Shown piece after piece: positions 1-64,000 of a DNA stretch of 64,000 bases. Made by a program: the position numbers and the translations under genes. This DNA comes from Candidatus Bathyarchaeota archaeon. Its GTDB lineage: Archaea > Thermoproteota > Bathyarchaeia > Bathyarchaeales > Bathycorpusculaceae. Location: positions 124,001 to 188,000 of the forward strand of contig JAOZHU010000015.1 in assembly GCA_026014705.1 (NCBI GenBank), in the 5' to 3' direction. The number at the start of each line of letters is the position of its first letter. Position 1 is the first letter of the stretch. Under the pieces are notes generated by a model. The model made no database searches and was not told the origin of the DNA. It saw only the letters and a program-made list of their open reading frames with translations.

Positions 1-316
1 TAGCCAGCAAGAGCTTCTCGAAGTTTACACGTTCACCGCCGTCAAGCTCCACGTACTTGCCAGTCAGATTAAGCCGAGTTGCAGTTCTCCCTGTTAACGC
101 TTGCACCGCGTTCTTTTCCCAGAAGTAGTCTTCGCGGCACTTCATCTTCTCTAAAGTTGCTTTTCCGCTGACAAAGTCTGAAATCATCGGTCGCGAATAC
201 TGCGGCAGAAGCTCCTCTGAAATTACAGTTATCGTGCCTACTGGGTCAACATCACGTATGGCTTCTACCGCGCCGATTCCTGCAGCAGAAGCGCCGATTA
301 TTACGTATTTTGGCAT
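1..316 (-). CDS. NAD(P)/FAD-dependent oxidoreductase, N-terminal part (runs off window start)
   Basis: Reverse-strand reading gives MPKYVIIGASAAGIGAVEAIRDVDPVGTITVISEE..., a Rossmann GxGxxG-like dinucleotide-binding start; ATG at 316 overlaps the TAA of the upstream ferredoxin gene. Confidence 0.7.
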   Translation of the reverse strand, partial: MPKYVIIGASAAGIGAVEAIRDVDPVGTITVISEELLPQYSRPMISDFVSGKATLEKMKCREDYFWEKNAVQALTGRTATRLNLTGKYVELDGGERVNFEKLLLA

Positions 317-759
317 TATGGAGTCACCTCTTTGCAAACGAGCGCGCCGTTGGGGCAGTTGGCAACGCACGCAGGAACCTCTAACTCGGAGCAGAGGTCG
401 CATTTTGCGACTACTTTGCCTGAAACATCCATTTTGATGGCGCCGTAGGGGCAAACCATTATGCATGTCCAGCAGCCCATGCATTTTTCCGCGTTGTGTG
501 TTACCATGCCTGTTTCTTCGTCTTTGCGCATGGCGCCTGCTAGGCAAGCTGAAACGCATGGCGCGTCCTCGCAGTGGCGGCATTGGATGGCGAATGAGAC
601 TGGTTTGTTTATTTCCAGTCGCACTCGGCTTATTGGTCGCGGTTGTTCTCTCGTGTAGGCTTTTATGATGTCTTTTGATTTGGAATGCTGCACGGTGCAG
701 TGGACTTCGCAGAGCCCGCAGCCCATGCAGGCTTCTTCTTTGGCGATTATTCTTTTCAT
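316..759 (-). CDS. 4Fe-4S ferredoxin-type electron transfer protein (HycB/CooF-like)
   Basis: Multiple CxxCxxC...C motifs (CMGCGLCEVHC, CRHCEDAPCVSAC, CMGCWTCIMVCPYGA, CDLCSELEVPACVANCPNGAL). Confidence 0.85.
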   Translation of the reverse strand: MKRIIAKEEACMGCGLCEVHCTVQHSKSKDIIKAYTREQPRPISRVRLEINKPVSFAIQCRHCEDAPCVSACLAGAMRKDEETGMVTHNAEKCMGCWTCIMVCPYGAIKMDVSGKVVAKCDLCSELEVPACVANCPNGALVCKEVTP

Positions 760-1014
760 TTGATTTGACGCCTCATTTTCTTTTTAGCGTGAGCAGGTGA
801 CTGCGGGAAACTTGGAATTCAACATCTCTTGTGCATTTGCCTATATTTTCTGTGAACATTTGTCCAATTAAGCTTGTATGGTCTTTGCGATTGTTTTCGC
901 TCATTGATTTCGCCTTTCACATAAGTTTTAGCCAGTTAAGTAGCACATATTCTATATAACCATGTTGAAAATCATTTATATGTAAGATAATGAATAGTGT
1001 AATCTACATGAAAT

Positions 1015-2136
1015 ATGTGTAAGGTGAAGTGTGTGGCGGAAAAAGACTTAGGGTATAGACGAGTCCAATGCACAGGAAGAGGCTCATACATCATATCGCT
1101 CCCAAAAGAGTGGGTGCAAGACATCGGATTGAAGAGAGGAAGCGAAATTGCCTTCACCGTTCAGAGTGATTCGTCGCTGGTGCTGGTTCCGAGAAAACTC
1201 AAAGAAAGAGACGAAAAAGACGAAAAATCTAAGCTAAGAGAATACTACGTGGTCTCTGACCCGAAACGCGACTCTGAATCAGTGTACCGCATGATAAAAG
1301 CTTTGTACGCCATAGGCGCCGATGTAATACGCGTGCACTTCAAAAACGCCGAATACGCTGAAAAGCAGAAAACAGAAATAAAGAACCTTGCCCGCGACAC
1401 TTTTCTAGGCTCAGAAATAATCGAGGAAACAGCTGACGAGATTACTTTTCAAATCCTGATACGGCATTCAGAATTTCCAATTGAAAAAGCCGTGCGAAGA
1501 ATGGCTATAATCGCCCTTTCAGCAAACCGAGACGCCATTTCAGCTTTAAAAAATGGCGGCACAGAAATCTTTCAAGGCGTCGTTAACGCGCGCAACGATG
1601 TAGACCGCTTGGCGCTCTATGTTGTTCGTCAACTGAAGTGGGGCATCGAAAGGAACCTCTTCAGAGAATTAGGGTTTAACACTCCGAAGGAGTTCCTACT
1701 ATACCGAATCGCTGTGAACGACATAAAAACCATTGGCGAGAATGCACTTAACATAGTAAACAGCCTCTCAAAGTTCCAGAAAATGGTTGAAGATCAAACG
1801 CTTTTCATTAAAGAGCCTGTTGATGAGGAAATCTATTCTCAACTGCTCAGGTTCAACGCTGCGGCGCATCAACTATTTGAAGAAGCTACCCATGCAATGT
1901 TCAAAAGAGAGTACAGAGATGCGGAGAAAATCATTGCCAAGCGTGCCTCCTTCGTCACGTTGGAAAACGAACTAATCACTTTGATGTCCAGTAAGAAACT
2001 TGACCCGAACATTGCGGCGATACTGCGTCTGATTCTTGACAGTTCAAGACGGATTATGGAGTATGGCGCGAACATTGCGGAGTTGACGCTGAACAGGACA
2101 GTGGAAGAACTGTGCGCAAACTATGCCGTCAAGTAG
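1015..2136 (+). CDS. AbrB/SpoVT-type DNA-binding plus PhoU-like domain protein
   Basis: N-terminal RRVQCTGRGSYIISLPKEWVQDIGLKRGSEI (AbrB-like) followed by helical PhoU-type repeats; start may be the GTG just downstream. Confidence 0.75.
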   Translation: MCKVKCVAEKDLGYRRVQCTGRGSYIISLPKEWVQDIGLKRGSEIAFTVQSDSSLVLVPRKLKERDEKDEKSKLREYYVVSDPKRDSESVYRMIKALYAIGADVIRVHFKNAEYAEKQKTEIKNLARDTFLGSEIIEETADEITFQILIRHSEFPIEKAVRRMAIIALSANRDAISALKNGGTEIFQGVVNARNDVDRLALYVVRQLKWGIERNLFRELGFNTPKEFLLYRIAVNDIKTIGENALNIVNSLSKFQKMVEDQTLFIKEPVDEEIYSQLLRFNAAAHQLFEEATHAMFKREYRDAEKIIAKRASFVTLENELITLMSSKKLDPNIAAILRLILDSSRRIMEYGANIAELTLNRTVEELCANYAVK

Positions 2137-2210
2137 ATACTTGTTAAACTGTTCAATAATAGCTCATGTGAAAACGCTATTTTCTGATTTTCCAGATTCA
2201 ACTCTTCTGC

Positions 2211-2780
2211 TTGCTAGTTCAGATTAAGTTTTTTGCAGAGGTGACCAACAGAATAAAATGTGTTATCCTTTTGCGATACGTTTTAATGTCACTGTGGAAA
2301 TTGCCTTTGTATCTAGGCGAAGTAAAATTGAGCACGAAATGGCGCAGAAGCAAGAAATACTTGAAATGGCTAGACTTGAAAAGTCAAGAAAAAGCCAGCG
2401 CCAGCCACCGTTCCCAACCGTTGCGCTTCAAGAGGGTACAGACGGCACGCGCTAACTCGCAGAAGCGTTGCTATACGAAAAACTACGAAAAGGACAGCTG
2501 GAAAGAACCCAAACCCTTAATTGACATTTTCCAAGAAAACAGTTGGATAACAATAATCGCTCAAATAGCAGGTTTTAACAAGGAAACTCTGAAAATTAAC
2601 GTGCAAGACCAGAAACTTACGTTATCAGCCAAAGCAAAAGACCGCAAATACTATAAAAGCTTAAATCTACCAAAGGTAGTCATTCCAAACGTTATGCACA
2701 CGACGTACAAAAACGGCGTGCTCGAAATCAAACTTAAAAAAGCACAAAAAGAACAAACACCTAACCAAGAAGCTGAATGA
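2211..2780 (+). CDS. Hsp20/alpha-crystallin-like small heat shock protein (N-terminus uncertain)
   Basis: C-terminal part LIDIFQENSWITIIAQIAGFNKETLKINVQDQKLTLSAKAKDRKYYKSLNLP...YKNGVLEIKLKK resembles the alpha-crystallin domain; N-terminal about 90 aa look non-authentic. Confidence 0.6.
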   Translation: MLVQIKFFAEVTNRIKCVILLRYVLMSLWKLPLYLGEVKLSTKWRRSKKYLKWLDLKSQEKASASHRSQPLRFKRVQTARANSQKRCYTKNYEKDSWKEPKPLIDIFQENSWITIIAQIAGFNKETLKINVQDQKLTLSAKAKDRKYYKSLNLPKVVIPNVMHTTYKNGVLEIKLKKAQKEQTPNQEAE

Positions 2781-2781
2781 A

Positions 2782-3219
2782 ATGCCTCACAAACTGAGAA
2801 AAACCAGAAAAAACCGCGGCTCTAGAACGCAAGGCTACGGGAGAATAGGGCAACACCGAAAAACTGGCTCCAAGGGTTTCCGCAAAGCAGGCAGACACAA
2901 ACATCTCTGGAGTTACGTGGTGACATACGAACCAGACTACTTTGGGAAGCACGGTTTCACTTCACCAAAAAGCCTCAAACAGAAAACAAACACAATAAAC
3001 CTCAAGCAACTCGAAGAACTTTCCACGCAGCACGCCACCGAAAAAGAAGGCAAACTTCACATAGACTTAACCCGCTTAGGCTACACTAAACTCCTCGGCA
3101 CAGGCAAAACCACAAAACCGCTGGTCATAAGCGTAGCCTCAGCCTCAAAAGCGGCGGCGGAGAAAATAGCCGAAGCAGGCGGCGAGGTCTTAACTTCAGC
3201 GCAAGAGCATGGAGAGTAA
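2782..3219 (+). CDS. rpl15: 50S ribosomal protein L15 (uL15)
   Basis: MPHKLRKTRKNRGSRTQGYGRIGQHRKTGSKGFRKAGRHKHLW is typical of archaeal uL15; adjacent to secY. Confidence 0.95.
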   Translation: MPHKLRKTRKNRGSRTQGYGRIGQHRKTGSKGFRKAGRHKHLWSYVVTYEPDYFGKHGFTSPKSLKQKTNTINLKQLEELSTQHATEKEGKLHIDLTRLGYTKLLGTGKTTKPLVISVASASKAAAEKIAEAGGEVLTSAQEHGE

Positions 3220-3229
3220 AGATTAATCC

Positions 3230-4645
3230 ATGGCCGGAAGATTCCTCAGTCTCTTTAAGCCTCTCGGAAGAATACTGCCTGAAATTAAAGTTCCAGAACG
3301 CAAAGTCAGCTTCAACGAAAAAATCTTCTGGACCGCTCTCGTATTAATCGTTTACTTAGTCATGTCAGAAATCCCCCTTTATGGCATCGAGCAAGAGGCA
3401 GCAGACCAGTTTAGCGCGCTGCGCGTGATTTTTGCTTCGAACCGCGGGACTCTCATGGAACTCGGCATAGGTCCAATAGTCACTGCAGGCTTGATACTGC
3501 AGTTGCTGGTTGGCTCTTCCATGATAAAATGCGACATGTCGAATCCTGAAGACCGTGGATTATTCACTGTAGCCAGCAAGGCTTTCTCCATTATTCTCAC
3601 TGGTGTCCAAGCAGGAGCATACATAATCAGCGGCATGTACGGCACCCTTGCAGGTCCAACAACCATCGTGATATTTATTCAGCTATTAGGCGCAGGAGTA
3701 ATGGTGATGCTGCTTGATGAACTCATCCAGAAAGGCTGGGGTCTCGGCAGCGGCATAAGCTTATTCATCATGGCAGGCGTTGCCCAGAACATCCTTTGGC
3801 AAACGTTTTCTCCAGCCAATGGCTTGTTCGTTCAGTCGTTATCGTTGCTGCTGAGCGGAAACCAAACTTTGATGCAATGGGTAGTCGGCGTAGGCTCATA
3901 CCCGTCTTTAATAGGGTTCATCGCCACAATCGCCGCGTTCTTAATCATAATTTACATCGAAGGCGTCAGAGTGGAATTGCCGATGACTTACGCGGGATAC
4001 AAAGGCTTCCGTAGCCGTTACCCAATTAAACTGCTCTACGTGTCGAACCTCCCCGTAATCTTCGCATCTGCACTGTTCGCCAATGTTTACTTCTTTTCGC
4101 AACTCCTCTGGGGCTCCAGCGGGCGACCAGAACCCGGAACAAACCTATTCACAGACATTCTAGGCTCATACAGAGTAGTAACTGAGGGCAACCAAACAAG
4201 CGTCCAATCTGTTGGCGGCATCGCACATTTCGTCACCGCCCCACAAGGTCTACAAAACGTCGCGGAAGACCCTATCCGCGCATTAATTTACCTAGGAATT
4301 CTCATAGCTTTCTGCGCCGTGTTCTCGCTTATTTGGCTTGAAGTCGGCGGTCTCGGTCCAGCAAAAGTAGCCGAACAACTCATGAACTCCGGCATGCAGA
4401 TTCCGGGCTACAGGCGGTCAGGGAAACCCATCGAGCTGATTCTCAAGCGGTACATCCCCGTGGTGACGATACTAGGCGGCATAACCGTAGGCTTAGTTGC
4501 TGGAATATCAGACTTCCTAGGCGTTTTCGGTTCAGGCACAGGCATCCTGCTGTCAGTAGGCATAATCTACCAGTACTACGAACTGTTGATGCGCGAACGC
4601 GCTGCTGAAATGTTCCCAGCGTTCAGACGAATCTTGGGCGAATAG
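3230..4645 (+). CDS. secY: Preprotein translocase subunit SecY
   Basis: Full-length polytopic protein with SecY motifs (GSGISLFIMAGVAQNI, VELPMTYAGYKGFRSRYPIKLLYVSNLPVIFASALF). Confidence 0.97.
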   Translation: MAGRFLSLFKPLGRILPEIKVPERKVSFNEKIFWTALVLIVYLVMSEIPLYGIEQEAADQFSALRVIFASNRGTLMELGIGPIVTAGLILQLLVGSSMIKCDMSNPEDRGLFTVASKAFSIILTGVQAGAYIISGMYGTLAGPTTIVIFIQLLGAGVMVMLLDELIQKGWGLGSGISLFIMAGVAQNILWQTFSPANGLFVQSLSLLLSGNQTLMQWVVGVGSYPSLIGFIATIAAFLIIIYIEGVRVELPMTYAGYKGFRSRYPIKLLYVSNLPVIFASALFANVYFFSQLLWGSSGRPEPGTNLFTDILGSYRVVTEGNQTSVQSVGGIAHFVTAPQGLQNVAEDPIRALIYLGILIAFCAVFSLIWLEVGGLGPAKVAEQLMNSGMQIPGYRRSGKPIELILKRYIPVVTILGGITVGLVAGISDFLGVFGSGTGILLSVGIIYQYYELLMRERAAEMFPAFRRILGE

Positions 4646-4926
4646 CCTAAACGCCCGAATACCGCACAGGGCCACCGATAATGCGGCTCCATCTATCTTC
4701 CCATCATTTTCAAAATCTTTCGACTATAATGCAAAAAAAGGCAAAAGACCGCCATAGCTGAAGGTGGCGCAATTATTCTGGAAAAGGCCTATGATGAACT
4801 CCATAGCTGACATTTTTTAGGAGGAACGTTGCCGACAGCATGTGGTTGCCGCAGAGCGAAAATGGTTATTAACGAGAAGACAAAAATAGGCTAAACAACA
4901 CAAGATACCGAAGGAGAGATTGACCG

Positions 4927-5388
4927 ATGGACATTTCAACTATACCATTAGCAACAGTGGTCATAATGCTCATCTCGATGGGTGTCTCATTTCTCAGCAT
5001 GGGCATCAACCGCCTACTAATCAGCCGCATGGTCGGCTGGGATGAATACCGCTCGATACAGCAGGAAGTAAAAGAGTACCGTTCCCAGATGATGCAAGCA
5101 ACACGCAACAATGACAAGAAGACTCTTGAAAAACTGAAAAGGAAAGAAGCACAGATAAACCGCATGCAAATGAAAATTAGCAAGCCCAGTTTCGTTCTTA
5201 TTCCAATCAGTTTCAGTTACATCTTAATCTGGTGGTTCTTTCTGACACCAGTCTACGGAATGAACCCAGTAGCTTATATTCCTGGAATTGCGCCCACGGG
5301 CATACCTGTGCTGTACTGGTACATGCTCTGCTCTTTTCTCTTCTCAACGCTTGCAGGCAGAATAATGGGAACAAACCCACTACAGTAA
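4927..5388 (+). CDS. DUF106/EMC3-TMCO1 family (YidC-like) membrane protein
   Basis: TM helix, charged coiled segment (EYRSQMMQATRNNDKKTLEKLKRKEAQINRMQMKISKPSF), further TM helices; downstream of secY. Confidence 0.85.
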   Translation: MDISTIPLATVVIMLISMGVSFLSMGINRLLISRMVGWDEYRSIQQEVKEYRSQMMQATRNNDKKTLEKLKRKEAQINRMQMKISKPSFVLIPISFSYILIWWFFLTPVYGMNPVAYIPGIAPTGIPVLYWYMLCSFLFSTLAGRIMGTNPLQ

Positions 5389-5412
5389 AGACGCATAGGA
5401 GGGAACAGCCCG

Positions 5413-6009
5413 ATGAACAGCGCAAAAGAAAAAAGAATCGTGGTTTGCATTTCAGGAATGGCTGGGACAGGAAAAAGCACGTTAGCTAAAAAGCTTGCTG
5501 AAAAATACGGCTTAAAGTATTATTCAGGCGGAGACTCGTTGAAGGCATTAGCCGCAGAAGAAGGATGCAACGTGTCCAGCAACGGGTGGTGGGAAAGCCC
5601 TGAAGGCTTGGCTTTCTTAAGGCAAAGAGAGAATGACCTGAAATTTGACAAAGCCATAGACGACAAGCTTTTAGAATACGCGCAACAAGGCAACGTGCTG
5701 TTGGACAGTTGGACGATGCCGTGGCTGCTGAAAACAGGCTTCAAGATATGGTTGCTGGCGTCCATAGAAAAACGGGCTGAACGGGTTGCGCAACGCGATA
5801 AAATCACTGTGGAAGACGCATTGCGGATACTGAAAGAAAAAGAGGCTCGCACAAAGGCTATTTACCAGAAACTTTACGGGTTCACTTTGGGCGAGGACTT
5901 CGCGCCGTTCAATCTGGTGTTGGACACGGATAATTTGACGGCGGAGGAAGTTTTTCAAGTCCTATGCAAAGTGCTTGACAACGCCGTTTTCTGCAGCGGA
6001 AAAGCTTAG
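5413..6009 (+). CDS. cmk: (d)CMP kinase, archaeal type
   Basis: P-loop ISGMAGTGKSTLAKKLAEKYGLKYYSGGDSLKALA; follows DUF106 as in archaeal spc-type loci. Confidence 0.85.
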   Translation: MNSAKEKRIVVCISGMAGTGKSTLAKKLAEKYGLKYYSGGDSLKALAAEEGCNVSSNGWWESPEGLAFLRQRENDLKFDKAIDDKLLEYAQQGNVLLDSWTMPWLLKTGFKIWLLASIEKRAERVAQRDKITVEDALRILKEKEARTKAIYQKLYGFTLGEDFAPFNLVLDTDNLTAEEVFQVLCKVLDNAVFCSGKA

Positions 6010-6145
6010 GCTGCTCTGCCGCTAAAGTGGCGGCAAAGTTTGCTTTTTGATGCTAAAAAGTTTTCGCAAATTTTAAAAACACTCGCCAGCGTTACCTTTC
6101 ATTTTCTCGGCGTCTATCCGTTGCTGTTGGGAAGGGAGAAGGGCA

Positions 6146-6544
6146 GTGAAACGGTTGAGAACTGTGCCTGCGCGTTTGTTTTCAGTGTTACTTTTAGTAG
6201 TGGTTGCGCTGTGCGTGGTCGCGGCTTTTCGTTTCGTCAACTTTGAGTCCGCCGCTACGCTCTTGCTGTTTGATTCCTTTTTTGTTCTGCTCATGTTTGA
6301 ATTGAAGGGAACCCTGAACAGGAAACTAGGCGTGTTGGCGGCAGGGAACTTGGTTGGTTTATTCTGGAACCTGATTTTTTGTTCAATCGCTATGGACGGC
6401 GGCAGGTTTTTCGGAGAAACGTTCAATGGATTATTCGCGATTTTTCGTCCTTTCCTTAATTTCCTGTGGGTCATAACTTTCTGGTCATTAAGTCTGTCTG
6501 CTTTTCCTAAGCCCGAAAGAGCGCAAGCGGAGGCAAAAAATTGA
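6146..6544 (+). CDS. Hypothetical membrane protein
   Basis: Several hydrophobic helices; GTG start; TTGA stop/start overlap with downstream glycosyltransferase. Confidence 0.6.
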   Translation: MKRLRTVPARLFSVLLLVVVALCVVAAFRFVNFESAATLLLFDSFFVLLMFELKGTLNRKLGVLAAGNLVGLFWNLIFCSIAMDGGRFFGETFNGLFAIFRPFLNFLWVITFWSLSLSAFPKPERAQAEAKN

Positions 6545-7825
6545 TTCTTGAAGTTGCAGAAACTGTTTTTGCGCTGGCGACTGCTTCGATGGTTGTCTAT
6601 CTTATCCGACATTTTGTTTTCACGTTTACAGTCTTGAGAAGAGCCAAGAACACCACAAAAGCTGCGAGTGCTGAACATGTGGCGTTCGAGCCAACTGTAG
6701 CTATACTTATTCCGGCGCGTGACGAAGAAAACGTGATTGGTCGATTGCTTCAGCGGATGGTGGAATTAACCTACCCAAAGGACAAACTGCAGGTTACAGT
6801 CGTCAACGACGGCTCTTCAGACAATACTGGGCGAATCGCCGACGAATACGCTAAACAATATGCCTTCATAAAGGTGTTGCATCGAGACAGGCGCGATGGT
6901 GGCAAGGGTAAAGCAGCAGCGATGAATGCGGGTTTAAGGCAGTCAATAGGCGAGATTGTGCTCTGCTTTGACGCTGATTACTGCCCGCAAAGGGAAATCG
7001 TGGAGAAACTCGTTGAGGGATTCGCTGACCCAACTGTCGGCGCTGTACAGGGCAGGGTTGTGGTCTTAAACGAGCCGCAAAACACCGTGACGCGGCTGGT
7101 GGCTTTGGAGCGGATAGGCGGGTACCGCGTTGACCAAGAAGCGCGCGACACTCTGAGCCTCACGCCCCAGTTTGGCGGCACTGTAGGCGGTTTCAGGCGC
7201 AGTTTGCTGGAGCGTTTAGGCGGCTGGGACGAATCTACGCTGGCTGAGGACACCGATTTGACTTTTAGAACGCGGTTGGCAGGCTACAAAATCCGCTATG
7301 TTGGCGGTGCAGAATGCTACGAGGAGGCGGTTGACAACTGGAAGGCATACCGTAAGCAGCGTTATCGGTGGGCGTTGGGGCACATGCAGTGTTGTCTTAG
7401 GCATTCGTGGAAAGTTATCAAAAGCAAACGGTTGAAGATGAAAGAGAAAGTTGATGGTTTGCTTCTGCTGCATGTGTACTTCATGCCCATCGTGGCGTTG
7501 GTTTCATTCTTGATTGGTGTTCCGCTTGTCGTGTTCAAGCTTTCCGAGTTTGTTGGCGCACTTTGGTTTTCTGTGCCTGTGTCCCTTTACAGTTTCGTCG
7601 GCAACTTTGCGCCGTTTTTTTGAAGTAGGCATCGGCGCGTACTTGGATGGGAGGACAAGAGCTCAGTGGCTTATTCCGCTTTTAATATTCACGTTTTTCT
7701 ACAACATTCCCATATGCCTTAAGGCGTTTCTGGATTTGCTTGCGTCCAAAATCTTCCGAAAGAACCGTAACATTTGGGTTAAGACTTCGCATTTAGGCAA
7801 TGGAAATGGTTATATCATGAAGTAG
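6541..7825 (+). CDS. Family 2 glycosyltransferase, apparently frameshifted at a 7-T run (about 7615-7621)
   Basis: GT2 signatures (ILIPARDEENVIGRLLQRM, VVNDGSSDNTGRIADEYA, AEDTDLTFR, KQRYRWALGHMQ). Frame 1 ends ...FVGNFAPFF*; frame 2 continues EVGIGAYLDGRTRAQWLIPLLIFTFFYNIPICLKAFLDLL... Confidence 0.85.
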
Positions 7826-7847
7826 TTCATATGCTCAAAAGGTCGCT

Positions 7848-8114
7848 ATGGCTACTGATCTGGCTTCGATAAGTGCCTTGTTGTCGTTTGGGATACCATT
7901 GCTTATATTGATTATGTTGCTGCCTGCTCTTCTTGAACTGAAGCGTCCGAAGGATCATGGGCCGCGACGGATAATGGATAAAGTTTCTGAGGTTCCGTTG
8001 CACATGCTGCTTGCCCGGTCGATAGTGGATCTTGAAGGCGAGCAAAAGCTCGACGGCGCAACCATTCATCCGCTTGCGAAGGTTATCGCGTTTTTGCCAA
8101 ACTTGGAGGTTTAG
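7848..8114 (+). CDS. Small membrane-anchored hypothetical protein
   Basis: 88 aa ORF with N-terminal TM segment (LLSFGIPLLILIMLLPALLEL). Confidence 0.5.
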   Translation: MATDLASISALLSFGIPLLILIMLLPALLELKRPKDHGPRRIMDKVSEVPLHMLLARSIVDLEGEQKLDGATIHPLAKVIAFLPNLEV

Positions 8115-9169
8115 CGTTCATTCTTATTTAACAACAGGCGTGCGTTTTTCCATTGGTCTTTAGCCAGCAGCAGGTTTCCGTAGGGGCTGCCGTGCAGCGA
8201 GTAGAAAATGTAGCACAAATACGTGCACTGGCTGCATTTACGGTAAGTTTTCCTGAGGGCGTTAAATTTCTCGCTGTTCCAAGTTTTGGGCAGATCAAAC
8301 ACTGAACCTGCGAAGTTGTGGCTGTGGCATCCCGCGATTCTGCCCAAGTGGTCTATTATGAAGAAGTTCTGGAGCGCTCGGCAACTCCATGTTCGCTTGT
8401 CCTCTGCGTAGAGGCTTCTAAGCGCCTTCAACAGCCGAGTGGTCATGAGGATTTTGTCGTTTTTCTTTTTCATCTCGATAAGCGCGTCGCACAGCTTGAC
8501 CATTGCCTGCTTGTCTCTTATTATGAATTCATCGTTTGCCTTGCCGATCCTGAAAAGCTGGTTTGCGTCTACCGAAAGGTCGAACGAGTAAAGACAGTAC
8601 CACAGCGGGATTCCTTTCTGAGAAAAATGGTCCGTTATATCCAGAATCTCGTAGAGGTTCAGCTGCGAAATTGTGGGCGTGACTGCGACTTTTATGCCCT
8701 CCTTGTGCAGGGTTTCCACGGTTTCCACCGCTTTCTTCCACGAACCATCAACGCCTTTTATGTAATCGTTTTTCGCTGCGTCCAAGCTGTCTATTGAGAT
8801 TGCCACGAAATCCACTTTGCGCAAAGCTTCAATCTTTGAAGCAGCCATGCTGCCGTTGTCGTATACCGTGGTCACGAAGAAGCGTGAAGCGTAATCGATG
8901 AGTTCGGCTGCGTCGTCTCTTAGGAGCGGGTTGCCGCCTGAAAACACGATTTCGACTATGCCGAGTTTTCTTAGTATGTCTAAGCCTCGTTTGATTTCTT
9001 CTGTTGACAGCTCTTTCAGGTCTTGTTCTCGCCAGACGTTGCAGCCTCGGCAGCGGTAATTGCATTTTCTGGTGATTAGCCACTGGGCATGATGCGGTTT
9101 GCCTATGGTGAGCGAGCGCGCTGCGACAGAGGCTGCTTTTTTGAGGCTTGAATTCAAGTAATAGGTCAC
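8111..9169 (-). CDS. Radical SAM protein with C-terminal auxiliary Cys region
   Basis: CNYRCRGCNVW (CxxxCxxC), EIVFSGGNPLLRDD, C-terminal CSQCTYLCYIF. Confidence 0.85.
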   Translation of the reverse strand: MTYYLNSSLKKAASVAARSLTIGKPHHAQWLITRKCNYRCRGCNVWREQDLKELSTEEIKRGLDILRKLGIVEIVFSGGNPLLRDDAAELIDYASRFFVTTVYDNGSMAASKIEALRKVDFVAISIDSLDAAKNDYIKGVDGSWKKAVETVETLHKEGIKVAVTPTISQLNLYEILDITDHFSQKGIPLWYCLYSFDLSVDANQLFRIGKANDEFIIRDKQAMVKLCDALIEMKKKNDKILMTTRLLKALRSLYAEDKRTWSCRALQNFFIIDHLGRIAGCHSHNFAGSVFDLPKTWNSEKFNALRKTYRKCSQCTYLCYIFYSLHGSPYGNLLLAKDQWKNARLLLNKNER

Positions 9170-9254
9170 TAGCCCGATTGGTTGATGCTAAAGTATTTAG
9201 ATTAGAACTATAAAAACCATACAGCGCGGTTTCAACGGGAAAAGGCGGTAAAGG

Positions 9255-9911
9255 TTGCAGTTTGAACAAGCGTATTTCAGCGGTCGAAAGTACCTGCTTA
9301 AAGAAGAGCTGGTTAAACGTCACGTTTTAGAAGTTGTCAAGTGGGCTTCTAAGGTCTCAGGAAGAAACATGCTCAACGGTCACGGCAAGAAAGCCTTAGA
9401 CGTTGGTTGCGCCTATGGCTATGCTGCTGAGGTTCTGGAAGCGTTAGGCTACGAAACGTACAGCGTAGACCTGTCTAGGTGGGGCATACGGCAAGCGAAA
9501 ACCAAAAACCACGGTCACTTTTTAGTATGCGATGCGCAGACGCGGCTTCCCTTTGCGGGCGAAGCTTTTGATTTGATCCTCTGCTGTGACGTTCTGGAGC
9601 ATCTTGAGTTTCCTGAAAGGGCGATTGAGGACATGCTTGAAATCTGTGATGACGTAATGGTTTGCACGACACCGAACAAGGCTGTTGAGAAACCTGTGAG
9701 GAAGCTCATGCGGGATTTCGATGAAACACACATCAACGTCAGGTTTCCTTCCGAGAGGGAAAAATGCATAAGAGAAAAAGCTGATTTCGCGTTTCTGAGG
9801 ATAGAGACCTTCTACGATTTGGCTGCAAAGTTATCCAATGGCAAACTTTTTTTCCGCTCCTTCAGCGTGCCTAGCTTCGGGTTGACGGTGAGAATACTGG
9901 TGAGGAAATAA
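9255..9911 (+). CDS. Class I SAM-dependent methyltransferase
   Basis: ALDVGCAYGYAAEVLEALGYETYSVDLS...FDLILCCDVLEHLEFPERAIEDM. Confidence 0.8.
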   Translation: MQFEQAYFSGRKYLLKEELVKRHVLEVVKWASKVSGRNMLNGHGKKALDVGCAYGYAAEVLEALGYETYSVDLSRWGIRQAKTKNHGHFLVCDAQTRLPFAGEAFDLILCCDVLEHLEFPERAIEDMLEICDDVMVCTTPNKAVEKPVRKLMRDFDETHINVRFPSEREKCIREKADFAFLRIETFYDLAAKLSNGKLFFRSFSVPSFGLTVRILVRK

Positions 9912-9925
9912 CTGGAGACGCCGCG

Positions 9926-10669
9926 ATGAACGCTGTCGATGTTGTGCTGCTGACGAAGAATAGCGAGAGGGTCTTGGAGAAATGCCTCATCTCAGTGTAT
10001 CAGAACGTGCCAGTGAAACGGCTCATAGTCGTGGACGGTGGATCCACTGACAGAACGCTGGATATACTAAACAAGTTTAATGAGAAACATCATAACGTAA
10101 CGGTTGTTTTCGACGGCGGCACAAGAGCAACTGCAAGGCAAAAAGGCATAATGTTAGTCCGCACCGAGTGGTTCATGTTCGTGGACAGCGATGTTGTCCT
10201 GTGCAGTGACTGGTACAAAAAAGCGTTAAAGCAAGTTACGCCAGACGTGGGCGCAGTTTGGGGCATCGAGGTTTGGTCAACCCTACGGAATAGGGCTACG
10301 CTTAAGCTTTTTTTGTGGTTGACGCGGAAGATTTTTGAGATTCGCGGGGGCACACATGATACACTCACGCGCACCAGCGCTGTTGCTGACATCGCCATTC
10401 CGCCGAACCTGCATGTTTTCGAGGACGCTTACATAAAAGACTGGATAACCAAGAAAGACTGTCGAGTGATTGCCTGCTACGACCCGTACTGCATACATTA
10501 TAGACCCGAGAGCGTTTGGACATTCAAGGGCAGTTTAGGATTAATCGCTGAAGCGGTGCGTTTCGGCAGTTTCAAGCTGATTGCCCAATTGGTTCCCGCG
10601 TACGGTTTCTACACAGCGTACTCCCTGTTTCAGTTGCTTATGAACAGGTCAAAGCGCGGCGGCTCTTGA
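9926..10669 (+). CDS. Family 2 glycosyltransferase
   Basis: VDVVLLTKNSERVLEKCL...LIVVDGGSTDRTLDIL...FVDSDVVL; close paralog of the next gene. Confidence 0.85.
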   Translation: MNAVDVVLLTKNSERVLEKCLISVYQNVPVKRLIVVDGGSTDRTLDILNKFNEKHHNVTVVFDGGTRATARQKGIMLVRTEWFMFVDSDVVLCSDWYKKALKQVTPDVGAVWGIEVWSTLRNRATLKLFLWLTRKIFEIRGGTHDTLTRTSAVADIAIPPNLHVFEDAYIKDWITKKDCRVIACYDPYCIHYRPESVWTFKGSLGLIAEAVRFGSFKLIAQLVPAYGFYTAYSLFQLLMNRSKRGGS

Positions 10670-10790
10670 GGGCGGTTTTTGCATCCGGCGTTACAGGTGA
10701 GAATTTAAATAGGTTTCTTGTCCTAAACTGTTTCAATATCGCTATGCGTCAGGGTGGAAGGCTCTGGCAGAACAGTGGAAGGAACTTCGG

Positions 10791-11546
10791 ATGCAGGGAA
10801 TTGATGTTGTGGTTCTCACAATGAACAGTGAGCATCTGCTGAGCAAGTGTTTGGCTTCAATTTACGCTAACGTGCCTGTTAAGAACTTGATTGTTATTGA
10901 TGGTTATTCCACTGATGCCACTTTGAAGATTGTGGCTGAATTCAACAGGAAACATGGGAACGTCAAGGTTTTGAGAATGAATGGGTCGCGGGCTAGAGCA
11001 CGGGAAAAAGCCGTACAGCAAGTCAACACCGAATGGTTCATGTTTGTGGACAGCGACGTTATCCTCAGCAAAAACTGGTTTAAGCAAGCCGCGAAGTACG
11101 CTAAGCCTGGCGTGGGCGCAGTCTGGGGCGTAAACATCGACGTGATACCGAACGTAAAGGACAAGAACTTCATTAAGCTTCAGCGGTTAATTGCCCGGCA
11201 GTGTTTCGCGCTTCGCGGCGGCACGCATGACACTCTGATTCGCCGCAGCGCAGTCGCGGACATCAAGATTCCTGAACTGCTGCACGTGTACGAAGACGCG
11301 TTCATTATGAATTGGATCAAGCAGAAAGGCTACCGCGTTGTGGTCGGCGATGACGTTTACTGCCTGCATTTTAAGCCGCCTGCAAATTGGAGCTTGGAGA
11401 ATGCGGTTTCACAGGCTATTTTGGAGTTCCGCTGCGGCTTAGTCTATTCACACATGTACGTGTACGCGTTGTATTACCCTTTCTTCATGTTTTACTGGTT
11501 TCTGCAGCTGTCGATTCAAAGCGTTCGCAGCGCTTTATCTGTTTAG
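10791..11546 (+). CDS. Family 2 glycosyltransferase (tandem paralog)
   Basis: IDVVVLTMNSEHLLSKCLASIYANVPVKNLIVIDGYSTDATLKIV...FVDSDVILSKNW, RGGTHDTLIRRSAVADI. Confidence 0.85.
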   Translation: MQGIDVVVLTMNSEHLLSKCLASIYANVPVKNLIVIDGYSTDATLKIVAEFNRKHGNVKVLRMNGSRARAREKAVQQVNTEWFMFVDSDVILSKNWFKQAAKYAKPGVGAVWGVNIDVIPNVKDKNFIKLQRLIARQCFALRGGTHDTLIRRSAVADIKIPELLHVYEDAFIMNWIKQKGYRVVVGDDVYCLHFKPPANWSLENAVSQAILEFRCGLVYSHMYVYALYYPFFMFYWFLQLSIQSVRSALSV

Positions 11547-12551
11547 CGCCTTCCACAAGTGGTCAGATGCAGGTCGTGGCAGCGTCCGCGCAGCGCCGTT
11601 TTTTCGTATGATTACGCGTTGATTCGGGTTTTCAGTGAATTCGCCGATTATTGAAGCGTTAATGTGCTGTTGCGTGAGGTTTGTAATTATTTTTTCTGCG
11701 CCTTGTGGTTCTGCCGCAATCAGCAACGCACCCGAACTAATCAGTTGCAAGGGGTCGATTCTGAAGTGACTGCAGATTCTCGCTGTTTCAGGTTGAACGG
11801 GAATGGCTGCTTCGTAAATGTTTGCGCCAACGTTTGATGCGTCGGCTATTTCATGGATTCCACCTGCCACGCCTCCTTCGGTTGGGTCATGCATGGCGTG
11901 GACTCCGCCTGTTTCATAAGCCGTCAAAGCATCTTTGACAACGCTTATTTGCTGGTAAAAGTCTTTCGCCTTTTGCAGCGCGCTGGGGTTCAAGGCTTCT
12001 TTTAATGCAACTTCTCTATCTGAGGCGAGGATGGCTGTGCCTTCGATGCCTGCGCTCTTGGTTAAAATGAGTTTGTCGCCAGCCTCTGCGCCACTTGCAG
12101 TTACGTAATTGCCCTTTTCTGTTGTGCCCATTATGCAGCCTACAACGATGGGGTTAGCGAGGCTGGGTGTAGATTCGCAGTGTCCGCCGACTATAGCTAT
12201 GCCTAGACTTTTAGCCGCCGCATCCATCTGCGTGCATATCGCTTCAACGGTTGCGCTGTCAGCTTTTTCTGGCAGCATGATGCATGAGAATAGGAAGGCG
12301 GGTGCGACGCCGAATGTAGCTACGTCGTTGGCGTTCACGTTCACGGCTAACCAGCCTATGTGTTCCACTGCGCCTGTGATCGGGTCCATGGATACTATTA
12401 CGGATTTGTCGCCAACTTCTAAAACGGCGCCGTCTACGCCTGCTGCTGGTCCCACCGTGACTTCTGGGCGTTCAACTCCCAGGTTTTTGAAAACCACTGT
12501 CTTAAGAAGGTCAATTGGGATTTTTCCAGGCGGCAACTTCATCTTGAACAC
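11535..12551 (-). CDS. AIR synthase-related protein (HypE/ThiL/PurM superfamily)
   Basis: PAAGVDGAVLEVGDKSVIVSMDPITGA..., VGGHCESTPSLANPIVVGCIMGTTEKG, HDPTEGGVAGGIHEIADAS. Confidence 0.8.
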   Translation of the reverse strand: MFKMKLPPGKIPIDLLKTVVFKNLGVERPEVTVGPAAGVDGAVLEVGDKSVIVSMDPITGAVEHIGWLAVNVNANDVATFGVAPAFLFSCIMLPEKADSATVEAICTQMDAAAKSLGIAIVGGHCESTPSLANPIVVGCIMGTTEKGNYVTASGAEAGDKLILTKSAGIEGTAILASDREVALKEALNPSALQKAKDFYQQISVVKDALTAYETGGVHAMHDPTEGGVAGGIHEIADASNVGANIYEAAIPVQPETARICSHFRIDPLQLISSGALLIAAEPQGAEKIITNLTQQHINASIIGEFTENPNQRVIIRKNGAARTLPRPASDHLWKALNR

Positions 12552-12571
12552 TGATTTAGAATGGTGCAGCT

Positions 12572-13108
12572 CTAGCTTTTAAGCTGTGGGAAAACTCGCT
12601 GAACAGCATGCATAATGGGCAATGCTACGGCTAAACCCGCGACCATTTGCACGACATTGAAGGGAATTTCAACAAGTGCCACAGCGAATGGATAGCCGAG
12701 CACAAGCTGCTCGTAAATGAAGTAGCCTGCAACCATCTCTAGCCCGCCAATGATTATTGCAATTGCGGCGCTCAAGCTGCGGTAGCGGCTGCGCTTCTGG
12801 ATTTTTCTGTGCAGTGCGCCGACTATGGCGCCTTCCACGCCTTTGATTATCAAAGTGCCCAGCGCAAATTGGGGAGCGACTATCATGTCGGCTACTGCTG
12901 CGCCTGCACCGCCTGCTATCGCGCCCGCAAATGCGCCAAAAAGCAGCGCTGCGATGTAAATCACGGTTTCACCTAGGTTAAAGTAACCTGAAGTAGCGGG
13001 AATGCTAATGACTATGGTTAAAGTAGCTATGCATACGAGTGCAGCAAACACTGAAGCTATAGCCAGCCTCAGCACCGTTTTAATAACAGTTTGTTGCTCC
13101 TTGCTCAA
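12572..13108 (-). CDS. ECF transporter S component (substrate unknown)
   Basis: Hydrophobic ~180 aa protein; N-terminal RLAIASVFAALVCIATL...YFNLGETVIYIAALLFGAFAGAIAGGAGAAVADMI typical of ECF S components. Confidence 0.75.
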   Translation of the reverse strand: MSKEQQTVIKTVLRLAIASVFAALVCIATLTIVISIPATSGYFNLGETVIYIAALLFGAFAGAIAGGAGAAVADMIVAPQFALGTLIIKGVEGAIVGALHRKIQKRSRYRSLSAAIAIIIGGLEMVAGYFIYEQLVLGYPFAVALVEIPFNVVQMVAGLAVALPIMHAVQRVFPQLKS

Positions 13109-13218
13109 GTTAAATCCACTACCTCTTACTGACCGCTACTATCCTCCGCTGAAGTAACATTTAACTCTATATTCCCTATTCCCCGACAAAACACAGCAAC
13201 GCACCAGCCTATTTTGCT

Positions 13219-13371
13219 CCTAATAGAAACTCATTGCACACACCTATAGAGGGTCTATCCCACACTGTGCTCCCAGCGCTATACAAAAAGAGGCTATAGC
13301 CCACACGAACGCAACAGAACACATTTATAGTATAAATAAGGGGGGTATAATCTTTTCCACGCGCTAGTACA
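13219..13371 (-). repeat. Dispersed intergenic element, copy 1 (contains two CTATAG/TATA-like modules)
   Basis: Reverse strand reads GTGTACTAGCGCGTGGAAAAGATTATACCCCCCTTATTTATACTATAAATG...GGGCTATAGCCTCTTTTTGTATAGCGCTGGGAGCACAGTGTGGGATAGACCCTCTATAGGTGTGTGCAATGAGTTTCTATTAGG; matches copies at 20.6, 28.9 and 54.4 kb. Confidence 0.8.
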
Positions 13372-13429
13372 CAAGCCCCAACCTACTTCAAAAAACATCC
13401 GCAGTCAATGGCAAATTTGCAGTTACTCT

Positions 13430-13915
13430 TCACTTCGCCTTCCTGAACGCACGAGTGTACACGTTCGAAGACACACCCGCAACCAAACCGCCAATAGCAT
13501 CATTCGTAAGCGGACCAAGCTTCTTCAAAATCCCAGGCTTCGCCTGATCAAACCGCGTGAACTCAAAAACGCCTCTCACACCTGCAAGATAATTAGCTAT
13601 AGCTAACCCCAACAATTCATCAGCCACAAGTCCAGGTCGCCCCATGAAACGCTCCTTTGACAAGCCAGGAATCAAGCCTTTCTCAGCGTCTTCCTGCGCG
13701 CGGAAACAGGCAACCTCCAAAGTAGCCACATTCACATCTGACAAGGCATCGAGAAACTCTTCCCGCAGCATCTCAGCCGCTGCTTCTTCAGTTTCTAAAC
13801 CTGGATGCGGCACGAAAAGCTCGAGCGCCGTGTCCACGAGATCCTTTAGCGTAATACCCTTCTTTTCAAGATAAACCAGTAATGGCGGATTTTCAGGGTT
13901 CATTTCTATCAACAC
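13430..13915 (-). CDS. PgpA-like / CobZ-type alpha-ribazole phosphatase candidate
   Basis: C-terminal DELLGLAIANYLAGVRGVFEFTRFDQAKPGILKKLGPLTNDAIGGLVAG resembles the PgpA/CobZ family; located beside B12 transport genes. Confidence 0.6.
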   Translation of the reverse strand: MLIEMNPENPPLLVYLEKKGITLKDLVDTALELFVPHPGLETEEAAAEMLREEFLDALSDVNVATLEVACFRAQEDAEKGLIPGLSKERFMGRPGLVADELLGLAIANYLAGVRGVFEFTRFDQAKPGILKKLGPLTNDAIGGLVAGVSSNVYTRAFRKAK

Positions 13916-14129
13916 TTTGTCTTATGATGGAGTTTATTTTAAGTGTTGCGTGTTTTCGGAAGTTTTATAAGCTTGCGTGGATAAGCCATCCAAGTAAAGA
14001 AGGGGGTAAAAAACGAAAACCAAATACATCATTACAACAATCGCTATAATCGCATTAATTGCCATTGCAGCTTTTGCTTATGTTTACTATCAGGGACAAA
14101 CTAACACGCAACTTGAAGCTCTGCATAAC

Positions 14130-14969
14130 TTGGTTGACGACACTGGCTACGTTACCACTCTGGATGCCGTCCCCAACAGAATCGTCTCAATTGCACCCAG
14201 CGCCACAGAGATCGTGTTTGCCTTAGGTTTAGACGACAAGGTCGTAGCAGTTAGCGACGTTTGTGACTACCCTTACAATTTTTCGGCATGGGTTGCCGCT
14301 GGCAACATGACAAGCATAGTCTTTTCCAAACCGAGTGTCGAAGCGATCGTTTCTCTTAACCCAGACCTGGTTATCGCCACTGGAGGAGTCCAAGCGGAAA
14401 CTGCTAGCACTCTGCGGAACCTAGGCTACAAGGTGTTAATATTAGATCCAACTAGCGTTGACGGCGTTTTAAGGAACATTGAACTGGTGGGAAACGCAAC
14501 CTGCAAAACCGCAGAAGCCAAAGCTCTAGTTGCCAGCATCAGCAGTAGGATCGAAGCTGTAGTAAACAAAGTAGCTATTTCCGCGTATAAGCCGAAAGTC
14601 TACTATGAAGTCTGGTATGACCCCACTTCACTATGGACTGCAGGCGCGAAAGCGTGGCAGAACGAACTCATCCAAAAAGCAGGCGGCGTTAATCTTTTTG
14701 CTGACCAACAAGATGACTATTTCCAGTCCAGCGCCGAAGCTGTCATTGAACGAAACCCCGACGTGATTTTGCTGCCTAAAGAAGGAATGGGCATACAGTT
14801 TTGGGGAAGTATCGACGATGTCAAGGCGAGACCTGGCTGGAGTTCAATCAGCGCTGTGCAAAATGACAGATTTTGCTTAGTTGACTCAAGCACTATCGCT
14901 AGAGCTGGACCCAGAGTTGCTGACATTATAGAGGACTTGGCTAAGGCGTTTCATCCAGAACTCTTTTAA
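14130..14969 (+). CDS. btuF: Cobalamin-type ABC transporter substrate-binding protein (BtuF-like); reading frame extends upstream to about 14013
   Basis: NRIVSIAPSATEIVFALGLDDKVVAVSDVCDYP... typical of BtuF; upstream in-frame KTKYIITTIAIIALIAIAAFAYVYYQGQTNTQLEALHN is a membrane anchor/signal with no canonical start. Confidence 0.85.
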   Translation: MVDDTGYVTTLDAVPNRIVSIAPSATEIVFALGLDDKVVAVSDVCDYPYNFSAWVAAGNMTSIVFSKPSVEAIVSLNPDLVIATGGVQAETASTLRNLGYKVLILDPTSVDGVLRNIELVGNATCKTAEAKALVASISSRIEAVVNKVAISAYKPKVYYEVWYDPTSLWTAGAKAWQNELIQKAGGVNLFADQQDDYFQSSAEAVIERNPDVILLPKEGMGIQFWGSIDDVKARPGWSSISAVQNDRFCLVDSSTIARAGPRVADIIEDLAKAFHPELF

Positions 14970-14989
14970 ATCTCCCTCACTTTTTTTGT

Positions 14990-16087
14990 GTGAGCGTCAT
15001 GAGCACCGATGAAGTTGAAAGCGCATATTTTCGGCGTACTTCACGATGGAAACTAATAGTGCTCCTGTTGCTTGTAGCCCTATTTGTGACAGTTTTGGTA
15101 TCTCTGAATGTTGGTTATGCTCAGATACCATTCGAAAACATTCTCGCAATAATAGGTAAGCAGATTCCGTTTTTGAACGGCGCTGTCGATTCTTCGCTGG
15201 TTTTACCCACTGAAGCAGCAATTATTCTTCAAATACGGTTGCCGCGAATAACTGCCGGAGTTGTGGTGGGTGCTGCCTTGGCTGCGTCAGGTGTTGTGTA
15301 TCAAGGGGTATTCAAGAATCCCATGGCTGACTCGTACGTTTTAGGCGTGTCAGCTGGAGCAGCAGTTGGTGCTTCCTTCTCCATATTATTTGGTGCTGGC
15401 ATTGCCCTTTTTGGTTTTCGTCTTGTTCAAGTGGCAGCTTTTCTCGGCGCGCTGTTCGCTATGTTTCTGGTTTACAATATCTCCCGTGTTGGTTCAAGGG
15501 TTCCAGTGACCACGCTGTTGCTTTGCGGGATAGCGGTTAATTTTTTCCTTTATGCCATAGTCGCTCTTCTGGAAGTTATAGCTGGAGAGCAACTGCATGC
15601 AATAGTGTTTTGGTTAATAGGCGGTTTTTCAAACGTCTTGTGGGCAGACATATGGGCTGTGTTGCCATTCATCATAATAGGCACTGTGGCGTCGTATTTT
15701 TATGCTCGTGACTTAAACTTGCTGGCTCTCGGCGAAGACCAGGCTCAGCATCTAGGTGTAAACGTTGAGAAAGTAAAGCAGATACTCCTGATATTTGCCT
15801 CCATGGTGACTGCAGCGGCTGTTTCGCTCAGCGGTTTGGTGGGTTTTGTTGGTTTGATGGTTCCGCATATCACTAGGTTAGTTATTGGTCCTGATCACCG
15901 TATTCTTTTTCCAGCTTCAACCATTGTTGGCGCTATATTTCTGGTGGTTTGTGATGCTATCGCGAGAGTCATCGCTACGCCGTTTGCTTCGACCCTTGAA
16001 TTGCCTGTTGGAATAGTCACAATGCTGGCTGGTGCACCGTTCTTTATTATCTTGTTTAGAAAGAAGAAACAGAGCTATGCGCTGTGA
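14990..16087 (+). CDS. btuC: FecCD-family ABC transporter permease (BtuC-like)
   Basis: LRLPRITAGVVVGAALAASGVVYQGVFKNPMADSYVLGVSAGAAVGAS; VSLSGLVGFVGLMVPHITRLVIGPDHR. Confidence 0.93.
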   Translation: MSVMSTDEVESAYFRRTSRWKLIVLLLLVALFVTVLVSLNVGYAQIPFENILAIIGKQIPFLNGAVDSSLVLPTEAAIILQIRLPRITAGVVVGAALAASGVVYQGVFKNPMADSYVLGVSAGAAVGASFSILFGAGIALFGFRLVQVAAFLGALFAMFLVYNISRVGSRVPVTTLLLCGIAVNFFLYAIVALLEVIAGEQLHAIVFWLIGGFSNVLWADIWAVLPFIIIGTVASYFYARDLNLLALGEDQAQHLGVNVEKVKQILLIFASMVTAAAVSLSGLVGFVGLMVPHITRLVIGPDHRILFPASTIVGAIFLVVCDAIARVIATPFASTLELPVGIVTMLAGAPFFIILFRKKKQSYAL

Positions 16088-16098
16088 GAAGGTGATGA

Positions 16099-17451
16099 TT
16101 GGTGGTGTTGTTGAATGTTGATGGAGTCGAATGCCGCTATGGCTCCGTTAAAGTTCTGGAAGACGTGAGTCTTTCAGTGAAAGAGGGCGACTTCGTTGGA
16201 ATACTTGGACCTAACGGCTCTGGCAAAACCACCCTGCTCAAGAGCATAAGTAGAACGCTTAAGCCTCTCAGGGGTACAATTCTGCTCAACCAAGCGGACA
16301 TTTACTCTCTAAGAAGTGTAGAAGTTGCAAAGCAATTGGCTGTGGTTCCACAGGATAGCAATATAGGGTTCAGTTTCGCTGCGTTGGATGTTGTTCTCAT
16401 GGGACGCAACCCGCACATGACGCGGTTTCAGATGGAAAGCAGCAGGGACCTAGCTATCGCGAAGAAAGCCATGATTTTGACTAACACTTGGCAGTTTGCG
16501 GAACGCCCCATCAACGAGCTTAGTGGCGGCGAGCGGCAGCGTGTAATAATTGCGCGTGCGCTTGCGCAGGAACCCAAGCTTCTTCTGCTGGATGAACCTT
16601 TGACTCATTTGGATATTATTAACCAATTGGAGATCATGGATCTCGTGAAGGCGCTGTGCACTAAAGAGAAGCTGATTGTTCTCGCGGTTTTTCATGATTT
16701 GAACTTGGCTGCGCGTTACTGCGGTTCGGCTATAATGCTGAAGAAAGGCAAAATTTTTGCGGCTGGAAGCATAGCTGACGTTTTAACGAGTGAAAACATA
16801 AAAGGCGTTTTTGGCGTTGACGCCATAGTGCAGCGGCATTTGGTTACGAATTCAGTTTTTGTCATTCCTTTGTCGCCTCAGAAGCCTTTGCCGTCAAAGA
16901 AATGTGCAGTTCATTTGATATGTGGCGCTGGAACTGGAACAGCGCTCATGAAGGTCCTCTTAGATGAAGGCTACAGCGTTACTGCAGGAGTTCTCAACGT
17001 GCTAGACACGGATTTTGAGACTGCGCAGTTTTTGAAGATTCCCGTCGTGACTGAGGCACCGTTTTCTCCGATAACTGAAAAAGCTCATAATTCCAATTTA
17101 GAAATGATTCGCAAGGCAAGCATGGTGGTGTTGACTTCTGTTCCATTTGGCTATGGCAACTTCCAGAATTTGGAGGCTGCAGAGGAGGCTGTATCTAGGC
17201 AAGTGCCCACGTTTGTTATTGAGGAAGTGCCCGTAGAGCGCCGAGATTTCACTCAGGGGAAAGCGTCCAAGTTGTTGTTGAAGTTGAAAAAGATGGGAGC
17301 TATATCTGTCAAAAATCAAACTGAGTTGTTAGACATGCTTCATGTATCTGCGGAAAAACAAAAAGTAATAAAAGATGATGCAGCTAAACTGCTGTGTCAC
17401 ATGAGACCGAGAGAAGAAACTGAACAAAAGAATAAGGAGGAGATTGTATGA
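16099..17451 (+). CDS. btuD: ABC transporter ATP-binding protein (BtuD-like) with C-terminal extension of about 190 aa
   Basis: Walker A GPNGSGKTT, signature LSGGERQRV, Walker B LLLLDEPLTHLD; extra C-terminal Rossmann-like domain beginning CAVHLICGAGTGTALMKVLLDEGY. Confidence 0.92.
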   Translation: MVVLLNVDGVECRYGSVKVLEDVSLSVKEGDFVGILGPNGSGKTTLLKSISRTLKPLRGTILLNQADIYSLRSVEVAKQLAVVPQDSNIGFSFAALDVVLMGRNPHMTRFQMESSRDLAIAKKAMILTNTWQFAERPINELSGGERQRVIIARALAQEPKLLLLDEPLTHLDIINQLEIMDLVKALCTKEKLIVLAVFHDLNLAARYCGSAIMLKKGKIFAAGSIADVLTSENIKGVFGVDAIVQRHLVTNSVFVIPLSPQKPLPSKKCAVHLICGAGTGTALMKVLLDEGYSVTAGVLNVLDTDFETAQFLKIPVVTEAPFSPITEKAHNSNLEMIRKASMVVLTSVPFGYGNFQNLEAAEEAVSRQVPTFVIEEVPVERRDFTQGKASKLLLKLKKMGAISVKNQTELLDMLHVSAEKQKVIKDDAAKLLCHMRPREETEQKNKEEIV

Positions 17452-18122
17452 AAGTTGTGGCTTCATGGAGCGGTGGAAAAGACAGTTGCTTCGCGTGTTA
17501 CAAGGCAATTCAAGAAGGCTACGATGTAACGCAACTGCTAATCATGATGGCGAACAAAGGCACATCGAATTTTCACATGATCAGCGCTGGGCTGCTGGAC
17601 GCGCAATCTCAATCTATCGGAATCCCAATAGTCAAGCAGGAAACTACGCCAAATACCTACGAGCAGGACTTCAAAAAAGCACTGCTGAAAATGAAAGCTA
17701 AAGGCGTGGGGGGAATCGTGACTGGAGACGTTTACGATGTTGCCTTGCACGAAGCAGGTTGGCTGGACCGTGTCTGCAAAGCAGTGGGGTTGGAACCAGT
17801 GCGTCCGCTGTGGCATCGTGACACAGGTCAAATAATCAACGAATTCATAAACGCTGGTTTTAAGGCAACTGTGGTCAGAACCAAGAATGAAGTGTTGGGT
17901 TTAGAGTGGCTTGGAAGAGAAGTAAACAAGCAATTCCTAGCTGCGCTTCCCGCGAATGTAGACCCGTGCGGCGAAAACGGCGAGTTTCACACTTTTGTAA
18001 CTGATGGACCGAACTTCAAGAACCGTATAGATATACTTGAAAGTGAAAAGACAACGCTGAATGGTTATGGACGCTTAGAAATCAAGAGCTTCAAGGTTGA
18101 ACCAAAATGGCAGAAGGTTTGA
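17448..18122 (+). CDS. PP-loop ATPase, Dph6/MJ0570 (diphthine-ammonia ligase) family
   Basis: MKVVASWSGGKDSCFACYKA PP-loop; GGIVTGDVYDVALHEAGWLDRVCKAVGLEPVRPLW; CGENGEFHTFVTDGP. Confidence 0.85.
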   Translation: MKVVASWSGGKDSCFACYKAIQEGYDVTQLLIMMANKGTSNFHMISAGLLDAQSQSIGIPIVKQETTPNTYEQDFKKALLKMKAKGVGGIVTGDVYDVALHEAGWLDRVCKAVGLEPVRPLWHRDTGQIINEFINAGFKATVVRTKNEVLGLEWLGREVNKQFLAALPANVDPCGENGEFHTFVTDGPNFKNRIDILESEKTTLNGYGRLEIKSFKVEPKWQKV

Positions 18123-18131
18123 GGTGAGAAA

Positions 18132-19223
18132 ATGTTTGACACGCTGTTAGTTCATAATGAATTGAAGGGTGAAGCTTTCCTCGATGAACTGCGCGGTAAG
18201 AAACCGCTATTCGTGTGTACTATAGCTACGACAGAGACGGGTAAGATTCCCCAAATATCCGCTGCGGGAAAATACCCTGAGTTTACGGATTATACGCCAC
18301 CTGCAGATGCTGAGTTGCTTTTGTTGGGCAAGTGCAAGTGTATCGCGGGTGTTCCCGTGACGCCTGAAGGTATACCTACACCAGCGTTGATAACGATGTC
18401 TGCGTTGCGGTTGGCGGATATTCCTGTGTTGGTTGCTAGTGGTGGTTTAAAAGTGACGCCGCATGTGCCATTTTTGGAGTTGGGTGGGCACCCTGGAAAT
18501 GACATTCGAACTGGAAAGGCGGTGAATAACGTTGAGGAAGTCATCCAGCGAGCCAAGTTGGCTGGGGAGCATTTGGCTAAGGCAGCGGATTATCTTGTGA
18601 TTGGCGAGAGTATTCCTGGTGGAACTACAACGGCGCTGGGTGTTCTGATGGCTATGGGTGTGAATGCTGAAGGCAAGGTTAGTAGCAGTATGCCTGTGAA
18701 TCCTCATGGGTTAAAGGTTGATACTGTGCGGGCTGGGTTGGCTGCGGCTGGTGAGCGTTTTGGCAGTTTAGCGGAAAATCCGGTTAGAGCTATTTCCTGT
18801 GTGGGTGACCCTATGATGCCTGCTTTTGCAGGGTTGGTTATTGGTGCTGCTGCGCAAGTGCCTGTTTTGATGGCTGGTGGAACCCAGATGACTGCTGTTT
18901 TAGCTGTTGTTAACGCTTTGGAACCTGATGTTTTGTGCAATGTGGCTATTGGCACAACGAAGTGGGTTGCGCGTGATGTTTCTGCTGATATTAAGGGGAT
19001 TGTTGCTCAGATAGCGGATGTGCCTGTTTTGGCGGCTGATTTGGATTTTGGTTCTTCTCGGTTTAGCGGGTTAAAGGCTTATGAGCAGGGTGTTGTTAAG
19101 GAAGGTGTTGGAGCTGGTGGCGCTGCTATAGCGGCGATGGTGAAGTTGGAAGGTGCCGTGACTAAGGCGATGCTTCTTAAAGAGGTTGAAAGAAATTACG
19201 CTGTGTTGATGGGAACGAAGTGA
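18132..19223 (+). CDS. cobT: Nicotinate-nucleotide--dimethylbenzimidazole phosphoribosyltransferase-like, archaeal CobT
   Basis: FVCTIATTETGKIPQISAAGKYPEFTDYTPPADAE..., VIGESIPGGTTTALGVLMAMG; in operon with cobS/cobY. Confidence 0.88.
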   Translation: MFDTLLVHNELKGEAFLDELRGKKPLFVCTIATTETGKIPQISAAGKYPEFTDYTPPADAELLLLGKCKCIAGVPVTPEGIPTPALITMSALRLADIPVLVASGGLKVTPHVPFLELGGHPGNDIRTGKAVNNVEEVIQRAKLAGEHLAKAADYLVIGESIPGGTTTALGVLMAMGVNAEGKVSSSMPVNPHGLKVDTVRAGLAAAGERFGSLAENPVRAISCVGDPMMPAFAGLVIGAAAQVPVLMAGGTQMTAVLAVVNALEPDVLCNVAIGTTKWVARDVSADIKGIVAQIADVPVLAADLDFGSSRFSGLKAYEQGVVKEGVGAGGAAIAAMVKLEGAVTKAMLLKEVERNYAVLMGTK

Positions 19224-19988
19224 TTGGGTGGGATGCTGAAAGAGATTAGGAACCTCTTGTCTTTTCTCACTGCTATTCCAGTAAATATGGATAAGGATTG
19301 TTTGACTGATTCTGCGAAGTGCATGTTTCTTTTTCCCTTGATTGGCGCGTTTATCGGTTTGTTGGCTGGTGCGTTCGCTTGGGCATCGGCGCTGTTTCTT
19401 CCCAGTTTGGTTGTTGGTGCATTAGCTTTGGGGCTTTTGCTTTTGATAACTGGGCTTCATCACACGGATGGACTGCTGGATTTCGGCGATGGTGTTATGG
19501 CGCATGGTTCGGCGGAAAGAAAAATCGAAATTATGCACGACCAGTTGACTGGTGCTGGTGGCTTAACGTTGGGGATCATGACTTATCTGGTTACAGCGTT
19601 TGCCCTTGCCGAGTTCCCCAGAGGCATAATAATGCTTCAAGGCTTAATAGTCGCTGAGGTTTCTGCCAAACTCTCCATGGTTGTAGCTACATGGGCTGGA
19701 AAAGCCGTGCACACGGGCATGAATTCACCGTTTATGCAAGCGATGCACGGTAAAAACGGTACCTTTCGTTTAATTGCCGCCTTAGTTGTTTCATTTGTTA
19801 TAGCAGTGCCTTTGTTGCGATTGGCGGGGATTGTAACTTTACTGGCTGCTGTAATCACAAGCTTAACTATGGTTGCTGTGGCGCATAGACATTTTAAGGG
19901 TGTGACAGGTGACGTTTTGGGTGCAACCAATGAGCTTACGCGGATGGTTGCGTTAATTGTATTGTTGGCTGTGATTGGATGGGTGTAA
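19224..19988 (+). CDS. cobS: Adenosylcobinamide-GDP ribazoletransferase CobS (copy 1)
   Basis: LLSFLTAIPV, GAFIGLLAGA, TGLHHTDGLLDFGDGVMAHGSAERKIEIMHDQLTGAGG, GDVLGATNELTR. Confidence 0.92.
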   Translation: MGGMLKEIRNLLSFLTAIPVNMDKDCLTDSAKCMFLFPLIGAFIGLLAGAFAWASALFLPSLVVGALALGLLLLITGLHHTDGLLDFGDGVMAHGSAERKIEIMHDQLTGAGGLTLGIMTYLVTAFALAEFPRGIIMLQGLIVAEVSAKLSMVVATWAGKAVHTGMNSPFMQAMHGKNGTFRLIAALVVSFVIAVPLLRLAGIVTLLAAVITSLTMVAVAHRHFKGVTGDVLGATNELTRMVALIVLLAVIGWV

Positions 19989-20593
19989 CTGCGCTGGTGA
20001 TGGCTGGTGGGAAAGGCGTTCGTATGGCGCTTTCAGAGGAGAAACCGCTGTTAACAGTCGGCGGCAAACCTGTGATTGAACGTGTTTTAGCAGCGCTACA
20101 AAAAGCAACGAAAGTCGAAGCAATAGTCGTTGCCGTGAGCAGTCACACGCCGAAAACCGCGAAACACATGAGTAACTTTCCAGTTAAGATCATCGAAACG
20201 CCTGGAAAAGAGTATGTTTCAGACATGGGATACGCTGTAAAGACGCTTAAACTGGAGGCAGTTTTAGCCATTGCAGCCGATTTGCCGTTAATTACAGGCG
20301 AAATCATTGATAAAATTGTGGCGCGGTATGAACAGTGCGGGAAGCCTGCTTTATCAGTTGCAGTGCCTATGGCTACAAAAGTAGCGCTTGGCTTAGGCGG
20401 AGAATACGGTTTCGAAGTTGATGGCGTGCATGTGGTTCCTGCTGGGATTAATATGATTGATGGTAGGCGAATCAGCGAGAAAGAGCTTGAGCAAGAAATT
20501 TACGTAATGGATAAACAAGAAATAGCTGTGAACATCAACACCGTTCAGGAACTCGAGATAGCTGAGAACTTGCTCAAGAAGAGAAGTGCTTGA
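19979..20593 (+). CDS. cobY: Adenosylcobinamide-phosphate guanylyltransferase-like NTP transferase CobY (copy 1)
   Basis: MAGGKGVRMALSEEKPLLTVGGKPVIERVL; overlaps cobS. Confidence 0.85.
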   Translation: MGVTALVMAGGKGVRMALSEEKPLLTVGGKPVIERVLAALQKATKVEAIVVAVSSHTPKTAKHMSNFPVKIIETPGKEYVSDMGYAVKTLKLEAVLAIAADLPLITGEIIDKIVARYEQCGKPALSVAVPMATKVALGLGGEYGFEVDGVHVVPAGINMIDGRRISEKELEQEIYVMDKQEIAVNINTVQELEIAENLLKKRSA

Positions 20594-20602
20594 AAAATGG
20601 GT

Positions 20603-20710
20603 TAACTGATGCGCTTGGAGCAATCTATAGCCCCCTTTTAAATAGTTTATATAGCGTTGGAGGCGCTGTTCGGGATAGACCCTCTACTGGTCTCTGCAAT
20701 GAGTTTCGAA
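20603..20710 (+). repeat. Dispersed intergenic element, copy 2
   Basis: CTATAGCCCCCTTTTAAATAGTTTATATAGCGTTGGAGGCGCTGTTCGGGATAGACCCTCTACTGGTCTCTGCAATGA; by eye 71/78 positions identical to copy 3. Confidence 0.85.
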
Positions 20711-20758
20711 TATCCTTTAAGGTATTCTGGGGTAATGTGGCTGCCGTGTACAAGTAGG

Positions 20759-21439
20759 TTACTCTTCAGTTTTGTTGTGTTGTTTCTCGTAGGCGTTTAG
20801 GACTCCGTGGCAGTCGCAAGTTGTGGCGACTATGAATTTTTCTTTTGTCTCTGCTGAATTGAAAAAGTCCAAGAGTTCACTGCCTTTAAGTGCACCCATA
20901 CCGGGGGCCATTGAATAGTTGATTAGGATGAAGGCTTCGGGGCAAGCGTATCGCATGAGTTCGGTCATGGTGCATGGTTTCTCTATCTGTGACGTCGGGC
21001 AGGTTTTGGGCATGGTGCATTTGTCTATGCAATTGTGGTCTCGGTTGAAGCTGGTGATGAGTTTGCCTTTTCCAGCGTAGAGAATAACCGCCAGGGGCAG
21101 TTTTGGCAAGATTGCGTTTAGGGCTTCGTTCCATGGCGCCAGTTTAAACTTGGTTTTAGCCAAGTCCGCGGCGATGTGCACTGGCGCCGTGGGGAACACG
21201 TATTCTGGTTTTAGTTTTTCTATTAGCTCCAGCGCTTGCGGAAGGTCGCCTTGAAGGAAGAAGCCGCCTTTTGGTTCGATGTGCGAAAAGGCTTTGAGTT
21301 TAAATTGTTTGGCGGCGAGGCAGTTTGGGTCTGTGTCCACAACCACGAAGCTCTTGTTTTTCTGCTGCAGGTACTCGATTGCGTAGCATCCGTATTTTCC
21401 GCCGCCTATGATTATGTCCATTTGTTTCTTCCTCATCAA
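20759..21439 (-). CDS. Conserved hypothetical protein with NAD-binding-like N-terminus and Cys-rich C-terminal half
   Basis: DIIIGGGKYGCYAIEYLQQKNKSFVVVDTDP; CIDKCTMPKTCPTS...PCTMTELMRYACPEAF...TTCDCHGV. Confidence 0.65.
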   Translation of the reverse strand: MMRKKQMDIIIGGGKYGCYAIEYLQQKNKSFVVVDTDPNCLAAKQFKLKAFSHIEPKGGFFLQGDLPQALELIEKLKPEYVFPTAPVHIAADLAKTKFKLAPWNEALNAILPKLPLAVILYAGKGKLITSFNRDHNCIDKCTMPKTCPTSQIEKPCTMTELMRYACPEAFILINYSMAPGMGALKGSELLDFFNSAETKEKFIVATTCDCHGVLNAYEKQHNKTEE

Positions 21440-21566
21440 GCGCTTGATTAACTGCTAAGCAGTAGAGTACCTGAGCCAAGTGCGCCTTATAAAAACTGTG
21501 TTTTCAAGGTAAAATGGAGAAGACACCATAAGATTATAATAGTTTGCTGGTTGTGGAGTTTACGCA

Positions 21567-22736
21567 GTGGGCGCCATGGTTCCCGCAAAACTCTGCGTAG
21601 TTACACATACTTTTCTGCCTCATGTTGGCGGAATAGAACGAGTGGTTTACGAGCAGGGCAAGCGGCTGCTTAAGAAACAGTTCGAGCTCATGGTGCTAAC
21701 GAGCAGAATGGGCACAGCAAAGCAGTATCATTATGACGGAATAAGAGTTCAATGTTACAGTTCACTGAGCGTCGGGTTTAGGTTGGGAATACCTTATCCT
21801 ATACCTAACCTTCTCAGCTACACAACCTTCTTGAACTCAGTTAAATCCAGCGACCTGATACACGCGCATGGGCACCCGTATCTTTCATCGTTTATGGCGG
21901 CGAGACTCGCAAAGAAATATTCAAAGCCGCTAGTGCTTACGCAGCATAATACGTTCATAGAGTACGAAGACAGCTTCTGGGACCATGTTGAATGGTTTAA
22001 TGACTTCGCCATCGGCAAGCAAGTGCTTAAACAGGCAGATAAAATCATCGTGGTGAGCAATGCAACATTGCAGTATGTTTCAGGTTTAGGTGCTGACCCG
22101 CAAAAAATCACTTTGCTTCACAACGGCGTTGACACAGACCGCTTTAAACCCTTAGCAAACGTAAAAACCGTGTTTCGAAAGAAGTTGGGAATTCCCGAAA
22201 ACGCAGTTGTGGCTATAACCGTTAGAAGACTCGTATACAAGAATGGCGTGGACACTTTGATGGACAGCGCGGAAATAGCCATCAAAAAGAATCCGAAGCT
22301 GGTTTTCCTCGTAGTGGGTAAAGGACCAGATTTCGCTGAAGTTAAAGCGAAAATTGAGCAGTTGGGAATTGGAGGCAATTTCAAGCTTACAGGGTTTGTA
22401 TCCGATGAGGATTTGCCATTCTATTATAACGCCGCTGACTTTTTCGTTTTACCCTCCAAATCGGGTGAAGGCTTGCCTTTGGTTGCTCTCGAAGCCATGG
22501 CTTGCGGTTTGCCAGTGGTTGCGACAGAAGTTGGCGGAATATCAGATGTTATAACGAACGATTTCGGCAAACTGGTTCCACCTGACAATCCTGCTGCTCT
22601 TGCAGGGGCAGTGTTGGAGTTTTCTCAGATGGACCTTTCAGCTTTTAACGGCAGGTTGCGAGCGGCAGTTGAGCAGAAGTACAGTTGGGACAAAAATGTG
22701 GAAAAACTCGTTGAGATATACGAAGAACTTATTTAA
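21567..22736 (+). CDS. Family 4 glycosyltransferase
   Basis: HTFLPHVGGIERVVYEQGKRL; GVDTDRFKP; VLPSKSGEGLPLVALEAMACGLPVVATEVGGISDVI. Confidence 0.92.
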   Translation: MGAMVPAKLCVVTHTFLPHVGGIERVVYEQGKRLLKKQFELMVLTSRMGTAKQYHYDGIRVQCYSSLSVGFRLGIPYPIPNLLSYTTFLNSVKSSDLIHAHGHPYLSSFMAARLAKKYSKPLVLTQHNTFIEYEDSFWDHVEWFNDFAIGKQVLKQADKIIVVSNATLQYVSGLGADPQKITLLHNGVDTDRFKPLANVKTVFRKKLGIPENAVVAITVRRLVYKNGVDTLMDSAEIAIKKNPKLVFLVVGKGPDFAEVKAKIEQLGIGGNFKLTGFVSDEDLPFYYNAADFFVLPSKSGEGLPLVALEAMACGLPVVATEVGGISDVITNDFGKLVPPDNPAALAGAVLEFSQMDLSAFNGRLRAAVEQKYSWDKNVEKLVEIYEELI

Positions 22737-22783
22737 GCGGCAGTTAAAACTATATTTTATTTCATTTCCTTCGTAGCGGAAAG

Positions 22784-23515
22784 GTGCAGGCGTCAATGCA
22801 GAAAATTGGAATGGTTTCGGTGGTAATCCCGACGCTTAATGAGGCAGGTAACATTCTTGAAACCTTGACAACCATCGAAAAGGAACTGGCGTATCCCAAA
22901 GAAATAATAGTCGTGGACGGCGACTCGACCGATGGCACAAAAGAAATAGTCAAAGACACAAACTCTAGACTAATTATTGAACCCCGACGCGGCTACGGCA
23001 TTGCACTCAGAACTGGAATGAAACATGCAAAAGGCGATGTTGTAGTGATGGTGGACGGCGACGGCACCTACGAAGTCAAACACATCAACCTCTTGCTGGA
23101 TACGCTTGTTAAAAACAACGCCGAAATGTGCCTCGCCACGCGGATGTATGACCCAAACAAAGCCATGGGACTCATGAACTTTGTCGCGAACAAAATAATG
23201 ACGTTTTGCTTCAACATGCTTTTCATGCAGTTTCTCAGTGACACGCAATCGGGTTTCAGAGCGATATCGCGTTCAGCAATAGAGAAAGTGAAGCTTACCG
23301 AGGAAGACATGTCGTTTGCAACCGAGATGCTTGTGGCATTTGCCAAGAAAGGTTTCAAAATGGTTGAAGTTCCCTCAGTGTACAAGAGCAGGAAGTATGG
23401 AAAAACCAAACTAAGGCGTATCAAATCAGGGGTTGAAATTTTTACTATCATGTTTAAAGGGTTTATGGAGCGAAAATACCTTTGGAAGCGATTAAGAAAC
23501 GGTTCAGAAGCCTAA
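22784..23515 (+). CDS. Family 2 glycosyltransferase (dolichyl-phosphate mannosyltransferase-like)
   Basis: VSVVIPTLNEAGNILETLTTIEKEL...EIIVVDGDSTDGTKEIV...VVVMVDGDGTYEVKHI, SDTQSGFRAISRSA. Confidence 0.9.
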   Translation: MQASMQKIGMVSVVIPTLNEAGNILETLTTIEKELAYPKEIIVVDGDSTDGTKEIVKDTNSRLIIEPRRGYGIALRTGMKHAKGDVVVMVDGDGTYEVKHINLLLDTLVKNNAEMCLATRMYDPNKAMGLMNFVANKIMTFCFNMLFMQFLSDTQSGFRAISRSAIEKVKLTEEDMSFATEMLVAFAKKGFKMVEVPSVYKSRKYGKTKLRRIKSGVEIFTIMFKGFMERKYLWKRLRNGSEA

Positions 23516-24000
23516 ATTCAGACAATGAAAACGGCTACGCGGTTGCCGTCTTAATCGCGCTTATAATTGTCTCCGGCGTAATCGCCGGCTACTATTTGTT
23601 GATGAAACCTCAATTCAAAGGATTCACAACAATTTACCTGCTAGATTCCGAAGGAACAGCTGTGAATTACCCTGAACTTGTGGTCATCAACCAAAACCAA
23701 ACATTCAACGTGCAGGTTGCAGTTGAAAACCACATGGGAAAACGCCAACACAGCGAAATTATAGTAAAAATAACTGATGAAACAATAGCATTATTCCCAG
23801 TCAGCGGCAGTGTACTCGGCAAATACGAAAAAACATTGAACAACGAAGAGAAATGGGAAACATCCGCTGCTATTACACTGAATAAGCCGGGAAAATATTC
23901 AGTAGTGTTCGAATTATGGATATACAACGAAGAGACTGAGCAACTGGAGTTTTCGGAAAACGCTTGCGTTCTGAACGTAGAAGTCGTGAACCCAACATAG
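23482..24000 (+). CDS. DUF1616-like membrane-anchored protein
   Basis: N-terminal TM (VAVLIALIIVSGVIAGYYLL) followed by FTTIYLLDSEGTAVNYPELVVINQNQTFNVQVAVENHMG. Confidence 0.75.
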   Translation: MEAIKKRFRSLNSDNENGYAVAVLIALIIVSGVIAGYYLLMKPQFKGFTTIYLLDSEGTAVNYPELVVINQNQTFNVQVAVENHMGKRQHSEIIVKITDETIALFPVSGSVLGKYEKTLNNEEKWETSAAITLNKPGKYSVVFELWIYNEETEQLEFSENACVLNVEVVNPT

Positions 24001-24005
24001 ACTGG

Positions 24006-25475
24006 CTATTTCGTCAAGTTTTGCTTTGAAGCGTATTCTTCTTCGGTTTCTATCCTGTGCACATTGTTGTACGCGCAGAAGGGAACAATCTTCAATTTCG
24101 GGGTAACATAATGTATCACGCATCGCCGGACACGGTTCACGTCAAACGTGTAGGAGTCCATGAACGCCATGCACCCGAGCAGGAAAATTCGCCTCCGCAG
24201 AACGCCGAGTGAGTCATAAGTTGGAGAAATGTGCGTTTTCAAAATAGTCTTCATCAGAGTGAAGATGCCTATTTCTTTGGTGACGACTGCCCAGTTCAGC
24301 GACTGCATAGCCGCCAAAAACAGCGAAGAAAGGAGAGCAAAACGACCTTTCGTCTCCACTGATTTCGCGGTTTTCTGGATGAGGTTAAAGAATTTCGTGA
24401 AATCAACAAAATGGTTAATGGGAATAATCTTGCCGCTTCTTGAGACATACATCCAGTTAACTACTCCACAGTGCGGACTGCAGGAAAAAAGCGGCCATGG
24501 TTTCTTCATAAACTTCCGCATTATCATAATCGGCGAAACCATCACCGACAACGGGAAAAAGTCAACTGTTGTTATTTCGCCGTGTGTCTGATTCTCAACT
24601 TCCTCTACAAAACGCCAATCCGTCCACGCCTCACGGAATGGATTATCGGTTGCGCGTCCAGTAAACGCAATCGGCTGGAAAATTAAGCCGCGTATTATAT
24701 CCGAGTTCCGAGCTGCAAACCTGATGACATCGCCAACTTCTTTATCGTTGAAGCCACGCATCAAAGTGTTAACCAGTATAATTTCAATGTCATGCTGGCG
24801 GCAGATTTCTATGGCTTTCAACTTCATTTCGAGTAGCTTTCTGCCTCTTATTTTCTCGTAAAATTCGTCATGGAAACTGTCAAACTGAAGATAAACAATG
24901 TTTAAGCCGCATTTTTTCAATTTAGCAGCAATTTCTGGCGACTCGGCGATTCGAATGCCGTTGGTTGCCAAGATGGTCATGAAACGCAGCTTATGTGCAG
25001 CACCGATAATCTCGTCAATATCATCACGTTGGAGGGGTTCGCCTCCTGAAAACAAGATAGCTGGAGGCTTAGGGTTACGCTGACTCAAAAACGTTAACAT
25101 CTGTATTAATTCGTCTTTGCTGGGTTCATATTCAACCTCGTGGTCTGAAAAAGTCGAGAAGCAAATTGCGCACTTCAAATCGCACTGTTTCGTGACATCG
25201 ATGACGCCTATAACCGTGTCCGACACATGTTTGCTGCAGGATTCACAGATGTAGGGGCAACCTTCAGGGTTTGTGGGGTTAGTTGAATCGCCGAAGTTCT
25301 TGAAAAAGTCAAATTTCTCTGTGAAATCATAAACTTTGCTGCTTTGCCAATGCGTAGCTGAAAAAGCTCCGTGTTCTCTACAGGTTTTAGTGATGAGGAT
25401 TTTGCCGTTGGCTTCCGTCAGCTCTACGTCGATTTTTTTCTGGCAGACGGGACAGATGCTTTTGGTTTTCTTCAA
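24006..25475 (-). CDS. Radical SAM protein of the tetraether lipid synthase (Tes/MJ0619-like) type
   Basis: CPVCQKKID..., GCPYICESC, TKQCDLKCAICF (CxxxCxxC), ILFSGGEPLQRDDI, LNIVYLQFDSFHDEFYEKIRGRKLL, RGLIFQPIAFTGRA. Confidence 0.75.
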   Translation of the reverse strand: MKKTKSICPVCQKKIDVELTEANGKILITKTCREHGAFSATHWQSSKVYDFTEKFDFFKNFGDSTNPTNPEGCPYICESCSKHVSDTVIGVIDVTKQCDLKCAICFSTFSDHEVEYEPSKDELIQMLTFLSQRNPKPPAILFSGGEPLQRDDIDEIIGAAHKLRFMTILATNGIRIAESPEIAAKLKKCGLNIVYLQFDSFHDEFYEKIRGRKLLEMKLKAIEICRQHDIEIILVNTLMRGFNDKEVGDVIRFAARNSDIIRGLIFQPIAFTGRATDNPFREAWTDWRFVEEVENQTHGEITTVDFFPLSVMVSPIMIMRKFMKKPWPLFSCSPHCGVVNWMYVSRSGKIIPINHFVDFTKFFNLIQKTAKSVETKGRFALLSSLFLAAMQSLNWAVVTKEIGIFTLMKTILKTHISPTYDSLGVLRRRIFLLGCMAFMDSYTFDVNRVRRCVIHYVTPKLKIVPFCAYNNVHRIETEEEYASKQNLTK

Positions 25476-26344
25476 AGTAATCCTCCAATCATCGGCGAAA
25501 GAGCCTCAAGAATGAGAGATAACGGCAACAGCATCATGGACATTGTGATTACTCGTTCAGGTTTCCGCACGTTTTCTTTCGTTGCTGCTGAGGTTATAAG
25601 GCGAATTGAAGAGGCAATCAGAAGAATGCTCCACAATAGGATAAGCGGTAGGTAATACACTGTGAATTTGCCCAAGAGATAAGGCATAGGCGCAAGCACT
25701 CCTGTTGTAACAAAGAAGAACGCCGCAGTTTTCGCTGATTTGGCATTGCCGATTCTCTGCGGCAACGTTGGGTAACCACTTTTCATGTCGCCTTCAAGGC
25801 TTAAGATGTCTCTCAGAATGTTGCCGCCGATTGTCCCGCAAGCTATTGGGTAAAGGCTCAAAGAGATGATGCTAACAGTATTAGCGATTGTGGCTTCACC
25901 GTAAATGAAGGCTGTGCCAACCAGCAACCCAACGAGAACGTTCGCGGCGAAACCTGACTTACGCTTCACAAATGCTGAATACAGTACCAGCAGCACCGAG
26001 TCAACAAGCAGAATCACAAAGCTAAGTGGGTTAATTAGAAAAGCAAGGCTTAAGCCTGAGGCGAAAAGAATAACCGCGGCAACTAACACTTGCTTCAGAG
26101 ACAAAGAGCCAGAAGGTATGGGTCTTTTCGGCTTGATCACAGCGTCGCTTTCCCTGTCGAAGTAATCGTTCACGGCGAAGCCTGCGGAAGTAATAAACGA
26201 CATCGAAAAGAAAACCAGCAGAACATTTTCGAAACCGAAGAAGCTCTTAGTTATCGCGAAAGCCGTTAGCAGCGCCAATCCGCCTGACATCATCCAGTAG
26301 GGAAGACGTAGAAGCGCGATTAACCCTTTGGCATGCGCGCTCAT
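25472..26344 (-). CDS. UbiA-family prenyltransferase (geranylgeranylglycerol-phosphate geranylgeranyltransferase-like)
   Basis: NDYFDRESDAVIKPKRPIPSG (NDxxDxxxD) and DILSLEGDMKSGYPTLPQRIG. Confidence 0.85.
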   Translation of the reverse strand: MSAHAKGLIALLRLPYWMMSGGLALLTAFAITKSFFGFENVLLVFFSMSFITSAGFAVNDYFDRESDAVIKPKRPIPSGSLSLKQVLVAAVILFASGLSLAFLINPLSFVILLVDSVLLVLYSAFVKRKSGFAANVLVGLLVGTAFIYGEATIANTVSIISLSLYPIACGTIGGNILRDILSLEGDMKSGYPTLPQRIGNAKSAKTAAFFFVTTGVLAPMPYLLGKFTVYYLPLILLWSILLIASSIRLITSAATKENVRKPERVITMSMMLLPLSLILEALSPMIGGLL

Positions 26345-27276
26345 TGGGGCATTTTCCTCTCGCGGATTATTTCTCTCAAATTGTCTTCAAGTCGCACTTG
26401 CGGGTGCCACTGGAGTTCTCTTTGCGCTTTGCTGATGTCGAACCATATTGTGTCGATGTCGCCTTGCCACGAGACGTTAGTGGTCGTTACAATCGTTTTT
26501 CCCGCCAAATTGAGAATCTTCAGAATCATTTTTGCAAGGTCAATTATCTTCGTGGTTGTGCCGAAGCCCAAGTTGTAGGTTTGACCCAGCGCGTTTTCTT
26601 TTGCCGCAGCTAAAATTAAACCGTTAACAATGTCTGAGACGTGCACGAAGTCTCTTGACTGTAGTCCTGTGCCGATGATTTCCAGTTTCGCCGGGTTTCT
26701 TTGCAGTTTATCTAGAAAATCGTGTATTACGCCGTGGCATCGTGAGCCGTAAACGTTGGCGAAACGTAGAATGGTGATGTCAAGCCCGTACTGGTTCATG
26801 TACATTTTGCAGTATTGTTCACCGACGACTTTAGATAAGCCGTAGCAAGAGAACGGGTTGAAACCGTAGTCTTCAGGCGTTGGGAACTTGGCGGGGTTGC
26901 CGTACACCGCGGCGCTTGAGGCAAAAACCACCCGTGAATCGTCTTTGCGGGCTTTTTCAAGCACGTTTAATGTGCCGCGTGCGTTGGTTTCAAAATCCGC
27001 TATTGGGTTTTCCATAGAGTAGGGTACAACCACTTGGGCAGCCAGATGGAAAATTAAGTCGGCTTTTTCTAGAGTGCAGAGTTTTTTGAGGTTCAGGATG
27101 TCGTCTTGTATGAATTTGGCTTTGGGTACATCCTTGACGTTTTCCAGTTTGCCGCTTGACAGGTTATCGTATATGGTCAAGTTGGGCGCTAATTCTGCCA
27201 GTTTTCTGCACAAATGAAAACCGATGAAACCTGCACCACCAGTTACGAGTATTCTCTTATTCTCAAATTGCTCCAT
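26341..27276 (-). CDS. NAD-dependent epimerase/dehydratase (UDP-glucose 4-epimerase type)
   Basis: MEQFENKRILVTGGAGFIGFHLCRKLAEL; YGLSKVVGEQYCKMY. The supplied ORF extends to 27462 but the extension is antisense to cobS2; true start near 27276. Confidence 0.9.
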   Translation of the reverse strand: MEQFENKRILVTGGAGFIGFHLCRKLAELAPNLTIYDNLSSGKLENVKDVPKAKFIQDDILNLKKLCTLEKADLIFHLAAQVVVPYSMENPIADFETNARGTLNVLEKARKDDSRVVFASSAAVYGNPAKFPTPEDYGFNPFSCYGLSKVVGEQYCKMYMNQYGLDITILRFANVYGSRCHGVIHDFLDKLQRNPAKLEIIGTGLQSRDFVHVSDIVNGLILAAAKENALGQTYNLGFGTTTKIIDLAKMILKILNLAGKTIVTTTNVSWQGDIDTIWFDISKAQRELQWHPQVRLEDNLREIIRERKMPQ

Positions 27277-27325
27277 GAGGTTCACGACAAAGGCTATATT
27301 CTTATTTAGACGAGTGTTAGGGTAT

Positions 27326-28150
27326 ATGTCGAAGATGAAAGCTATAAAAACTTTTAGGGATTTGCTGTCTTTTCTCACTGTGATACCGTTGGGTAAGACG
27401 GAAGATTTCATCGTGACAGCCGCTGAGGCGATTTTCCTTTTTCCCGTGGCTGGCGCGTTCATCGGACTGCTCGGCGCAGCGTACTTTGTTGGTTGCAGTT
27501 ACTTGACATCGCATCTGTTCGTGTTTGCAAACAACATAATTCCCTATACGCCTGTTGAATTCTTGTCGCGGCTTGTTCCCGCGGTGATGACTCTGGCGTT
27601 TTTGCTCGTGCTGACTGGACTCCAGCATTTCGACGGGCTAGTGGATTTAGGCAACGCTGCAGGCTTACGCAACGCTGAAGAACGGCGAGCAGTGGCACAC
27701 GCGTGGACTGTAACTTACAAAGGAGCCATACTAGCGCTTTTTGTCGAGTTTATAGCAGTGATAGGCTTGTTTTTCCTGAACTGGGATTTTGCTTTCAAGG
27801 CATTAATCGCATCGGAGGTTGCAGCTAAACTGGCGATGGTGACAATTGCGCGGTTTGGACAGCCAACGCATAAAGGGTTGGGTTCACGTTTTCTCAGCAA
27901 AGCTAAACAGAAGCGCACCGTTGCCGCGTATTTTCTGGCGGTCATCATCGTGCTCCCGCTTTTTGGCTTCACAAGCTTCGGGTTGGTGCTCAGTGCTGGA
28001 ATAATTTTGACAAGCGTCCTTCTCGGCGCTTTAATGGTGCGAGTGGCGAAAAACGTGTTCGGCGGAGTATCCGGCGACGCGATAGGTGCAACAAACGAAA
28101 TCGTCAGAGCTGCATCGTTGGTTTTTGCAGCAGGAGTGTTGATGGTGTGA
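27326..28150 (+). CDS. cobS: CobS-family protein, second divergent copy
   Basis: FRDLLSFLTVIPLGKTEDF...FLFPVAGAFIGLLGA...LTGLQHFDGLVDLGNAAGLRNAEERRAVAHAW...GDAIGATNEIVRA. Confidence 0.8.
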   Translation: MSKMKAIKTFRDLLSFLTVIPLGKTEDFIVTAAEAIFLFPVAGAFIGLLGAAYFVGCSYLTSHLFVFANNIIPYTPVEFLSRLVPAVMTLAFLLVLTGLQHFDGLVDLGNAAGLRNAEERRAVAHAWTVTYKGAILALFVEFIAVIGLFFLNWDFAFKALIASEVAAKLAMVTIARFGQPTHKGLGSRFLSKAKQKRTVAAYFLAVIIVLPLFGFTSFGLVLSAGIILTSVLLGALMVRVAKNVFGGVSGDAIGATNEIVRAASLVFAAGVLMV

Positions 28151-28770
28151 AGATTCCAGCGTTGATTATGGCTGGCGGCAAAGGCACAAGGATAGGGTTG
28201 CCTGTTGAGAAACCATTGTTGCCTTTCTTGGGGAAGCCGCTTATCGACTGGGTTGTTGACGCTGTGAAGTCAGCGGAGAAGATTTCAGAGTTTTACGTTG
28301 TAACCAGCAGAAACGCGGTGGAAACAGAGCGCAAGTGCCTCGAAGATGGGTTGAAAGTCATAAGAACCGATGGCAAAGGCTATCATGATGACTTGAAGCA
28401 AGCCATTTTTGAAGCGCGGTTGCCGGGTGCTGTTTTGACGATGCCTGCGGATTTGCCGGCGGTGACTGGGAAGTTTCTTGATAAGGTAGTCACAGCCTAT
28501 GAGGAGTGCGGAAAGGATGCGTTGGCGGTTTTTGTTCCCATTAGTACACGCGAGGCGTTGGGCTTGTCGGTTTCATCTACGGATGAGCATAAGGGAGTTT
28601 GGCATGCGGTTTCAGGCGTTAATGTGATTAACAGTGCACGGGTTAGGGATGAGGGAAAAATCGAGACTGGCGCAATTATTACGGATGAGGTTGAAGTGCT
28701 TTTGAATATCAACACTTTGAAGGATTTGGAGATAGCTGAGAAAATCCTGCGCGAAGCCAAGAAAACATGA
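28147..28770 (+). CDS. cobY: CobY-like NTP transferase, second copy
   Basis: ALIMAGGKGTRIGLPVEKPLLPFLGKPLIDWVVDAV; overlaps cobS2 by 4 nt. Confidence 0.8.
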   Translation: MKIPALIMAGGKGTRIGLPVEKPLLPFLGKPLIDWVVDAVKSAEKISEFYVVTSRNAVETERKCLEDGLKVIRTDGKGYHDDLKQAIFEARLPGAVLTMPADLPAVTGKFLDKVVTAYEECGKDALAVFVPISTREALGLSVSSTDEHKGVWHAVSGVNVINSARVRDEGKIETGAIITDEVEVLLNINTLKDLEIAEKILREAKKT

Positions 28771-28847
28771 TGTCTTCGCAATTAACGCGTTGCAAAGGTA
28801 ATTTGCTGCTTGTCCGTGAATAATGTTTTCATCGTTTTCAGGGCAGC

Positions 28848-28960
28848 GTGGACTAGTGCTCGTGGCGGTCTATAGCCCCCTTTTAAATAGTTTATATAGT
28901 GTTGGAGGCGGTGTGCGGGATAGACCCTCTATAGGCTTCTGCAATGAACCACTAATAGGC
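28848..28960 (+). repeat. Dispersed intergenic element, copy 3
   Basis: GTGGACTAGTGCTCGTGGCGGTCTATAGCCCCCTTTTAAATAGTTTATATAGTGTTGGAGGCGGTGTGCGGGATAGACCCTCTATAGGCTTCTGCAATGAACCACTAATAGG. Confidence 0.85.
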
Positions 28961-29178
28961 GCCAAATAGGCTTGCACTGATAGATTCCTCCCTTCTCCTT
29001 TTCTTAGTTTGGCTATTAGACATCAAATATGTGGGCATTGGTGCCGTTTACGTGTTTTCCGTTTTGGATTGGAGTTAGTCAAGAAAATTTGACCGAGAAA
29101 ACTCCGCTTTAGTCAAGAAACCTTGATAAAAACCCTTTTTACTGCCGCGGTTGGACATAGTTTTGTCGGGAAAAGAGA

Positions 29179-30498
29179 ATGAACAAATCCTCGGTTCTAT
29201 TGCTTGTACTCATTTGTCTGGTAGCGCCTTGCGTAGCGCTGTTTTTGCCTGTTAAAGCTGTTTCCAATACGCTTGTTGTCCCAGACGATTACTCTACAAT
29301 AGGCGACGCTATACGCGCTGCTTCGGAAGGCGACTTGATAATTGTTAAGAAAGGCACATATCAAGAACAGACATTGATTATAGATAAGCCCCTCTCTCTG
29401 GAGGGCGCGGGCGCTGAAGAGACGATAATTACTTTTCATCCGCCTCTCGTTTTTGCCGGGTGGCATTCTGTTGTGCCAATGTATACTTATGACAAACCAC
29501 TGCGCATTTACGCGGAAAATGTTGAAATTTCAGGTTTCACACTCTCCGCTGAATTAACCACTGAAGCACCAGCAGATTTGGCTAATCACACCCTTGGTCC
29601 CTGTGACCCACCGTTTATTGCGGTGGGCGGAGCCCAGATTCTGTCAACTGGAAACAACACTATAATAAGGAGAAACACCATAAAGACAGGGCTGTCAATT
29701 GAAGGCTCTTACCAAGCAATTGTTGAAAACACGCTGGCAAGCGGTGTCGGGTGCTATGGTTCTAACAACAAAATCGTTTCAAACTTGGTTACGGGTTCAG
29801 GCATCGAAGTTGGAGGTTTCTCCAACCAGATTCTTGCCAATGCCATAGTTGGCGCGTACAAGATTCACAGTGGCATTCAGGTAAATGGCGATGCCAACAT
29901 AATTGCTGGAAACAATGTGACAAACTGTAATGCGGGTTTGACCGTTTACCGTGGATACAGCGGCGTCGGCTCAAACAACGTTTTCTATGGAAACAGGTTA
30001 ACAAAGAACGTTTACGGCATTGCGGTGTCTGGTGGAAACAACAACACTTTCTTCGGTAACGAGTTGCTGAACAATAGCATCGGTGTTAAAATCGAACCAG
30101 CAATACTGGATTCTGACCAACTGGAAACGAATGCTACGTTTCATCATAACAATTTCATCGGCAGTATTCAGCAGGTTAGTCTGTTAACGTGCGCCGTTGT
30201 CTTTTTTGACGCTAATGGAGAGGGCAATTACTGGAGCGATTACACTAGCTTAGACGGCGACGGTGATGGCATAGGCGACACGCCATACATTATTAACGGG
30301 AACCTAAGGGACAACAAGCCACTTATGACTCCATACGACATTTCCAAAGCTGCGCTCTCCGATGCGTTTCCAGACACTGCAATGGTGAATCCTCTTTCAA
30401 CAGTTCCTCTCGTGATTGTTGTTCTCGCTGCAGCTGTTGTGATTGGCGCTGGCTTGCTGGTATGCCTGAAGAAACGCGGCAGGAGTCTAATCACATGA
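29179..30498 (+). CDS. NosD/right-handed parallel beta-helix surface protein with C-terminal TM anchor
   Basis: Signal peptide, VPDDYSTIGDAIRAASEGDLIIVKKGTYQEQ, repeated N/G-rich beta-helix rungs, C-terminal hydrophobic segment + LKKRGRS. Confidence 0.85.
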   Translation: MNKSSVLLLVLICLVAPCVALFLPVKAVSNTLVVPDDYSTIGDAIRAASEGDLIIVKKGTYQEQTLIIDKPLSLEGAGAEETIITFHPPLVFAGWHSVVPMYTYDKPLRIYAENVEISGFTLSAELTTEAPADLANHTLGPCDPPFIAVGGAQILSTGNNTIIRRNTIKTGLSIEGSYQAIVENTLASGVGCYGSNNKIVSNLVTGSGIEVGGFSNQILANAIVGAYKIHSGIQVNGDANIIAGNNVTNCNAGLTVYRGYSGVGSNNVFYGNRLTKNVYGIAVSGGNNNTFFGNELLNNSIGVKIEPAILDSDQLETNATFHHNNFIGSIQQVSLLTCAVVFFDANGEGNYWSDYTSLDGDGDGIGDTPYIINGNLRDNKPLMTPYDISKAALSDAFPDTAMVNPLSTVPLVIVVLAAAVVIGAGLLVCLKKRGRSLIT

Positions 30499-31640
30499 GT
30501 AGAACCGCTTTCGCCCTAACTTTAATTGTTTTGCTGTCAGCGGCAACAGCCACGCGTTACCCTGTTGCTGCAGTTGCTCAACCCTTTGAGGCTATAACCA
30601 TCAAGGCTGATGGAAGCATCACACCTGAGACAGCGCCCATAACGCAAAATGGAAACGTTTACACGTTAACCAGTGACATTTGGGGCAGTATAACTGTTGA
30701 AAAATTCAACATCGTAATTGACGGCGCTGGCTATACACTTCAAGGAAATGGCACTTGGAGAGGAATACAAATTTTTAACCCGTATAACGTTACCGTTAGG
30801 CGTAGCTATGACGTTACAGTCAAAAATTTTAACATCAAAGGGTTTGAGGAGGGCATCGACGTTTTTGGCTATTGGGGGAACATAATCAGCGGCGTAGTCA
30901 TATCCGGAAACAACGTGACAAACAATAGCGTGGGCATTAGATTTTCGAGTTACGAACGGTATTCTAACAACACTATAATAGGCAACCGCGTCCTCGGGAA
31001 CAACCGCGGCATTGTCATGGAAATGGGGCATGTGGGCGATGAGAGCGGCAACATCGTTTATGCAAATCAGATAGCCGACAATCAAGTGGGCATGTGGTTC
31101 TTGTGGCTGGGTGACTACTATGGTTGGAAGCCGAATCCTTTCGAAATGAAAAACCGAATTTACTGCAACAATTTTGTCAACAACCATCAAAACGTGGTTA
31201 ACGCGCATGTCATTTATGATCCTGACTGCGCCAATGTCTGGGACAACGACGCAGTGGGGAACTTTTGGAGTGATTACGACGGCATAGATGGCGATAATAA
31301 CGGAATAGGAGACACAAAGTACACGATTGACAGCAATAACATAGACCGATACCCGTTAATGGTTCCCGTCGATATTTCCCAAAAAGCACTGGATTTCCCA
31401 ACTGCACCAGCCACGCCAACACCAATTCCGACACCAACCGCCACACCTAATTCCCTACCTACTCCTAGCGTGCAACCAAGCCAATTGCCCTCTTCTTCGC
31501 CTCAAGAAACAGAATCCGACACAAACCCTTTCCAAACAACAATTGCCCTAATTGCCTCCCTTATCGCGGTTGTGACGGCTAGCGGTGGGCTGCTGGTGTA
31601 TCTCAAGAAGCGCCACTCGAGAACCGAGACTGCGCGTTAA
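30462..31640 (+). CDS. NosD-like beta-helix surface protein (tandem paralog), start likely near 30495
   Basis: YTLTSDIWGSITVEKFNIVIDGAGYTLQGNGTWRGIQIF..., Pro/Thr linker, C-terminal TM LLVYLKKRHSR. Confidence 0.85.
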   Translation: MPEETRQESNHMSRTAFALTLIVLLSAATATRYPVAAVAQPFEAITIKADGSITPETAPITQNGNVYTLTSDIWGSITVEKFNIVIDGAGYTLQGNGTWRGIQIFNPYNVTVRRSYDVTVKNFNIKGFEEGIDVFGYWGNIISGVVISGNNVTNNSVGIRFSSYERYSNNTIIGNRVLGNNRGIVMEMGHVGDESGNIVYANQIADNQVGMWFLWLGDYYGWKPNPFEMKNRIYCNNFVNNHQNVVNAHVIYDPDCANVWDNDAVGNFWSDYDGIDGDNNGIGDTKYTIDSNNIDRYPLMVPVDISQKALDFPTAPATPTPIPTPTATPNSLPTPSVQPSQLPSSSPQETESDTNPFQTTIALIASLIAVVTASGGLLVYLKKRHSRTETAR

Positions 31641-31730
31641 AAAGAACCCGTGAGACGTTGACCTGTTAAAACAGTAAAAGCACAAGTGCCAAACTCTAAT
31701 GTTCAGACAGTTGAAACGTTAAGAGCCCTG

Positions 31731-32141
31731 TCAACTGCGTAGTACTATCATGGTGTTGGTTTTCATTATGCCGTCTACGCGGCGGATTTTTTCTATGCAC
31801 TCATTGACTTCTGTTACGCTCATGCCGCTGATGACTGCGACAATGTCGTATTCGCCTGTAACCTCATAAACGGTTTCTACGTTCGGGATGCGCCGTATTT
31901 TCTCGGAAACCTCTTGTGTTGGCGCTGCAGGATTAGTTGCCAGCAGCGTGATTGCTTCTGTGCCTTCGGCGGCGCCGACTTTGACCGTGAATTTGCGTAT
32001 AACGCCTGCGTCGACCAGTAGTTTGATTCTTTTTCGCACTGCGCCTTCGGATAAGCCTATTTGTTTTCCGATGTCGCTGTAACCGATGCGTCCGTCCTGC
32101 TTTAAGATGCGGATTATCTCTTTATCTTTCTCATCCAACAT
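31731..32141 (-). CDS. Lrp/AsnC-family transcriptional regulator
   Basis: MLDEKDKEIIRILKQDGRIGYSDIGKQIGLSEGAVRKRIKLLVDAGVI; C-terminal RAM domain; next to lysW operon. Confidence 0.92.
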   Translation of the reverse strand: MLDEKDKEIIRILKQDGRIGYSDIGKQIGLSEGAVRKRIKLLVDAGVIRKFTVKVGAAEGTEAITLLATNPAAPTQEVSEKIRRIPNVETVYEVTGEYDIVAVISGMSVTEVNECIEKIRRVDGIMKTNTMIVLRS

Positions 32142-32386
32142 TTTTCGCCTGCTTCTGTTCTTATCAGCGGAAAAATTTAACGTTTTCTGTAATTTACGAC
32201 AGTGTCAGTTGCGGATTACGTGCGCTGCTATGGCTTAACAGTGCCTTTTTCGGAAAGCCGCCACTTACTAACGTGCACCATTTGGAACATTAAGAGCCCA
32301 AGTTGTCACGGATAAGTCGCAATGTTTAAAAGAAACCCACGTTAATCTCAGAGACATTTCCAACAACAAAAAAGTGGTAACAAATA

Positions 32387-32608
32387 ATGATTAAGCCCAT
32401 TGCAAATTTGAGAACCCAAGAGGTGAAAACGATAAACAAAGCCAAATGCCCCGACTGCGACGCCGAACTCGATGTCCCAGCAGACACTGTGCAAGGAGAA
32501 ATCCTAAGCTGCCCAGGTTGCGGGCTAGAACTCGAAGTGAAAAAGGTAAACGGCGGATGCGTAGACCTTCAAGAGCTCACAATTGAAGGAGAAGACTGGG
32601 GCGAATAA
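32387..32608 (+). CDS. lysW: LysW amino-group carrier protein (start uncertain)
   Basis: KCPDCDAELDVPADTVQGEILSCPGCGLELEVK...GEDWGE; conserved EDWGE C-terminus and zinc-finger cysteines. Confidence 0.93.
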   Translation: MIKPIANLRTQEVKTINKAKCPDCDAELDVPADTVQGEILSCPGCGLELEVKKVNGGCVDLQELTIEGEDWGE

Positions 32609-32683
32609 ACAGTCACCACCACCCGCTTTCCCTTCAAGTTACCAAAATTTTTAAACAATTTTCTATAAGGGCGCAAACAACCA

Positions 32684-33862
32684 ATGAGCATCGCACTTCT
32701 TTATGAACGCTCAGAAAACGACGAAAACGGCATAAAACTCACCGCAGAACAGTTAGGCGTACCATTGATTTACCTGCCCTTCCGCAAAATCGCCCTCGCT
32801 ATACACAAAGATGGCTACACTGTGAAAACCAAAGGCAAAGACTACACAAGCACCGTCAAAGATGTTGCCGTAGTGCTGAACCGCGCCCAAAGCAAAAACC
32901 GCAGATTATACGCATCGCACACGCTGGAACTCTTCGACAAAAAAGTCATAAACCCCTCCCAAATCGAATTCGCCTGCTACAGCAAACTGCGCACACTGCT
33001 GCACTTCTGGAAAGAAGGCATTCCAATCCCGAAAACGGTTTATGTGCCATGCGACCCATATGACACCACGAAAAGCGGCACACGCATCAGCAACGAAAAA
33101 GACATCGCAGATTTGCTAGAAAACGAATTAGCCTCCGCTGACGGCATCGTGATAAAGCCTGACGCGGGCACACACGGCAACAAAATAGTCCTCTCCAAAA
33201 ACCGCGAACAACTCATCACCAACATCGAGCAAACAACCCCGTCAATAACAAACCCCGTCGGAATCATAGCCCAAGAACAAATCAAAAAATGGTTCTACGA
33301 CCTCCGCATAATCGCGTTCAAAGAAAAAGGCAAAGCCCCAGTATGCCACCCCGTAGCCTTGGCGAGAGCAGGATTCAAAGACTTCCGTACCAACACGTAT
33401 TTGGGCAATTTGGTGTTCGACGCGAAACTTCCAGCAAGCATCAGAGAATTAGCAGTTAAATGCGGCAAGGCTCTGGGAAAAGAACATGACGCATGGGTGT
33501 TCGCGTTAGACGCAATGATTAACGTGGGCGAAAACAAAACAGCAGACGAAGCCCAGCTCAAAGCAGAGCTTGACAAGGCAGCGGTAGCCTTCAAAACTGT
33601 GCAAAAGGTTAAGGTAGACGAAACCCGCCTAACCGATTTCCCCCGCTGGAACAGCAAGCTGGAAGCGGCGTTCCACAAGTTCATGGGCACGGCGCCTTAC
33701 GCAAAAATAAAAAGCGTAATCGAAGAAAACATAGAGCAAAACCAGCAAAACGTGGTCTTCCACGAGGCAAACTCTTGCCCCGAATTCTGGGAACAAACCC
33801 GCCTCATCGCAGGCATAAACGTGGCAGTTCCCCTAATAAAAAGCGCCCAAAGCATGATTTAA
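32684..33862 (+). CDS. lysX: LysX-like (RimK/ATP-grasp) LysW ligase
   Basis: ATP-grasp protein directly after lysW: ADGIVIKPDAGTHGNKIVLSK, NVVFHEANSCPEFWEQT. Confidence 0.8.
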   Translation: MSIALLYERSENDENGIKLTAEQLGVPLIYLPFRKIALAIHKDGYTVKTKGKDYTSTVKDVAVVLNRAQSKNRRLYASHTLELFDKKVINPSQIEFACYSKLRTLLHFWKEGIPIPKTVYVPCDPYDTTKSGTRISNEKDIADLLENELASADGIVIKPDAGTHGNKIVLSKNREQLITNIEQTTPSITNPVGIIAQEQIKKWFYDLRIIAFKEKGKAPVCHPVALARAGFKDFRTNTYLGNLVFDAKLPASIRELAVKCGKALGKEHDAWVFALDAMINVGENKTADEAQLKAELDKAAVAFKTVQKVKVDETRLTDFPRWNSKLEAAFHKFMGTAPYAKIKSVIEENIEQNQQNVVFHEANSCPEFWEQTRLIAGINVAVPLIKSAQSMI

Positions 33863-33888
33863 CAGTCGCAGCAAGGTGAAAAAAGAAA

Positions 33889-34944
33889 ATGTTAAAAATT
33901 GGCATAATCGGCGGTTCAGGATACGTCGGCAGTGAACTCCTACGTTTACTGCTACTGCATCCAGAAGTAGAGGTAACCATGGTCACTTCGCGCCAAACCG
34001 CCGGAGAATACATCTTCAACACTCACCCGAACCTCAGAGGAATCACCCAGCAAAAATTCGTGCCCATGGACATCGCGGAACTCAGCAAAAACTGCGAATT
34101 GGTGTTCACGGCAACTCCGCACGGCGGCTCAGTCAACCTCGTCCCGAAACTGCTAGAGGCTGGACTAAAAGTAATTGACATGAGCGCCGACTTCCGCCTC
34201 AAAAACCCCGCGGACTACGACAAATGGTACGGCTGGAAACACGCACATCCTGAACTGCTGAAAGAAGCAGCCTACGGCTTACCTGAACTGCACCGGCAAG
34301 AAATAAAAAACGCGCGGCTAATCGCTTGCCCCGGCTGTATGGCAACTGCAACCATACTTGCTTTGGCGCCGTTCGTGAAAGCAGGCTTAATCGAAAACAA
34401 CCGCGTAGTCGCAGACGTAAAAATTGGTTCTTCAGGCGCAGGCAGCAAACCCACAATCGCTTCGCATCATCCTGAACGCTTCAGCGGAGTACGACCCTAC
34501 AAAGTAATAGAACACCGCCACATAGCAGAAGTCGAACAAGAACTCAACAACCTGACAAGCGAGCCAGTGACTATTTCATTTACTCCACACGCCGTGAATA
34601 TGGTCCGCGGCATCCTCTCCACAATCCATGTGTTCCCAAAAAACCAGTTAGCCCTAAAAGACGTGTGGAAGACGCTTCGCGGGCAATATGAAGGCGAACC
34701 GTTCATACGTTTCGTGAAATACCTGAAAGGCGCGTATCAGCTCCCTGACCCCAAAGTCACCGTAGGCACAAACTTCTGCGACATAGGCTTCGAACTGGAC
34801 CCACACGCAAACAGGCTGGTGCTGTTCTCGGCGATAGACAACATGGTAAAAGGCGCTTCAGGACAAGGCGTCCAATGCTTAAACATACTCATGGGCATAG
34901 ACGAAACCACTGGGCTGAAAAGCACAGGTTTCCACCCGATGTGA
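33889..34944 (+). CDS. lysY: LysY/ArgC-type N-acyl-gamma-phosphate reductase
   Basis: IGIIGGSGYVGSELLRLLLLHPEVEVTMVTSRQTAGEYIFNTHPNLRG; LIACPGCMATATILALAP. Confidence 0.93.
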   Translation: MLKIGIIGGSGYVGSELLRLLLLHPEVEVTMVTSRQTAGEYIFNTHPNLRGITQQKFVPMDIAELSKNCELVFTATPHGGSVNLVPKLLEAGLKVIDMSADFRLKNPADYDKWYGWKHAHPELLKEAAYGLPELHRQEIKNARLIACPGCMATATILALAPFVKAGLIENNRVVADVKIGSSGAGSKPTIASHHPERFSGVRPYKVIEHRHIAEVEQELNNLTSEPVTISFTPHAVNMVRGILSTIHVFPKNQLALKDVWKTLRGQYEGEPFIRFVKYLKGAYQLPDPKVTVGTNFCDIGFELDPHANRLVLFSAIDNMVKGASGQGVQCLNILMGIDETTGLKSTGFHPM

Positions 34945-34950
34945 TACGCC

Positions 34951-35760
34951 ATGCTAATAGTAGTGAAAATGGGCGGAAGCATACTAAAAGAAGGCGCTTC
35001 ATCCGACCTCATCGCCGACTTGAAAACGCTCACCGCAGAGCATAAACTGGTGCTTGTTCACGGCGGAGGCGCAGAAGTCACCGAAACCGCAGCCAAACTC
35101 GGCAAACCGCAGCAATTCATAGTTTCACCTGAAGGCTTCCGAAGCCGCTACACGGACAAGGAAACAATCGAAATTTACACGATGGTTATGGCTGGGAAAA
35201 TCAACAAGCAAATAGTCCTAGCGCTGCAAAGCCAAGGCGTACCCGCAGTAGGTGTGTCTGGCCTAGACGGGCAACTTCTAAAAGCAGAACGGAAAAAACG
35301 GCTAATCGCCGTGGACGAGAAAGGACGCAAAAGAGTAATCGACGGCGGTTACACTGGAAAACTCATCGAAGCCAACGCGGCTTTGCTGCGTTTTCTGTTT
35401 GAACAAGGCTACGTGCCCGTTGTGACGCCCATAGCGCTGAGCGAAGAGTTTGAACCGCTGAACGTTGACGGCGACCGAACAGCCGCTTTCATAGCAGGTG
35501 CCTTGAAAGCCGACCGTTTAATCCTGCTGACCGATGTGCAAGGCTTAATGTTGAAAGGCAAGACAGTTCCAAGAATAAGCGCGTCTGAAATCCGCGAAGT
35601 GCTATCCAGCATAGGTCACGGAATGAGCACCAAAGTTCACGCGGCTCTAGATGCGCTTAATCAAGGCGTCAATGAGGTCCTAATCACCTCGGGCATTGAG
35701 AAAAACCCCCTTTCCTCAGCGCTAAAACACGAAGCAGGCACCGTGATTAACCGTGAATGA
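34951..35760 (+). CDS. lysZ: LysZ/ArgB-type acylated amino acid kinase
   Basis: VVKMGGSILKEGASSDLIADLKTL...LVHGGGAEVTETAAKLG. Confidence 0.92.
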   Translation: MLIVVKMGGSILKEGASSDLIADLKTLTAEHKLVLVHGGGAEVTETAAKLGKPQQFIVSPEGFRSRYTDKETIEIYTMVMAGKINKQIVLALQSQGVPAVGVSGLDGQLLKAERKKRLIAVDEKGRKRVIDGGYTGKLIEANAALLRFLFEQGYVPVVTPIALSEEFEPLNVDGDRTAAFIAGALKADRLILLTDVQGLMLKGKTVPRISASEIREVLSSIGHGMSTKVHAALDALNQGVNEVLITSGIEKNPLSSALKHEAGTVINRE

Positions 35761-36964
35761 ACACGACATAATTGAAGCTGAAAACAGGCTAATGGCGAAC
35801 GTTTTCGCCAAAAAACCCATAGTGCTAACGCGCGGCAAAGGCGCAACCGTCTGGGACATAAACGGCAAAGCGTACGTGGACTGCACAGGCAGCTACGGCG
35901 TAGCCCTGCTAGGGCATTCGCACCCCAAGATTGTCGAAGCCGTATGCAAGCAGGCTGAGCATCTGATTTCTTGCCACGCGGGCTTCTACAACGACAAACG
36001 AGTTGAGTTCCTGCAAAAACTCGTAAGCATAACTCCGAAAGGGTTGGATAAGGCGTTTCTTTCGAACAGCGGCGCAGAATCCGTGGAATGCGCTGTGAAA
36101 CTGGCGCGGAAATTCACCGGAAAACCCGAGATAATCGCGTTTATGGGCGCGTTTCACGGAAAAACCATGGGCGCCCTCTCTGCTACATGGGACAAGAAAT
36201 ACCGCGAGCCTTTCCTGCCTTTAGTGCCAGAGTTCAAGCATGTTGCTCCCGATAACCTTGACAAAGTACGCGAAGCCATAACCGACAAAACCGCGGCTGT
36301 TCTCGTTGAACCCATCCGCGGGGAAGGCGGCGTGCGTGTTCCGCCAGACGGTTTCCTTCAGGGACTCAGGGAACTCTGCGACGAAAAAAACGTGCTTTTA
36401 ATATTTGATGAAGTGCAAACAGGCTTCGGACGCACGGGAAAACTGTTCGCTTGCCAACACTGGGGCGTCGTTCCTGACGTGATGTGCTTGGCGAAGCCTT
36501 TAGCAGGCGGCTTACCCATCGGCGTAACCTTGGCCAAAGAAAACGTCATGTCAGCGCTGAAGGTGGGTGAGCACTCGACTACTTTCAGCGGCAGCCCGCT
36601 GGTGTGCGCTGCGGCATGCGCGGCTATTGACGTGCTTTTAGAGGAGAGGTTGCCTGAAAGAGCCGCGTCGTTGGGCGCGTATTTCAAAGTCAAGTTAGAA
36701 GAGTTGCAGGCTCGGCGTCGCATTGTGAAGGAAGTGCGCGGTTTAGGCTTAATGCTGGGCATGGAGCTTAGATTTGAAGTGCTTAATGTGTTGCTCAAAA
36801 TGCTGGAACGCGGCGTGCTTGTGTTGGATGCGGGAAAAACGGTTGTGCGTTTCCTGCCGCCGCTGGTTATCGAAAAAAGCCAAATCGACACCGCCGTAAC
36901 TGCCCTCGACGAGGTTTTAGGGGAAGAGGAAAATGCAAGACTACCCGGTGCGACTGCTAACTGA
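35753..36964 (+). CDS. lysJ: LysJ/ArgD-type aminotransferase
   Basis: Class III PLP aminotransferase: LLIFDEVQTGFGRTGKLFACQHWGVVPDVMCLAKPLAGGLPIG. Confidence 0.92.
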   Translation: MNEHDIIEAENRLMANVFAKKPIVLTRGKGATVWDINGKAYVDCTGSYGVALLGHSHPKIVEAVCKQAEHLISCHAGFYNDKRVEFLQKLVSITPKGLDKAFLSNSGAESVECAVKLARKFTGKPEIIAFMGAFHGKTMGALSATWDKKYREPFLPLVPEFKHVAPDNLDKVREAITDKTAAVLVEPIRGEGGVRVPPDGFLQGLRELCDEKNVLLIFDEVQTGFGRTGKLFACQHWGVVPDVMCLAKPLAGGLPIGVTLAKENVMSALKVGEHSTTFSGSPLVCAAACAAIDVLLEERLPERAASLGAYFKVKLEELQARRRIVKEVRGLGLMLGMELRFEVLNVLLKMLERGVLVLDAGKTVVRFLPPLVIEKSQIDTAVTALDEVLGEEENARLPGATAN

Positions 36965-38060
36965 TTTACTAAGCATTTACAGCCCGTCAGGCAAAGAAAC
37001 AGCCATCGCTGATTTTCTCGCCAAAGAAATGCGCGATCTGGGGTTCAGCGTGAGAAAAGACGCTGTTGGAAACGTAATCGGCGAAATCGGACAAGGCGAA
37101 CCAACCATCCTCCTATGCGGACACATGGACACAATTCTGGGCAATTTACCCGTACGCGTGGAAAGCAACAAAATCTACGGCACAGGCGCAGTTGACGCCA
37201 AAGGACCATTGGCAGCTATGATTATGGCCGCAGCCACGCTTGCCCGCGAAGCCGCTCTCCCAGCCAAAGTATTAGTTGTCGCTGTTGTCGAAGAAGAAGC
37301 CACCAGCAAAGGCATAAAGTACGTAATCAAACAAGGACTGAAGGCTGACTACGCTATATTCGGCGAACCCAGCGGCGTCGAAAACATAACCATAGGCTAC
37401 AAGGGCAGCCTGCATCTCAGAATAACCTGTAAAACTGAGACGGGGCATTCTTCTTCCCCGTGGTTTTACGAAAACGCATTGGAAAAAGCGTTTGACCTTT
37501 GGCAGCAGATTAAAACTGTGTATCCGCCTGTGGAGCAGCAGGAAAGCCCGTTTCACGCTGTAACCGCATGCCTAGTCAAACTTGCAGGCGGCAGAGGCAA
37601 TTCTAAGGTGCCGTCGGAAAGCGAAATGCGCGTGGACATTCGGGTTCCGCCTCAGCTTACCGCTGCCCAAGTTTTCGGCGTCTATGAACGCGTGATCAAG
37701 CAGTGGCAAGATGCTAACCCCAAGGTAAAGGTGAAAGTGACGATAATGGACCAGAACGAAGCGTTTGAAGTTCCCACAGACTCGTTTCTGGTGCGCGCCA
37801 TGTCATTCGCCATCAGAAAAGTCATGAACAAGCCAGCTACGTTATTGAGGAAAACGGGAACGGGTGACATGAACATCCTCGGCAGAGCCATGCATATACC
37901 CATAGTCACTTATGGACCAGGCGACTCTCACTTGGACCACACCAAAGACGAGCACATAGACATACGCGAGTATCTAGCAGGCATCGAAGTCTATAAGGAA
38001 ACAATTCTAAAGCTGAGTGAACTGCACAAGAAAAAAGGCAAAGCTGGCTCTCAAGAGTAG
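36933..38060 (+). CDS. lysK: LysK-type deacylase (M20 family)
   Basis: LLCGHMDTI...GTGAVDAKGPLAAMI...EEEATSKGIKYVI; last gene of the LysW cluster. Confidence 0.9.
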   Translation: MQDYPVRLLTDLLSIYSPSGKETAIADFLAKEMRDLGFSVRKDAVGNVIGEIGQGEPTILLCGHMDTILGNLPVRVESNKIYGTGAVDAKGPLAAMIMAAATLAREAALPAKVLVVAVVEEEATSKGIKYVIKQGLKADYAIFGEPSGVENITIGYKGSLHLRITCKTETGHSSSPWFYENALEKAFDLWQQIKTVYPPVEQQESPFHAVTACLVKLAGGRGNSKVPSESEMRVDIRVPPQLTAAQVFGVYERVIKQWQDANPKVKVKVTIMDQNEAFEVPTDSFLVRAMSFAIRKVMNKPATLLRKTGTGDMNILGRAMHIPIVTYGPGDSHLDHTKDEHIDIREYLAGIEVYKETILKLSELHKKKGKAGSQE

Positions 38061-38066
38061 ACTCAC

Positions 38067-38654
38067 TTATTTTATTCTTAAAAAATGTTCAGCGTCTAGA
38101 AGGCGGCTGGTTGTCAACTCGCCTAAAACTGCCAAGTCTTCAGTTGGCAAATAACTGCTTGCCGACTCATCATAGAGTGCGCTGGCGGATGCTGGAAACT
38201 CGCCTTTTGCCCAAAGAATATATGTCAGTGGAATACCCTTCAAGGCGGTAACTTCCACCGAAAATTCTCCGAGGTTCAAACGCAAGCCGCCCAGAAGTTT
38301 TGCCGCTTCAGGCAACTTCTCTGGTTCTTCGCCGAAAACATCAGCAATGGGTTGAATCGCCCTTCGATTGAAGGCATCTTCGTAAGCGTAGCCGCCTGGG
38401 ATGTCTTTGAACTTGACAAGTTTGCCTCTTAGTGGGGTGGGATTGGCTAATGAGTAATGGGCAAGTAGAGTAGTTAGAATCTGGGTATGACTCTTGTTTA
38501 TGTTTCTCACAGAGTTGCTGCTTAACTTGTCTTTTACGATGCCGTTTTCTAAGTTGAGAGTGTATCCTAGAAAGTCATAGAAGTTGTCTTCCTGAGGGTT
38601 GAATAAAAGGCGTAGCTTTTGCAGAGTCTGAGTTTGAAGGTTTAATTTAATCAA
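38067..38654 (-). CDS. DUF3786-like protein
   Basis: GGLRLNLGEFSVEVTALKGIPLTYILWAKGEFPASASALYDESASSYLPTEDLAVLGELTT pattern. Confidence 0.6.
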   Translation of the reverse strand: MIKLNLQTQTLQKLRLLFNPQEDNFYDFLGYTLNLENGIVKDKLSSNSVRNINKSHTQILTTLLAHYSLANPTPLRGKLVKFKDIPGGYAYEDAFNRRAIQPIADVFGEEPEKLPEAAKLLGGLRLNLGEFSVEVTALKGIPLTYILWAKGEFPASASALYDESASSYLPTEDLAVLGELTTSRLLDAEHFLRIK

Positions 38655-38696
38655 ATACCCTCGCGCCTCTAATGGTTGAATAATAAGAAAAGGGAG

Positions 38697-40106
38697 TTAT
38701 GCTTTATCCAGTTTGAATTCCTCATGAATTGCGCGAACTGCAGTTTCACCGTCTTTCTCCTTAACCACGAACGAAATGTTCAGTTCCGAAGAACCCTGCG
38801 CTATCATGCGAATGTTTACTCCTGCACGCGCAACCGTGGTAAACAGCCTTGACGCTACGCCTAACGTGCCCTGCATGTTTGCCCCCATGACGGCTATGAC
38901 ACATACATCATCTTCAGCGGTTACCTCGCTGACTAAACCTCTGCCCAGCAATGCGATTTCCAGCGTGCTGAGCGCCCTGCTCAAAAGGCTTCTGCGAACC
39001 ACAAGCGACATGTTTGCTTCTGAAACCGCTGTGGAAATCATCATCACGTTTATGTCGTTCTTGCCGAGCACTTCGAGGACTTTCGCGTAGCTTCCAGGCG
39101 CACCCACCATTCCTCCACCGCTGACGTTTAGCATGGCGACATCCTTTATCAGCGCTACGGCTTTCACAACTTCGGTCGGTTTGATTTCTGGCTCTTTTGT
39201 AATCAGTGTTCCTTCGTTATCAGGATGGAAGACGCTTCTTATTCTGACTGGGATGCCTGCTTTAATGACAGGTTCCAATGCGCGCGGGTGCATTGCTTTA
39301 GCGCCGAAAATAGCCATTTCAGCTGCTTCCTGATAAGACAGCCGCGGCAGCTTTTTCGCGGATGGGATAATCTTCGGGTCTGTGGTCATTATGCCGTCAA
39401 CATCTGTCCATATCCACACTTCGTCAGCCGCTAAGGCAACGCCTAGAACGGTGGCTGTGTAGTCAGAGCCGCCACGCCCGAGAGTGGTGACCACGCCATC
39501 TTGGTCTGCGGCTATGAAGCCAGTCACGACTGGAATTACTCCCTTTTCAAGCAACGGCAGAATTGTCAATCTTATTCGATGCGCGGTGTAGTCCATGAGC
39601 GGGTCGGCTTCTCCGAAGTTCGAGTCAGTCACTATTCCCGCGTCTTTTCCAGTGAAGAATTGCGCTTCGAACTTGGAGTCTTTCAGGGCCCCGCAGACAA
39701 TTGGGGCGGATAATCGTTCTCCAAAAGACAAAACGTAGTCTCTGGACTTAGGGGTGAGCTCGCCAACGTAGCATATTCCCGTGAGAACTTTGTTGAGTTC
39801 AGAAATCGTGCTCGTGACAACTTTCTCGGTTTCTTTCTGCAACTGCTTATTCAAAATGGCTTTTGAGATGGCTGTAACATGCCTCTCAGCAAGCTCTTTG
39901 GTAAACGCTTGCATCTTCTTCTCGTCACCTTTCTTGGCTTGTTCAGCAATGTCTACGAGTTGGTTGGTGACGCCTGCCAACGCCGAAACCACAACGGCAA
40001 CTTTGCAATCGTTTCTAGCGTAATGGGCAACCAACTCGGCTACGTGGCGTATGTTTTCGCCAGTTCCAACGCTGGTTCCGCCGAACTTCATCACTATCTT
40101 CTTCAT
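38697..40106 (-). CDS. Aspartate kinase
   Basis: MKKIVMKFGGTSVGTGENIRHVAELV...GRGGSDYTATVLG; C-terminal tandem ACT domains. Confidence 0.95.
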   Translation of the reverse strand: MKKIVMKFGGTSVGTGENIRHVAELVAHYARNDCKVAVVVSALAGVTNQLVDIAEQAKKGDEKKMQAFTKELAERHVTAISKAILNKQLQKETEKVVTSTISELNKVLTGICYVGELTPKSRDYVLSFGERLSAPIVCGALKDSKFEAQFFTGKDAGIVTDSNFGEADPLMDYTAHRIRLTILPLLEKGVIPVVTGFIAADQDGVVTTLGRGGSDYTATVLGVALAADEVWIWTDVDGIMTTDPKIIPSAKKLPRLSYQEAAEMAIFGAKAMHPRALEPVIKAGIPVRIRSVFHPDNEGTLITKEPEIKPTEVVKAVALIKDVAMLNVSGGGMVGAPGSYAKVLEVLGKNDINVMMISTAVSEANMSLVVRRSLLSRALSTLEIALLGRGLVSEVTAEDDVCVIAVMGANMQGTLGVASRLFTTVARAGVNIRMIAQGSSELNISFVVKEKDGETAVRAIHEEFKLDKA

Positions 40107-40118
40107 TTCAATCGCCTT

Positions 40119-41144
40119 CTATGTTGGTTTAGTTGCCAATTTATGTCTAATGTCTAAGAGGTCTCTTAAAACTGCACTGGCAGTTTCCATGCCGCCTGCA
40201 CCTTTGCCAATCACGGTTTGTTCTCCAGCGTATTCAGTGAAGAAGGTCACTGCGTTTAATACGCCGCTGACGCATAACGGATTGGTTTTGGCGATTTCAG
40301 TGGGCTTTACGGTTGGCTTGTCGCCGTCTATTGAACCGATGAGCTTGATTGTGCTGCCTCTTTTTGCCGCTTCTTCAAGCGCCTGCAATGATACATCACG
40401 AACGCCTGTTCTCTCAACGTCTTTTAAGGTAATTTTCTTATTCATTATCCAGTTTGCCAAAATGACTACTTTGCATGCGGCGTCGAATCCGTCAATGTCC
40501 ATGGACGGTTCAGCCTCGGCGTATCCGAGCTTCTGCGCGTTCGTCAACGCTTCTTGGAAGGTTACATGGTTTTGAGACATTTCTGTCAGAATGTAGTTGG
40601 TTGTGCCGTTCAGTATGCCGCGTATGGCAAGTATTCTGTCTCCAGCGAGGCATCTTTTGGCGAACTCGAGGATAGGCGTTCCACCGCCAACTGTGCCGCT
40701 GAATCGGAAATAAACATTGTTGTACGCGGCTAGTTCTGTAAGTGCAGGCATGGCTAGGGCTAAAGGTCCCTTGTTGGTTGTGACAACGTGTTTCCCTGTT
40801 TTGAACGCCGTGGTGATATGTGACAAGGCGGGTTCAGCGTTTTTGATGTTGACGGGTGTGACTTCAACAACCACCTCTGCTTCAACTGTCTCAATGACCT
40901 CTAACGCTGACATTCTTGGGCGACCAAACTCAGGATCAGCGGATATGGGGTAACCCCGTTGCCTGATTGTTTCGAGTTTTTCAGGGCTGAACCCTCGCTG
41001 GTTTATGACCGCGCCATCTATGTCGGCGATAGCTACGACTTTCGGGTTAAACCCGTAATCCTTAACCTTCTCAGCATATTTACGCGCAAGAACAGTGGTT
41101 ACGCTCTTACCGACTACTCCATAGCCAACCAAAATGATTCTCAT
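40119..41144 (-). CDS. hom: Homoserine dehydrogenase
   Basis: GYGVVGKSVTTVL...GTVGGGTPILEFAKRCLAGDRILAIRGILNGTTNYILTEM. Confidence 0.95.
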   Translation of the reverse strand: MRIILVGYGVVGKSVTTVLARKYAEKVKDYGFNPKVVAIADIDGAVINQRGFSPEKLETIRQRGYPISADPEFGRPRMSALEVIETVEAEVVVEVTPVNIKNAEPALSHITTAFKTGKHVVTTNKGPLALAMPALTELAAYNNVYFRFSGTVGGGTPILEFAKRCLAGDRILAIRGILNGTTNYILTEMSQNHVTFQEALTNAQKLGYAEAEPSMDIDGFDAACKVVILANWIMNKKITLKDVERTGVRDVSLQALEEAAKRGSTIKLIGSIDGDKPTVKPTEIAKTNPLCVSGVLNAVTFFTEYAGEQTVIGKGAGGMETASAVLRDLLDIRHKLATKPT

Positions 41145-41151
41145 GCGCGCT

Positions 41152-42405
41152 TCACCTTTCCAGAATTGCCACTTGCCGTTTCAAGCCAAGCGCGTCCTCA
41201 ATTGCCGCTATTTCAGCGTCAACTTCGACAGGTTTCTCACTCATCTTAACCGCTGTATCAGGGTCTTTAAGTCCGTGCCCAGTAGTAACGCAAACCACAC
41301 TTTCGTCCTTGCCGATGACGCCGTTGTTGACGAGTTTAATTAAACCCGCGATGGATGACGCACTGGCTGGCTCCACAAAAATGCCTTCCACGCGTGCCAG
41401 CAGCTTCTGCGCTGCAAGAATCTCCTCATCAGTCACGGTTTCCGCTGTTCCGCCCGAGTTTCGGATGGCATTCACGGCTTTCTTCCAGCTTACCGGCGCG
41501 CCTATTCTAATGGCGGTTGCAATGGTCTCAGGTTTTTCAACGGGCACAATTTTGTCGCTTCCGCTTTTGATCGCCTGCGCAATGGGCGCTGAACCAACAG
41601 CCTGTATGCCCGTCATACGCGGTAGATTACCTATGAAACCGAGTTCCCGAAATTCCGTAAAACCCTTCCATATGGCACTTATGTTTCCCGCGTTGCCTAC
41701 GGGCACTACGACTCGGTCAGGCACTTCTTCCTCCAGTTGGTCGCACAGTTCATATGCAAGCGATTTCTGCCCCTCTATTCTGAACGGGTTAATCGAGTTA
41801 AGCAAATAGATGTTTCTGTGTTTTTCCGAGAGCTTTAACACGATATCTAAGGCTTCATCAAAGTTGCCGCGCACTTGCAGAACCTGCGCGCCGTAAATCA
41901 TAGCCTGAGATAACTTGCCGTAAGCGATTTTGCCCGAGGGAATCAACACTGCACAGCGTAACCCTGCTTTCGCAGCATAAGCAGCTAAAGAGGCAGAAGT
42001 GTTGCCTGTGGAAGCGCAGATGACGGACTTCGCGCCAAGCTCCACTGCTTTCGTAACGCCGACCGTCATACCCCTGTCTTTGAATGAGCCTGTAGGGTTT
42101 TCGCCTTCGTTTTTCACGTAGAGCCGTCTCAGTCCAAGCTGCTTTCCTAAACGCAAGCATTGGTGAAGCCCTGTCCCACCCTCGTTTAGGGAGACGATTT
42201 TCGAGAAATCGTTGATGGGCATGAAATCCTTGTAACGCCAGACGGAAAGCGGCACCTTTTCCCAATCGCTCTTCCCCAGCATTTTCACTAACTCAGCGTA
42301 ATCGTACTTTATCTCAAGCAAGTCTCCGCATTTCTTGCAGAAGTAAACAACCTCATCCACAGCGTATTTGCTTCTACAGTTGATGCATTCCTGATGCGTC
42401 ATCAT
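41152..42405 (-). CDS. thrC: Threonine synthase (zinc-ribbon N-terminus)
   Basis: ECINCRSKYAVDEVVYFCKKCGDLLEI; NPTGSFKDRGMTVGVTKAVELGAKSVICASTGNTSASLAAYAAKAG. Confidence 0.95.
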   Translation of the reverse strand: MMTHQECINCRSKYAVDEVVYFCKKCGDLLEIKYDYAELVKMLGKSDWEKVPLSVWRYKDFMPINDFSKIVSLNEGGTGLHQCLRLGKQLGLRRLYVKNEGENPTGSFKDRGMTVGVTKAVELGAKSVICASTGNTSASLAAYAAKAGLRCAVLIPSGKIAYGKLSQAMIYGAQVLQVRGNFDEALDIVLKLSEKHRNIYLLNSINPFRIEGQKSLAYELCDQLEEEVPDRVVVPVGNAGNISAIWKGFTEFRELGFIGNLPRMTGIQAVGSAPIAQAIKSGSDKIVPVEKPETIATAIRIGAPVSWKKAVNAIRNSGGTAETVTDEEILAAQKLLARVEGIFVEPASASSIAGLIKLVNNGVIGKDESVVCVTTGHGLKDPDTAVKMSEKPVEVDAEIAAIEDALGLKRQVAILER

Positions 42406-43349
42406 TCCATCTCCACTATACTAACGCCTCCACCGGGCTTTGTAGCAAAGGCAGTTGCCTCGAAACCCGCAGAGCCGAACCCCTCTTTCATGGCAGCCGC
42501 AACTTTTGCAGTGTCAACTTTTTTATTGTTGGCGACGGCTATTATAGCTGGTCCCGCTCCGCTTATGGCAACTCCGCATGCGCCCGCACGCAAAGCGTTT
42601 TCTCTTACTTGCAGGTAACCGGGAATTAAAAAAGCTCTCGCAGGCTCAACCACCGCATCCAACATTGACTTGCCTATCATATCAACATCACCTGTTGCAA
42701 AGCCACTTGCTACAACGGCGGCTTTTCCAACATTGTGAACCAGCTGGTCTATTCGAATCAGTTTAGGCACAACCGAACGGGCTTTTCTAGTCTTGTTGAC
42801 TGATGCTGGAATGTGCGGGAAGGCTACGCACACCTCCATGTTTGGCGGAGACTTTAGATTAACTATCTCTAATGGCTTATAAGATTTGACAATCACGAAA
42901 TGCCCGCATATGGCTGCTGCAACATTGTCCGCGTGTTCAGAGCCTGCTGAGGCGACTTCGCCTTTCGCTGCCAAACGAATTAGCTCTCTGTTGTCTAATC
43001 CGAGGTTGCACAGGTGGTTTAAGCCATAAGCCACGGCTGCGGCAGAGGCAGCGCTGCTGCCCAAACCAACGCTTGGAAAGATGCATCTTTCAATTTCTAT
43101 TTTAACGCCTGCTTCAAGCGAGAATTCCCGCAACATGTGGTTTGCAACTATGCCCGCTGGGCTTTTCTCTGGCTGTGTGGCGCTTGCCGCTGCAGAGAGC
43201 CCTGAAACAACTATTTTGACGCCCTCGGGAACAAGTGTTAGCTTGACTTTGTCGTTTGGTCGCTGCAGTGCTAAGCCGAAAACGTCGAAGCCTGGACCCA
43301 AGTTGGCTGTTGTGGCAGGCGCTTTGACGGTTACTTGGCGCAGCGGCAT
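42402..43349 (-). CDS. thrB: Homoserine kinase
   Basis: GHMP kinase: APATTANLGPGFDVFGLAL, FPSVGLGSSAASAAAVAYGLN; thr cluster. Confidence 0.93.
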   Translation of the reverse strand: MPLRQVTVKAPATTANLGPGFDVFGLALQRPNDKVKLTLVPEGVKIVVSGLSAAASATQPEKSPAGIVANHMLREFSLEAGVKIEIERCIFPSVGLGSSAASAAAVAYGLNHLCNLGLDNRELIRLAAKGEVASAGSEHADNVAAAICGHFVIVKSYKPLEIVNLKSPPNMEVCVAFPHIPASVNKTRKARSVVPKLIRIDQLVHNVGKAAVVASGFATGDVDMIGKSMLDAVVEPARAFLIPGYLQVRENALRAGACGVAISGAGPAIIAVANNKKVDTAKVAAAMKEGFGSAGFEATAFATKPGGGVSIVEME

Positions 43350-43468
43350 AGTTCCATCTCTAAACCCGCAGATTGTATAAGCCTGTGAGTATTATTTGTG
43401 CTGTTCAGCAACTTCATTTTCGAGCACATCTTTTTCCGTGGTCACTACTCCTTTCTCGTGGGGCGTGG

Positions 43469-44047
43469 CTAACCCACTATGTTTGACAGTACCTCATAGG
43501 CTTTGAGGCTGTCCTTTTTCTCCACGACGATGATGGTTTCTGTCCAGCATGAAATAAATTCTATCATGTTAATGTTCTGCTCAGCCAGCAACGTTGTCAA
43601 AAAAGCTACGACTCCCGGCGTTGCTTCCAAATCTTCAGGCGAATGGATAACCGCCATCGTGCAGTTCTCATGCTTGACCAGCGCGCTTATTCTTTCAGGC
43701 AGGTCGCTTCTATCCATCAAGTAAACGAACTTGCCTAACAAGTCCACTTTCATGCCGCTTTTCGCGTCCATTTCTCTATTGGTTATCATCACGGATTTCC
43801 TGTCGTAAATAGCTATGCTGCTCCGTTTCAGAAGCTGCAACACCCTTTCCTCTCGCTTTTGCCTGTGCCTTTGAAGTTCCTCTGAAAACCGACGCAAGGC
43901 AGCTTTTATGGCGCTTGTATTGCCAATTTTCAGTTCCCTTTGGATCTGCCTAGACAACTCGCTGAGGTTAACTATTCCTTTCTCCAGCGCTTCAAGAAGG
44001 TACGGTTTGTTCCGTAAGTGACTTCTCACAGCTTGGGCTATAGTCAT
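43469..44047 (-). CDS. ACT-domain regulatory-like protein
   Basis: N-terminal helical (wHTH-like) segment and two ACT-like units (IAIYDRKSVMITN...; CTMAVIHSPEDLEATPGVVAFLTTLLAEQNINMIEFISCWTETIIVVE); start MTIAQAVR. Confidence 0.65.
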   Translation of the reverse strand: MTIAQAVRSHLRNKPYLLEALEKGIVNLSELSRQIQRELKIGNTSAIKAALRRFSEELQRHRQKREERVLQLLKRSSIAIYDRKSVMITNREMDAKSGMKVDLLGKFVYLMDRSDLPERISALVKHENCTMAVIHSPEDLEATPGVVAFLTTLLAEQNINMIEFISCWTETIIVVEKKDSLKAYEVLSNIVG

Positions 44048-44081
44048 GATGCACGAATGTACCAGTTGACACATTTAAAGT

Positions 44082-45401
44082 TTGTTGTGTTACAAAAAAG
44101 TCGCAAAGTTTAAAAACGCTGCCCCTGAGGCTAGGGGAATAATTCAGTTACAAAAACGGGGGAACAAAAAAATAACCGAAAAAATAGTCCTCGCCTACTC
44201 AGGCGGACTCGACACATCCGTGCTCATCAAGTGGCTGCAGGAAAAATACAACGCCGAAGTCATAACCGTAACCGTCAACGTCGGCCAACCAGAAGACCTG
44301 AAAGAAATAGAAGAAAAGGCACTTCGACTTGGCGTCCTAAAACATTACTCGATTGACGCCAAAGAAGAATTCGCCGCTGACTACGTCTTTCCAGCCATAA
44401 AAGCCAACGCACTTTACGAGGGGAAATACCCCATAAGCACAAGCCTCTCTCGCCCGCTTATAGCCGCGAAGATGGTGGAAATCGCGGAGAAAGACGGTGC
44501 AACAGCCTTGGCGCATGGCTGCACAGGCAGAGGCAACGACCAAGTGCGCTTCGACATATCCCTAGGCGCTTTAGCACCCGACCTCAAAATAATCGCTCCA
44601 GTCCGCGAATGGGGCATGACAAGAGAGGAAGAAATAGCTTACGCAAAAACAAAGGGAATTCCTGTATCCACTGCCGCCAAAAAGTACAGCATAGACCAAA
44701 GCATATGGGGCAGATCCATCGAATGCGGCATTTTGGAAGACGCCAGCAAGGAACCGCCAGAAGATGCGTTCGAATGGACTGTGACGCCTGAAAAAGCGCC
44801 GAACACGCCTGAATATGTAACCATCAAATTTGACGGTGGCGTGCCCGTTGCCGTAAACGGAAAAAAACTGAAACCGCTTGCACTGATTGAACTGCTGAAT
44901 GAAACAGCGGGCAAACACGGCGTAGGCCGCATAGACCACATCGAAGACCGCTTAGTGGGCATCAAATCCAGAGAAAACTACGAATGCCCAGCAGCAACCG
45001 TCATACTTGAAGCACACAAGGATCTGGAGAAAATGGTTCTCACACGGCACGAGGTGCTGTTTAAACAGCAGATTGACGCAGAATGGGCTTTCTTGGCGTA
45101 TGCGGGCTTATGGATGGATCCGCTGCGGGAGGACCTTGAAGCTTTCATAAATAAGACTCAGGAAAACGTGTGCGGCGAAGTGCGTGTCAAACTCTACAAA
45201 GGCGCACTTCAAGTTGTTGGCCGCTCATCGCCGATGTCGCTTTATGACCAAAACTTGGTCAACTACAACATTAAAACCAGTTTTAACCAAGCCCACTCGA
45301 AAGGCTTCATTGAACTGTGGGGTTTGCAGACACGAATGTCTAACGTGCTTAAGCAGAAAACCAAAAAGCAAAAAAAAGCCAGCGGCAGCAAGAAGCCTTA
45401 A
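44082..45401 (+). CDS. argG: Argininosuccinate synthase (true start likely near 44172)
   Basis: KIVLAYSGGLDTSVLIKWLQEKYNAEVITVTVNVGQ; homologous region begins about 44172. Confidence 0.96.
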   Translation: MLCYKKVAKFKNAAPEARGIIQLQKRGNKKITEKIVLAYSGGLDTSVLIKWLQEKYNAEVITVTVNVGQPEDLKEIEEKALRLGVLKHYSIDAKEEFAADYVFPAIKANALYEGKYPISTSLSRPLIAAKMVEIAEKDGATALAHGCTGRGNDQVRFDISLGALAPDLKIIAPVREWGMTREEEIAYAKTKGIPVSTAAKKYSIDQSIWGRSIECGILEDASKEPPEDAFEWTVTPEKAPNTPEYVTIKFDGGVPVAVNGKKLKPLALIELLNETAGKHGVGRIDHIEDRLVGIKSRENYECPAATVILEAHKDLEKMVLTRHEVLFKQQIDAEWAFLAYAGLWMDPLREDLEAFINKTQENVCGEVRVKLYKGALQVVGRSSPMSLYDQNLVNYNIKTSFNQAHSKGFIELWGLQTRMSNVLKQKTKKQKKASGSKKP

Positions 45402-45433
45402 CCTGTTCACAGAAAAAGTTGGGAGAACATGCG

Positions 45434-46945
45434 ATGTCAAAGATACTGCATGGCGGAAGAATAGGCGCATTGCGAAAAGACGTTGCCGAGTTCACGTCAT
45501 CAATAAAAGACGACGTTAAACTTGCAAAAGCCGTGGTCGACATTAACAAAGCACACGTAGTAATGCTAACTGAACAGAAAATCATCAAGAAAGCCGACGG
45601 CGCAAAAATCCTCGCCGCTTTGACCAAGCACACCGATATACCGCTAGATGCCTCTTCTGAAGACGTGCACATGGCTGTAGAAGAAGTAGTGCTCCAAGAG
45701 ACAGGCGCCGAAATAGGCGGAAACCTGCATGTCGCCAAGAGCCGAAACGACCAAGTTGCCACGGCTGTTCGCATGGAACTGAGACGAAACCTGCTTAGCC
45801 TTATGTTTTCAGTAGTGGAGCTGCAGGAGAGTCTGCTGGCAACGGCTGAGATGCATCTCCAAACTGTTATCTTGGAATACACTCACCTGCAAGCAGCGCA
45901 ACCAGTGACTTTCGCACATTACCTGATTTCGCATTTTGACGCTCTGGAGCGAGATTTGCAGAGACTGCAGGAAACCTACGCGAGAGTTAACCTTTCCCCA
46001 ATGGGCGCAGGCGCTTTAGCTACAACAAGTTTTCCCATAAACCGCGAACGCGTAGCGGAACTTCTAGGCTTCAACGGCATAGTGGAGAACTCAATTGACG
46101 CTGTGGGTAGCCGAGATTTCCTGCTTGAAACCACCGCGGCGCTCACACTCATTGCTGTCAACCTCAGCCGCTTAGCCGAAGACTTGATTGTATGGAGTGC
46201 ACCCGACTTCGGCGTAATTGAACTTCCAGACGAATTCGCTTCCACCAGCAGCATCATGCCCCAAAAGAAGAATCCTGAAGTTTTGGAGGTCATCCGAGCG
46301 CGAGCCAGCCACGTGTTAGGCGATTTTGTGGCGTCTGCCGCCGCCATAAAAAGCCTACCGTCAACCTATAACCTGGACTTCCAAGAAGTCACTCCGAAAC
46401 TGTGGGCAGCCGCTGAAACTGTTAACTGCGCCTTAAATATTTTCGCCAAGCTTATTCCTAACCTGAAAGTGACAGCAGACGTTTCCCGCAAAGCACAAAC
46501 AAGTTTTGCAGCGGCAACCGAATTGGCTAACATGCTTGTGCGGAAATACAATGTTCCTTTCCGAACAGCCCACAAAATAGTCGGCGTTCTCGTAAAGCAG
46601 CTAATAGAAGCTAAGCAGACATTCTCAGATGTCACGCCCGTCCTGCTTCAGAAAATCGCCCAAGAAGTAGCCAGCATCAAACTTATTGTCAAAGCAGATG
46701 ACATCGCAGAGGCAACCGACCCATTGAAGATAGTTGAAGCTTACGCTATCGTGGGAGGACCAGCGCCAACAGTGGTCAAACGTGCATTAACCGTTCGCAT
46801 GAAACGCTTGGCTGCCGCGAAATCTTCTGTGTCTCAGCTGCAGCAGAAGATAGTTGAAGCAGAGAGCCAGCTTCAGTCAGCAGTCAACTCTTTTCATGGG
46901 AATTCCCATGAAACGGAAGGTTTAAAAATTCAAAATGGTAGGTAG
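45434..46945 (+). CDS. argH: Argininosuccinate lyase
   Basis: VAKSRNDQVATAVRMELR; GSSIMPQKKNPEVLE-type signature (STSSIMPQKKNPEVLEVIRARA). Confidence 0.96.
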   Translation: MSKILHGGRIGALRKDVAEFTSSIKDDVKLAKAVVDINKAHVVMLTEQKIIKKADGAKILAALTKHTDIPLDASSEDVHMAVEEVVLQETGAEIGGNLHVAKSRNDQVATAVRMELRRNLLSLMFSVVELQESLLATAEMHLQTVILEYTHLQAAQPVTFAHYLISHFDALERDLQRLQETYARVNLSPMGAGALATTSFPINRERVAELLGFNGIVENSIDAVGSRDFLLETTAALTLIAVNLSRLAEDLIVWSAPDFGVIELPDEFASTSSIMPQKKNPEVLEVIRARASHVLGDFVASAAAIKSLPSTYNLDFQEVTPKLWAAAETVNCALNIFAKLIPNLKVTADVSRKAQTSFAAATELANMLVRKYNVPFRTAHKIVGVLVKQLIEAKQTFSDVTPVLLQKIAQEVASIKLIVKADDIAEATDPLKIVEAYAIVGGPAPTVVKRALTVRMKRLAAAKSSVSQLQQKIVEAESQLQSAVNSFHGNSHETEGLKIQNGR

Positions 46946-46954
46946 AATAGGGCA

Positions 46955-48097
46955 TTGGTCCCAGAACATAACACCAGCAAAAGTAAGAAAGCAGTTTTAC
47001 TTTTAGAAGATGGCACCCTTTTCAGAGGGCAAGGCTTTGGAGCAGTGTGCAAGACCACTGGCGAAGTAGTTTTCTCAACTTCGATGGTTGGCTACCCCGA
47101 AGCCCTGACTGATCCGTCATATAAAGGACAAATCCTAACGTTAACCTATCCTCTTGTGGGCAACTATGGTGTCCCGCCCTATGATCTCAACTTCGGCATT
47201 CCGCTTTACTTTGAATCAGAACGCATTCAAGTTCAAGGGCTGGTTATCCACGAACTATGCCATGAGCCGTACCATTGGGCGTCAACAAGAACCTTAGACA
47301 GATGGCTTTCCGATGAAGGGATTCCAGGCATATATGGCATAGACACCAGACACCTCACAAAGAAACTCAGAACTCACGGCGTAATGCTAGGCATCCTCCA
47401 AGTATGCAAAGAAGGAGAAGAGCCTGACCTGGACCACCTCCTGCAACAAGCCAAGAGCATTCCAGACCCAAACCTAACCGATTTGGTAAAGGAGGTAACC
47501 GTGAAAGAGCCCGTTTACTACAAAGCCAACGGCAAAGACACGGTCGTTCTGATTGACGCGGGAGTTAAGAACAGTATTCTGCGGAATTTTCTAAAACGCG
47601 GCGTCAACGTTACACGAGTGCCTTACGATTTTTCAGCCAAAGAAATCTTGGAGTACAAACCAGGCGGCGTAGTGGTGAGCAATGGTCCAGGCGACCCCAA
47701 AAAATGCGCTGAAACCATAGCGTGCGTGAGAGAGCTCGTTGAAAAAGTTCCCGTGATGGGCATCTGCTTAGGCAACCAGATTCTGTCACTGGCGATGGGC
47801 GGAGATACTTACAAGATGAAGTTTGGGCATCGCTCCCAAAACCAGCCTGCACTGGATTTGAAGACAAACCGTTGTTATATTACCACGCAGAACCATGGTT
47901 ATGCAATCAATGAGAAATGCCTTGAAAAATCGCCTCTTGACTGTTGGTTCATAAATGCCAATGACAAAACCGTTGAAGGCGTCAAGCACAAGAGCAAACC
48001 CGTTTTTGCAGTCCAGTGGCATCCTGAAGCGTCGCCTGGACCCTACGACACCGAGTTTCTCTTCGACACGTTCGCGAAGCTGATGGGGGCTGTATAG
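46955..48097 (+). CDS. carA: Carbamoyl-phosphate synthase small subunit
   Basis: LLLEDGTLFRGQGFGA; glutaminase PVMGICLGNQILSLAMGG; VQWHPEASPGPYDTEFLFD. Confidence 0.96.
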   Translation: MVPEHNTSKSKKAVLLLEDGTLFRGQGFGAVCKTTGEVVFSTSMVGYPEALTDPSYKGQILTLTYPLVGNYGVPPYDLNFGIPLYFESERIQVQGLVIHELCHEPYHWASTRTLDRWLSDEGIPGIYGIDTRHLTKKLRTHGVMLGILQVCKEGEEPDLDHLLQQAKSIPDPNLTDLVKEVTVKEPVYYKANGKDTVVLIDAGVKNSILRNFLKRGVNVTRVPYDFSAKEILEYKPGGVVVSNGPGDPKKCAETIACVRELVEKVPVMGICLGNQILSLAMGGDTYKMKFGHRSQNQPALDLKTNRCYITTQNHGYAINEKCLEKSPLDCWFINANDKTVEGVKHKSKPVFAVQWHPEASPGPYDTEFLFDTFAKLMGAV

Positions 48098-48099
48098 AA

Positions 48100-51000
48100 A
48101 TGCCCAAGTTTGACTGGATACGTAAAGTTCTGGTGTTGGGCAGCGGTGCCATAAAAATTGGAGAAGCCGCCGAGTTTGATTATTCTGGAAGCCAATGCCT
48201 TAAAGCCCTCAAGGAGGAAGGCATCGAAACCGTTCTGGTAAACCCGAACATAGCCACTATTCAAACTGACCCCCGGCTGTCTGGAAAAGTGTATTTACTC
48301 CCTGTAACGCCTGAATACGTTGAGCAAGTGATTGAAAAAGAAAGACCTGACGGCATCCTATTGGGTTTCGGCGGGCAAACAGCGTTAAACTGCGGCGTGG
48401 AACTCGCAAGAAAAGGTGTCTACGAAAAATATGGCGTAAAAGTTCTGGGGACGCAAATCGAAGCAATAGAAGACACGGGAAACCGAGAGCGTTTTAGACA
48501 AGCAATGGTCAAAGCTGGGGTGCCGCCGTTAAGAAGCAAAGCTGCTTCAACAGTGCGGGGCGCTCTTGACGTTGCCAACGAAATCGGCTACCCCGTCATA
48601 GTCCGCGTGGCTTATACTCTCGGAGGCAGAGGCGCAGGTGTAGCCCACAACGCTTGGGAGCTAAAGGAAATAGTCACGCGAGGCTTGGCTCAGAGCAGAA
48701 TAACTCAAGTGCTTGTGGAAGAGTACGTGGGTCACTGGAAAGAAGTTGAGTACGAAGTAATGCGTGATTACGCGGATAACTGCTTAACCGTGTGCAACAT
48801 GGAAAACTTCGACCCTATGGGCGTGCACACAGGCGACTCAATCGTAATAGCGCCTTCGCAGACATTGACAAACCGCGAGTACCACCTCATTAGATCCGCA
48901 TCTATCGCGGCGATTCGAAGTCTGGGCATAGTCGGAGAATGCAACATTCAGTGGGCTTTGCATCCGAAGTCAGAGGAGTTCCGCGTCATAGAAGTCAACT
49001 CGCGCTTGTCGCGCAGTTCAGCGCTTGCAAGCAAAGTCACAGGTTACCCGCTAGCGTACATAGCAACGAAATTGTCCATAGGTTATACGCTTCCTGAATT
49101 GATAAACAAGGTCACGGAAGTCACCACTGCTTGTTTTGAACCCGCTTTGGACTACGTTACAGTTAAGATTCCGCGGTGGGACCTGCAGAAGTTCAAGAAC
49201 GCAGACCGACACATTGGTCCTCAGATGCGATCGGTAGGCGAAGTAATGTCTATCGGTCGCTGCCTTGAAGAAGCCTTGCAAAAGGCGGTGCGCATGTGCG
49301 ATACAGGCAAGATCGGGCTGGTCTGTAACCTTGAAGAATCAGAATCTGAATCGATAGAGAAAATCAAGGATGTGCTGGCGAATCCCACTGACGAGCGTCT
49401 CTTCAAAATAGTCAAAGCCCTGAAAAGAGGTATCTCGGTTGAAGAAATCTATCAACTGAGCGGTATTGATCCATTCTTCTTGTATAAAATTCAGAACATC
49501 ATAAACATGGAAGAAAGACTGCGGGCACTACAGCTTAAAGATAGTGCGGCGCGCGAAACTGTGCGTGAAGCCAAGCGTCTGGGCTTTTCTGACGAGCAAA
49601 TAGCAATCTGCATAGGCGCCAGCGAGGCTGAAGTTAGACAGTTTAGAAAAACGGCGAACATTATTCCCGCAGTCAAGCAGATAGACACACTTGCGGCTGA
49701 ATGGCCTGCAAAGACCAATTATCTTTACTTAACCTATGGCGGAGACGAAGATGACGTAGAACTGGACAGCGGCAAAAGTAAAGTTATGGTGTTGGGGGCG
49801 GGAGTTTTCAGGATTGGCTCAAGTGTTGAGTTCGATTGGTGCGGCGTCAACACGATTTGGGCTTTGAAGAAAAACGGCATTCAAGAAGCTATAATGGTCA
49901 ACTACAACCCCGAAACTGTATCAACAGATTATGATGTTTCCGACAAACTCTACTTTGAGGAGTTAACTACTGAAAGGATTTTGGATATTTACGACAAAGA
50001 GAACCCATTAGGCGTCATAGCCAGCGTTGGCGGGCAAATCCCAAATAATTTAGCTATGAAACTGGCAAATTCTGGCGTGAAGTTATTGGGCACAGCGGCG
50101 GAAGATATCGATGTAGCTGAAGACAGGTCAAAATTCAGCGCACTGCTGGATCAATTGGGTATTTCACAGCCAGACTGGAGCAAACTCACATCTATAGATG
50201 CTGCGAAGAAATTTGCGGAGAAAATCGGCTATCCCGTAATAGTGCGCCCTAGCTACGTGCTCTCAGGCTCTGCGATGCGCGTAGCTTATAACGAAATGAT
50301 GCTGGAGAACTTTCTTAATTTGGCAGCGAAAGTTTCTCGCGATCATCCAGTTGTTATTTCCAAATTTATAGACAAAGCCAAAGAAGTTGAAGTTGACGGC
50401 GTTTCTGACGGAGAAACCTGCGTTATCGGCTCAATAATGGAGCATGTAGAGAATGCAGGTGTTCACAGCGGCGACGCCACAATGAGCATTCCACCTCAGA
50501 CGCTTTCTCTTGAAGTTCAAAAGAAAATTGAAGAATGCACGTACAAAATTGTGAAGGCTCTGAAAATCCACGGTCCATACAACATTCAGTATCTCGTAAA
50601 AGACGGTGCTGTCCATGTTATCGAATGCAACCTCCGCGCCTCAAGATCCATGCCTTTCGTAAGCAAGACCCGCGGTTTGAATCTCATTGAACTGGCCACT
50701 TTGGCGATGCTGGGCAAAAAATTCAGAGAGTTGCAGATATGCGGGCTGCCACCTATCACGCATGTAGGCGTTAAAGTGCCGCAGTTTAGTTTCATGCGTT
50801 TAAGCGGTGCGGATCCAGTGCTGGGCGTGGAAATGCTCAGCACGGGCGAAGTAGCCTGTTTAGGCGAAAACTTTGCTGATGCTTTTTCGAAGGCGTTGCA
50901 GTCTGCCGAATTCAGAATTCCACCTCGCGGAGGCTCCGTGCTCATAACTGTTGGCGGTGAAGAAGCCAAGAGGAGAGTTGTGCCTTTGGCGAAGGCTTTT

Positions 51001-51375
51001 GAGGAGATGGGTTTCACGATTTACGCTACTGCTCACACGGCAGAAGCCTTGCAGGCAGCAGGCATAAGCACAGTGTCTGTTCTGTACAAGGTTAAGGAGG
51101 CTGATGCGAACCCGAATATTCTCGATTACCTTCAGGAGCGCAAGATTGATTTGGTTATAAACGTGCCTATGGGGAACAAGCAGAAAAGCTACTCGGACGT
51201 TTTGACTGACGGCTACATTATCCGCAGGCAAGCTGTGGAATTCAACGTTCCAGTGATAACGAACTTGGAGTTAGCATCTGCCCTTGTAAAAGTCCTGCAG
51301 CAGCAAGGAAACGATGGCGCTGTTGTTCGCTCCTTGAACGAGTACATGGATAGCTTGCCATGGAAACTCTGGTAG
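48100..51375 (+). CDS. carB: Carbamoyl-phosphate synthase large subunit
   Basis: Single 1091 aa ORF with two synthetase halves: VLVLGSGAIKIGEAAEFDYSGSQCLKALKEEGI; VMVLGAGVFRIGSSVEFDWCGVNTIWALKKNG. Confidence 0.97.
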   Translation: MPKFDWIRKVLVLGSGAIKIGEAAEFDYSGSQCLKALKEEGIETVLVNPNIATIQTDPRLSGKVYLLPVTPEYVEQVIEKERPDGILLGFGGQTALNCGVELARKGVYEKYGVKVLGTQIEAIEDTGNRERFRQAMVKAGVPPLRSKAASTVRGALDVANEIGYPVIVRVAYTLGGRGAGVAHNAWELKEIVTRGLAQSRITQVLVEEYVGHWKEVEYEVMRDYADNCLTVCNMENFDPMGVHTGDSIVIAPSQTLTNREYHLIRSASIAAIRSLGIVGECNIQWALHPKSEEFRVIEVNSRLSRSSALASKVTGYPLAYIATKLSIGYTLPELINKVTEVTTACFEPALDYVTVKIPRWDLQKFKNADRHIGPQMRSVGEVMSIGRCLEEALQKAVRMCDTGKIGLVCNLEESESESIEKIKDVLANPTDERLFKIVKALKRGISVEEIYQLSGIDPFFLYKIQNIINMEERLRALQLKDSAARETVREAKRLGFSDEQIAICIGASEAEVRQFRKTANIIPAVKQIDTLAAEWPAKTNYLYLTYGGDEDDVELDSGKSKVMVLGAGVFRIGSSVEFDWCGVNTIWALKKNGIQEAIMVNYNPETVSTDYDVSDKLYFEELTTERILDIYDKENPLGVIASVGGQIPNNLAMKLANSGVKLLGTAAEDIDVAEDRSKFSALLDQLGISQPDWSKLTSIDAAKKFAEKIGYPVIVRPSYVLSGSAMRVAYNEMMLENFLNLAAKVSRDHPVVISKFIDKAKEVEVDGVSDGETCVIGSIMEHVENAGVHSGDATMSIPPQTLSLEVQKKIEECTYKIVKALKIHGPYNIQYLVKDGAVHVIECNLRASRSMPFVSKTRGLNLIELATLAMLGKKFRELQICGLPPITHVGVKVPQFSFMRLSGADPVLGVEMLSTGEVACLGENFADAFSKALQSAEFRIPPRGGSVLITVGGEEAKRRVVPLAKAFEEMGFTIYATAHTAEALQAAGISTVSVLYKVKEADANPNILDYLQERKIDLVINVPMGNKQKSYSDVLTDGYIIRRQAVEFNVPVITNLELASALVKVLQQQGNDGAVVRSLNEYMDSLPWKLW

Positions 51376-51427
51376 GCTAACTTCGCAGGCACTGTCGCTG
51401 TTTTCTCGATGGCTACGGTTTTTGTAG

Positions 51428-51533
51428 TGCCGGGGGCGGGATTCGAGCCCGCGACTTCTGGTTGTAGGGCGCTTGCCCCTTGCAAACTCCAGATTATGAG
51501 TCTGGCGCCCTAGCCAGGCTAGGCTACCCCGGC
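51428..51533 (-). tRNA. tRNA-Met (CAT), elongator-like, with ~31-nt intron in the variable loop
   Basis: Reverse strand: GCCGGGGTAGCCTAGCCTGGCTAGGGCGCCAGACTCATAATCTGGAG[TTTGCAAGGGGCAAGCGCCCTACAACCAGAA]GTCGCGGGCTCGAATCCCGCCCCCGGCA; acceptor, D, anticodon and T stems all pair; removal of bracketed sequence leaves 75 nt. Confidence 0.92.
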
Positions 51534-51921
51534 GATGGTTGTTGCTATGTTACTTTGGTTGCTTTGAAATAAATCTTTTCTATTCAAATCTGCGCTGCGC
51601 TTCCGTTTATTTAGAGACTGTTTGTAATTGGGGGTTTTGATTTTTTGGGGTGTTTGTGAAGTGAATAGTGTTAAATTTTCTGGGTTAGGGAAGTGGGGTT
51701 ATGGTGTCCTATTTTCGGTTTTTTGGAGAAAGCGATTGTGTTGTGAGGTTCACAGAGTCGCGTGGTGTTTGTTTATTTAGCCAATGGTGGGGTTGTGTGT
51801 GGTTTTCGTAGGGGTTGCTGGAAATAGATGTGTTTCTGCAAGTTGCCTAACAATGGTGGCTGCAAGATTGTTAATGGTTGTTTTGGGGGCTGAGTAAGGG
51901 TTAAGGTTTTTTGTGTTTGGT

Positions 51922-52641
51922 TTAGGTTGTTTTTTGTTTTCTTTCTATTTTTTCTGTTGTGGTGTTTGTTGTGATGTAGGCTATGTTGGTGGTGTTGAGG
52001 AAGAGTCCTGTTTCGACTATGCCTGGGATTGTTTTTAGGGTTTGTTCGAGTTTTTTGGGGTTGTTTATGGGTCCGAATGTGGCGTCTATGATGGCGTTGC
52101 CGTTGTCCGTTATTACTGGTCCGAGTTTGCCTTTTGTTTCTCGTATGGTGGGGTTGCCGCCGATTTGTTGGATTTTGCGGTTGACTGGAGTTAAGGCGAA
52201 GGGTATGACTTCTATTGGTACTGGGTGGTTGTTTTCGCCTAGGGTTTGGACTTTTTTGGTGTGGTCGGCTATGATGATGTTTTGTTTTGTTGCTGAGGCT
52301 ACGATTTTTTCCCGTGTGAGCGCTGCGCCCATGCCTTTGATGAGGTTTAGGTGTGGGTCTATTTGGTCTGCTCCGTCTATTGTTACGTCGATTGTGGGGT
52401 GTTCTTCTAGTGTAGTTATTGTGATGCCGTGTTTGACTGCTAGGAGGAAGGCTTGGTAGGATGTGGGGATGGCGAGTATGTTTAGTTTTTCGTTGCGTAT
52501 TTTTTGGGATAGGGTTTTTATGGCGTAGGCGGCTGTGCTTCCGCTTCCTAAGCCTACGATGTGGTTGTTTTTGATGTGTTTTATGGCTTCTTGGGCGGCT
52601 TTTTGTTTGGCTTGTTCAAGTTGTGTGTTTTCAGGTTTCAA
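51922..52641 (-). CDS. rpiA: Ribose-5-phosphate isomerase A
   Basis: VGLGSGSTAAYAIKTLSQKI; TIDGADQIDPHLNLIKGMGAALTREKIVA. Confidence 0.95.
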   Translation of the reverse strand: MKPENTQLEQAKQKAAQEAIKHIKNNHIVGLGSGSTAAYAIKTLSQKIRNEKLNILAIPTSYQAFLLAVKHGITITTLEEHPTIDVTIDGADQIDPHLNLIKGMGAALTREKIVASATKQNIIIADHTKKVQTLGENNHPVPIEVIPFALTPVNRKIQQIGGNPTIRETKGKLGPVITDNGNAIIDATFGPINNPKKLEQTLKTIPGIVETGLFLNTTNIAYITTNTTTEKIERKQKTT

Positions 52642-53341
52642 TTTCCATCTGTCCCAGTTTGTCTAAGACTTTTTCGACTTCGGTTCGGATTTCTTCTATT
52701 CGTTTTTCTGCTTCGGTTTTTGCGGTTGGTTTTTCGGGTGGTTTGCGTTTCTTTTTGGGTTTTGTTTCGTCTTGTTTTTCTTCGGTTTCTTCTTCTGCTG
52801 TTTCCTCTAGTGCGGCTGGTTGTGGTGGTGTGGGTATTTTTACTTCTTTTATGGGTTTTACGTCGATTTTTGAGCGGAGTTCTTCTACTTTGCTGGTCAG
52901 TTCGCCGAAGCGTTCGCTGAAGAGTTTCATTAAATCTTCTTGCATGCTTTCGAGTTCGTGCAGGGCTACGACGGTTTCGTCTTTGGCTATGGATTCTTTT
53001 ACGTTCATCATTCGGGCTTTGTAGGTTCCTGCTAGTCGTTCGCGTTCTTCTTCGGTGATTTTGCCTGCTGCGTGTGCTTCGTATAGTCTGCGTATGGCGT
53101 CGCTGAGGATTTCTCTTTCCAGGTCCAGCATGCGTAACTCGTCTTTGGCGCGTGTGGCGTCTGTGGGTTGGATGCTTTTGGAGATTTTGAATGGTAAGCC
53201 AAGTTCTGCTTCTATGGTGGGTTTTTCTTGGGGTTTTTCGGGTTTTTTGGTGTGTTTTCGCATGGCGTAGATGACGATTCCGCAGGCTACTACGATTGTT
53301 AGAACTATTGCGGTTATGGTTGCGGGGTCGTCTAGAGCCAT
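52631..53341 (-). CDS. Membrane-anchored coiled-coil hypothetical protein
   Basis: N-terminal TM (ITAIVLTIVVACGIVIYAM) then long charged heptad-like region and Lys/Glu/Pro-rich tail. Confidence 0.7.
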   Translation of the reverse strand: MALDDPATITAIVLTIVVACGIVIYAMRKHTKKPEKPQEKPTIEAELGLPFKISKSIQPTDATRAKDELRMLDLEREILSDAIRRLYEAHAAGKITEEERERLAGTYKARMMNVKESIAKDETVVALHELESMQEDLMKLFSERFGELTSKVEELRSKIDVKPIKEVKIPTPPQPAALEETAEEETEEKQDETKPKKKRKPPEKPTAKTEAEKRIEEIRTEVEKVLDKLGQMEIET

Positions 53342-53382
53342 GTTATCCTCTGTATCTCATTGCTTAATGGTGTATATATAAA

Positions 53383-54171
53383 TTATATAACTGGTGTCTG
53401 CTGTGTGTGTTGCATGGTGGCGGCGAAAAGTTCTGCTTTGCGTCCTGAATGTGAGCAGCATATGCCGGGAATTTTGTTGATTTCTACTTTTGCGAAGTGT
53501 GCTTCAGCCATTTTTCGGATGTCGTCAAGCTTGAAGCCCAAGTGCATGTCTCCCATTTCTGTTTTGAATTCTTCGAAGTTGTGTTGGCAGAGGTCGAGAA
53601 TTACGGCTTTGCCGTTCTTTTTCAGCACGGTGCTTATGCTTCGGAAGACTTTTTCTGGTTCTGGGCTGTGGTGCAGCATGAGTGTGGAGAATGCGGCGTC
53701 GAATTTGCGTGGGATGGCAGCGTAGGCTTTTGCCATTTTTATGCTTGCGTGGAGGTTTTCGGCTATGCCGAGAAACGCGGTTATGCCTGCTTGTTTCTTT
53801 TCTAGCGCTAGCAGCATTGCGGGTGTGGCGTCCATGGCGTAGAAGGTGACGTTTGGGATTGTGCGGTTTACGTTTTGGGCGATTTTGGCTGTGAAGAACC
53901 CTGAACCTGCACCAATGTCCAGCACCTTCGAGCCACTTCGAAGCGCTGGTGGCGAGAGTAAGCGGCAGGTTATGGCTTCGACGATTCGATTTACGCCTGT
54001 TTCGCCGAAATAGCTTTGCACGATTGCGTCGCGTTTTTCGCCTTCCGCAAGCGTGAAATGCTGCACAGTTTTGGCTAATGTTTCAGGGTTTGTTGTGTCT
54101 AAGTTGCGGAAGAACTGTGTCATGTTCAGATTTTGTGTGTATTCTGCGAGTTTGGTGGGCATTTTATTCAC
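53383..54171 (-). CDS. Class I SAM-dependent methyltransferase
   Basis: SKVLDIGAGSGFFTAKIAQNV; FDAAFSTLMLHHSPEPEKVFRSISTVLKKNGKAVILDL. Confidence 0.85.
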   Translation of the reverse strand: MNKMPTKLAEYTQNLNMTQFFRNLDTTNPETLAKTVQHFTLAEGEKRDAIVQSYFGETGVNRIVEAITCRLLSPPALRSGSKVLDIGAGSGFFTAKIAQNVNRTIPNVTFYAMDATPAMLLALEKKQAGITAFLGIAENLHASIKMAKAYAAIPRKFDAAFSTLMLHHSPEPEKVFRSISTVLKKNGKAVILDLCQHNFEEFKTEMGDMHLGFKLDDIRKMAEAHFAKVEINKIPGICCSHSGRKAELFAATMQHTQQTPVI

Positions 54172-54312
54172 GGCTTCAGCGTTTATTAGCGTGCAGGGTT
54201 GGCTTTAATTTTTTGCGTAATGCCTAGAGACTATGGGTTTAAGTGGAGGTGTTGTGCTGGCTATTTGGCTTTTTGTTTTGGGTGCTTGAACGTGCGGCAA
54301 CAATGTTTGGTG

Positions 54313-54477
54313 GTGTACTAGCGCGTGGAAAAAACTATAGACCCCTTATAAAAACTATAAATAGGCACTATTGTGTTTGGGGCAGTCTATAGCTCCCTCT
54401 TAAATTGTTTATTTAGGGTTGGAAGAAGCGTTGCGGGTGAGTCTTCTGCTGTTTTCTGGAGTGGTTTTCTAATAGGT
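54313..54477 (+). repeat. Dispersed intergenic element, copy 4 (two-module form)
   Basis: GTGTACTAGCGCGTGGAAAAAACTATAGACCCCTTATAAAAACTATAAATAGG...GGGGCAGTCTATAGCTCCCTCTTAAATTGTTTATTTAGGGTTGGAAGAAGCGTTGCGGGTGAGTC...CTAATAGG; its first 20 nt are identical to copy 1. Confidence 0.75.
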
Positions 54478-54593
54478 TGCATGGTATGTGGTCGAGTCAA
54501 GAAATTTTTTCTATAGACAATAATTGTTGTGTCAATAAATCTTTACAAGAAGGCTTTAATGATGGAAACGCCCACGCGTTATTGGGGAAAAGC

Positions 54594-55292
54594 GTGGATA
54601 AGCGTTTTGTGTCCGTGCTTGTTCTCGTCTTGGCTTTGTCAGGCTTAGTTATGGTTGCGCCTGAACTTGCGTCAGCGCAAACAATTACTCCAACGCCCAC
54701 CTATCCTAAGCCGTCAATCCCCGAGTTCGCTTTAAAACTTGTCAGCCCCGTGTCAGAAACAAATGAAACAAGGATAGAGTTGACGATTACGAATCAGCCC
54801 TTCGACAGCAGCAACGCCTATCATTACTCACTTGTCTATAATGTCCGCATAAGAACGCCTAGTGATGAAAATTGGATTGAACTTTATAACGCTGAAGATG
54901 GCTACCCTTTTCAGTCAGACTCGGGCTATACAGTGCTATCGTATGTGTTGGGCGAGAGCGCGTATTATCCGCCTGAGGACTACCCGCTGGCTCCCAGCAT
55001 GAAGGTCGGTGTGCTTCCCACTGAGGGTCAAGTAGATTTTCAAGTGGAGGCAATGATTGGGTATAGGGACAGGGATGCCTATGTAAACGGGATTATGCCG
55101 TACATGTTCAAGGGCGAAAAAAGCGGCTGGAGCAACACACAAACATTAACCATTTCTGATTCATCAACTCCACCAGAGCCAGAGCCTTTCCCTGCTGTGC
55201 CTGTTGCTGCTGTTGCGTTTGTCGCTGTGGTTGTAGCGGTTGGCGCTGGATTGCTGGTTTACTTCAAAAGACGCAGTGGGGAGTCAATCCGT
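54594..55292 (+). CDS. Secreted, C-terminally TM-anchored protein, repeat-family member 1 (in the supplied track fused to member 2)
   Basis: Signal peptide VDKRFVSVLVLVLALSGLVMVAPELASAQ, YPKPSIPEFALKLVSPVSETNETRIELTITNQPF, C-terminal TM + YFKRRSG; ORF 54477..56051 continues without stop. Confidence 0.65.
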
Positions 55293-56051
55293 GTGAAGGG
55301 AGCAGCTTTAGCACCTTGTTTGTTTATTGTGCTATCAGTCACGCTTATGCCCGTCGTGCAGTCTAATTTAGTTTTAGCTAATGCTGAATCGTCTATTCCT
55401 AAGCCGTCTGTCCCAGAATTCACCGTGAAATATGTAGACAATTCATATGATGTGCCACCAACCTATGAGGTAGACCCGTATACAGGAAAGAACATTACTC
55501 ATGCTGGTTACCGTGTCGAAAACAAGTCAATAGAAATCACGGTTAGAAATCAACCCTTTACCCCGTATAGACTGGATAATGAACATTATGTTAACCTTTT
55601 TTATAACATTAGCTATAGGGGTCATTATGGTGAGGGTTGGGAATATTCTGCTTATGACCGCAATACAGAGTGGTTTATTACGCAGTCAGACTCCGAATAC
55701 ACGGTTATCTCCTTTTACCCCGTTCCAACCGAAGGTGTGATGGATTTTCGAGTTCAAGCACAAATAGGGTATTTTACTTATTATTATATGCCTTTTAGGG
55801 TCTATGAGTTTCACGGCGAAACAAGCGGTTGGAGCGACATTCAAACCATAACTATTCCTACTTCTGATTCATCACCAGCAAGTTCGCCCTTGTCAACTTC
55901 GATACCAGACCAGACGTTAGAGCCTACAGCGACAGGCACCCCGCAAACGCTACCAGCAGAGGCGATTATAGTGGCTGTTATTGCAGTTGTTTTGGTAATC
56001 GCTGGGTTGCTGGTCTACTTCAAAAAACGCAGTAGGAGCCAAACCGCATGA
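55293..56051 (+). CDS. Secreted, C-terminally TM-anchored protein, repeat-family member 2 (candidate GTG start at 55293)
   Basis: VKGAALAPCLFIVLSVTLMPVVQSNLVLANAESSIPKPSVPEFTVKYVDNSYDVPPTYEVDPYTGKN...; own signal peptide and C-terminal TM. Confidence 0.65.
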   Translation: MKGAALAPCLFIVLSVTLMPVVQSNLVLANAESSIPKPSVPEFTVKYVDNSYDVPPTYEVDPYTGKNITHAGYRVENKSIEITVRNQPFTPYRLDNEHYVNLFYNISYRGHYGEGWEYSAYDRNTEWFITQSDSEYTVISFYPVPTEGVMDFRVQAQIGYFTYYYMPFRVYEFHGETSGWSDIQTITIPTSDSSPASSPLSTSIPDQTLEPTATGTPQTLPAEAIIVAVIAVVLVIAGLLVYFKKRSRSQTA

Positions 56052-56965
56052 AAACAGCGACGTTTGCATTTTGCTTGTTTCTTGTGCTGTTGGCTCCGTC
56101 TATGTTTCTCTCGCAGGATAATTTAGTGTTAGCGAATGCTGGCGCGTCTATACCCAAGCCGTCTGTCCCAGAGTTTACCGTTAAGTTTGTGAATGCTTCC
56201 TATAGTGTTACCACTACGAATCCTTATACTGGATTAAGCGAAACTAAGCTGACAAGTAATAACTCAATTGAAGTTACAATTAAGAATCAGCCATTTGCCT
56301 ACTCTGATTATCAGATATACTATAATGTTCGTGTCAAACCTCACTTTGCAGAGAATTGGACTGAAATTTACCCTATACAGAACATGACCAGCACATACAA
56401 TGGGGATGGCGCTTTTTCTTATGCACTATACGTTAATCTTGATGCCCCAGCCCAATCAAGCTTAAGCTATACCAATATTACTTTTCCTGTTGTGCCAACG
56501 CGTGTTTATTCAGCATCAGGCTATTATGAAGGCTATAATATTCAGAGATACTACTCTGGAGAAGAAGGTCAAGAAGGCAGATACTCTGAATTCCTAAACG
56601 CAATTCCAGATGGTGCTCAACTTGATTTTCAAGTAGAGGCATTGGTTGGGCATTCCTCTCAGAGGTGGATTATTCAGCATCCCCTTTTCCCAACATATGG
56701 TGGGTATTTTGCTCCTGCTGTTGCTTACGATGGAACAAGCAGCGGCTGGAGCAACACGCAAACCATAACCATCGGTGCAAACGCCCACACAGCAACCCCT
56801 GATACATCACCTTTGCAGAGCCCAACGGCAACGTCTAATTTTCAAAGTGACGCAAATCAACAAGGCTTTAACTGGACAGAAACTATCTTGCTCGCTGCAT
56901 TAATAGTCATAGCTGCTTTGCTCGTAGCCATCGCACTCATGCGCAGAAAACAAACAAAAAAATGA
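56048..56965 (+). CDS. Secreted, C-terminally TM-anchored protein, repeat-family member 3
   Basis: MKTATFAFCLFLVLLAPSMFLSQDNLVLANAGASIPKPSVPEFTVKFVNASY; ATGA overlap with member 2. Confidence 0.8.
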   Translation: MKTATFAFCLFLVLLAPSMFLSQDNLVLANAGASIPKPSVPEFTVKFVNASYSVTTTNPYTGLSETKLTSNNSIEVTIKNQPFAYSDYQIYYNVRVKPHFAENWTEIYPIQNMTSTYNGDGAFSYALYVNLDAPAQSSLSYTNITFPVVPTRVYSASGYYEGYNIQRYYSGEEGQEGRYSEFLNAIPDGAQLDFQVEALVGHSSQRWIIQHPLFPTYGGYFAPAVAYDGTSSGWSNTQTITIGANAHTATPDTSPLQSPTATSNFQSDANQQGFNWTETILLAALIVIAALLVAIALMRRKQTKK

Positions 56966-56975
56966 AGAGAAACTG

Positions 56976-57914
56976 CTATTGTTTAGCAGCTGCTTTCGCC
57001 AGTTTCTTCATTATGGCTTCTTTAGCGATAGTGTACGCTATCGCGTAGTCGAAAAGCCCCTGAGGCTCAGCAGTCGCGCGCTTAATCATTTCCGTCTCAG
57101 TCTTAATCTTCAGCTTGCCGATGGCTAATGCGCCGATGCCGTAAACGCCCGCTTTAATCTCTTTCCCGTCATCATTCACACCCACGCCTTCAACACCAAG
57201 CGGCTTGATAGCGTTGATGTCAGCGACTATCTTGCATTTTGCACCGTACTTGTTAAGTTCAGCAAGCGAGAGCAGTTGGATTCCGCCTGCACCTGCAGCT
57301 AGAACAATCTCGGCGTTTTTGATAGCTGCGCCTGTTTGCTCAGAACTAGCAACTTCGATAACTTTGACTCTTTGCGCGCCAACTTCAGCGTTAATTTTGT
57401 CGGCTACAGCTTGCCCCTTAGCTAAAGAGCGCGAAGTTATAGTCACATTAGCTTTTTCTGCAGCGTAGATCCTAGCAGCAGTTTGCCCAACTGGTCCTGT
57501 GCCAGCCAACACCGTGACGTTTTTGCCCTCTAGCGTTCCAAAGCCCTTCTCAAGCGAGGCACCTAAGGTTTTAGCTACCGCGGCAGCAGCAGTCGAGTAT
57601 CCGCCTCTCGGATCAACAATGATGCTGTTTCCCCATGGGGCGGATTTCATGCATTTCTGTGTTGCAGCTACGACTTCGTTGACCATGTCAAAGTTGCTTC
57701 CATTAATGAAAATCTTTGTGTGTTTTGCTCCTTCGGGACCTCTCGGGAAAAGTGTGTCGTAAACGATTCTTGCCGCGTCTTCGCCTGTGACATTCTCGTA
57801 TTTGAATATCATTGAATCTGGGAAAGCGTCGATTGCCACCAGCATGTCAAACGGGCTTGCGTACTTGTCGGTGTCCAAGAAAACGAAAACTGTTTTAAAC
57901 TGTGGTTCCGTCAA
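56976..57914 (-). CDS. NAD(P)-dependent methylenetetrahydromethanopterin dehydrogenase-like (MtdB family)
   Basis: VFVFLDTDKYASPFDMLVAIDAFPDSMIFKYENVTGEDAARIVYDTLFPRGPEGAKHTKIFINGSNFD; NVTVLAGTGPVGQTAARIYAAEKANVTITSR. Confidence 0.85.
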   Translation of the reverse strand: MTEPQFKTVFVFLDTDKYASPFDMLVAIDAFPDSMIFKYENVTGEDAARIVYDTLFPRGPEGAKHTKIFINGSNFDMVNEVVAATQKCMKSAPWGNSIIVDPRGGYSTAAAAVAKTLGASLEKGFGTLEGKNVTVLAGTGPVGQTAARIYAAEKANVTITSRSLAKGQAVADKINAEVGAQRVKVIEVASSEQTGAAIKNAEIVLAAGAGGIQLLSLAELNKYGAKCKIVADINAIKPLGVEGVGVNDDGKEIKAGVYGIGALAIGKLKIKTETEMIKRATAEPQGLFDYAIAYTIAKEAIMKKLAKAAAKQ

Positions 57915-58045
57915 ATTTCACACCTAAACTGACTGTGAATGCAGTTTACCCATTTAAGAATTATCACAAGCCACTGCGGTTTTGAATATCTTTAATAATT
58001 CGGCGCCCAGAAGTGTAACCATAAACGGTTCAAGAAGGCATACAC

Positions 58046-59089
58046 GTGTCGGTAGCTGAAAACTTGGAAAAGCTCTGCAACGCCTGCGGAGTAGCAGGCA
58101 GAGAAGCAGAAGTCAGAAACTTAATGGTCAAACTGCTTAAGCCCCATGTGGATGAAGTCTACGTGGACAAGCTTGAAAATGTCATCGGCGTCAAGAAGGG
58201 CAAGAAAACCGCGCCTAAAGTGATGCTTGCCGCGCACATGGACGAAATCGGCTTAATGGTCAAAACCATATCAAAAGAAGGATTCCTGCAGTTTGCAAAA
58301 ATGGGCGGAATAGACGACCGCATTCTCCTAGCCCAAAAAGTGACAGTGTACACAGCGAAAGGCGCTTTGCCCGGCATAGTGGGCTCAAAACCGCCGCACA
58401 TACAGAAAGAGGAAGAACGCAAAAAAATCGTAACCTATGACGAGTTGTTCATTGACGTGGGAGCGGAAAGCCGAGAAGACGCCGCGAAGATGGGCGTCAA
58501 AGTCGGCGACGTAGTAGGCTTCGACGCCGAATACGCGCAAATAGGCAAAGATACTGTTATTGGCAAAGCCTTTGACGACCGCGTAGGCTGCGCAGTAATG
58601 ATTGAAACGCTTAAGCATCTGGAAAAAACTGACTGCACCGTTTACGCGGTGGGCACAGTTCAAGAAGAAGTGGGGTTAAGAGGCGCGGGAACAGCCGCTT
58701 TCGGCGTAGACCCCGACCTAGCCATAGCGTTAGATGTTACCGTTGCAGGCGACGTGCCGGGCGTGAAAGAGTTCGAATCCGCAGTGAAGATGGGCAAAGG
58801 TCCCACTTTGACTGTATCCGACTCGGGGCTGATAACGCACCCGAAGGTCTTGCGGCTGCTTCTTGACGCAGCTGAGGAAAACAAGATTGCTTACCAGTTG
58901 GAAACGGGTTTAATGGGCACCACGGATGCAGCGCGCATATCCCTAACGCGGCAGGGTGTCCCAAGCGGTACTATATGCGTTCCAGCGCGTTACATTCACA
59001 GCCCCGTAGGCATGCTCAGCTTGAAGGACGCGGAAGACTCGGTGAAGTTGACTGTAGCGGCAATTCAGAAAGCCCAAAAATTCTTCTGA
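58046..59089 (+). CDS. M42 family aminopeptidase
   Basis: MLAAHMDEIGLMVKTISKEGFLQFAKMGGIDDRIL; GKAFDDRVGCAVMIETL; GTVQEEVGLRGAGTAAFGVDPDLAIALDVT. Confidence 0.93.
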   Translation: MSVAENLEKLCNACGVAGREAEVRNLMVKLLKPHVDEVYVDKLENVIGVKKGKKTAPKVMLAAHMDEIGLMVKTISKEGFLQFAKMGGIDDRILLAQKVTVYTAKGALPGIVGSKPPHIQKEEERKKIVTYDELFIDVGAESREDAAKMGVKVGDVVGFDAEYAQIGKDTVIGKAFDDRVGCAVMIETLKHLEKTDCTVYAVGTVQEEVGLRGAGTAAFGVDPDLAIALDVTVAGDVPGVKEFESAVKMGKGPTLTVSDSGLITHPKVLRLLLDAAEENKIAYQLETGLMGTTDAARISLTRQGVPSGTICVPARYIHSPVGMLSLKDAEDSVKLTVAAIQKAQKFF

Positions 59090-59134
59090 CCACTTTCTGA
59101 AAATTGCTGACTCGCTGCTGGTTGTGATTGAGGC

Positions 59135-59572
59135 ATGGAAAAAGCAAAGAAATTCGAGTTTATGGAGCACACGGCAGACGTCTACATAGCGGCGCACGGC
59201 GCGACTTTGGCTGAAGCTTTCGAAAACGCTGCGCTTGCAATGTTCGAAGTCATGACTGACGCATCAAAAGTCGCGGCGAACGCAGAAGACTCGCTCACTG
59301 TGGAGGCGGAAGACGAATACGCGCTTCTTTACAGTTGGCTCGAAACCTTGCTAGTGAAGTTCGAAATTAACAGCATGCTTTACTCGCAGTTCAAAATCTC
59401 CAGCTTGGAGGAGACAGCCGAAGGCTTCAAGCTCACGGCAACTGTGCGAGGTGAAAAATTCAACGCTGCAAAGCACACGCAAAAAGTCGCCGTTAAGGCA
59501 GTCACGTATCACCGCATGGAGATAATCAAAACACTGGACAAAGTCACCTTAGAGTTCATTCTGGACATTTAA
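59135..59572 (+). CDS. Archease
   Basis: FEFMEHTADVYIAAHGATLAEAFENAALAMFEVMTD; VKAVTYHRMEI. Confidence 0.93.
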   Translation: MEKAKKFEFMEHTADVYIAAHGATLAEAFENAALAMFEVMTDASKVAANAEDSLTVEAEDEYALLYSWLETLLVKFEINSMLYSQFKISSLEETAEGFKLTATVRGEKFNAAKHTQKVAVKAVTYHRMEIIKTLDKVTLEFILDI

Positions 59573-60222
59573 GCCAAATTCAGCTGTTTCAACTCTTTCA
59601 AAATCACGTCTACTACCTTTTCGGGCGGCGTATCCAACGCATCGCAGCCAGCTTCGGCAAACGGCACACCTGCTTCCTTGAAAAGCCGCAGAATAGGCCG
59701 TGTCTGCGCCTCGTAAACCTCAATTCGCCTCTTTATAACTTCAGCCGTATCATCTGAACGCTGGTACAAAACTCCGCCGCACTTGTCGCAGACACCTTCA
59801 ACCTTAGGCTTAAGAAAACGCACATTGTAGACTGCACCGCAGTTCTTGCAGATTCTCCGCGTGGACAACCGCTCAACAATAATCCAATCAGGCACCAAAA
59901 GCAGGATGACGACGTCGATTTTGGCGATTTTCTCCAACGTTTTCGCCTGCTCCACAGTTCGCGGGAAACCATCCAACAGAAAGCCTCTGCCTTCAGGAAC
60001 CTCGCTTAAGCGTTTCTTCAAAACTTCCACGACAACATCGTCAGGCACAAGCAACCCCTTTTCCACGTAACCCTTGATTTTTCTGCCAAACGGGGAGTCC
60101 TCCTTCATTATTTCTCTGAAAATATCGCCCATCGCAATCACATCAAAGCCCAACTTCGCCTGCAGCCGCGACGCGTAAGTGCCCTTTCCAGAGCCCGGTG
60201 CCCCAAAGATAACCGCGTTCAA
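59569..60222 (-). CDS. adk: Adenylate kinase (zinc-lid type)
   Basis: MNAVIFGAPGSGKGTYASRLQAKLGFDVIAMGDIFRE; FLLDGFPRTVEQA; CKNCGAVYNVRF...CDKCGG. Confidence 0.95.
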   Translation of the reverse strand: MNAVIFGAPGSGKGTYASRLQAKLGFDVIAMGDIFREIMKEDSPFGRKIKGYVEKGLLVPDDVVVEVLKKRLSEVPEGRGFLLDGFPRTVEQAKTLEKIAKIDVVILLLVPDWIIVERLSTRRICKNCGAVYNVRFLKPKVEGVCDKCGGVLYQRSDDTAEVIKRRIEVYEAQTRPILRLFKEAGVPFAEAGCDALDTPPEKVVDVILKELKQLNLA

Positions 60223-60373
60223 TTCAACACGCTACTCCTGAACTCTCTCTTCTCTAAGAAATACAGTGCGTAATTAACTTTTTGTGCCATCCAAGACCCT
60301 GCAAGATGGAAACGTTTATGCCCGCTAAAAACGCTCTTAGCTTTACCCAAAGCACTCACGACGGTGTAAATGC

Positions 60374-61285
60374 TTGCACACGAAAAAAATCGGAGACAAC
60401 CTCTTTCTAATAGACCTTGAAACAGGTGGCTTCCAACACCTAATCGCCAGCTACGTCCTAAAAGGCGCAAAAACAATAATCGTGGAAACAGGACCCACAT
60501 CCTCAATCACCCACCTGCTTTCCAGCTTAAACAAAATAGGCGTTGCAACAACCGACGTAGCGTACGTGGCGCTTTCACACGTGCATCTAGACCACGGCGG
60601 AGGCACAGGCACCCTGCTGAAGCTTCTGCCCAACGCCAAAATCATCGTTCACCCACGCGGCGCAGCGCACTTGATTAACCCGCAGAAACTTTGGCTCCAA
60701 TCCCAAGCAGTTTTAGGCTACGTTGCGGAGATCTACGGCAAGCCTGAACCCGTCGCCGAAGACAAAATAATCCCTGCAGCGGAGGGCATGGTTTTTGAGG
60801 CGGAAAACACTCTGGGGCTGAAGGTTGTGGAGACGCTGGGGCATGCAGTGCACAACCTGAGTTTCTTCGAAACGCTGAACAAAGGCGTATTCACAGGCGA
60901 CGCTGCAGGAATTTACCTCAACGAATTCAACGTGGTTATTCCCACCTCGCCGCCGCCTTTCCGTTTAGACATTGCCTTAGCTTCCCTAGAGAAGCTGATT
61001 AGACTTAATCCCAAGTTTCTTTATTACAGCCACTTCGGTAAAGCATCCAACGCCGTGCAGCGGCTCAAAGACTACGCACTGCAGCTCAAGCAGTGGGCAA
61101 GCATCGCGGAAGAAGGCACAGCGAAAGGGCAAAGTTTCGAGGCAATACGGGACAGGATACTCGCAGAAGACGAAGCCATGCGGAAAATCGCTCCTTATCT
61201 TAAGGCGCATCCGATTTTTATGAAAACCGCCATCGAAAACAGCGTCCGAGGCTTCACTGAGGCTGCGTCAAAAACGAAAACTTAA
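60374..61285 (+). CDS. MBL-fold metallo-hydrolase
   Basis: LSHVHLDHGGGTGTLLKLLPNAKIIVHPRG; LGHAVHNLSFFETLNKGVFTGDAAG. Confidence 0.88.
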   Translation: MHTKKIGDNLFLIDLETGGFQHLIASYVLKGAKTIIVETGPTSSITHLLSSLNKIGVATTDVAYVALSHVHLDHGGGTGTLLKLLPNAKIIVHPRGAAHLINPQKLWLQSQAVLGYVAEIYGKPEPVAEDKIIPAAEGMVFEAENTLGLKVVETLGHAVHNLSFFETLNKGVFTGDAAGIYLNEFNVVIPTSPPPFRLDIALASLEKLIRLNPKFLYYSHFGKASNAVQRLKDYALQLKQWASIAEEGTAKGQSFEAIRDRILAEDEAMRKIAPYLKAHPIFMKTAIENSVRGFTEAASKTKT

Positions 61286-61347
61286 CACGCAGCGTTCACA
61301 ACTGTTTTATATTCTGCCGTTGCTTGTTTTGTGAGGATGAAACAAGA

Positions 61348-62826
61348 ATGGGAGAAAGCGAGAGTCGACCACCGCCAGAAAAAATCCCTCTTGAAAAACT
61401 AGACAACTACACATGGCGCATACCGCAGTACAAGCGTGGAATGCGCGTTCCAGGCATGGTTTTCGCCAACGACAACCTCATGGAAAAAATGCAAACTGAC
61501 CGAACACTCTGGCAATGCGCTAATGTAGCACATTTACCGGGCATATACAAGTACGCTGTAACGCTGCCCGATGGACATGAAGGTTACGGGTTTCCCATAG
61601 GCGGCGTCGCTGCAACGGACTACGACGAAGGCGTAATCAGCCCAGGCGGGGTTGGCTACGACATAAACTGCGGCGTTCGTCTTTTAACCACAAACCTTTC
61701 AGAGCAAACGCTGCGACCGAAGCTTGCCCAGTTGGCAAACGCCATTTTTGAAAATGTGCCGTCTGGGCTGGGCAGCCGACGCAAAGACTTCAAAATAACG
61801 CCAGGCGACTTGGACAGGCTGGTCGTTGAAGGCGTACAATGGATAATTGACCGCGGCTTAGGCTGGGCTGGCGACGCGGAGCACTGTGAAGAACGCGGGT
61901 GCATGAAAAACGCGAATCCCAGCAAAGTCTCAGCCACAGCCAAGAACAGGGGACTAACTCAACTGGGCACTTTGGGCTCGGGAAACCATTTCTTGGAAAT
62001 CCAGAAAGTAGACAAGATTTACAACCAGCGAACAGCGAAAACACTCGGGCTTGAAGAGGAAGGGCAAGTTACAGTTATGATTCACTGCGGTTCCCGAGGC
62101 TACGGGCACCAAGTGTGCTCCGACTACCTGCGCGTCATGGAGCACGCAGTGCAGAAGTACAAGATAACGCTGCCTGACAGGGAACTGGCGTGCGCGCCTG
62201 GAAAAAGCAACGAGGCAGAAGATTACTTCCAAGCGATGGCATGCGCAGTTAACTATGCTTTTTCGAACAGGCAAGCAATAATGCACTGGGTACGCCAAAG
62301 CTTCCAGCAAGTTTACCACACAGAACCTGAAAAGTTTGGGTTGAAACTCGTTTACGACGTAGCCCACAACATTGCGAAAGTGGAAACGCACACGATTGAC
62401 AACACGCAAAAGAAGGTTTGGGTCCACAGAAAAGGCGCCACCCGAGCTTTCCCTGCTGGGCACTCGGAGATACCAGCGGATTACCGCGGCGAAGGGCAAC
62501 CCGTGCTGATTCCAGGCAGCATGGGAACAAGTTCATGGGTTCTACTCGGCACTGAACGCGCTATGGAACTGTCTTTCGGCTCAACAGCACACGGCGCAGG
62601 GCGCATGCTGAGCCGCGCCGCTGCAAAAAGGCGTTATTGGGGCGGAAACATAAGAACCGCTTTGGAGAAGCGCGGAGTAGTTGTGAGAGCTGCGAGCGCG
62701 GAGGTTTTAGCTGAGGAAGCCGATGCCGCATATAAGGATGTTGATGTTGTGGCTGACGTGAGCGATAAGGTGGGAATCGCCACTAAAGTTGCAAGGCTTG
62801 TGCCAATAGCCGTCATTAAGGGCTAA
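61348..62826 (+). CDS. rtcB: RNA-splicing ligase RtcB
   Basis: [78 protein letters not shown]; no intein insertion. Confidence 0.95.
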   Translation: [492 protein letters not shown]

Positions 62827-62919
62827 CGTTTGTCAACGTGACGTGCTGGTTATGGCAAAGCTAAAAAGGAAACGCTGCCGTTAATACACTCTCACAAGTG
62901 GTTCGGAGGAAAAACACGA

Positions 62920-63852
62920 ATGTTTGACGCAAAAAAGTTCATTGAAGATTCGCTGGAGGAAATTAAGAAAGCCGTTGGGAAAGACCGCGTAATCTCTGCT
63001 TGCTCAGGCGGCGTGGACAGCACAGTTGCCACCGCTTTAGTGCACAAGGCAGTAGGTGACAGTTTAGTTGCAGTATTCATAGATGACGGGCTCCGCAGAG
63101 AAGGCGAACCTGAATTTGTAGTTAAAACGCTCAAAAACTTGAGCATTAAAACCAAGTATATTGACGCGAAAAAGGATTTCTTTGAGGTTTTCAAGGGCAA
63201 AACTGACGCCGAAGAAAAGCGCAAAGCGTTCAGAGACAAGTTTTACAAAACGTTAGGCAAAGCGGCTAAGGAAGAGAAAATCAAGTTCATCGTGCAAGGC
63301 ACAATAAAAGCTGACGTTATAGAAACAGTTGGCGGCATAAAATCGCAGCACAACGTTCTAGAGCAAATTGGTATTAACCCTGAAACTTACGGTTACAAAA
63401 TCCTAGAGCCTCTAAAAGAACTGTTTAAGCCAGAAGTTAGAATGGTTGCCCGCGAGCTATGTTTACCGAAAGAAGTGTCTGAGCGGATGCCCTTTCCAGG
63501 TCCTGCTTTGTCGCTGAGGGTCCTCGGCGAAGTTACGCCTGAACGCGTTGCAATCGTGCGGAAAGCCACCGAGATTGTCGAGGAAGAAACGCGGGAACTA
63601 GGCACTTTTCAGAACTTCGCTGTGCTGCACAATGATAAGGCAACAGGAATCAAAGAGGGCAAAAGGGTCTACGGCAACATCATCACCGTGCGCATTGTGG
63701 AGTCTAAAGATGCAGTTACGGCGAAAGCCCGTCAAGTGCCATACGAAATTCTCATGCGCATCGCGGGAAGAATAACAGGCGAAATACCGAGCGTTGTCCG
63801 CTGCTTGTACGATATCACTGATAAACCGCCTTCAACAATTGAATTCGAATAA
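62920..63852 (+). CDS. guaAB: GMP synthase subunit B (ATP pyrophosphatase)
   Basis: RVISACSGGVDSTVATALVHKAVGDSLVAVFIDDGLRR; KLIEPLKELFKPEVR-like; RMPFPGPALSLRVLGE. Confidence 0.93.
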   Translation: MFDAKKFIEDSLEEIKKAVGKDRVISACSGGVDSTVATALVHKAVGDSLVAVFIDDGLRREGEPEFVVKTLKNLSIKTKYIDAKKDFFEVFKGKTDAEEKRKAFRDKFYKTLGKAAKEEKIKFIVQGTIKADVIETVGGIKSQHNVLEQIGINPETYGYKILEPLKELFKPEVRMVARELCLPKEVSERMPFPGPALSLRVLGEVTPERVAIVRKATEIVEEETRELGTFQNFAVLHNDKATGIKEGKRVYGNIITVRIVESKDAVTAKARQVPYEILMRIAGRITGEIPSVVRCLYDITDKPPSTIEFE

Positions 63853-63862
63853 ACTGGAAGAC

Positions 63863-63895
63863 TGCCCCTCCAAGGGCATTGTCATCTTTTTTTTT
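63863..63895 (+). terminator. Stem plus T9 tract downstream of guaAB
   Basis: TGCCCctccaaGGGCA followed by ttgtcaTCTTTTTTTTT. Confidence 0.45.
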
Positions 63896-63973
63896 GGTGC
63901 TGGCTTCATAAGTGGTTAAGGGCTAAAGTTAATACTCAGCGTTTTGCATTTGGATGGTTGAAGGCGTATTCCA

Positions 63974-64000
63974 GTGCCATACAAGGACGAATGCGGAATC
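63974..64000 (+). CDS. Possible start of an N-terminal-nucleophile amidotransferase (PurF-like), truncated by window end
   Basis: GTG start then PYKDECGI..., short propeptide followed by CGI as in PurF; only 9 codons visible. Confidence 0.35.

What the first reader, a model, noticed from the sequence alone, without database searches (positions are those of the whole stretch)
13219..54477. Undescribed dispersed intergenic element (four copies), mostly linked to B12 genes
Seen directly: copies at 13371-13219 (-), 20603-20710 (+), 28848-28960 (+) and 54313-54477 (+). Core of copies 2 and 3: CTATAGCCCCCTTTTAAATAGTTTATATAGYGTTGGAGGCGSTGTKCGGGATAGACCCTCTAYWGG...CTGCAATGA, by eye 71/78 identical. 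Copy 1 keeps CTATAGCC...GGGATAGACCCTCTATAGGTGTGTGCAATGA. Copies 1 and 4 share an identical 20-mer GTGTACTAGCGCGTGGAAAA, and each carry an extra upstream module (C/T-rich, then CTATAAAT). None lies in a gene. The element holds a TATA-like AT tract (TTTATATAG) and a small inverted repeat ATAGA-CCC-TCTAT about 25-35 nt downstream, so it could be a promoter plus short ncRNA, a MITE-like repeat, or a protein-binding/chromatin site. Inference: conservation of both the C-tract and GGGATAGACCC block with variable spacer bases suggests selection or recent spread.
Basis: partly seen in the sequence, partly recalled or inferred. Interest (0 to 1): 0.78.

Follow-up and report, generated by a model that had tools for sequence, protein, structure and literature searches.

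The report
Evenly spaced archaeal intergenic repeat family
The four repeats are real members of a previously undescribed family of short DNA elements scattered between genes in some Bathyarchaeia; they keep their positions across genera, are spaced more evenly than chance, and are absent from some sister species, which suggests address sites for an unknown chromosome-binding factor.

Summary
The four copies belong to a genome-wide intergenic family with two separable modules. Module A is a C-tract plus twin TATA-like boxes. Module B is a ~45-58 nt core, GGGATAGACCCTCTATAGGTTTCTGCAATGAACCACTAATAGGCTCCAAATATG.

B is the conserved unit: 35 hits in this genome, 47-100 in relatives from other genera, essentially confined to one archaeal order, and absent from many sister species. 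It is strictly intergenic and random in orientation relative to genes, so it is not an mRNA leader, promoter or terminator. It is not in Rfam, and the link to B12 genes is incidental.

Many B copies sit at orthologous positions in different species and genera, on the same side and in the same orientation. There the core is conserved while the flanking intergenic DNA is not. Copies are spaced more evenly than random in three genomes. The IS200/REP-type Y1 transposase is absent from four of five high-copy genomes.

Best reading: DNA address sites for an unknown trans-acting factor, probably in chromosome organisation, maintained by selection where the factor exists and lost en bloc where it does not. 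The main rival is a REP/MITE-like element spread by an unknown enzyme. The factor was not identified.

The parts
13323..13369 (-). Copy 1, upstream degenerate module A (GTGTACTAGCGCGTGGAAAAGATTATACCCCCCTTATTTATACTATAAATG)
   Evidence: nhmmer E 0.0034 with the element profile; sequence
13261..13317 (-). Copy 1, module A (shortened C-tract/TATA block, CTATAGCCTCTTTTTGTATAG) plus spacer
   Evidence: nhmmer 13317-13205, E 4.2e-22
13205..13260 (-). Copy 1, module B (GGATAGACCCTCTATAGGTGTGTGCAATGAGTTTCTATTAGGAGCAAAATAGG)
   Evidence: B model R1 hit G000:C4:137205-137260, E 1.2e-10
20606..20672 (+). Copy 2, module A with conserved upstream GCGCTTGGAGCAAT and spacer; CTATAGCCCCC starts at 20625
   Evidence: nhmmer 20606-20722, E 2.6e-34
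20673..20712 (+). Copy 2, module B, truncated at its 3' end
   Evidence: R1 hit G000:C4:144673-144712, E 1.2e-5
28852..28917 (+). Copy 3, module A; CTATAGCCCCC starts at 28870
   Evidence: nhmmer 28852-28973, E 2.3e-37
28918..28973 (+). Copy 3, intact module B ending CTAATAGGCGCCAAATAGG
   Evidence: R1 hit G000:C4:152918-152973, E 1.1e-16
54315..54364 (+). Copy 4, first module A (GTGTACTAGCGCGTGGAAAAAACTATAGACCCCTTATAAAAACTATAAATAG)
   Evidence: nhmmer E 1.6e-4
54368..54483 (+). Copy 4, second module A (CTATAG at 54387) followed by a decayed module B
   Evidence: nhmmer E 3.8e-22; B part not found by R1 at E<=0.01

Best explanation
Module B is a set of DNA address sites, roughly 35-100 per chromosome, recognised by an unknown trans-acting DNA-binding factor that works at chromosome level (for example organising, anchoring or segregating the nucleoid) and not on the neighbouring genes. 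Its 3' half, CTAWTAGGNNCCAAATATG, is an imperfect palindrome (ATTWGG-NN-CCAAAT) as expected for a dimer-binding site; the rest (CCCTCTATAGGTTTCTGCA) and the lineage-specific upstream parts (module A here, a hairpin-forming module C in other genera) are accessory. Sites are inherited at fixed positions, kept by purifying selection and spaced about 25-40 kb apart; all copies in a genome share lineage-specific variants because they evolve with the factor or are homogenised. When the factor is lost the whole set is lost. Shown: intergenic location, random orientation, positional conservation, core-only conservation, over-dispersion, patchy presence. Inferred: the factor, its binding, and the chromosome-level role.
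For: B counts with model R1: G000 35, G012 73, G017 47, G024 100, G032 53 and G110 90. Core pattern with reversed-pattern control near 0: 119 in G094, 58 in G116, 53 in G058 of another family, and almost none outside the order. Orientation relative to neighbours is random and location strictly intergenic. Homologous nearest neighbours of B sites in different genomes share side and orientation in 30 of 48 pairs against 25% expected (about 25 of 40 after I removed duplicates, P 6e-7); 13 of 21 sites of G084 have a matching site in congener G012. At such sites the core is conserved and the flanks are not: 79% versus 49% and 55% within a genus, flanks largely unalignable between genera. Spacing: G032 CV 0.51 vs 0.91 random, p=0.0004; G012 0.78 vs 0.97, p=0.036; G110 0.67 vs 0.95, p=0.0006; combined 1.6e-6.
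Against: No factor was identified and no binding or chromatin data exist. Over-dispersion could also come from selection against recombination between nearby copies or from transposition immunity, and the null used uniform positions. Copies at orthologous positions are usually no closer to each other than to other copies, which also fits continuing re-copying. Tandem dimers about 62 nt apart and lineage-specific upstream modules are not explained.
Confidence: 0.45

Rival explanations
1. A selfish, non-autonomous mobile repeat (REP/MITE/ERIC-like) copied by an enzyme that was not identified. Hairpin-plus-B units insert into intergenic DNA, slowly turn over, and are lost in many species.
For: Multi-copy and patchy between sister species: G104 26 vs G107 1, G094 119 vs G093 1 (guaA tree). 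Filled/empty site pairs between G094 and G093: a ~190-bp insert at guaA/glmU and a ~76-bp insert at C1:64701. Recently duplicated pair at two unrelated sites (G012 L086/L087, 95% over 119 bp, abruptly bounded). Lineage-specific signatures shared by all copies of a genome.
Against: Most positions are shared between species of a genus, and a fifth or so between G012 and G032. No terminal inverted repeats; A and B occur singly. No Y1 (IS200/REP-type) transposase in G000, G012, G017 or G024. In genus g11, B-bearing species share sites wherever this could be tested, so several of the empty sites are more simply losses.
Confidence: 0.33
2. Each element is a small non-coding RNA gene: module A is its promoter (TTTATATAG centred about 26 nt upstream of GGGATAGACCC) and B is the RNA.
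For: In G000 and G024 the distance from the second TATA-like box to the start of B is nearly constant although the spacer sequence changes. Random orientation relative to genes would suit an independent gene.
Against: In G032 no fixed upstream TATA (10 TATA-like starts in the -50 bin against 3-7 in the others, 53 copies); in G012, G094 and G098 another module (C) replaces A. B has no conserved internal stem by eye. Module A lacks the GAAA-type element preceding the TATA box of this genome's tRNA genes. No Rfam match in the window. The palindrome between TATA and B has little covariation support; hairpin C only modest support.
Confidence: 0.12
3. A regulatory site for neighbouring genes (operator, riboswitch-like leader or terminator), for example for B12 or cell-surface genes.
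For: Three of four window copies are near B12/ECF genes; some G024 copies lie beside kelch or NosD-like surface proteins.
Against: All four orientation combinations are about equally common for B-containing elements (22/20/17/22). Neighbours are functionally unrelated. Conserved sites include positions a few bases from the 3' end of convergent genes.
Confidence: 0.06

Closest known systems
REP / BIME repeats of bacteria
   Same: Short, multi-copy, strictly intergenic, often in tandem clusters, candidate binding sites for chromosomal proteins; REPs usually exceed 100 copies per genome and are binding sites for several proteins (PMC2817692, abstract).
   Different: The ~45-58 nt core is not a REP hairpin; tandem copies here run in the same orientation; no Y1 (REP-associated-type) transposase in four of five high-copy genomes; positions are conserved between genera.
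ERIC-type elements and MITEs
   Same: About 80-190 bp, intergenic, patchy between related species (general knowledge).
   Different: No terminal inverted repeats; A and B exist singly; no partner transposase found; many positions are old.
Dispersed bacterial nucleoid sites (Noc/NBS, SlmA/SBS, MatP/matS; general knowledge)
   Same: Tens of dispersed chromosomal copies with no relation to neighbouring gene orientation.
   Different: Those sites are about 12-20 bp palindromes with known proteins; B is about 45-58 bp, only partly palindromic, strictly intergenic, archaeal, with no known protein.
Integron attC sites
   Same: About 60 bp, multi-copy, intergenic; some upstream modules can form hairpins (resemblance only).
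   Different: Not in gene-cassette arrays and no fixed orientation to genes.

Membership tests
REP/BIME (IS200-like, Y1-dependent) | Y1 (REP-associated) transposase in the same genome | tested here: not met
   PF01797 absent from G000, G012, G017 and G024 (87-96% complete); found in G032, G010 and G021, two of which have few B copies
REP/BIME (IS200-like, Y1-dependent) | Element is a palindrome/hairpin | tested here: inconclusive
   Core B is only partly palindromic (ATTWGGNNCCAAAT); upstream module C forms a hairpin in other genera with modest covariation, module A hairpin weaker, and G032 has neither
MITE | Terminal inverted repeats and target-site duplication | tested here: inconclusive
   No terminal inverted repeats seen in the aligned copies; two filled/empty pairs show at most a 3-nt repeat, and the flanks are too diverged to fix the borders
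MITE | Partner transposase with matching ends | tested here: inconclusive
   Only Y1_Tnp was searched genome-wide; other transposase families were not
Known structured RNA (Rfam) | Match above gathering score | tested here: not met
   Only a tRNA in the window; no match at any of the four copies
Autonomous ncRNA gene | Consistent promoter upstream of the conserved body | tested here: not met
   Present in G000 and G024, absent in G032, replaced by module C in G012/G094/G098
Autonomous ncRNA gene | Transcript | not testable with these tools
   No RNA data
Gene-regulatory element | Fixed orientation to the regulated gene | tested here: not met
   Random orientation, all four classes about equal
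Chromosome-organising site (Noc/SlmA/MatP-like) | Tens of dispersed sites with non-random distribution along the chromosome | tested here: met
   53-90 hits; over-dispersed in three genomes
Chromosome-organising site (Noc/SlmA/MatP-like) | Cognate binding protein | not testable with these tools
   No factor identified; needs binding data or a gene-presence comparison

The most novel reading that the evidence does not exclude
An archaeal chromosome-address system: 45-58-bp sites placed about every 25-40 kb between genes, kept at the same positions across genera and lost as a whole set in sister species, serving an unknown archaeal nucleoid-organising, segregation or cell-cycle factor.
Probability: 0.35. 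Interest if true: 0.87.

Novelty: new variant of a known kind. Interest (0 to 1): 0.66.

Why it matters
How archaeal chromosomes are organised and segregated is poorly known, and sequence-specific chromosomal sites in archaea, apart from replication origins and dif, are hardly described (general knowledge). A strictly intergenic site family that is evenly spaced, positionally conserved for at least genus-level time, and present or absent as a set between sister species gives a direct way to look for the cognate factor: genes that follow B presence across the ~30 species of one genus. If the elements turn out to be selfish, they are a large archaeal repeat family apparently spread without the usual Y1 transposase, which is also worth explaining.

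Tried and rejected
Rfam: nothing at the copies. B12 link: incidental. Leader/promoter/terminator: rejected by random orientation. IS200/REP-type Y1 transposase as the mover: absent from four high-copy genomes. Strand alternation of successive copies in G032 looked striking on a partial list but did not hold up: on the full lists I count about 23 of 33 in G032 and 26 of 47 in G012 by hand, and 29 of 64 in G110. Fixed TATA upstream of B as a general rule: no. RNA fold of B: no conserved internal stem by eye; hairpins tested were A (weak) and C (modest). Coding reading of B: a short open frame exists, but the C-tract length varies by single bases and many copies end in TAG, so dropped (by eye). 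Viral contigs: no match. GTDB r220 contigs: only one exact match, a Bathyarchaeota MAG 'isolate SQ' contig of the same length as a G032 contig. Literature searches found nothing on such elements in Bathyarchaeia. The single good hit in G001 is on DNA identical to a G012 contig and probably contamination.
Full report
CHECK OF THE OBSERVATION. Searching the window's own assembly (G000, 1.99 Mb, 44 contigs) with copy 3 gave 41 matches at E<=10, the best ten between 1.5e-41 and 2.8e-17. Aligning them shows two modules. A: a GCGC-TGGAGCA-like upstream block, then CTATAGCCCCCTTTTAAATAGTTTATATAG, then a short palindrome such as AGCGCTGAAAGCGCT. B: GGGATAGACCCTCTATAGGTTTCTGCAATGAACCACTAATAGGCTCCAAATATG. 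A-only and B-only copies are common. The extra upstream part of copies 1 and 4 is a second A. Copy 4 carries a decayed B and copy 2 a truncated one.

HOW WIDESPREAD. B alone is conserved in other genera of the same family. A sequence-only model of B (R1) finds 35 hits in G000, 73 in G012, 47 in G017, 100 in G024, 53 in G032 and 90 in G110. The 19-nt 3' core CTAWTAGGNNCCAAATATG, counted with up to one mismatch in 163 genomes of the order, gives up to 119 copies (G094), 53 in a genome of another family (G058), and close to zero for the reversed control pattern. Outside the order it is essentially absent: three single one-mismatch hits in 94 genomes. Weak matches in further genera show divergent versions that keep this 3' core but have other 5' halves. 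Presence is all-or-none between close relatives: G104 has 26 copies and its sister G107 one; G094 has 119 and G093, 85% identical to it over the searched guaA stretch, one.

WHERE IT SITS. Of 189 B sites in nine genomes, one overlaps an ORF of at least 200 aa, against 86 expected at random positions in the same loci. Orientation relative to the upstream and downstream neighbours is random: 22 co/co, 20 co/convergent, 17 divergent/co, 22 divergent/convergent for B-containing elements. A leader, promoter or terminator for neighbouring genes is therefore not what B is. Neighbouring genes share no function, so the B12 link in the window is incidental.

OLD POSITIONS, CONSERVED CORE. I compared the nearest neighbours of B sites between genomes. 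Where they are homologous, the element lies on the same side and in the same orientation in 30 of 48 pairs, against 25% expected; after removing duplicates I count about 25 of 40 (P 6e-7). Between congeners G012 and G084, 13 of 21 sampled G084 sites have a matching G012 site, and 14 of 15 homologous pairs agree. In genus g11 the elements 3' of guaA are shared by G094, G095, G108, G110 and G116, and the other testable sites are shared too. At orthologous sites the B core is 79% identical while the flanking intergenic DNA is 49% and 55% identical within a genus; between genera the flanks hardly align. This is the pattern of a maintained functional sequence. Yet a copy is usually no closer to its ortholog than to other copies, and all copies of a genome share signatures, for example AGCCGCCAAATATGAAGGCGC in G032. 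Either the sites evolve together with a common binding factor, or copies are homogenised.

SPACING. After merging tandem copies, sites are spaced more evenly than uniformly random positions: G032 mean gap 33 kb, CV 0.51 vs 0.91 (p=0.0004); G012 25 kb, 0.78 vs 0.97 (p=0.036); G110 40 kb, 0.67 vs 0.95 (p=0.0006); combined p 1.6e-6. Gaps under 8 kb are depleted. An earlier impression of alternating strands did not survive the full lists. Many loci in G110 are same-strand dimers about 62 nt apart.

GAIN OR LOSS. G093 and other B-less species have a compact guaA-glmU spacer where G094 has about 190 bp with the element, and a 22-nt spacer where G094 has a 76-bp element at C1:64701. Alone this could be insertion. 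But B-bearing species are scattered on the guaA tree (six changes needed on the best tree, two forced by well-supported branches) while sharing sites, and G107 keeps one intact copy, so repeated wholesale loss is at least as likely. The G012 pair L086/L087, 95% identical over 119 bp at unrelated sites, shows that copying also happens.

ANATOMY. The 3' half of B is an imperfect palindrome, near-perfect in some divergent versions (TATTTGGAGCCAAATA in G021). Upstream of B, lineages differ: A in G000 and G024; a hairpin module C (CAACATGCTATTGG...CGCCAATA) in G012, G094 and G098 and in tandem copies of G024; nothing fixed in G032. Pair counts give modest support for the C hairpin (cells paired 78.5% vs 24-56% when slid; covariation score reached by 8 of 500 shuffles) and weak support for the A palindrome. 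In G000 and G024 a TATA-like box lies at a nearly constant distance before B, but G032 lacks it, and A lacks the GAAA-type element that precedes the TATA box of this genome's tRNA genes.

MECHANISM. I favour DNA address sites for an unknown factor with a chromosome-level role (0.45). A REP/MITE-like selfish repeat spread by an unknown enzyme is the main rival (0.33); the Y1 transposase that moves REPs is absent from G000, G012, G017 and G024, but other transposase families were not tested. An ncRNA gene is possible (0.12) and gene regulation unlikely (0.06). The decisive test, a comparison of gene content between B-bearing and B-less species of genus g11, could not be run with the searches left.

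LIMITS. Genomes are mostly fragmented MAGs; ORFs were called by a simple longest-ORF rule; loss and gain were inferred from one gene tree and a handful of loci; the spacing null ignores gene structure; detection by R1 is weaker for diverged versions, so 'absent' means absent for this model or pattern.

Noticed in passing
L045, L073, L074, L078 (G024), L410 and L269 (G084/G012); window 29079-29094 and 54494-54507: A second dispersed palindromic motif, GTCAAGAAATCTTGAC-like, often in pairs, sits downstream of several B copies in front of cell-surface (kelch or NosD-like) genes; a different, operator-like element.
   Followed up: no
window 19224-20593 and 27224-28770: Two paralogous B12 gene pairs (nucleotidyltransferase genes 41% identical, upstream neighbours 32%) are each followed by an element copy in the same orientation, although the copies are far more similar (91%) than the genes.
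   Followed up: partly
L035, L047, L090-L099 (G017): G017 B copies are preceded by a further repeated stretch, TTGACCCTTAGTAGGGTACCCTACGTTT...TACCCCCTCCCCC, with its own inverted repeat.
   Followed up: no
L036/L144 (G001:C42) and L084 (G012:C1): A G001 contig stretch is 100% identical to G012 over 442 nt and two genes although the genera differ elsewhere; probably cross-contamination between MAGs.
   Followed up: partly
L002 1213-1968 (G000:C1): An MvaI/BcnI-family restriction endonuclease gene lies about 450 bp downstream of the best-conserved element copy.
   Followed up: no
window 51428-51533: tRNA gene of 106 nt (57.7 bits), so probably with an intron.
   Followed up: no
L016, L018, L019, L021, L022, L026, L027, L029, L030 (G000): Module A alone, without B, occurs at least nine times, also between convergent genes; its role was not worked out.
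   Followed up: partly
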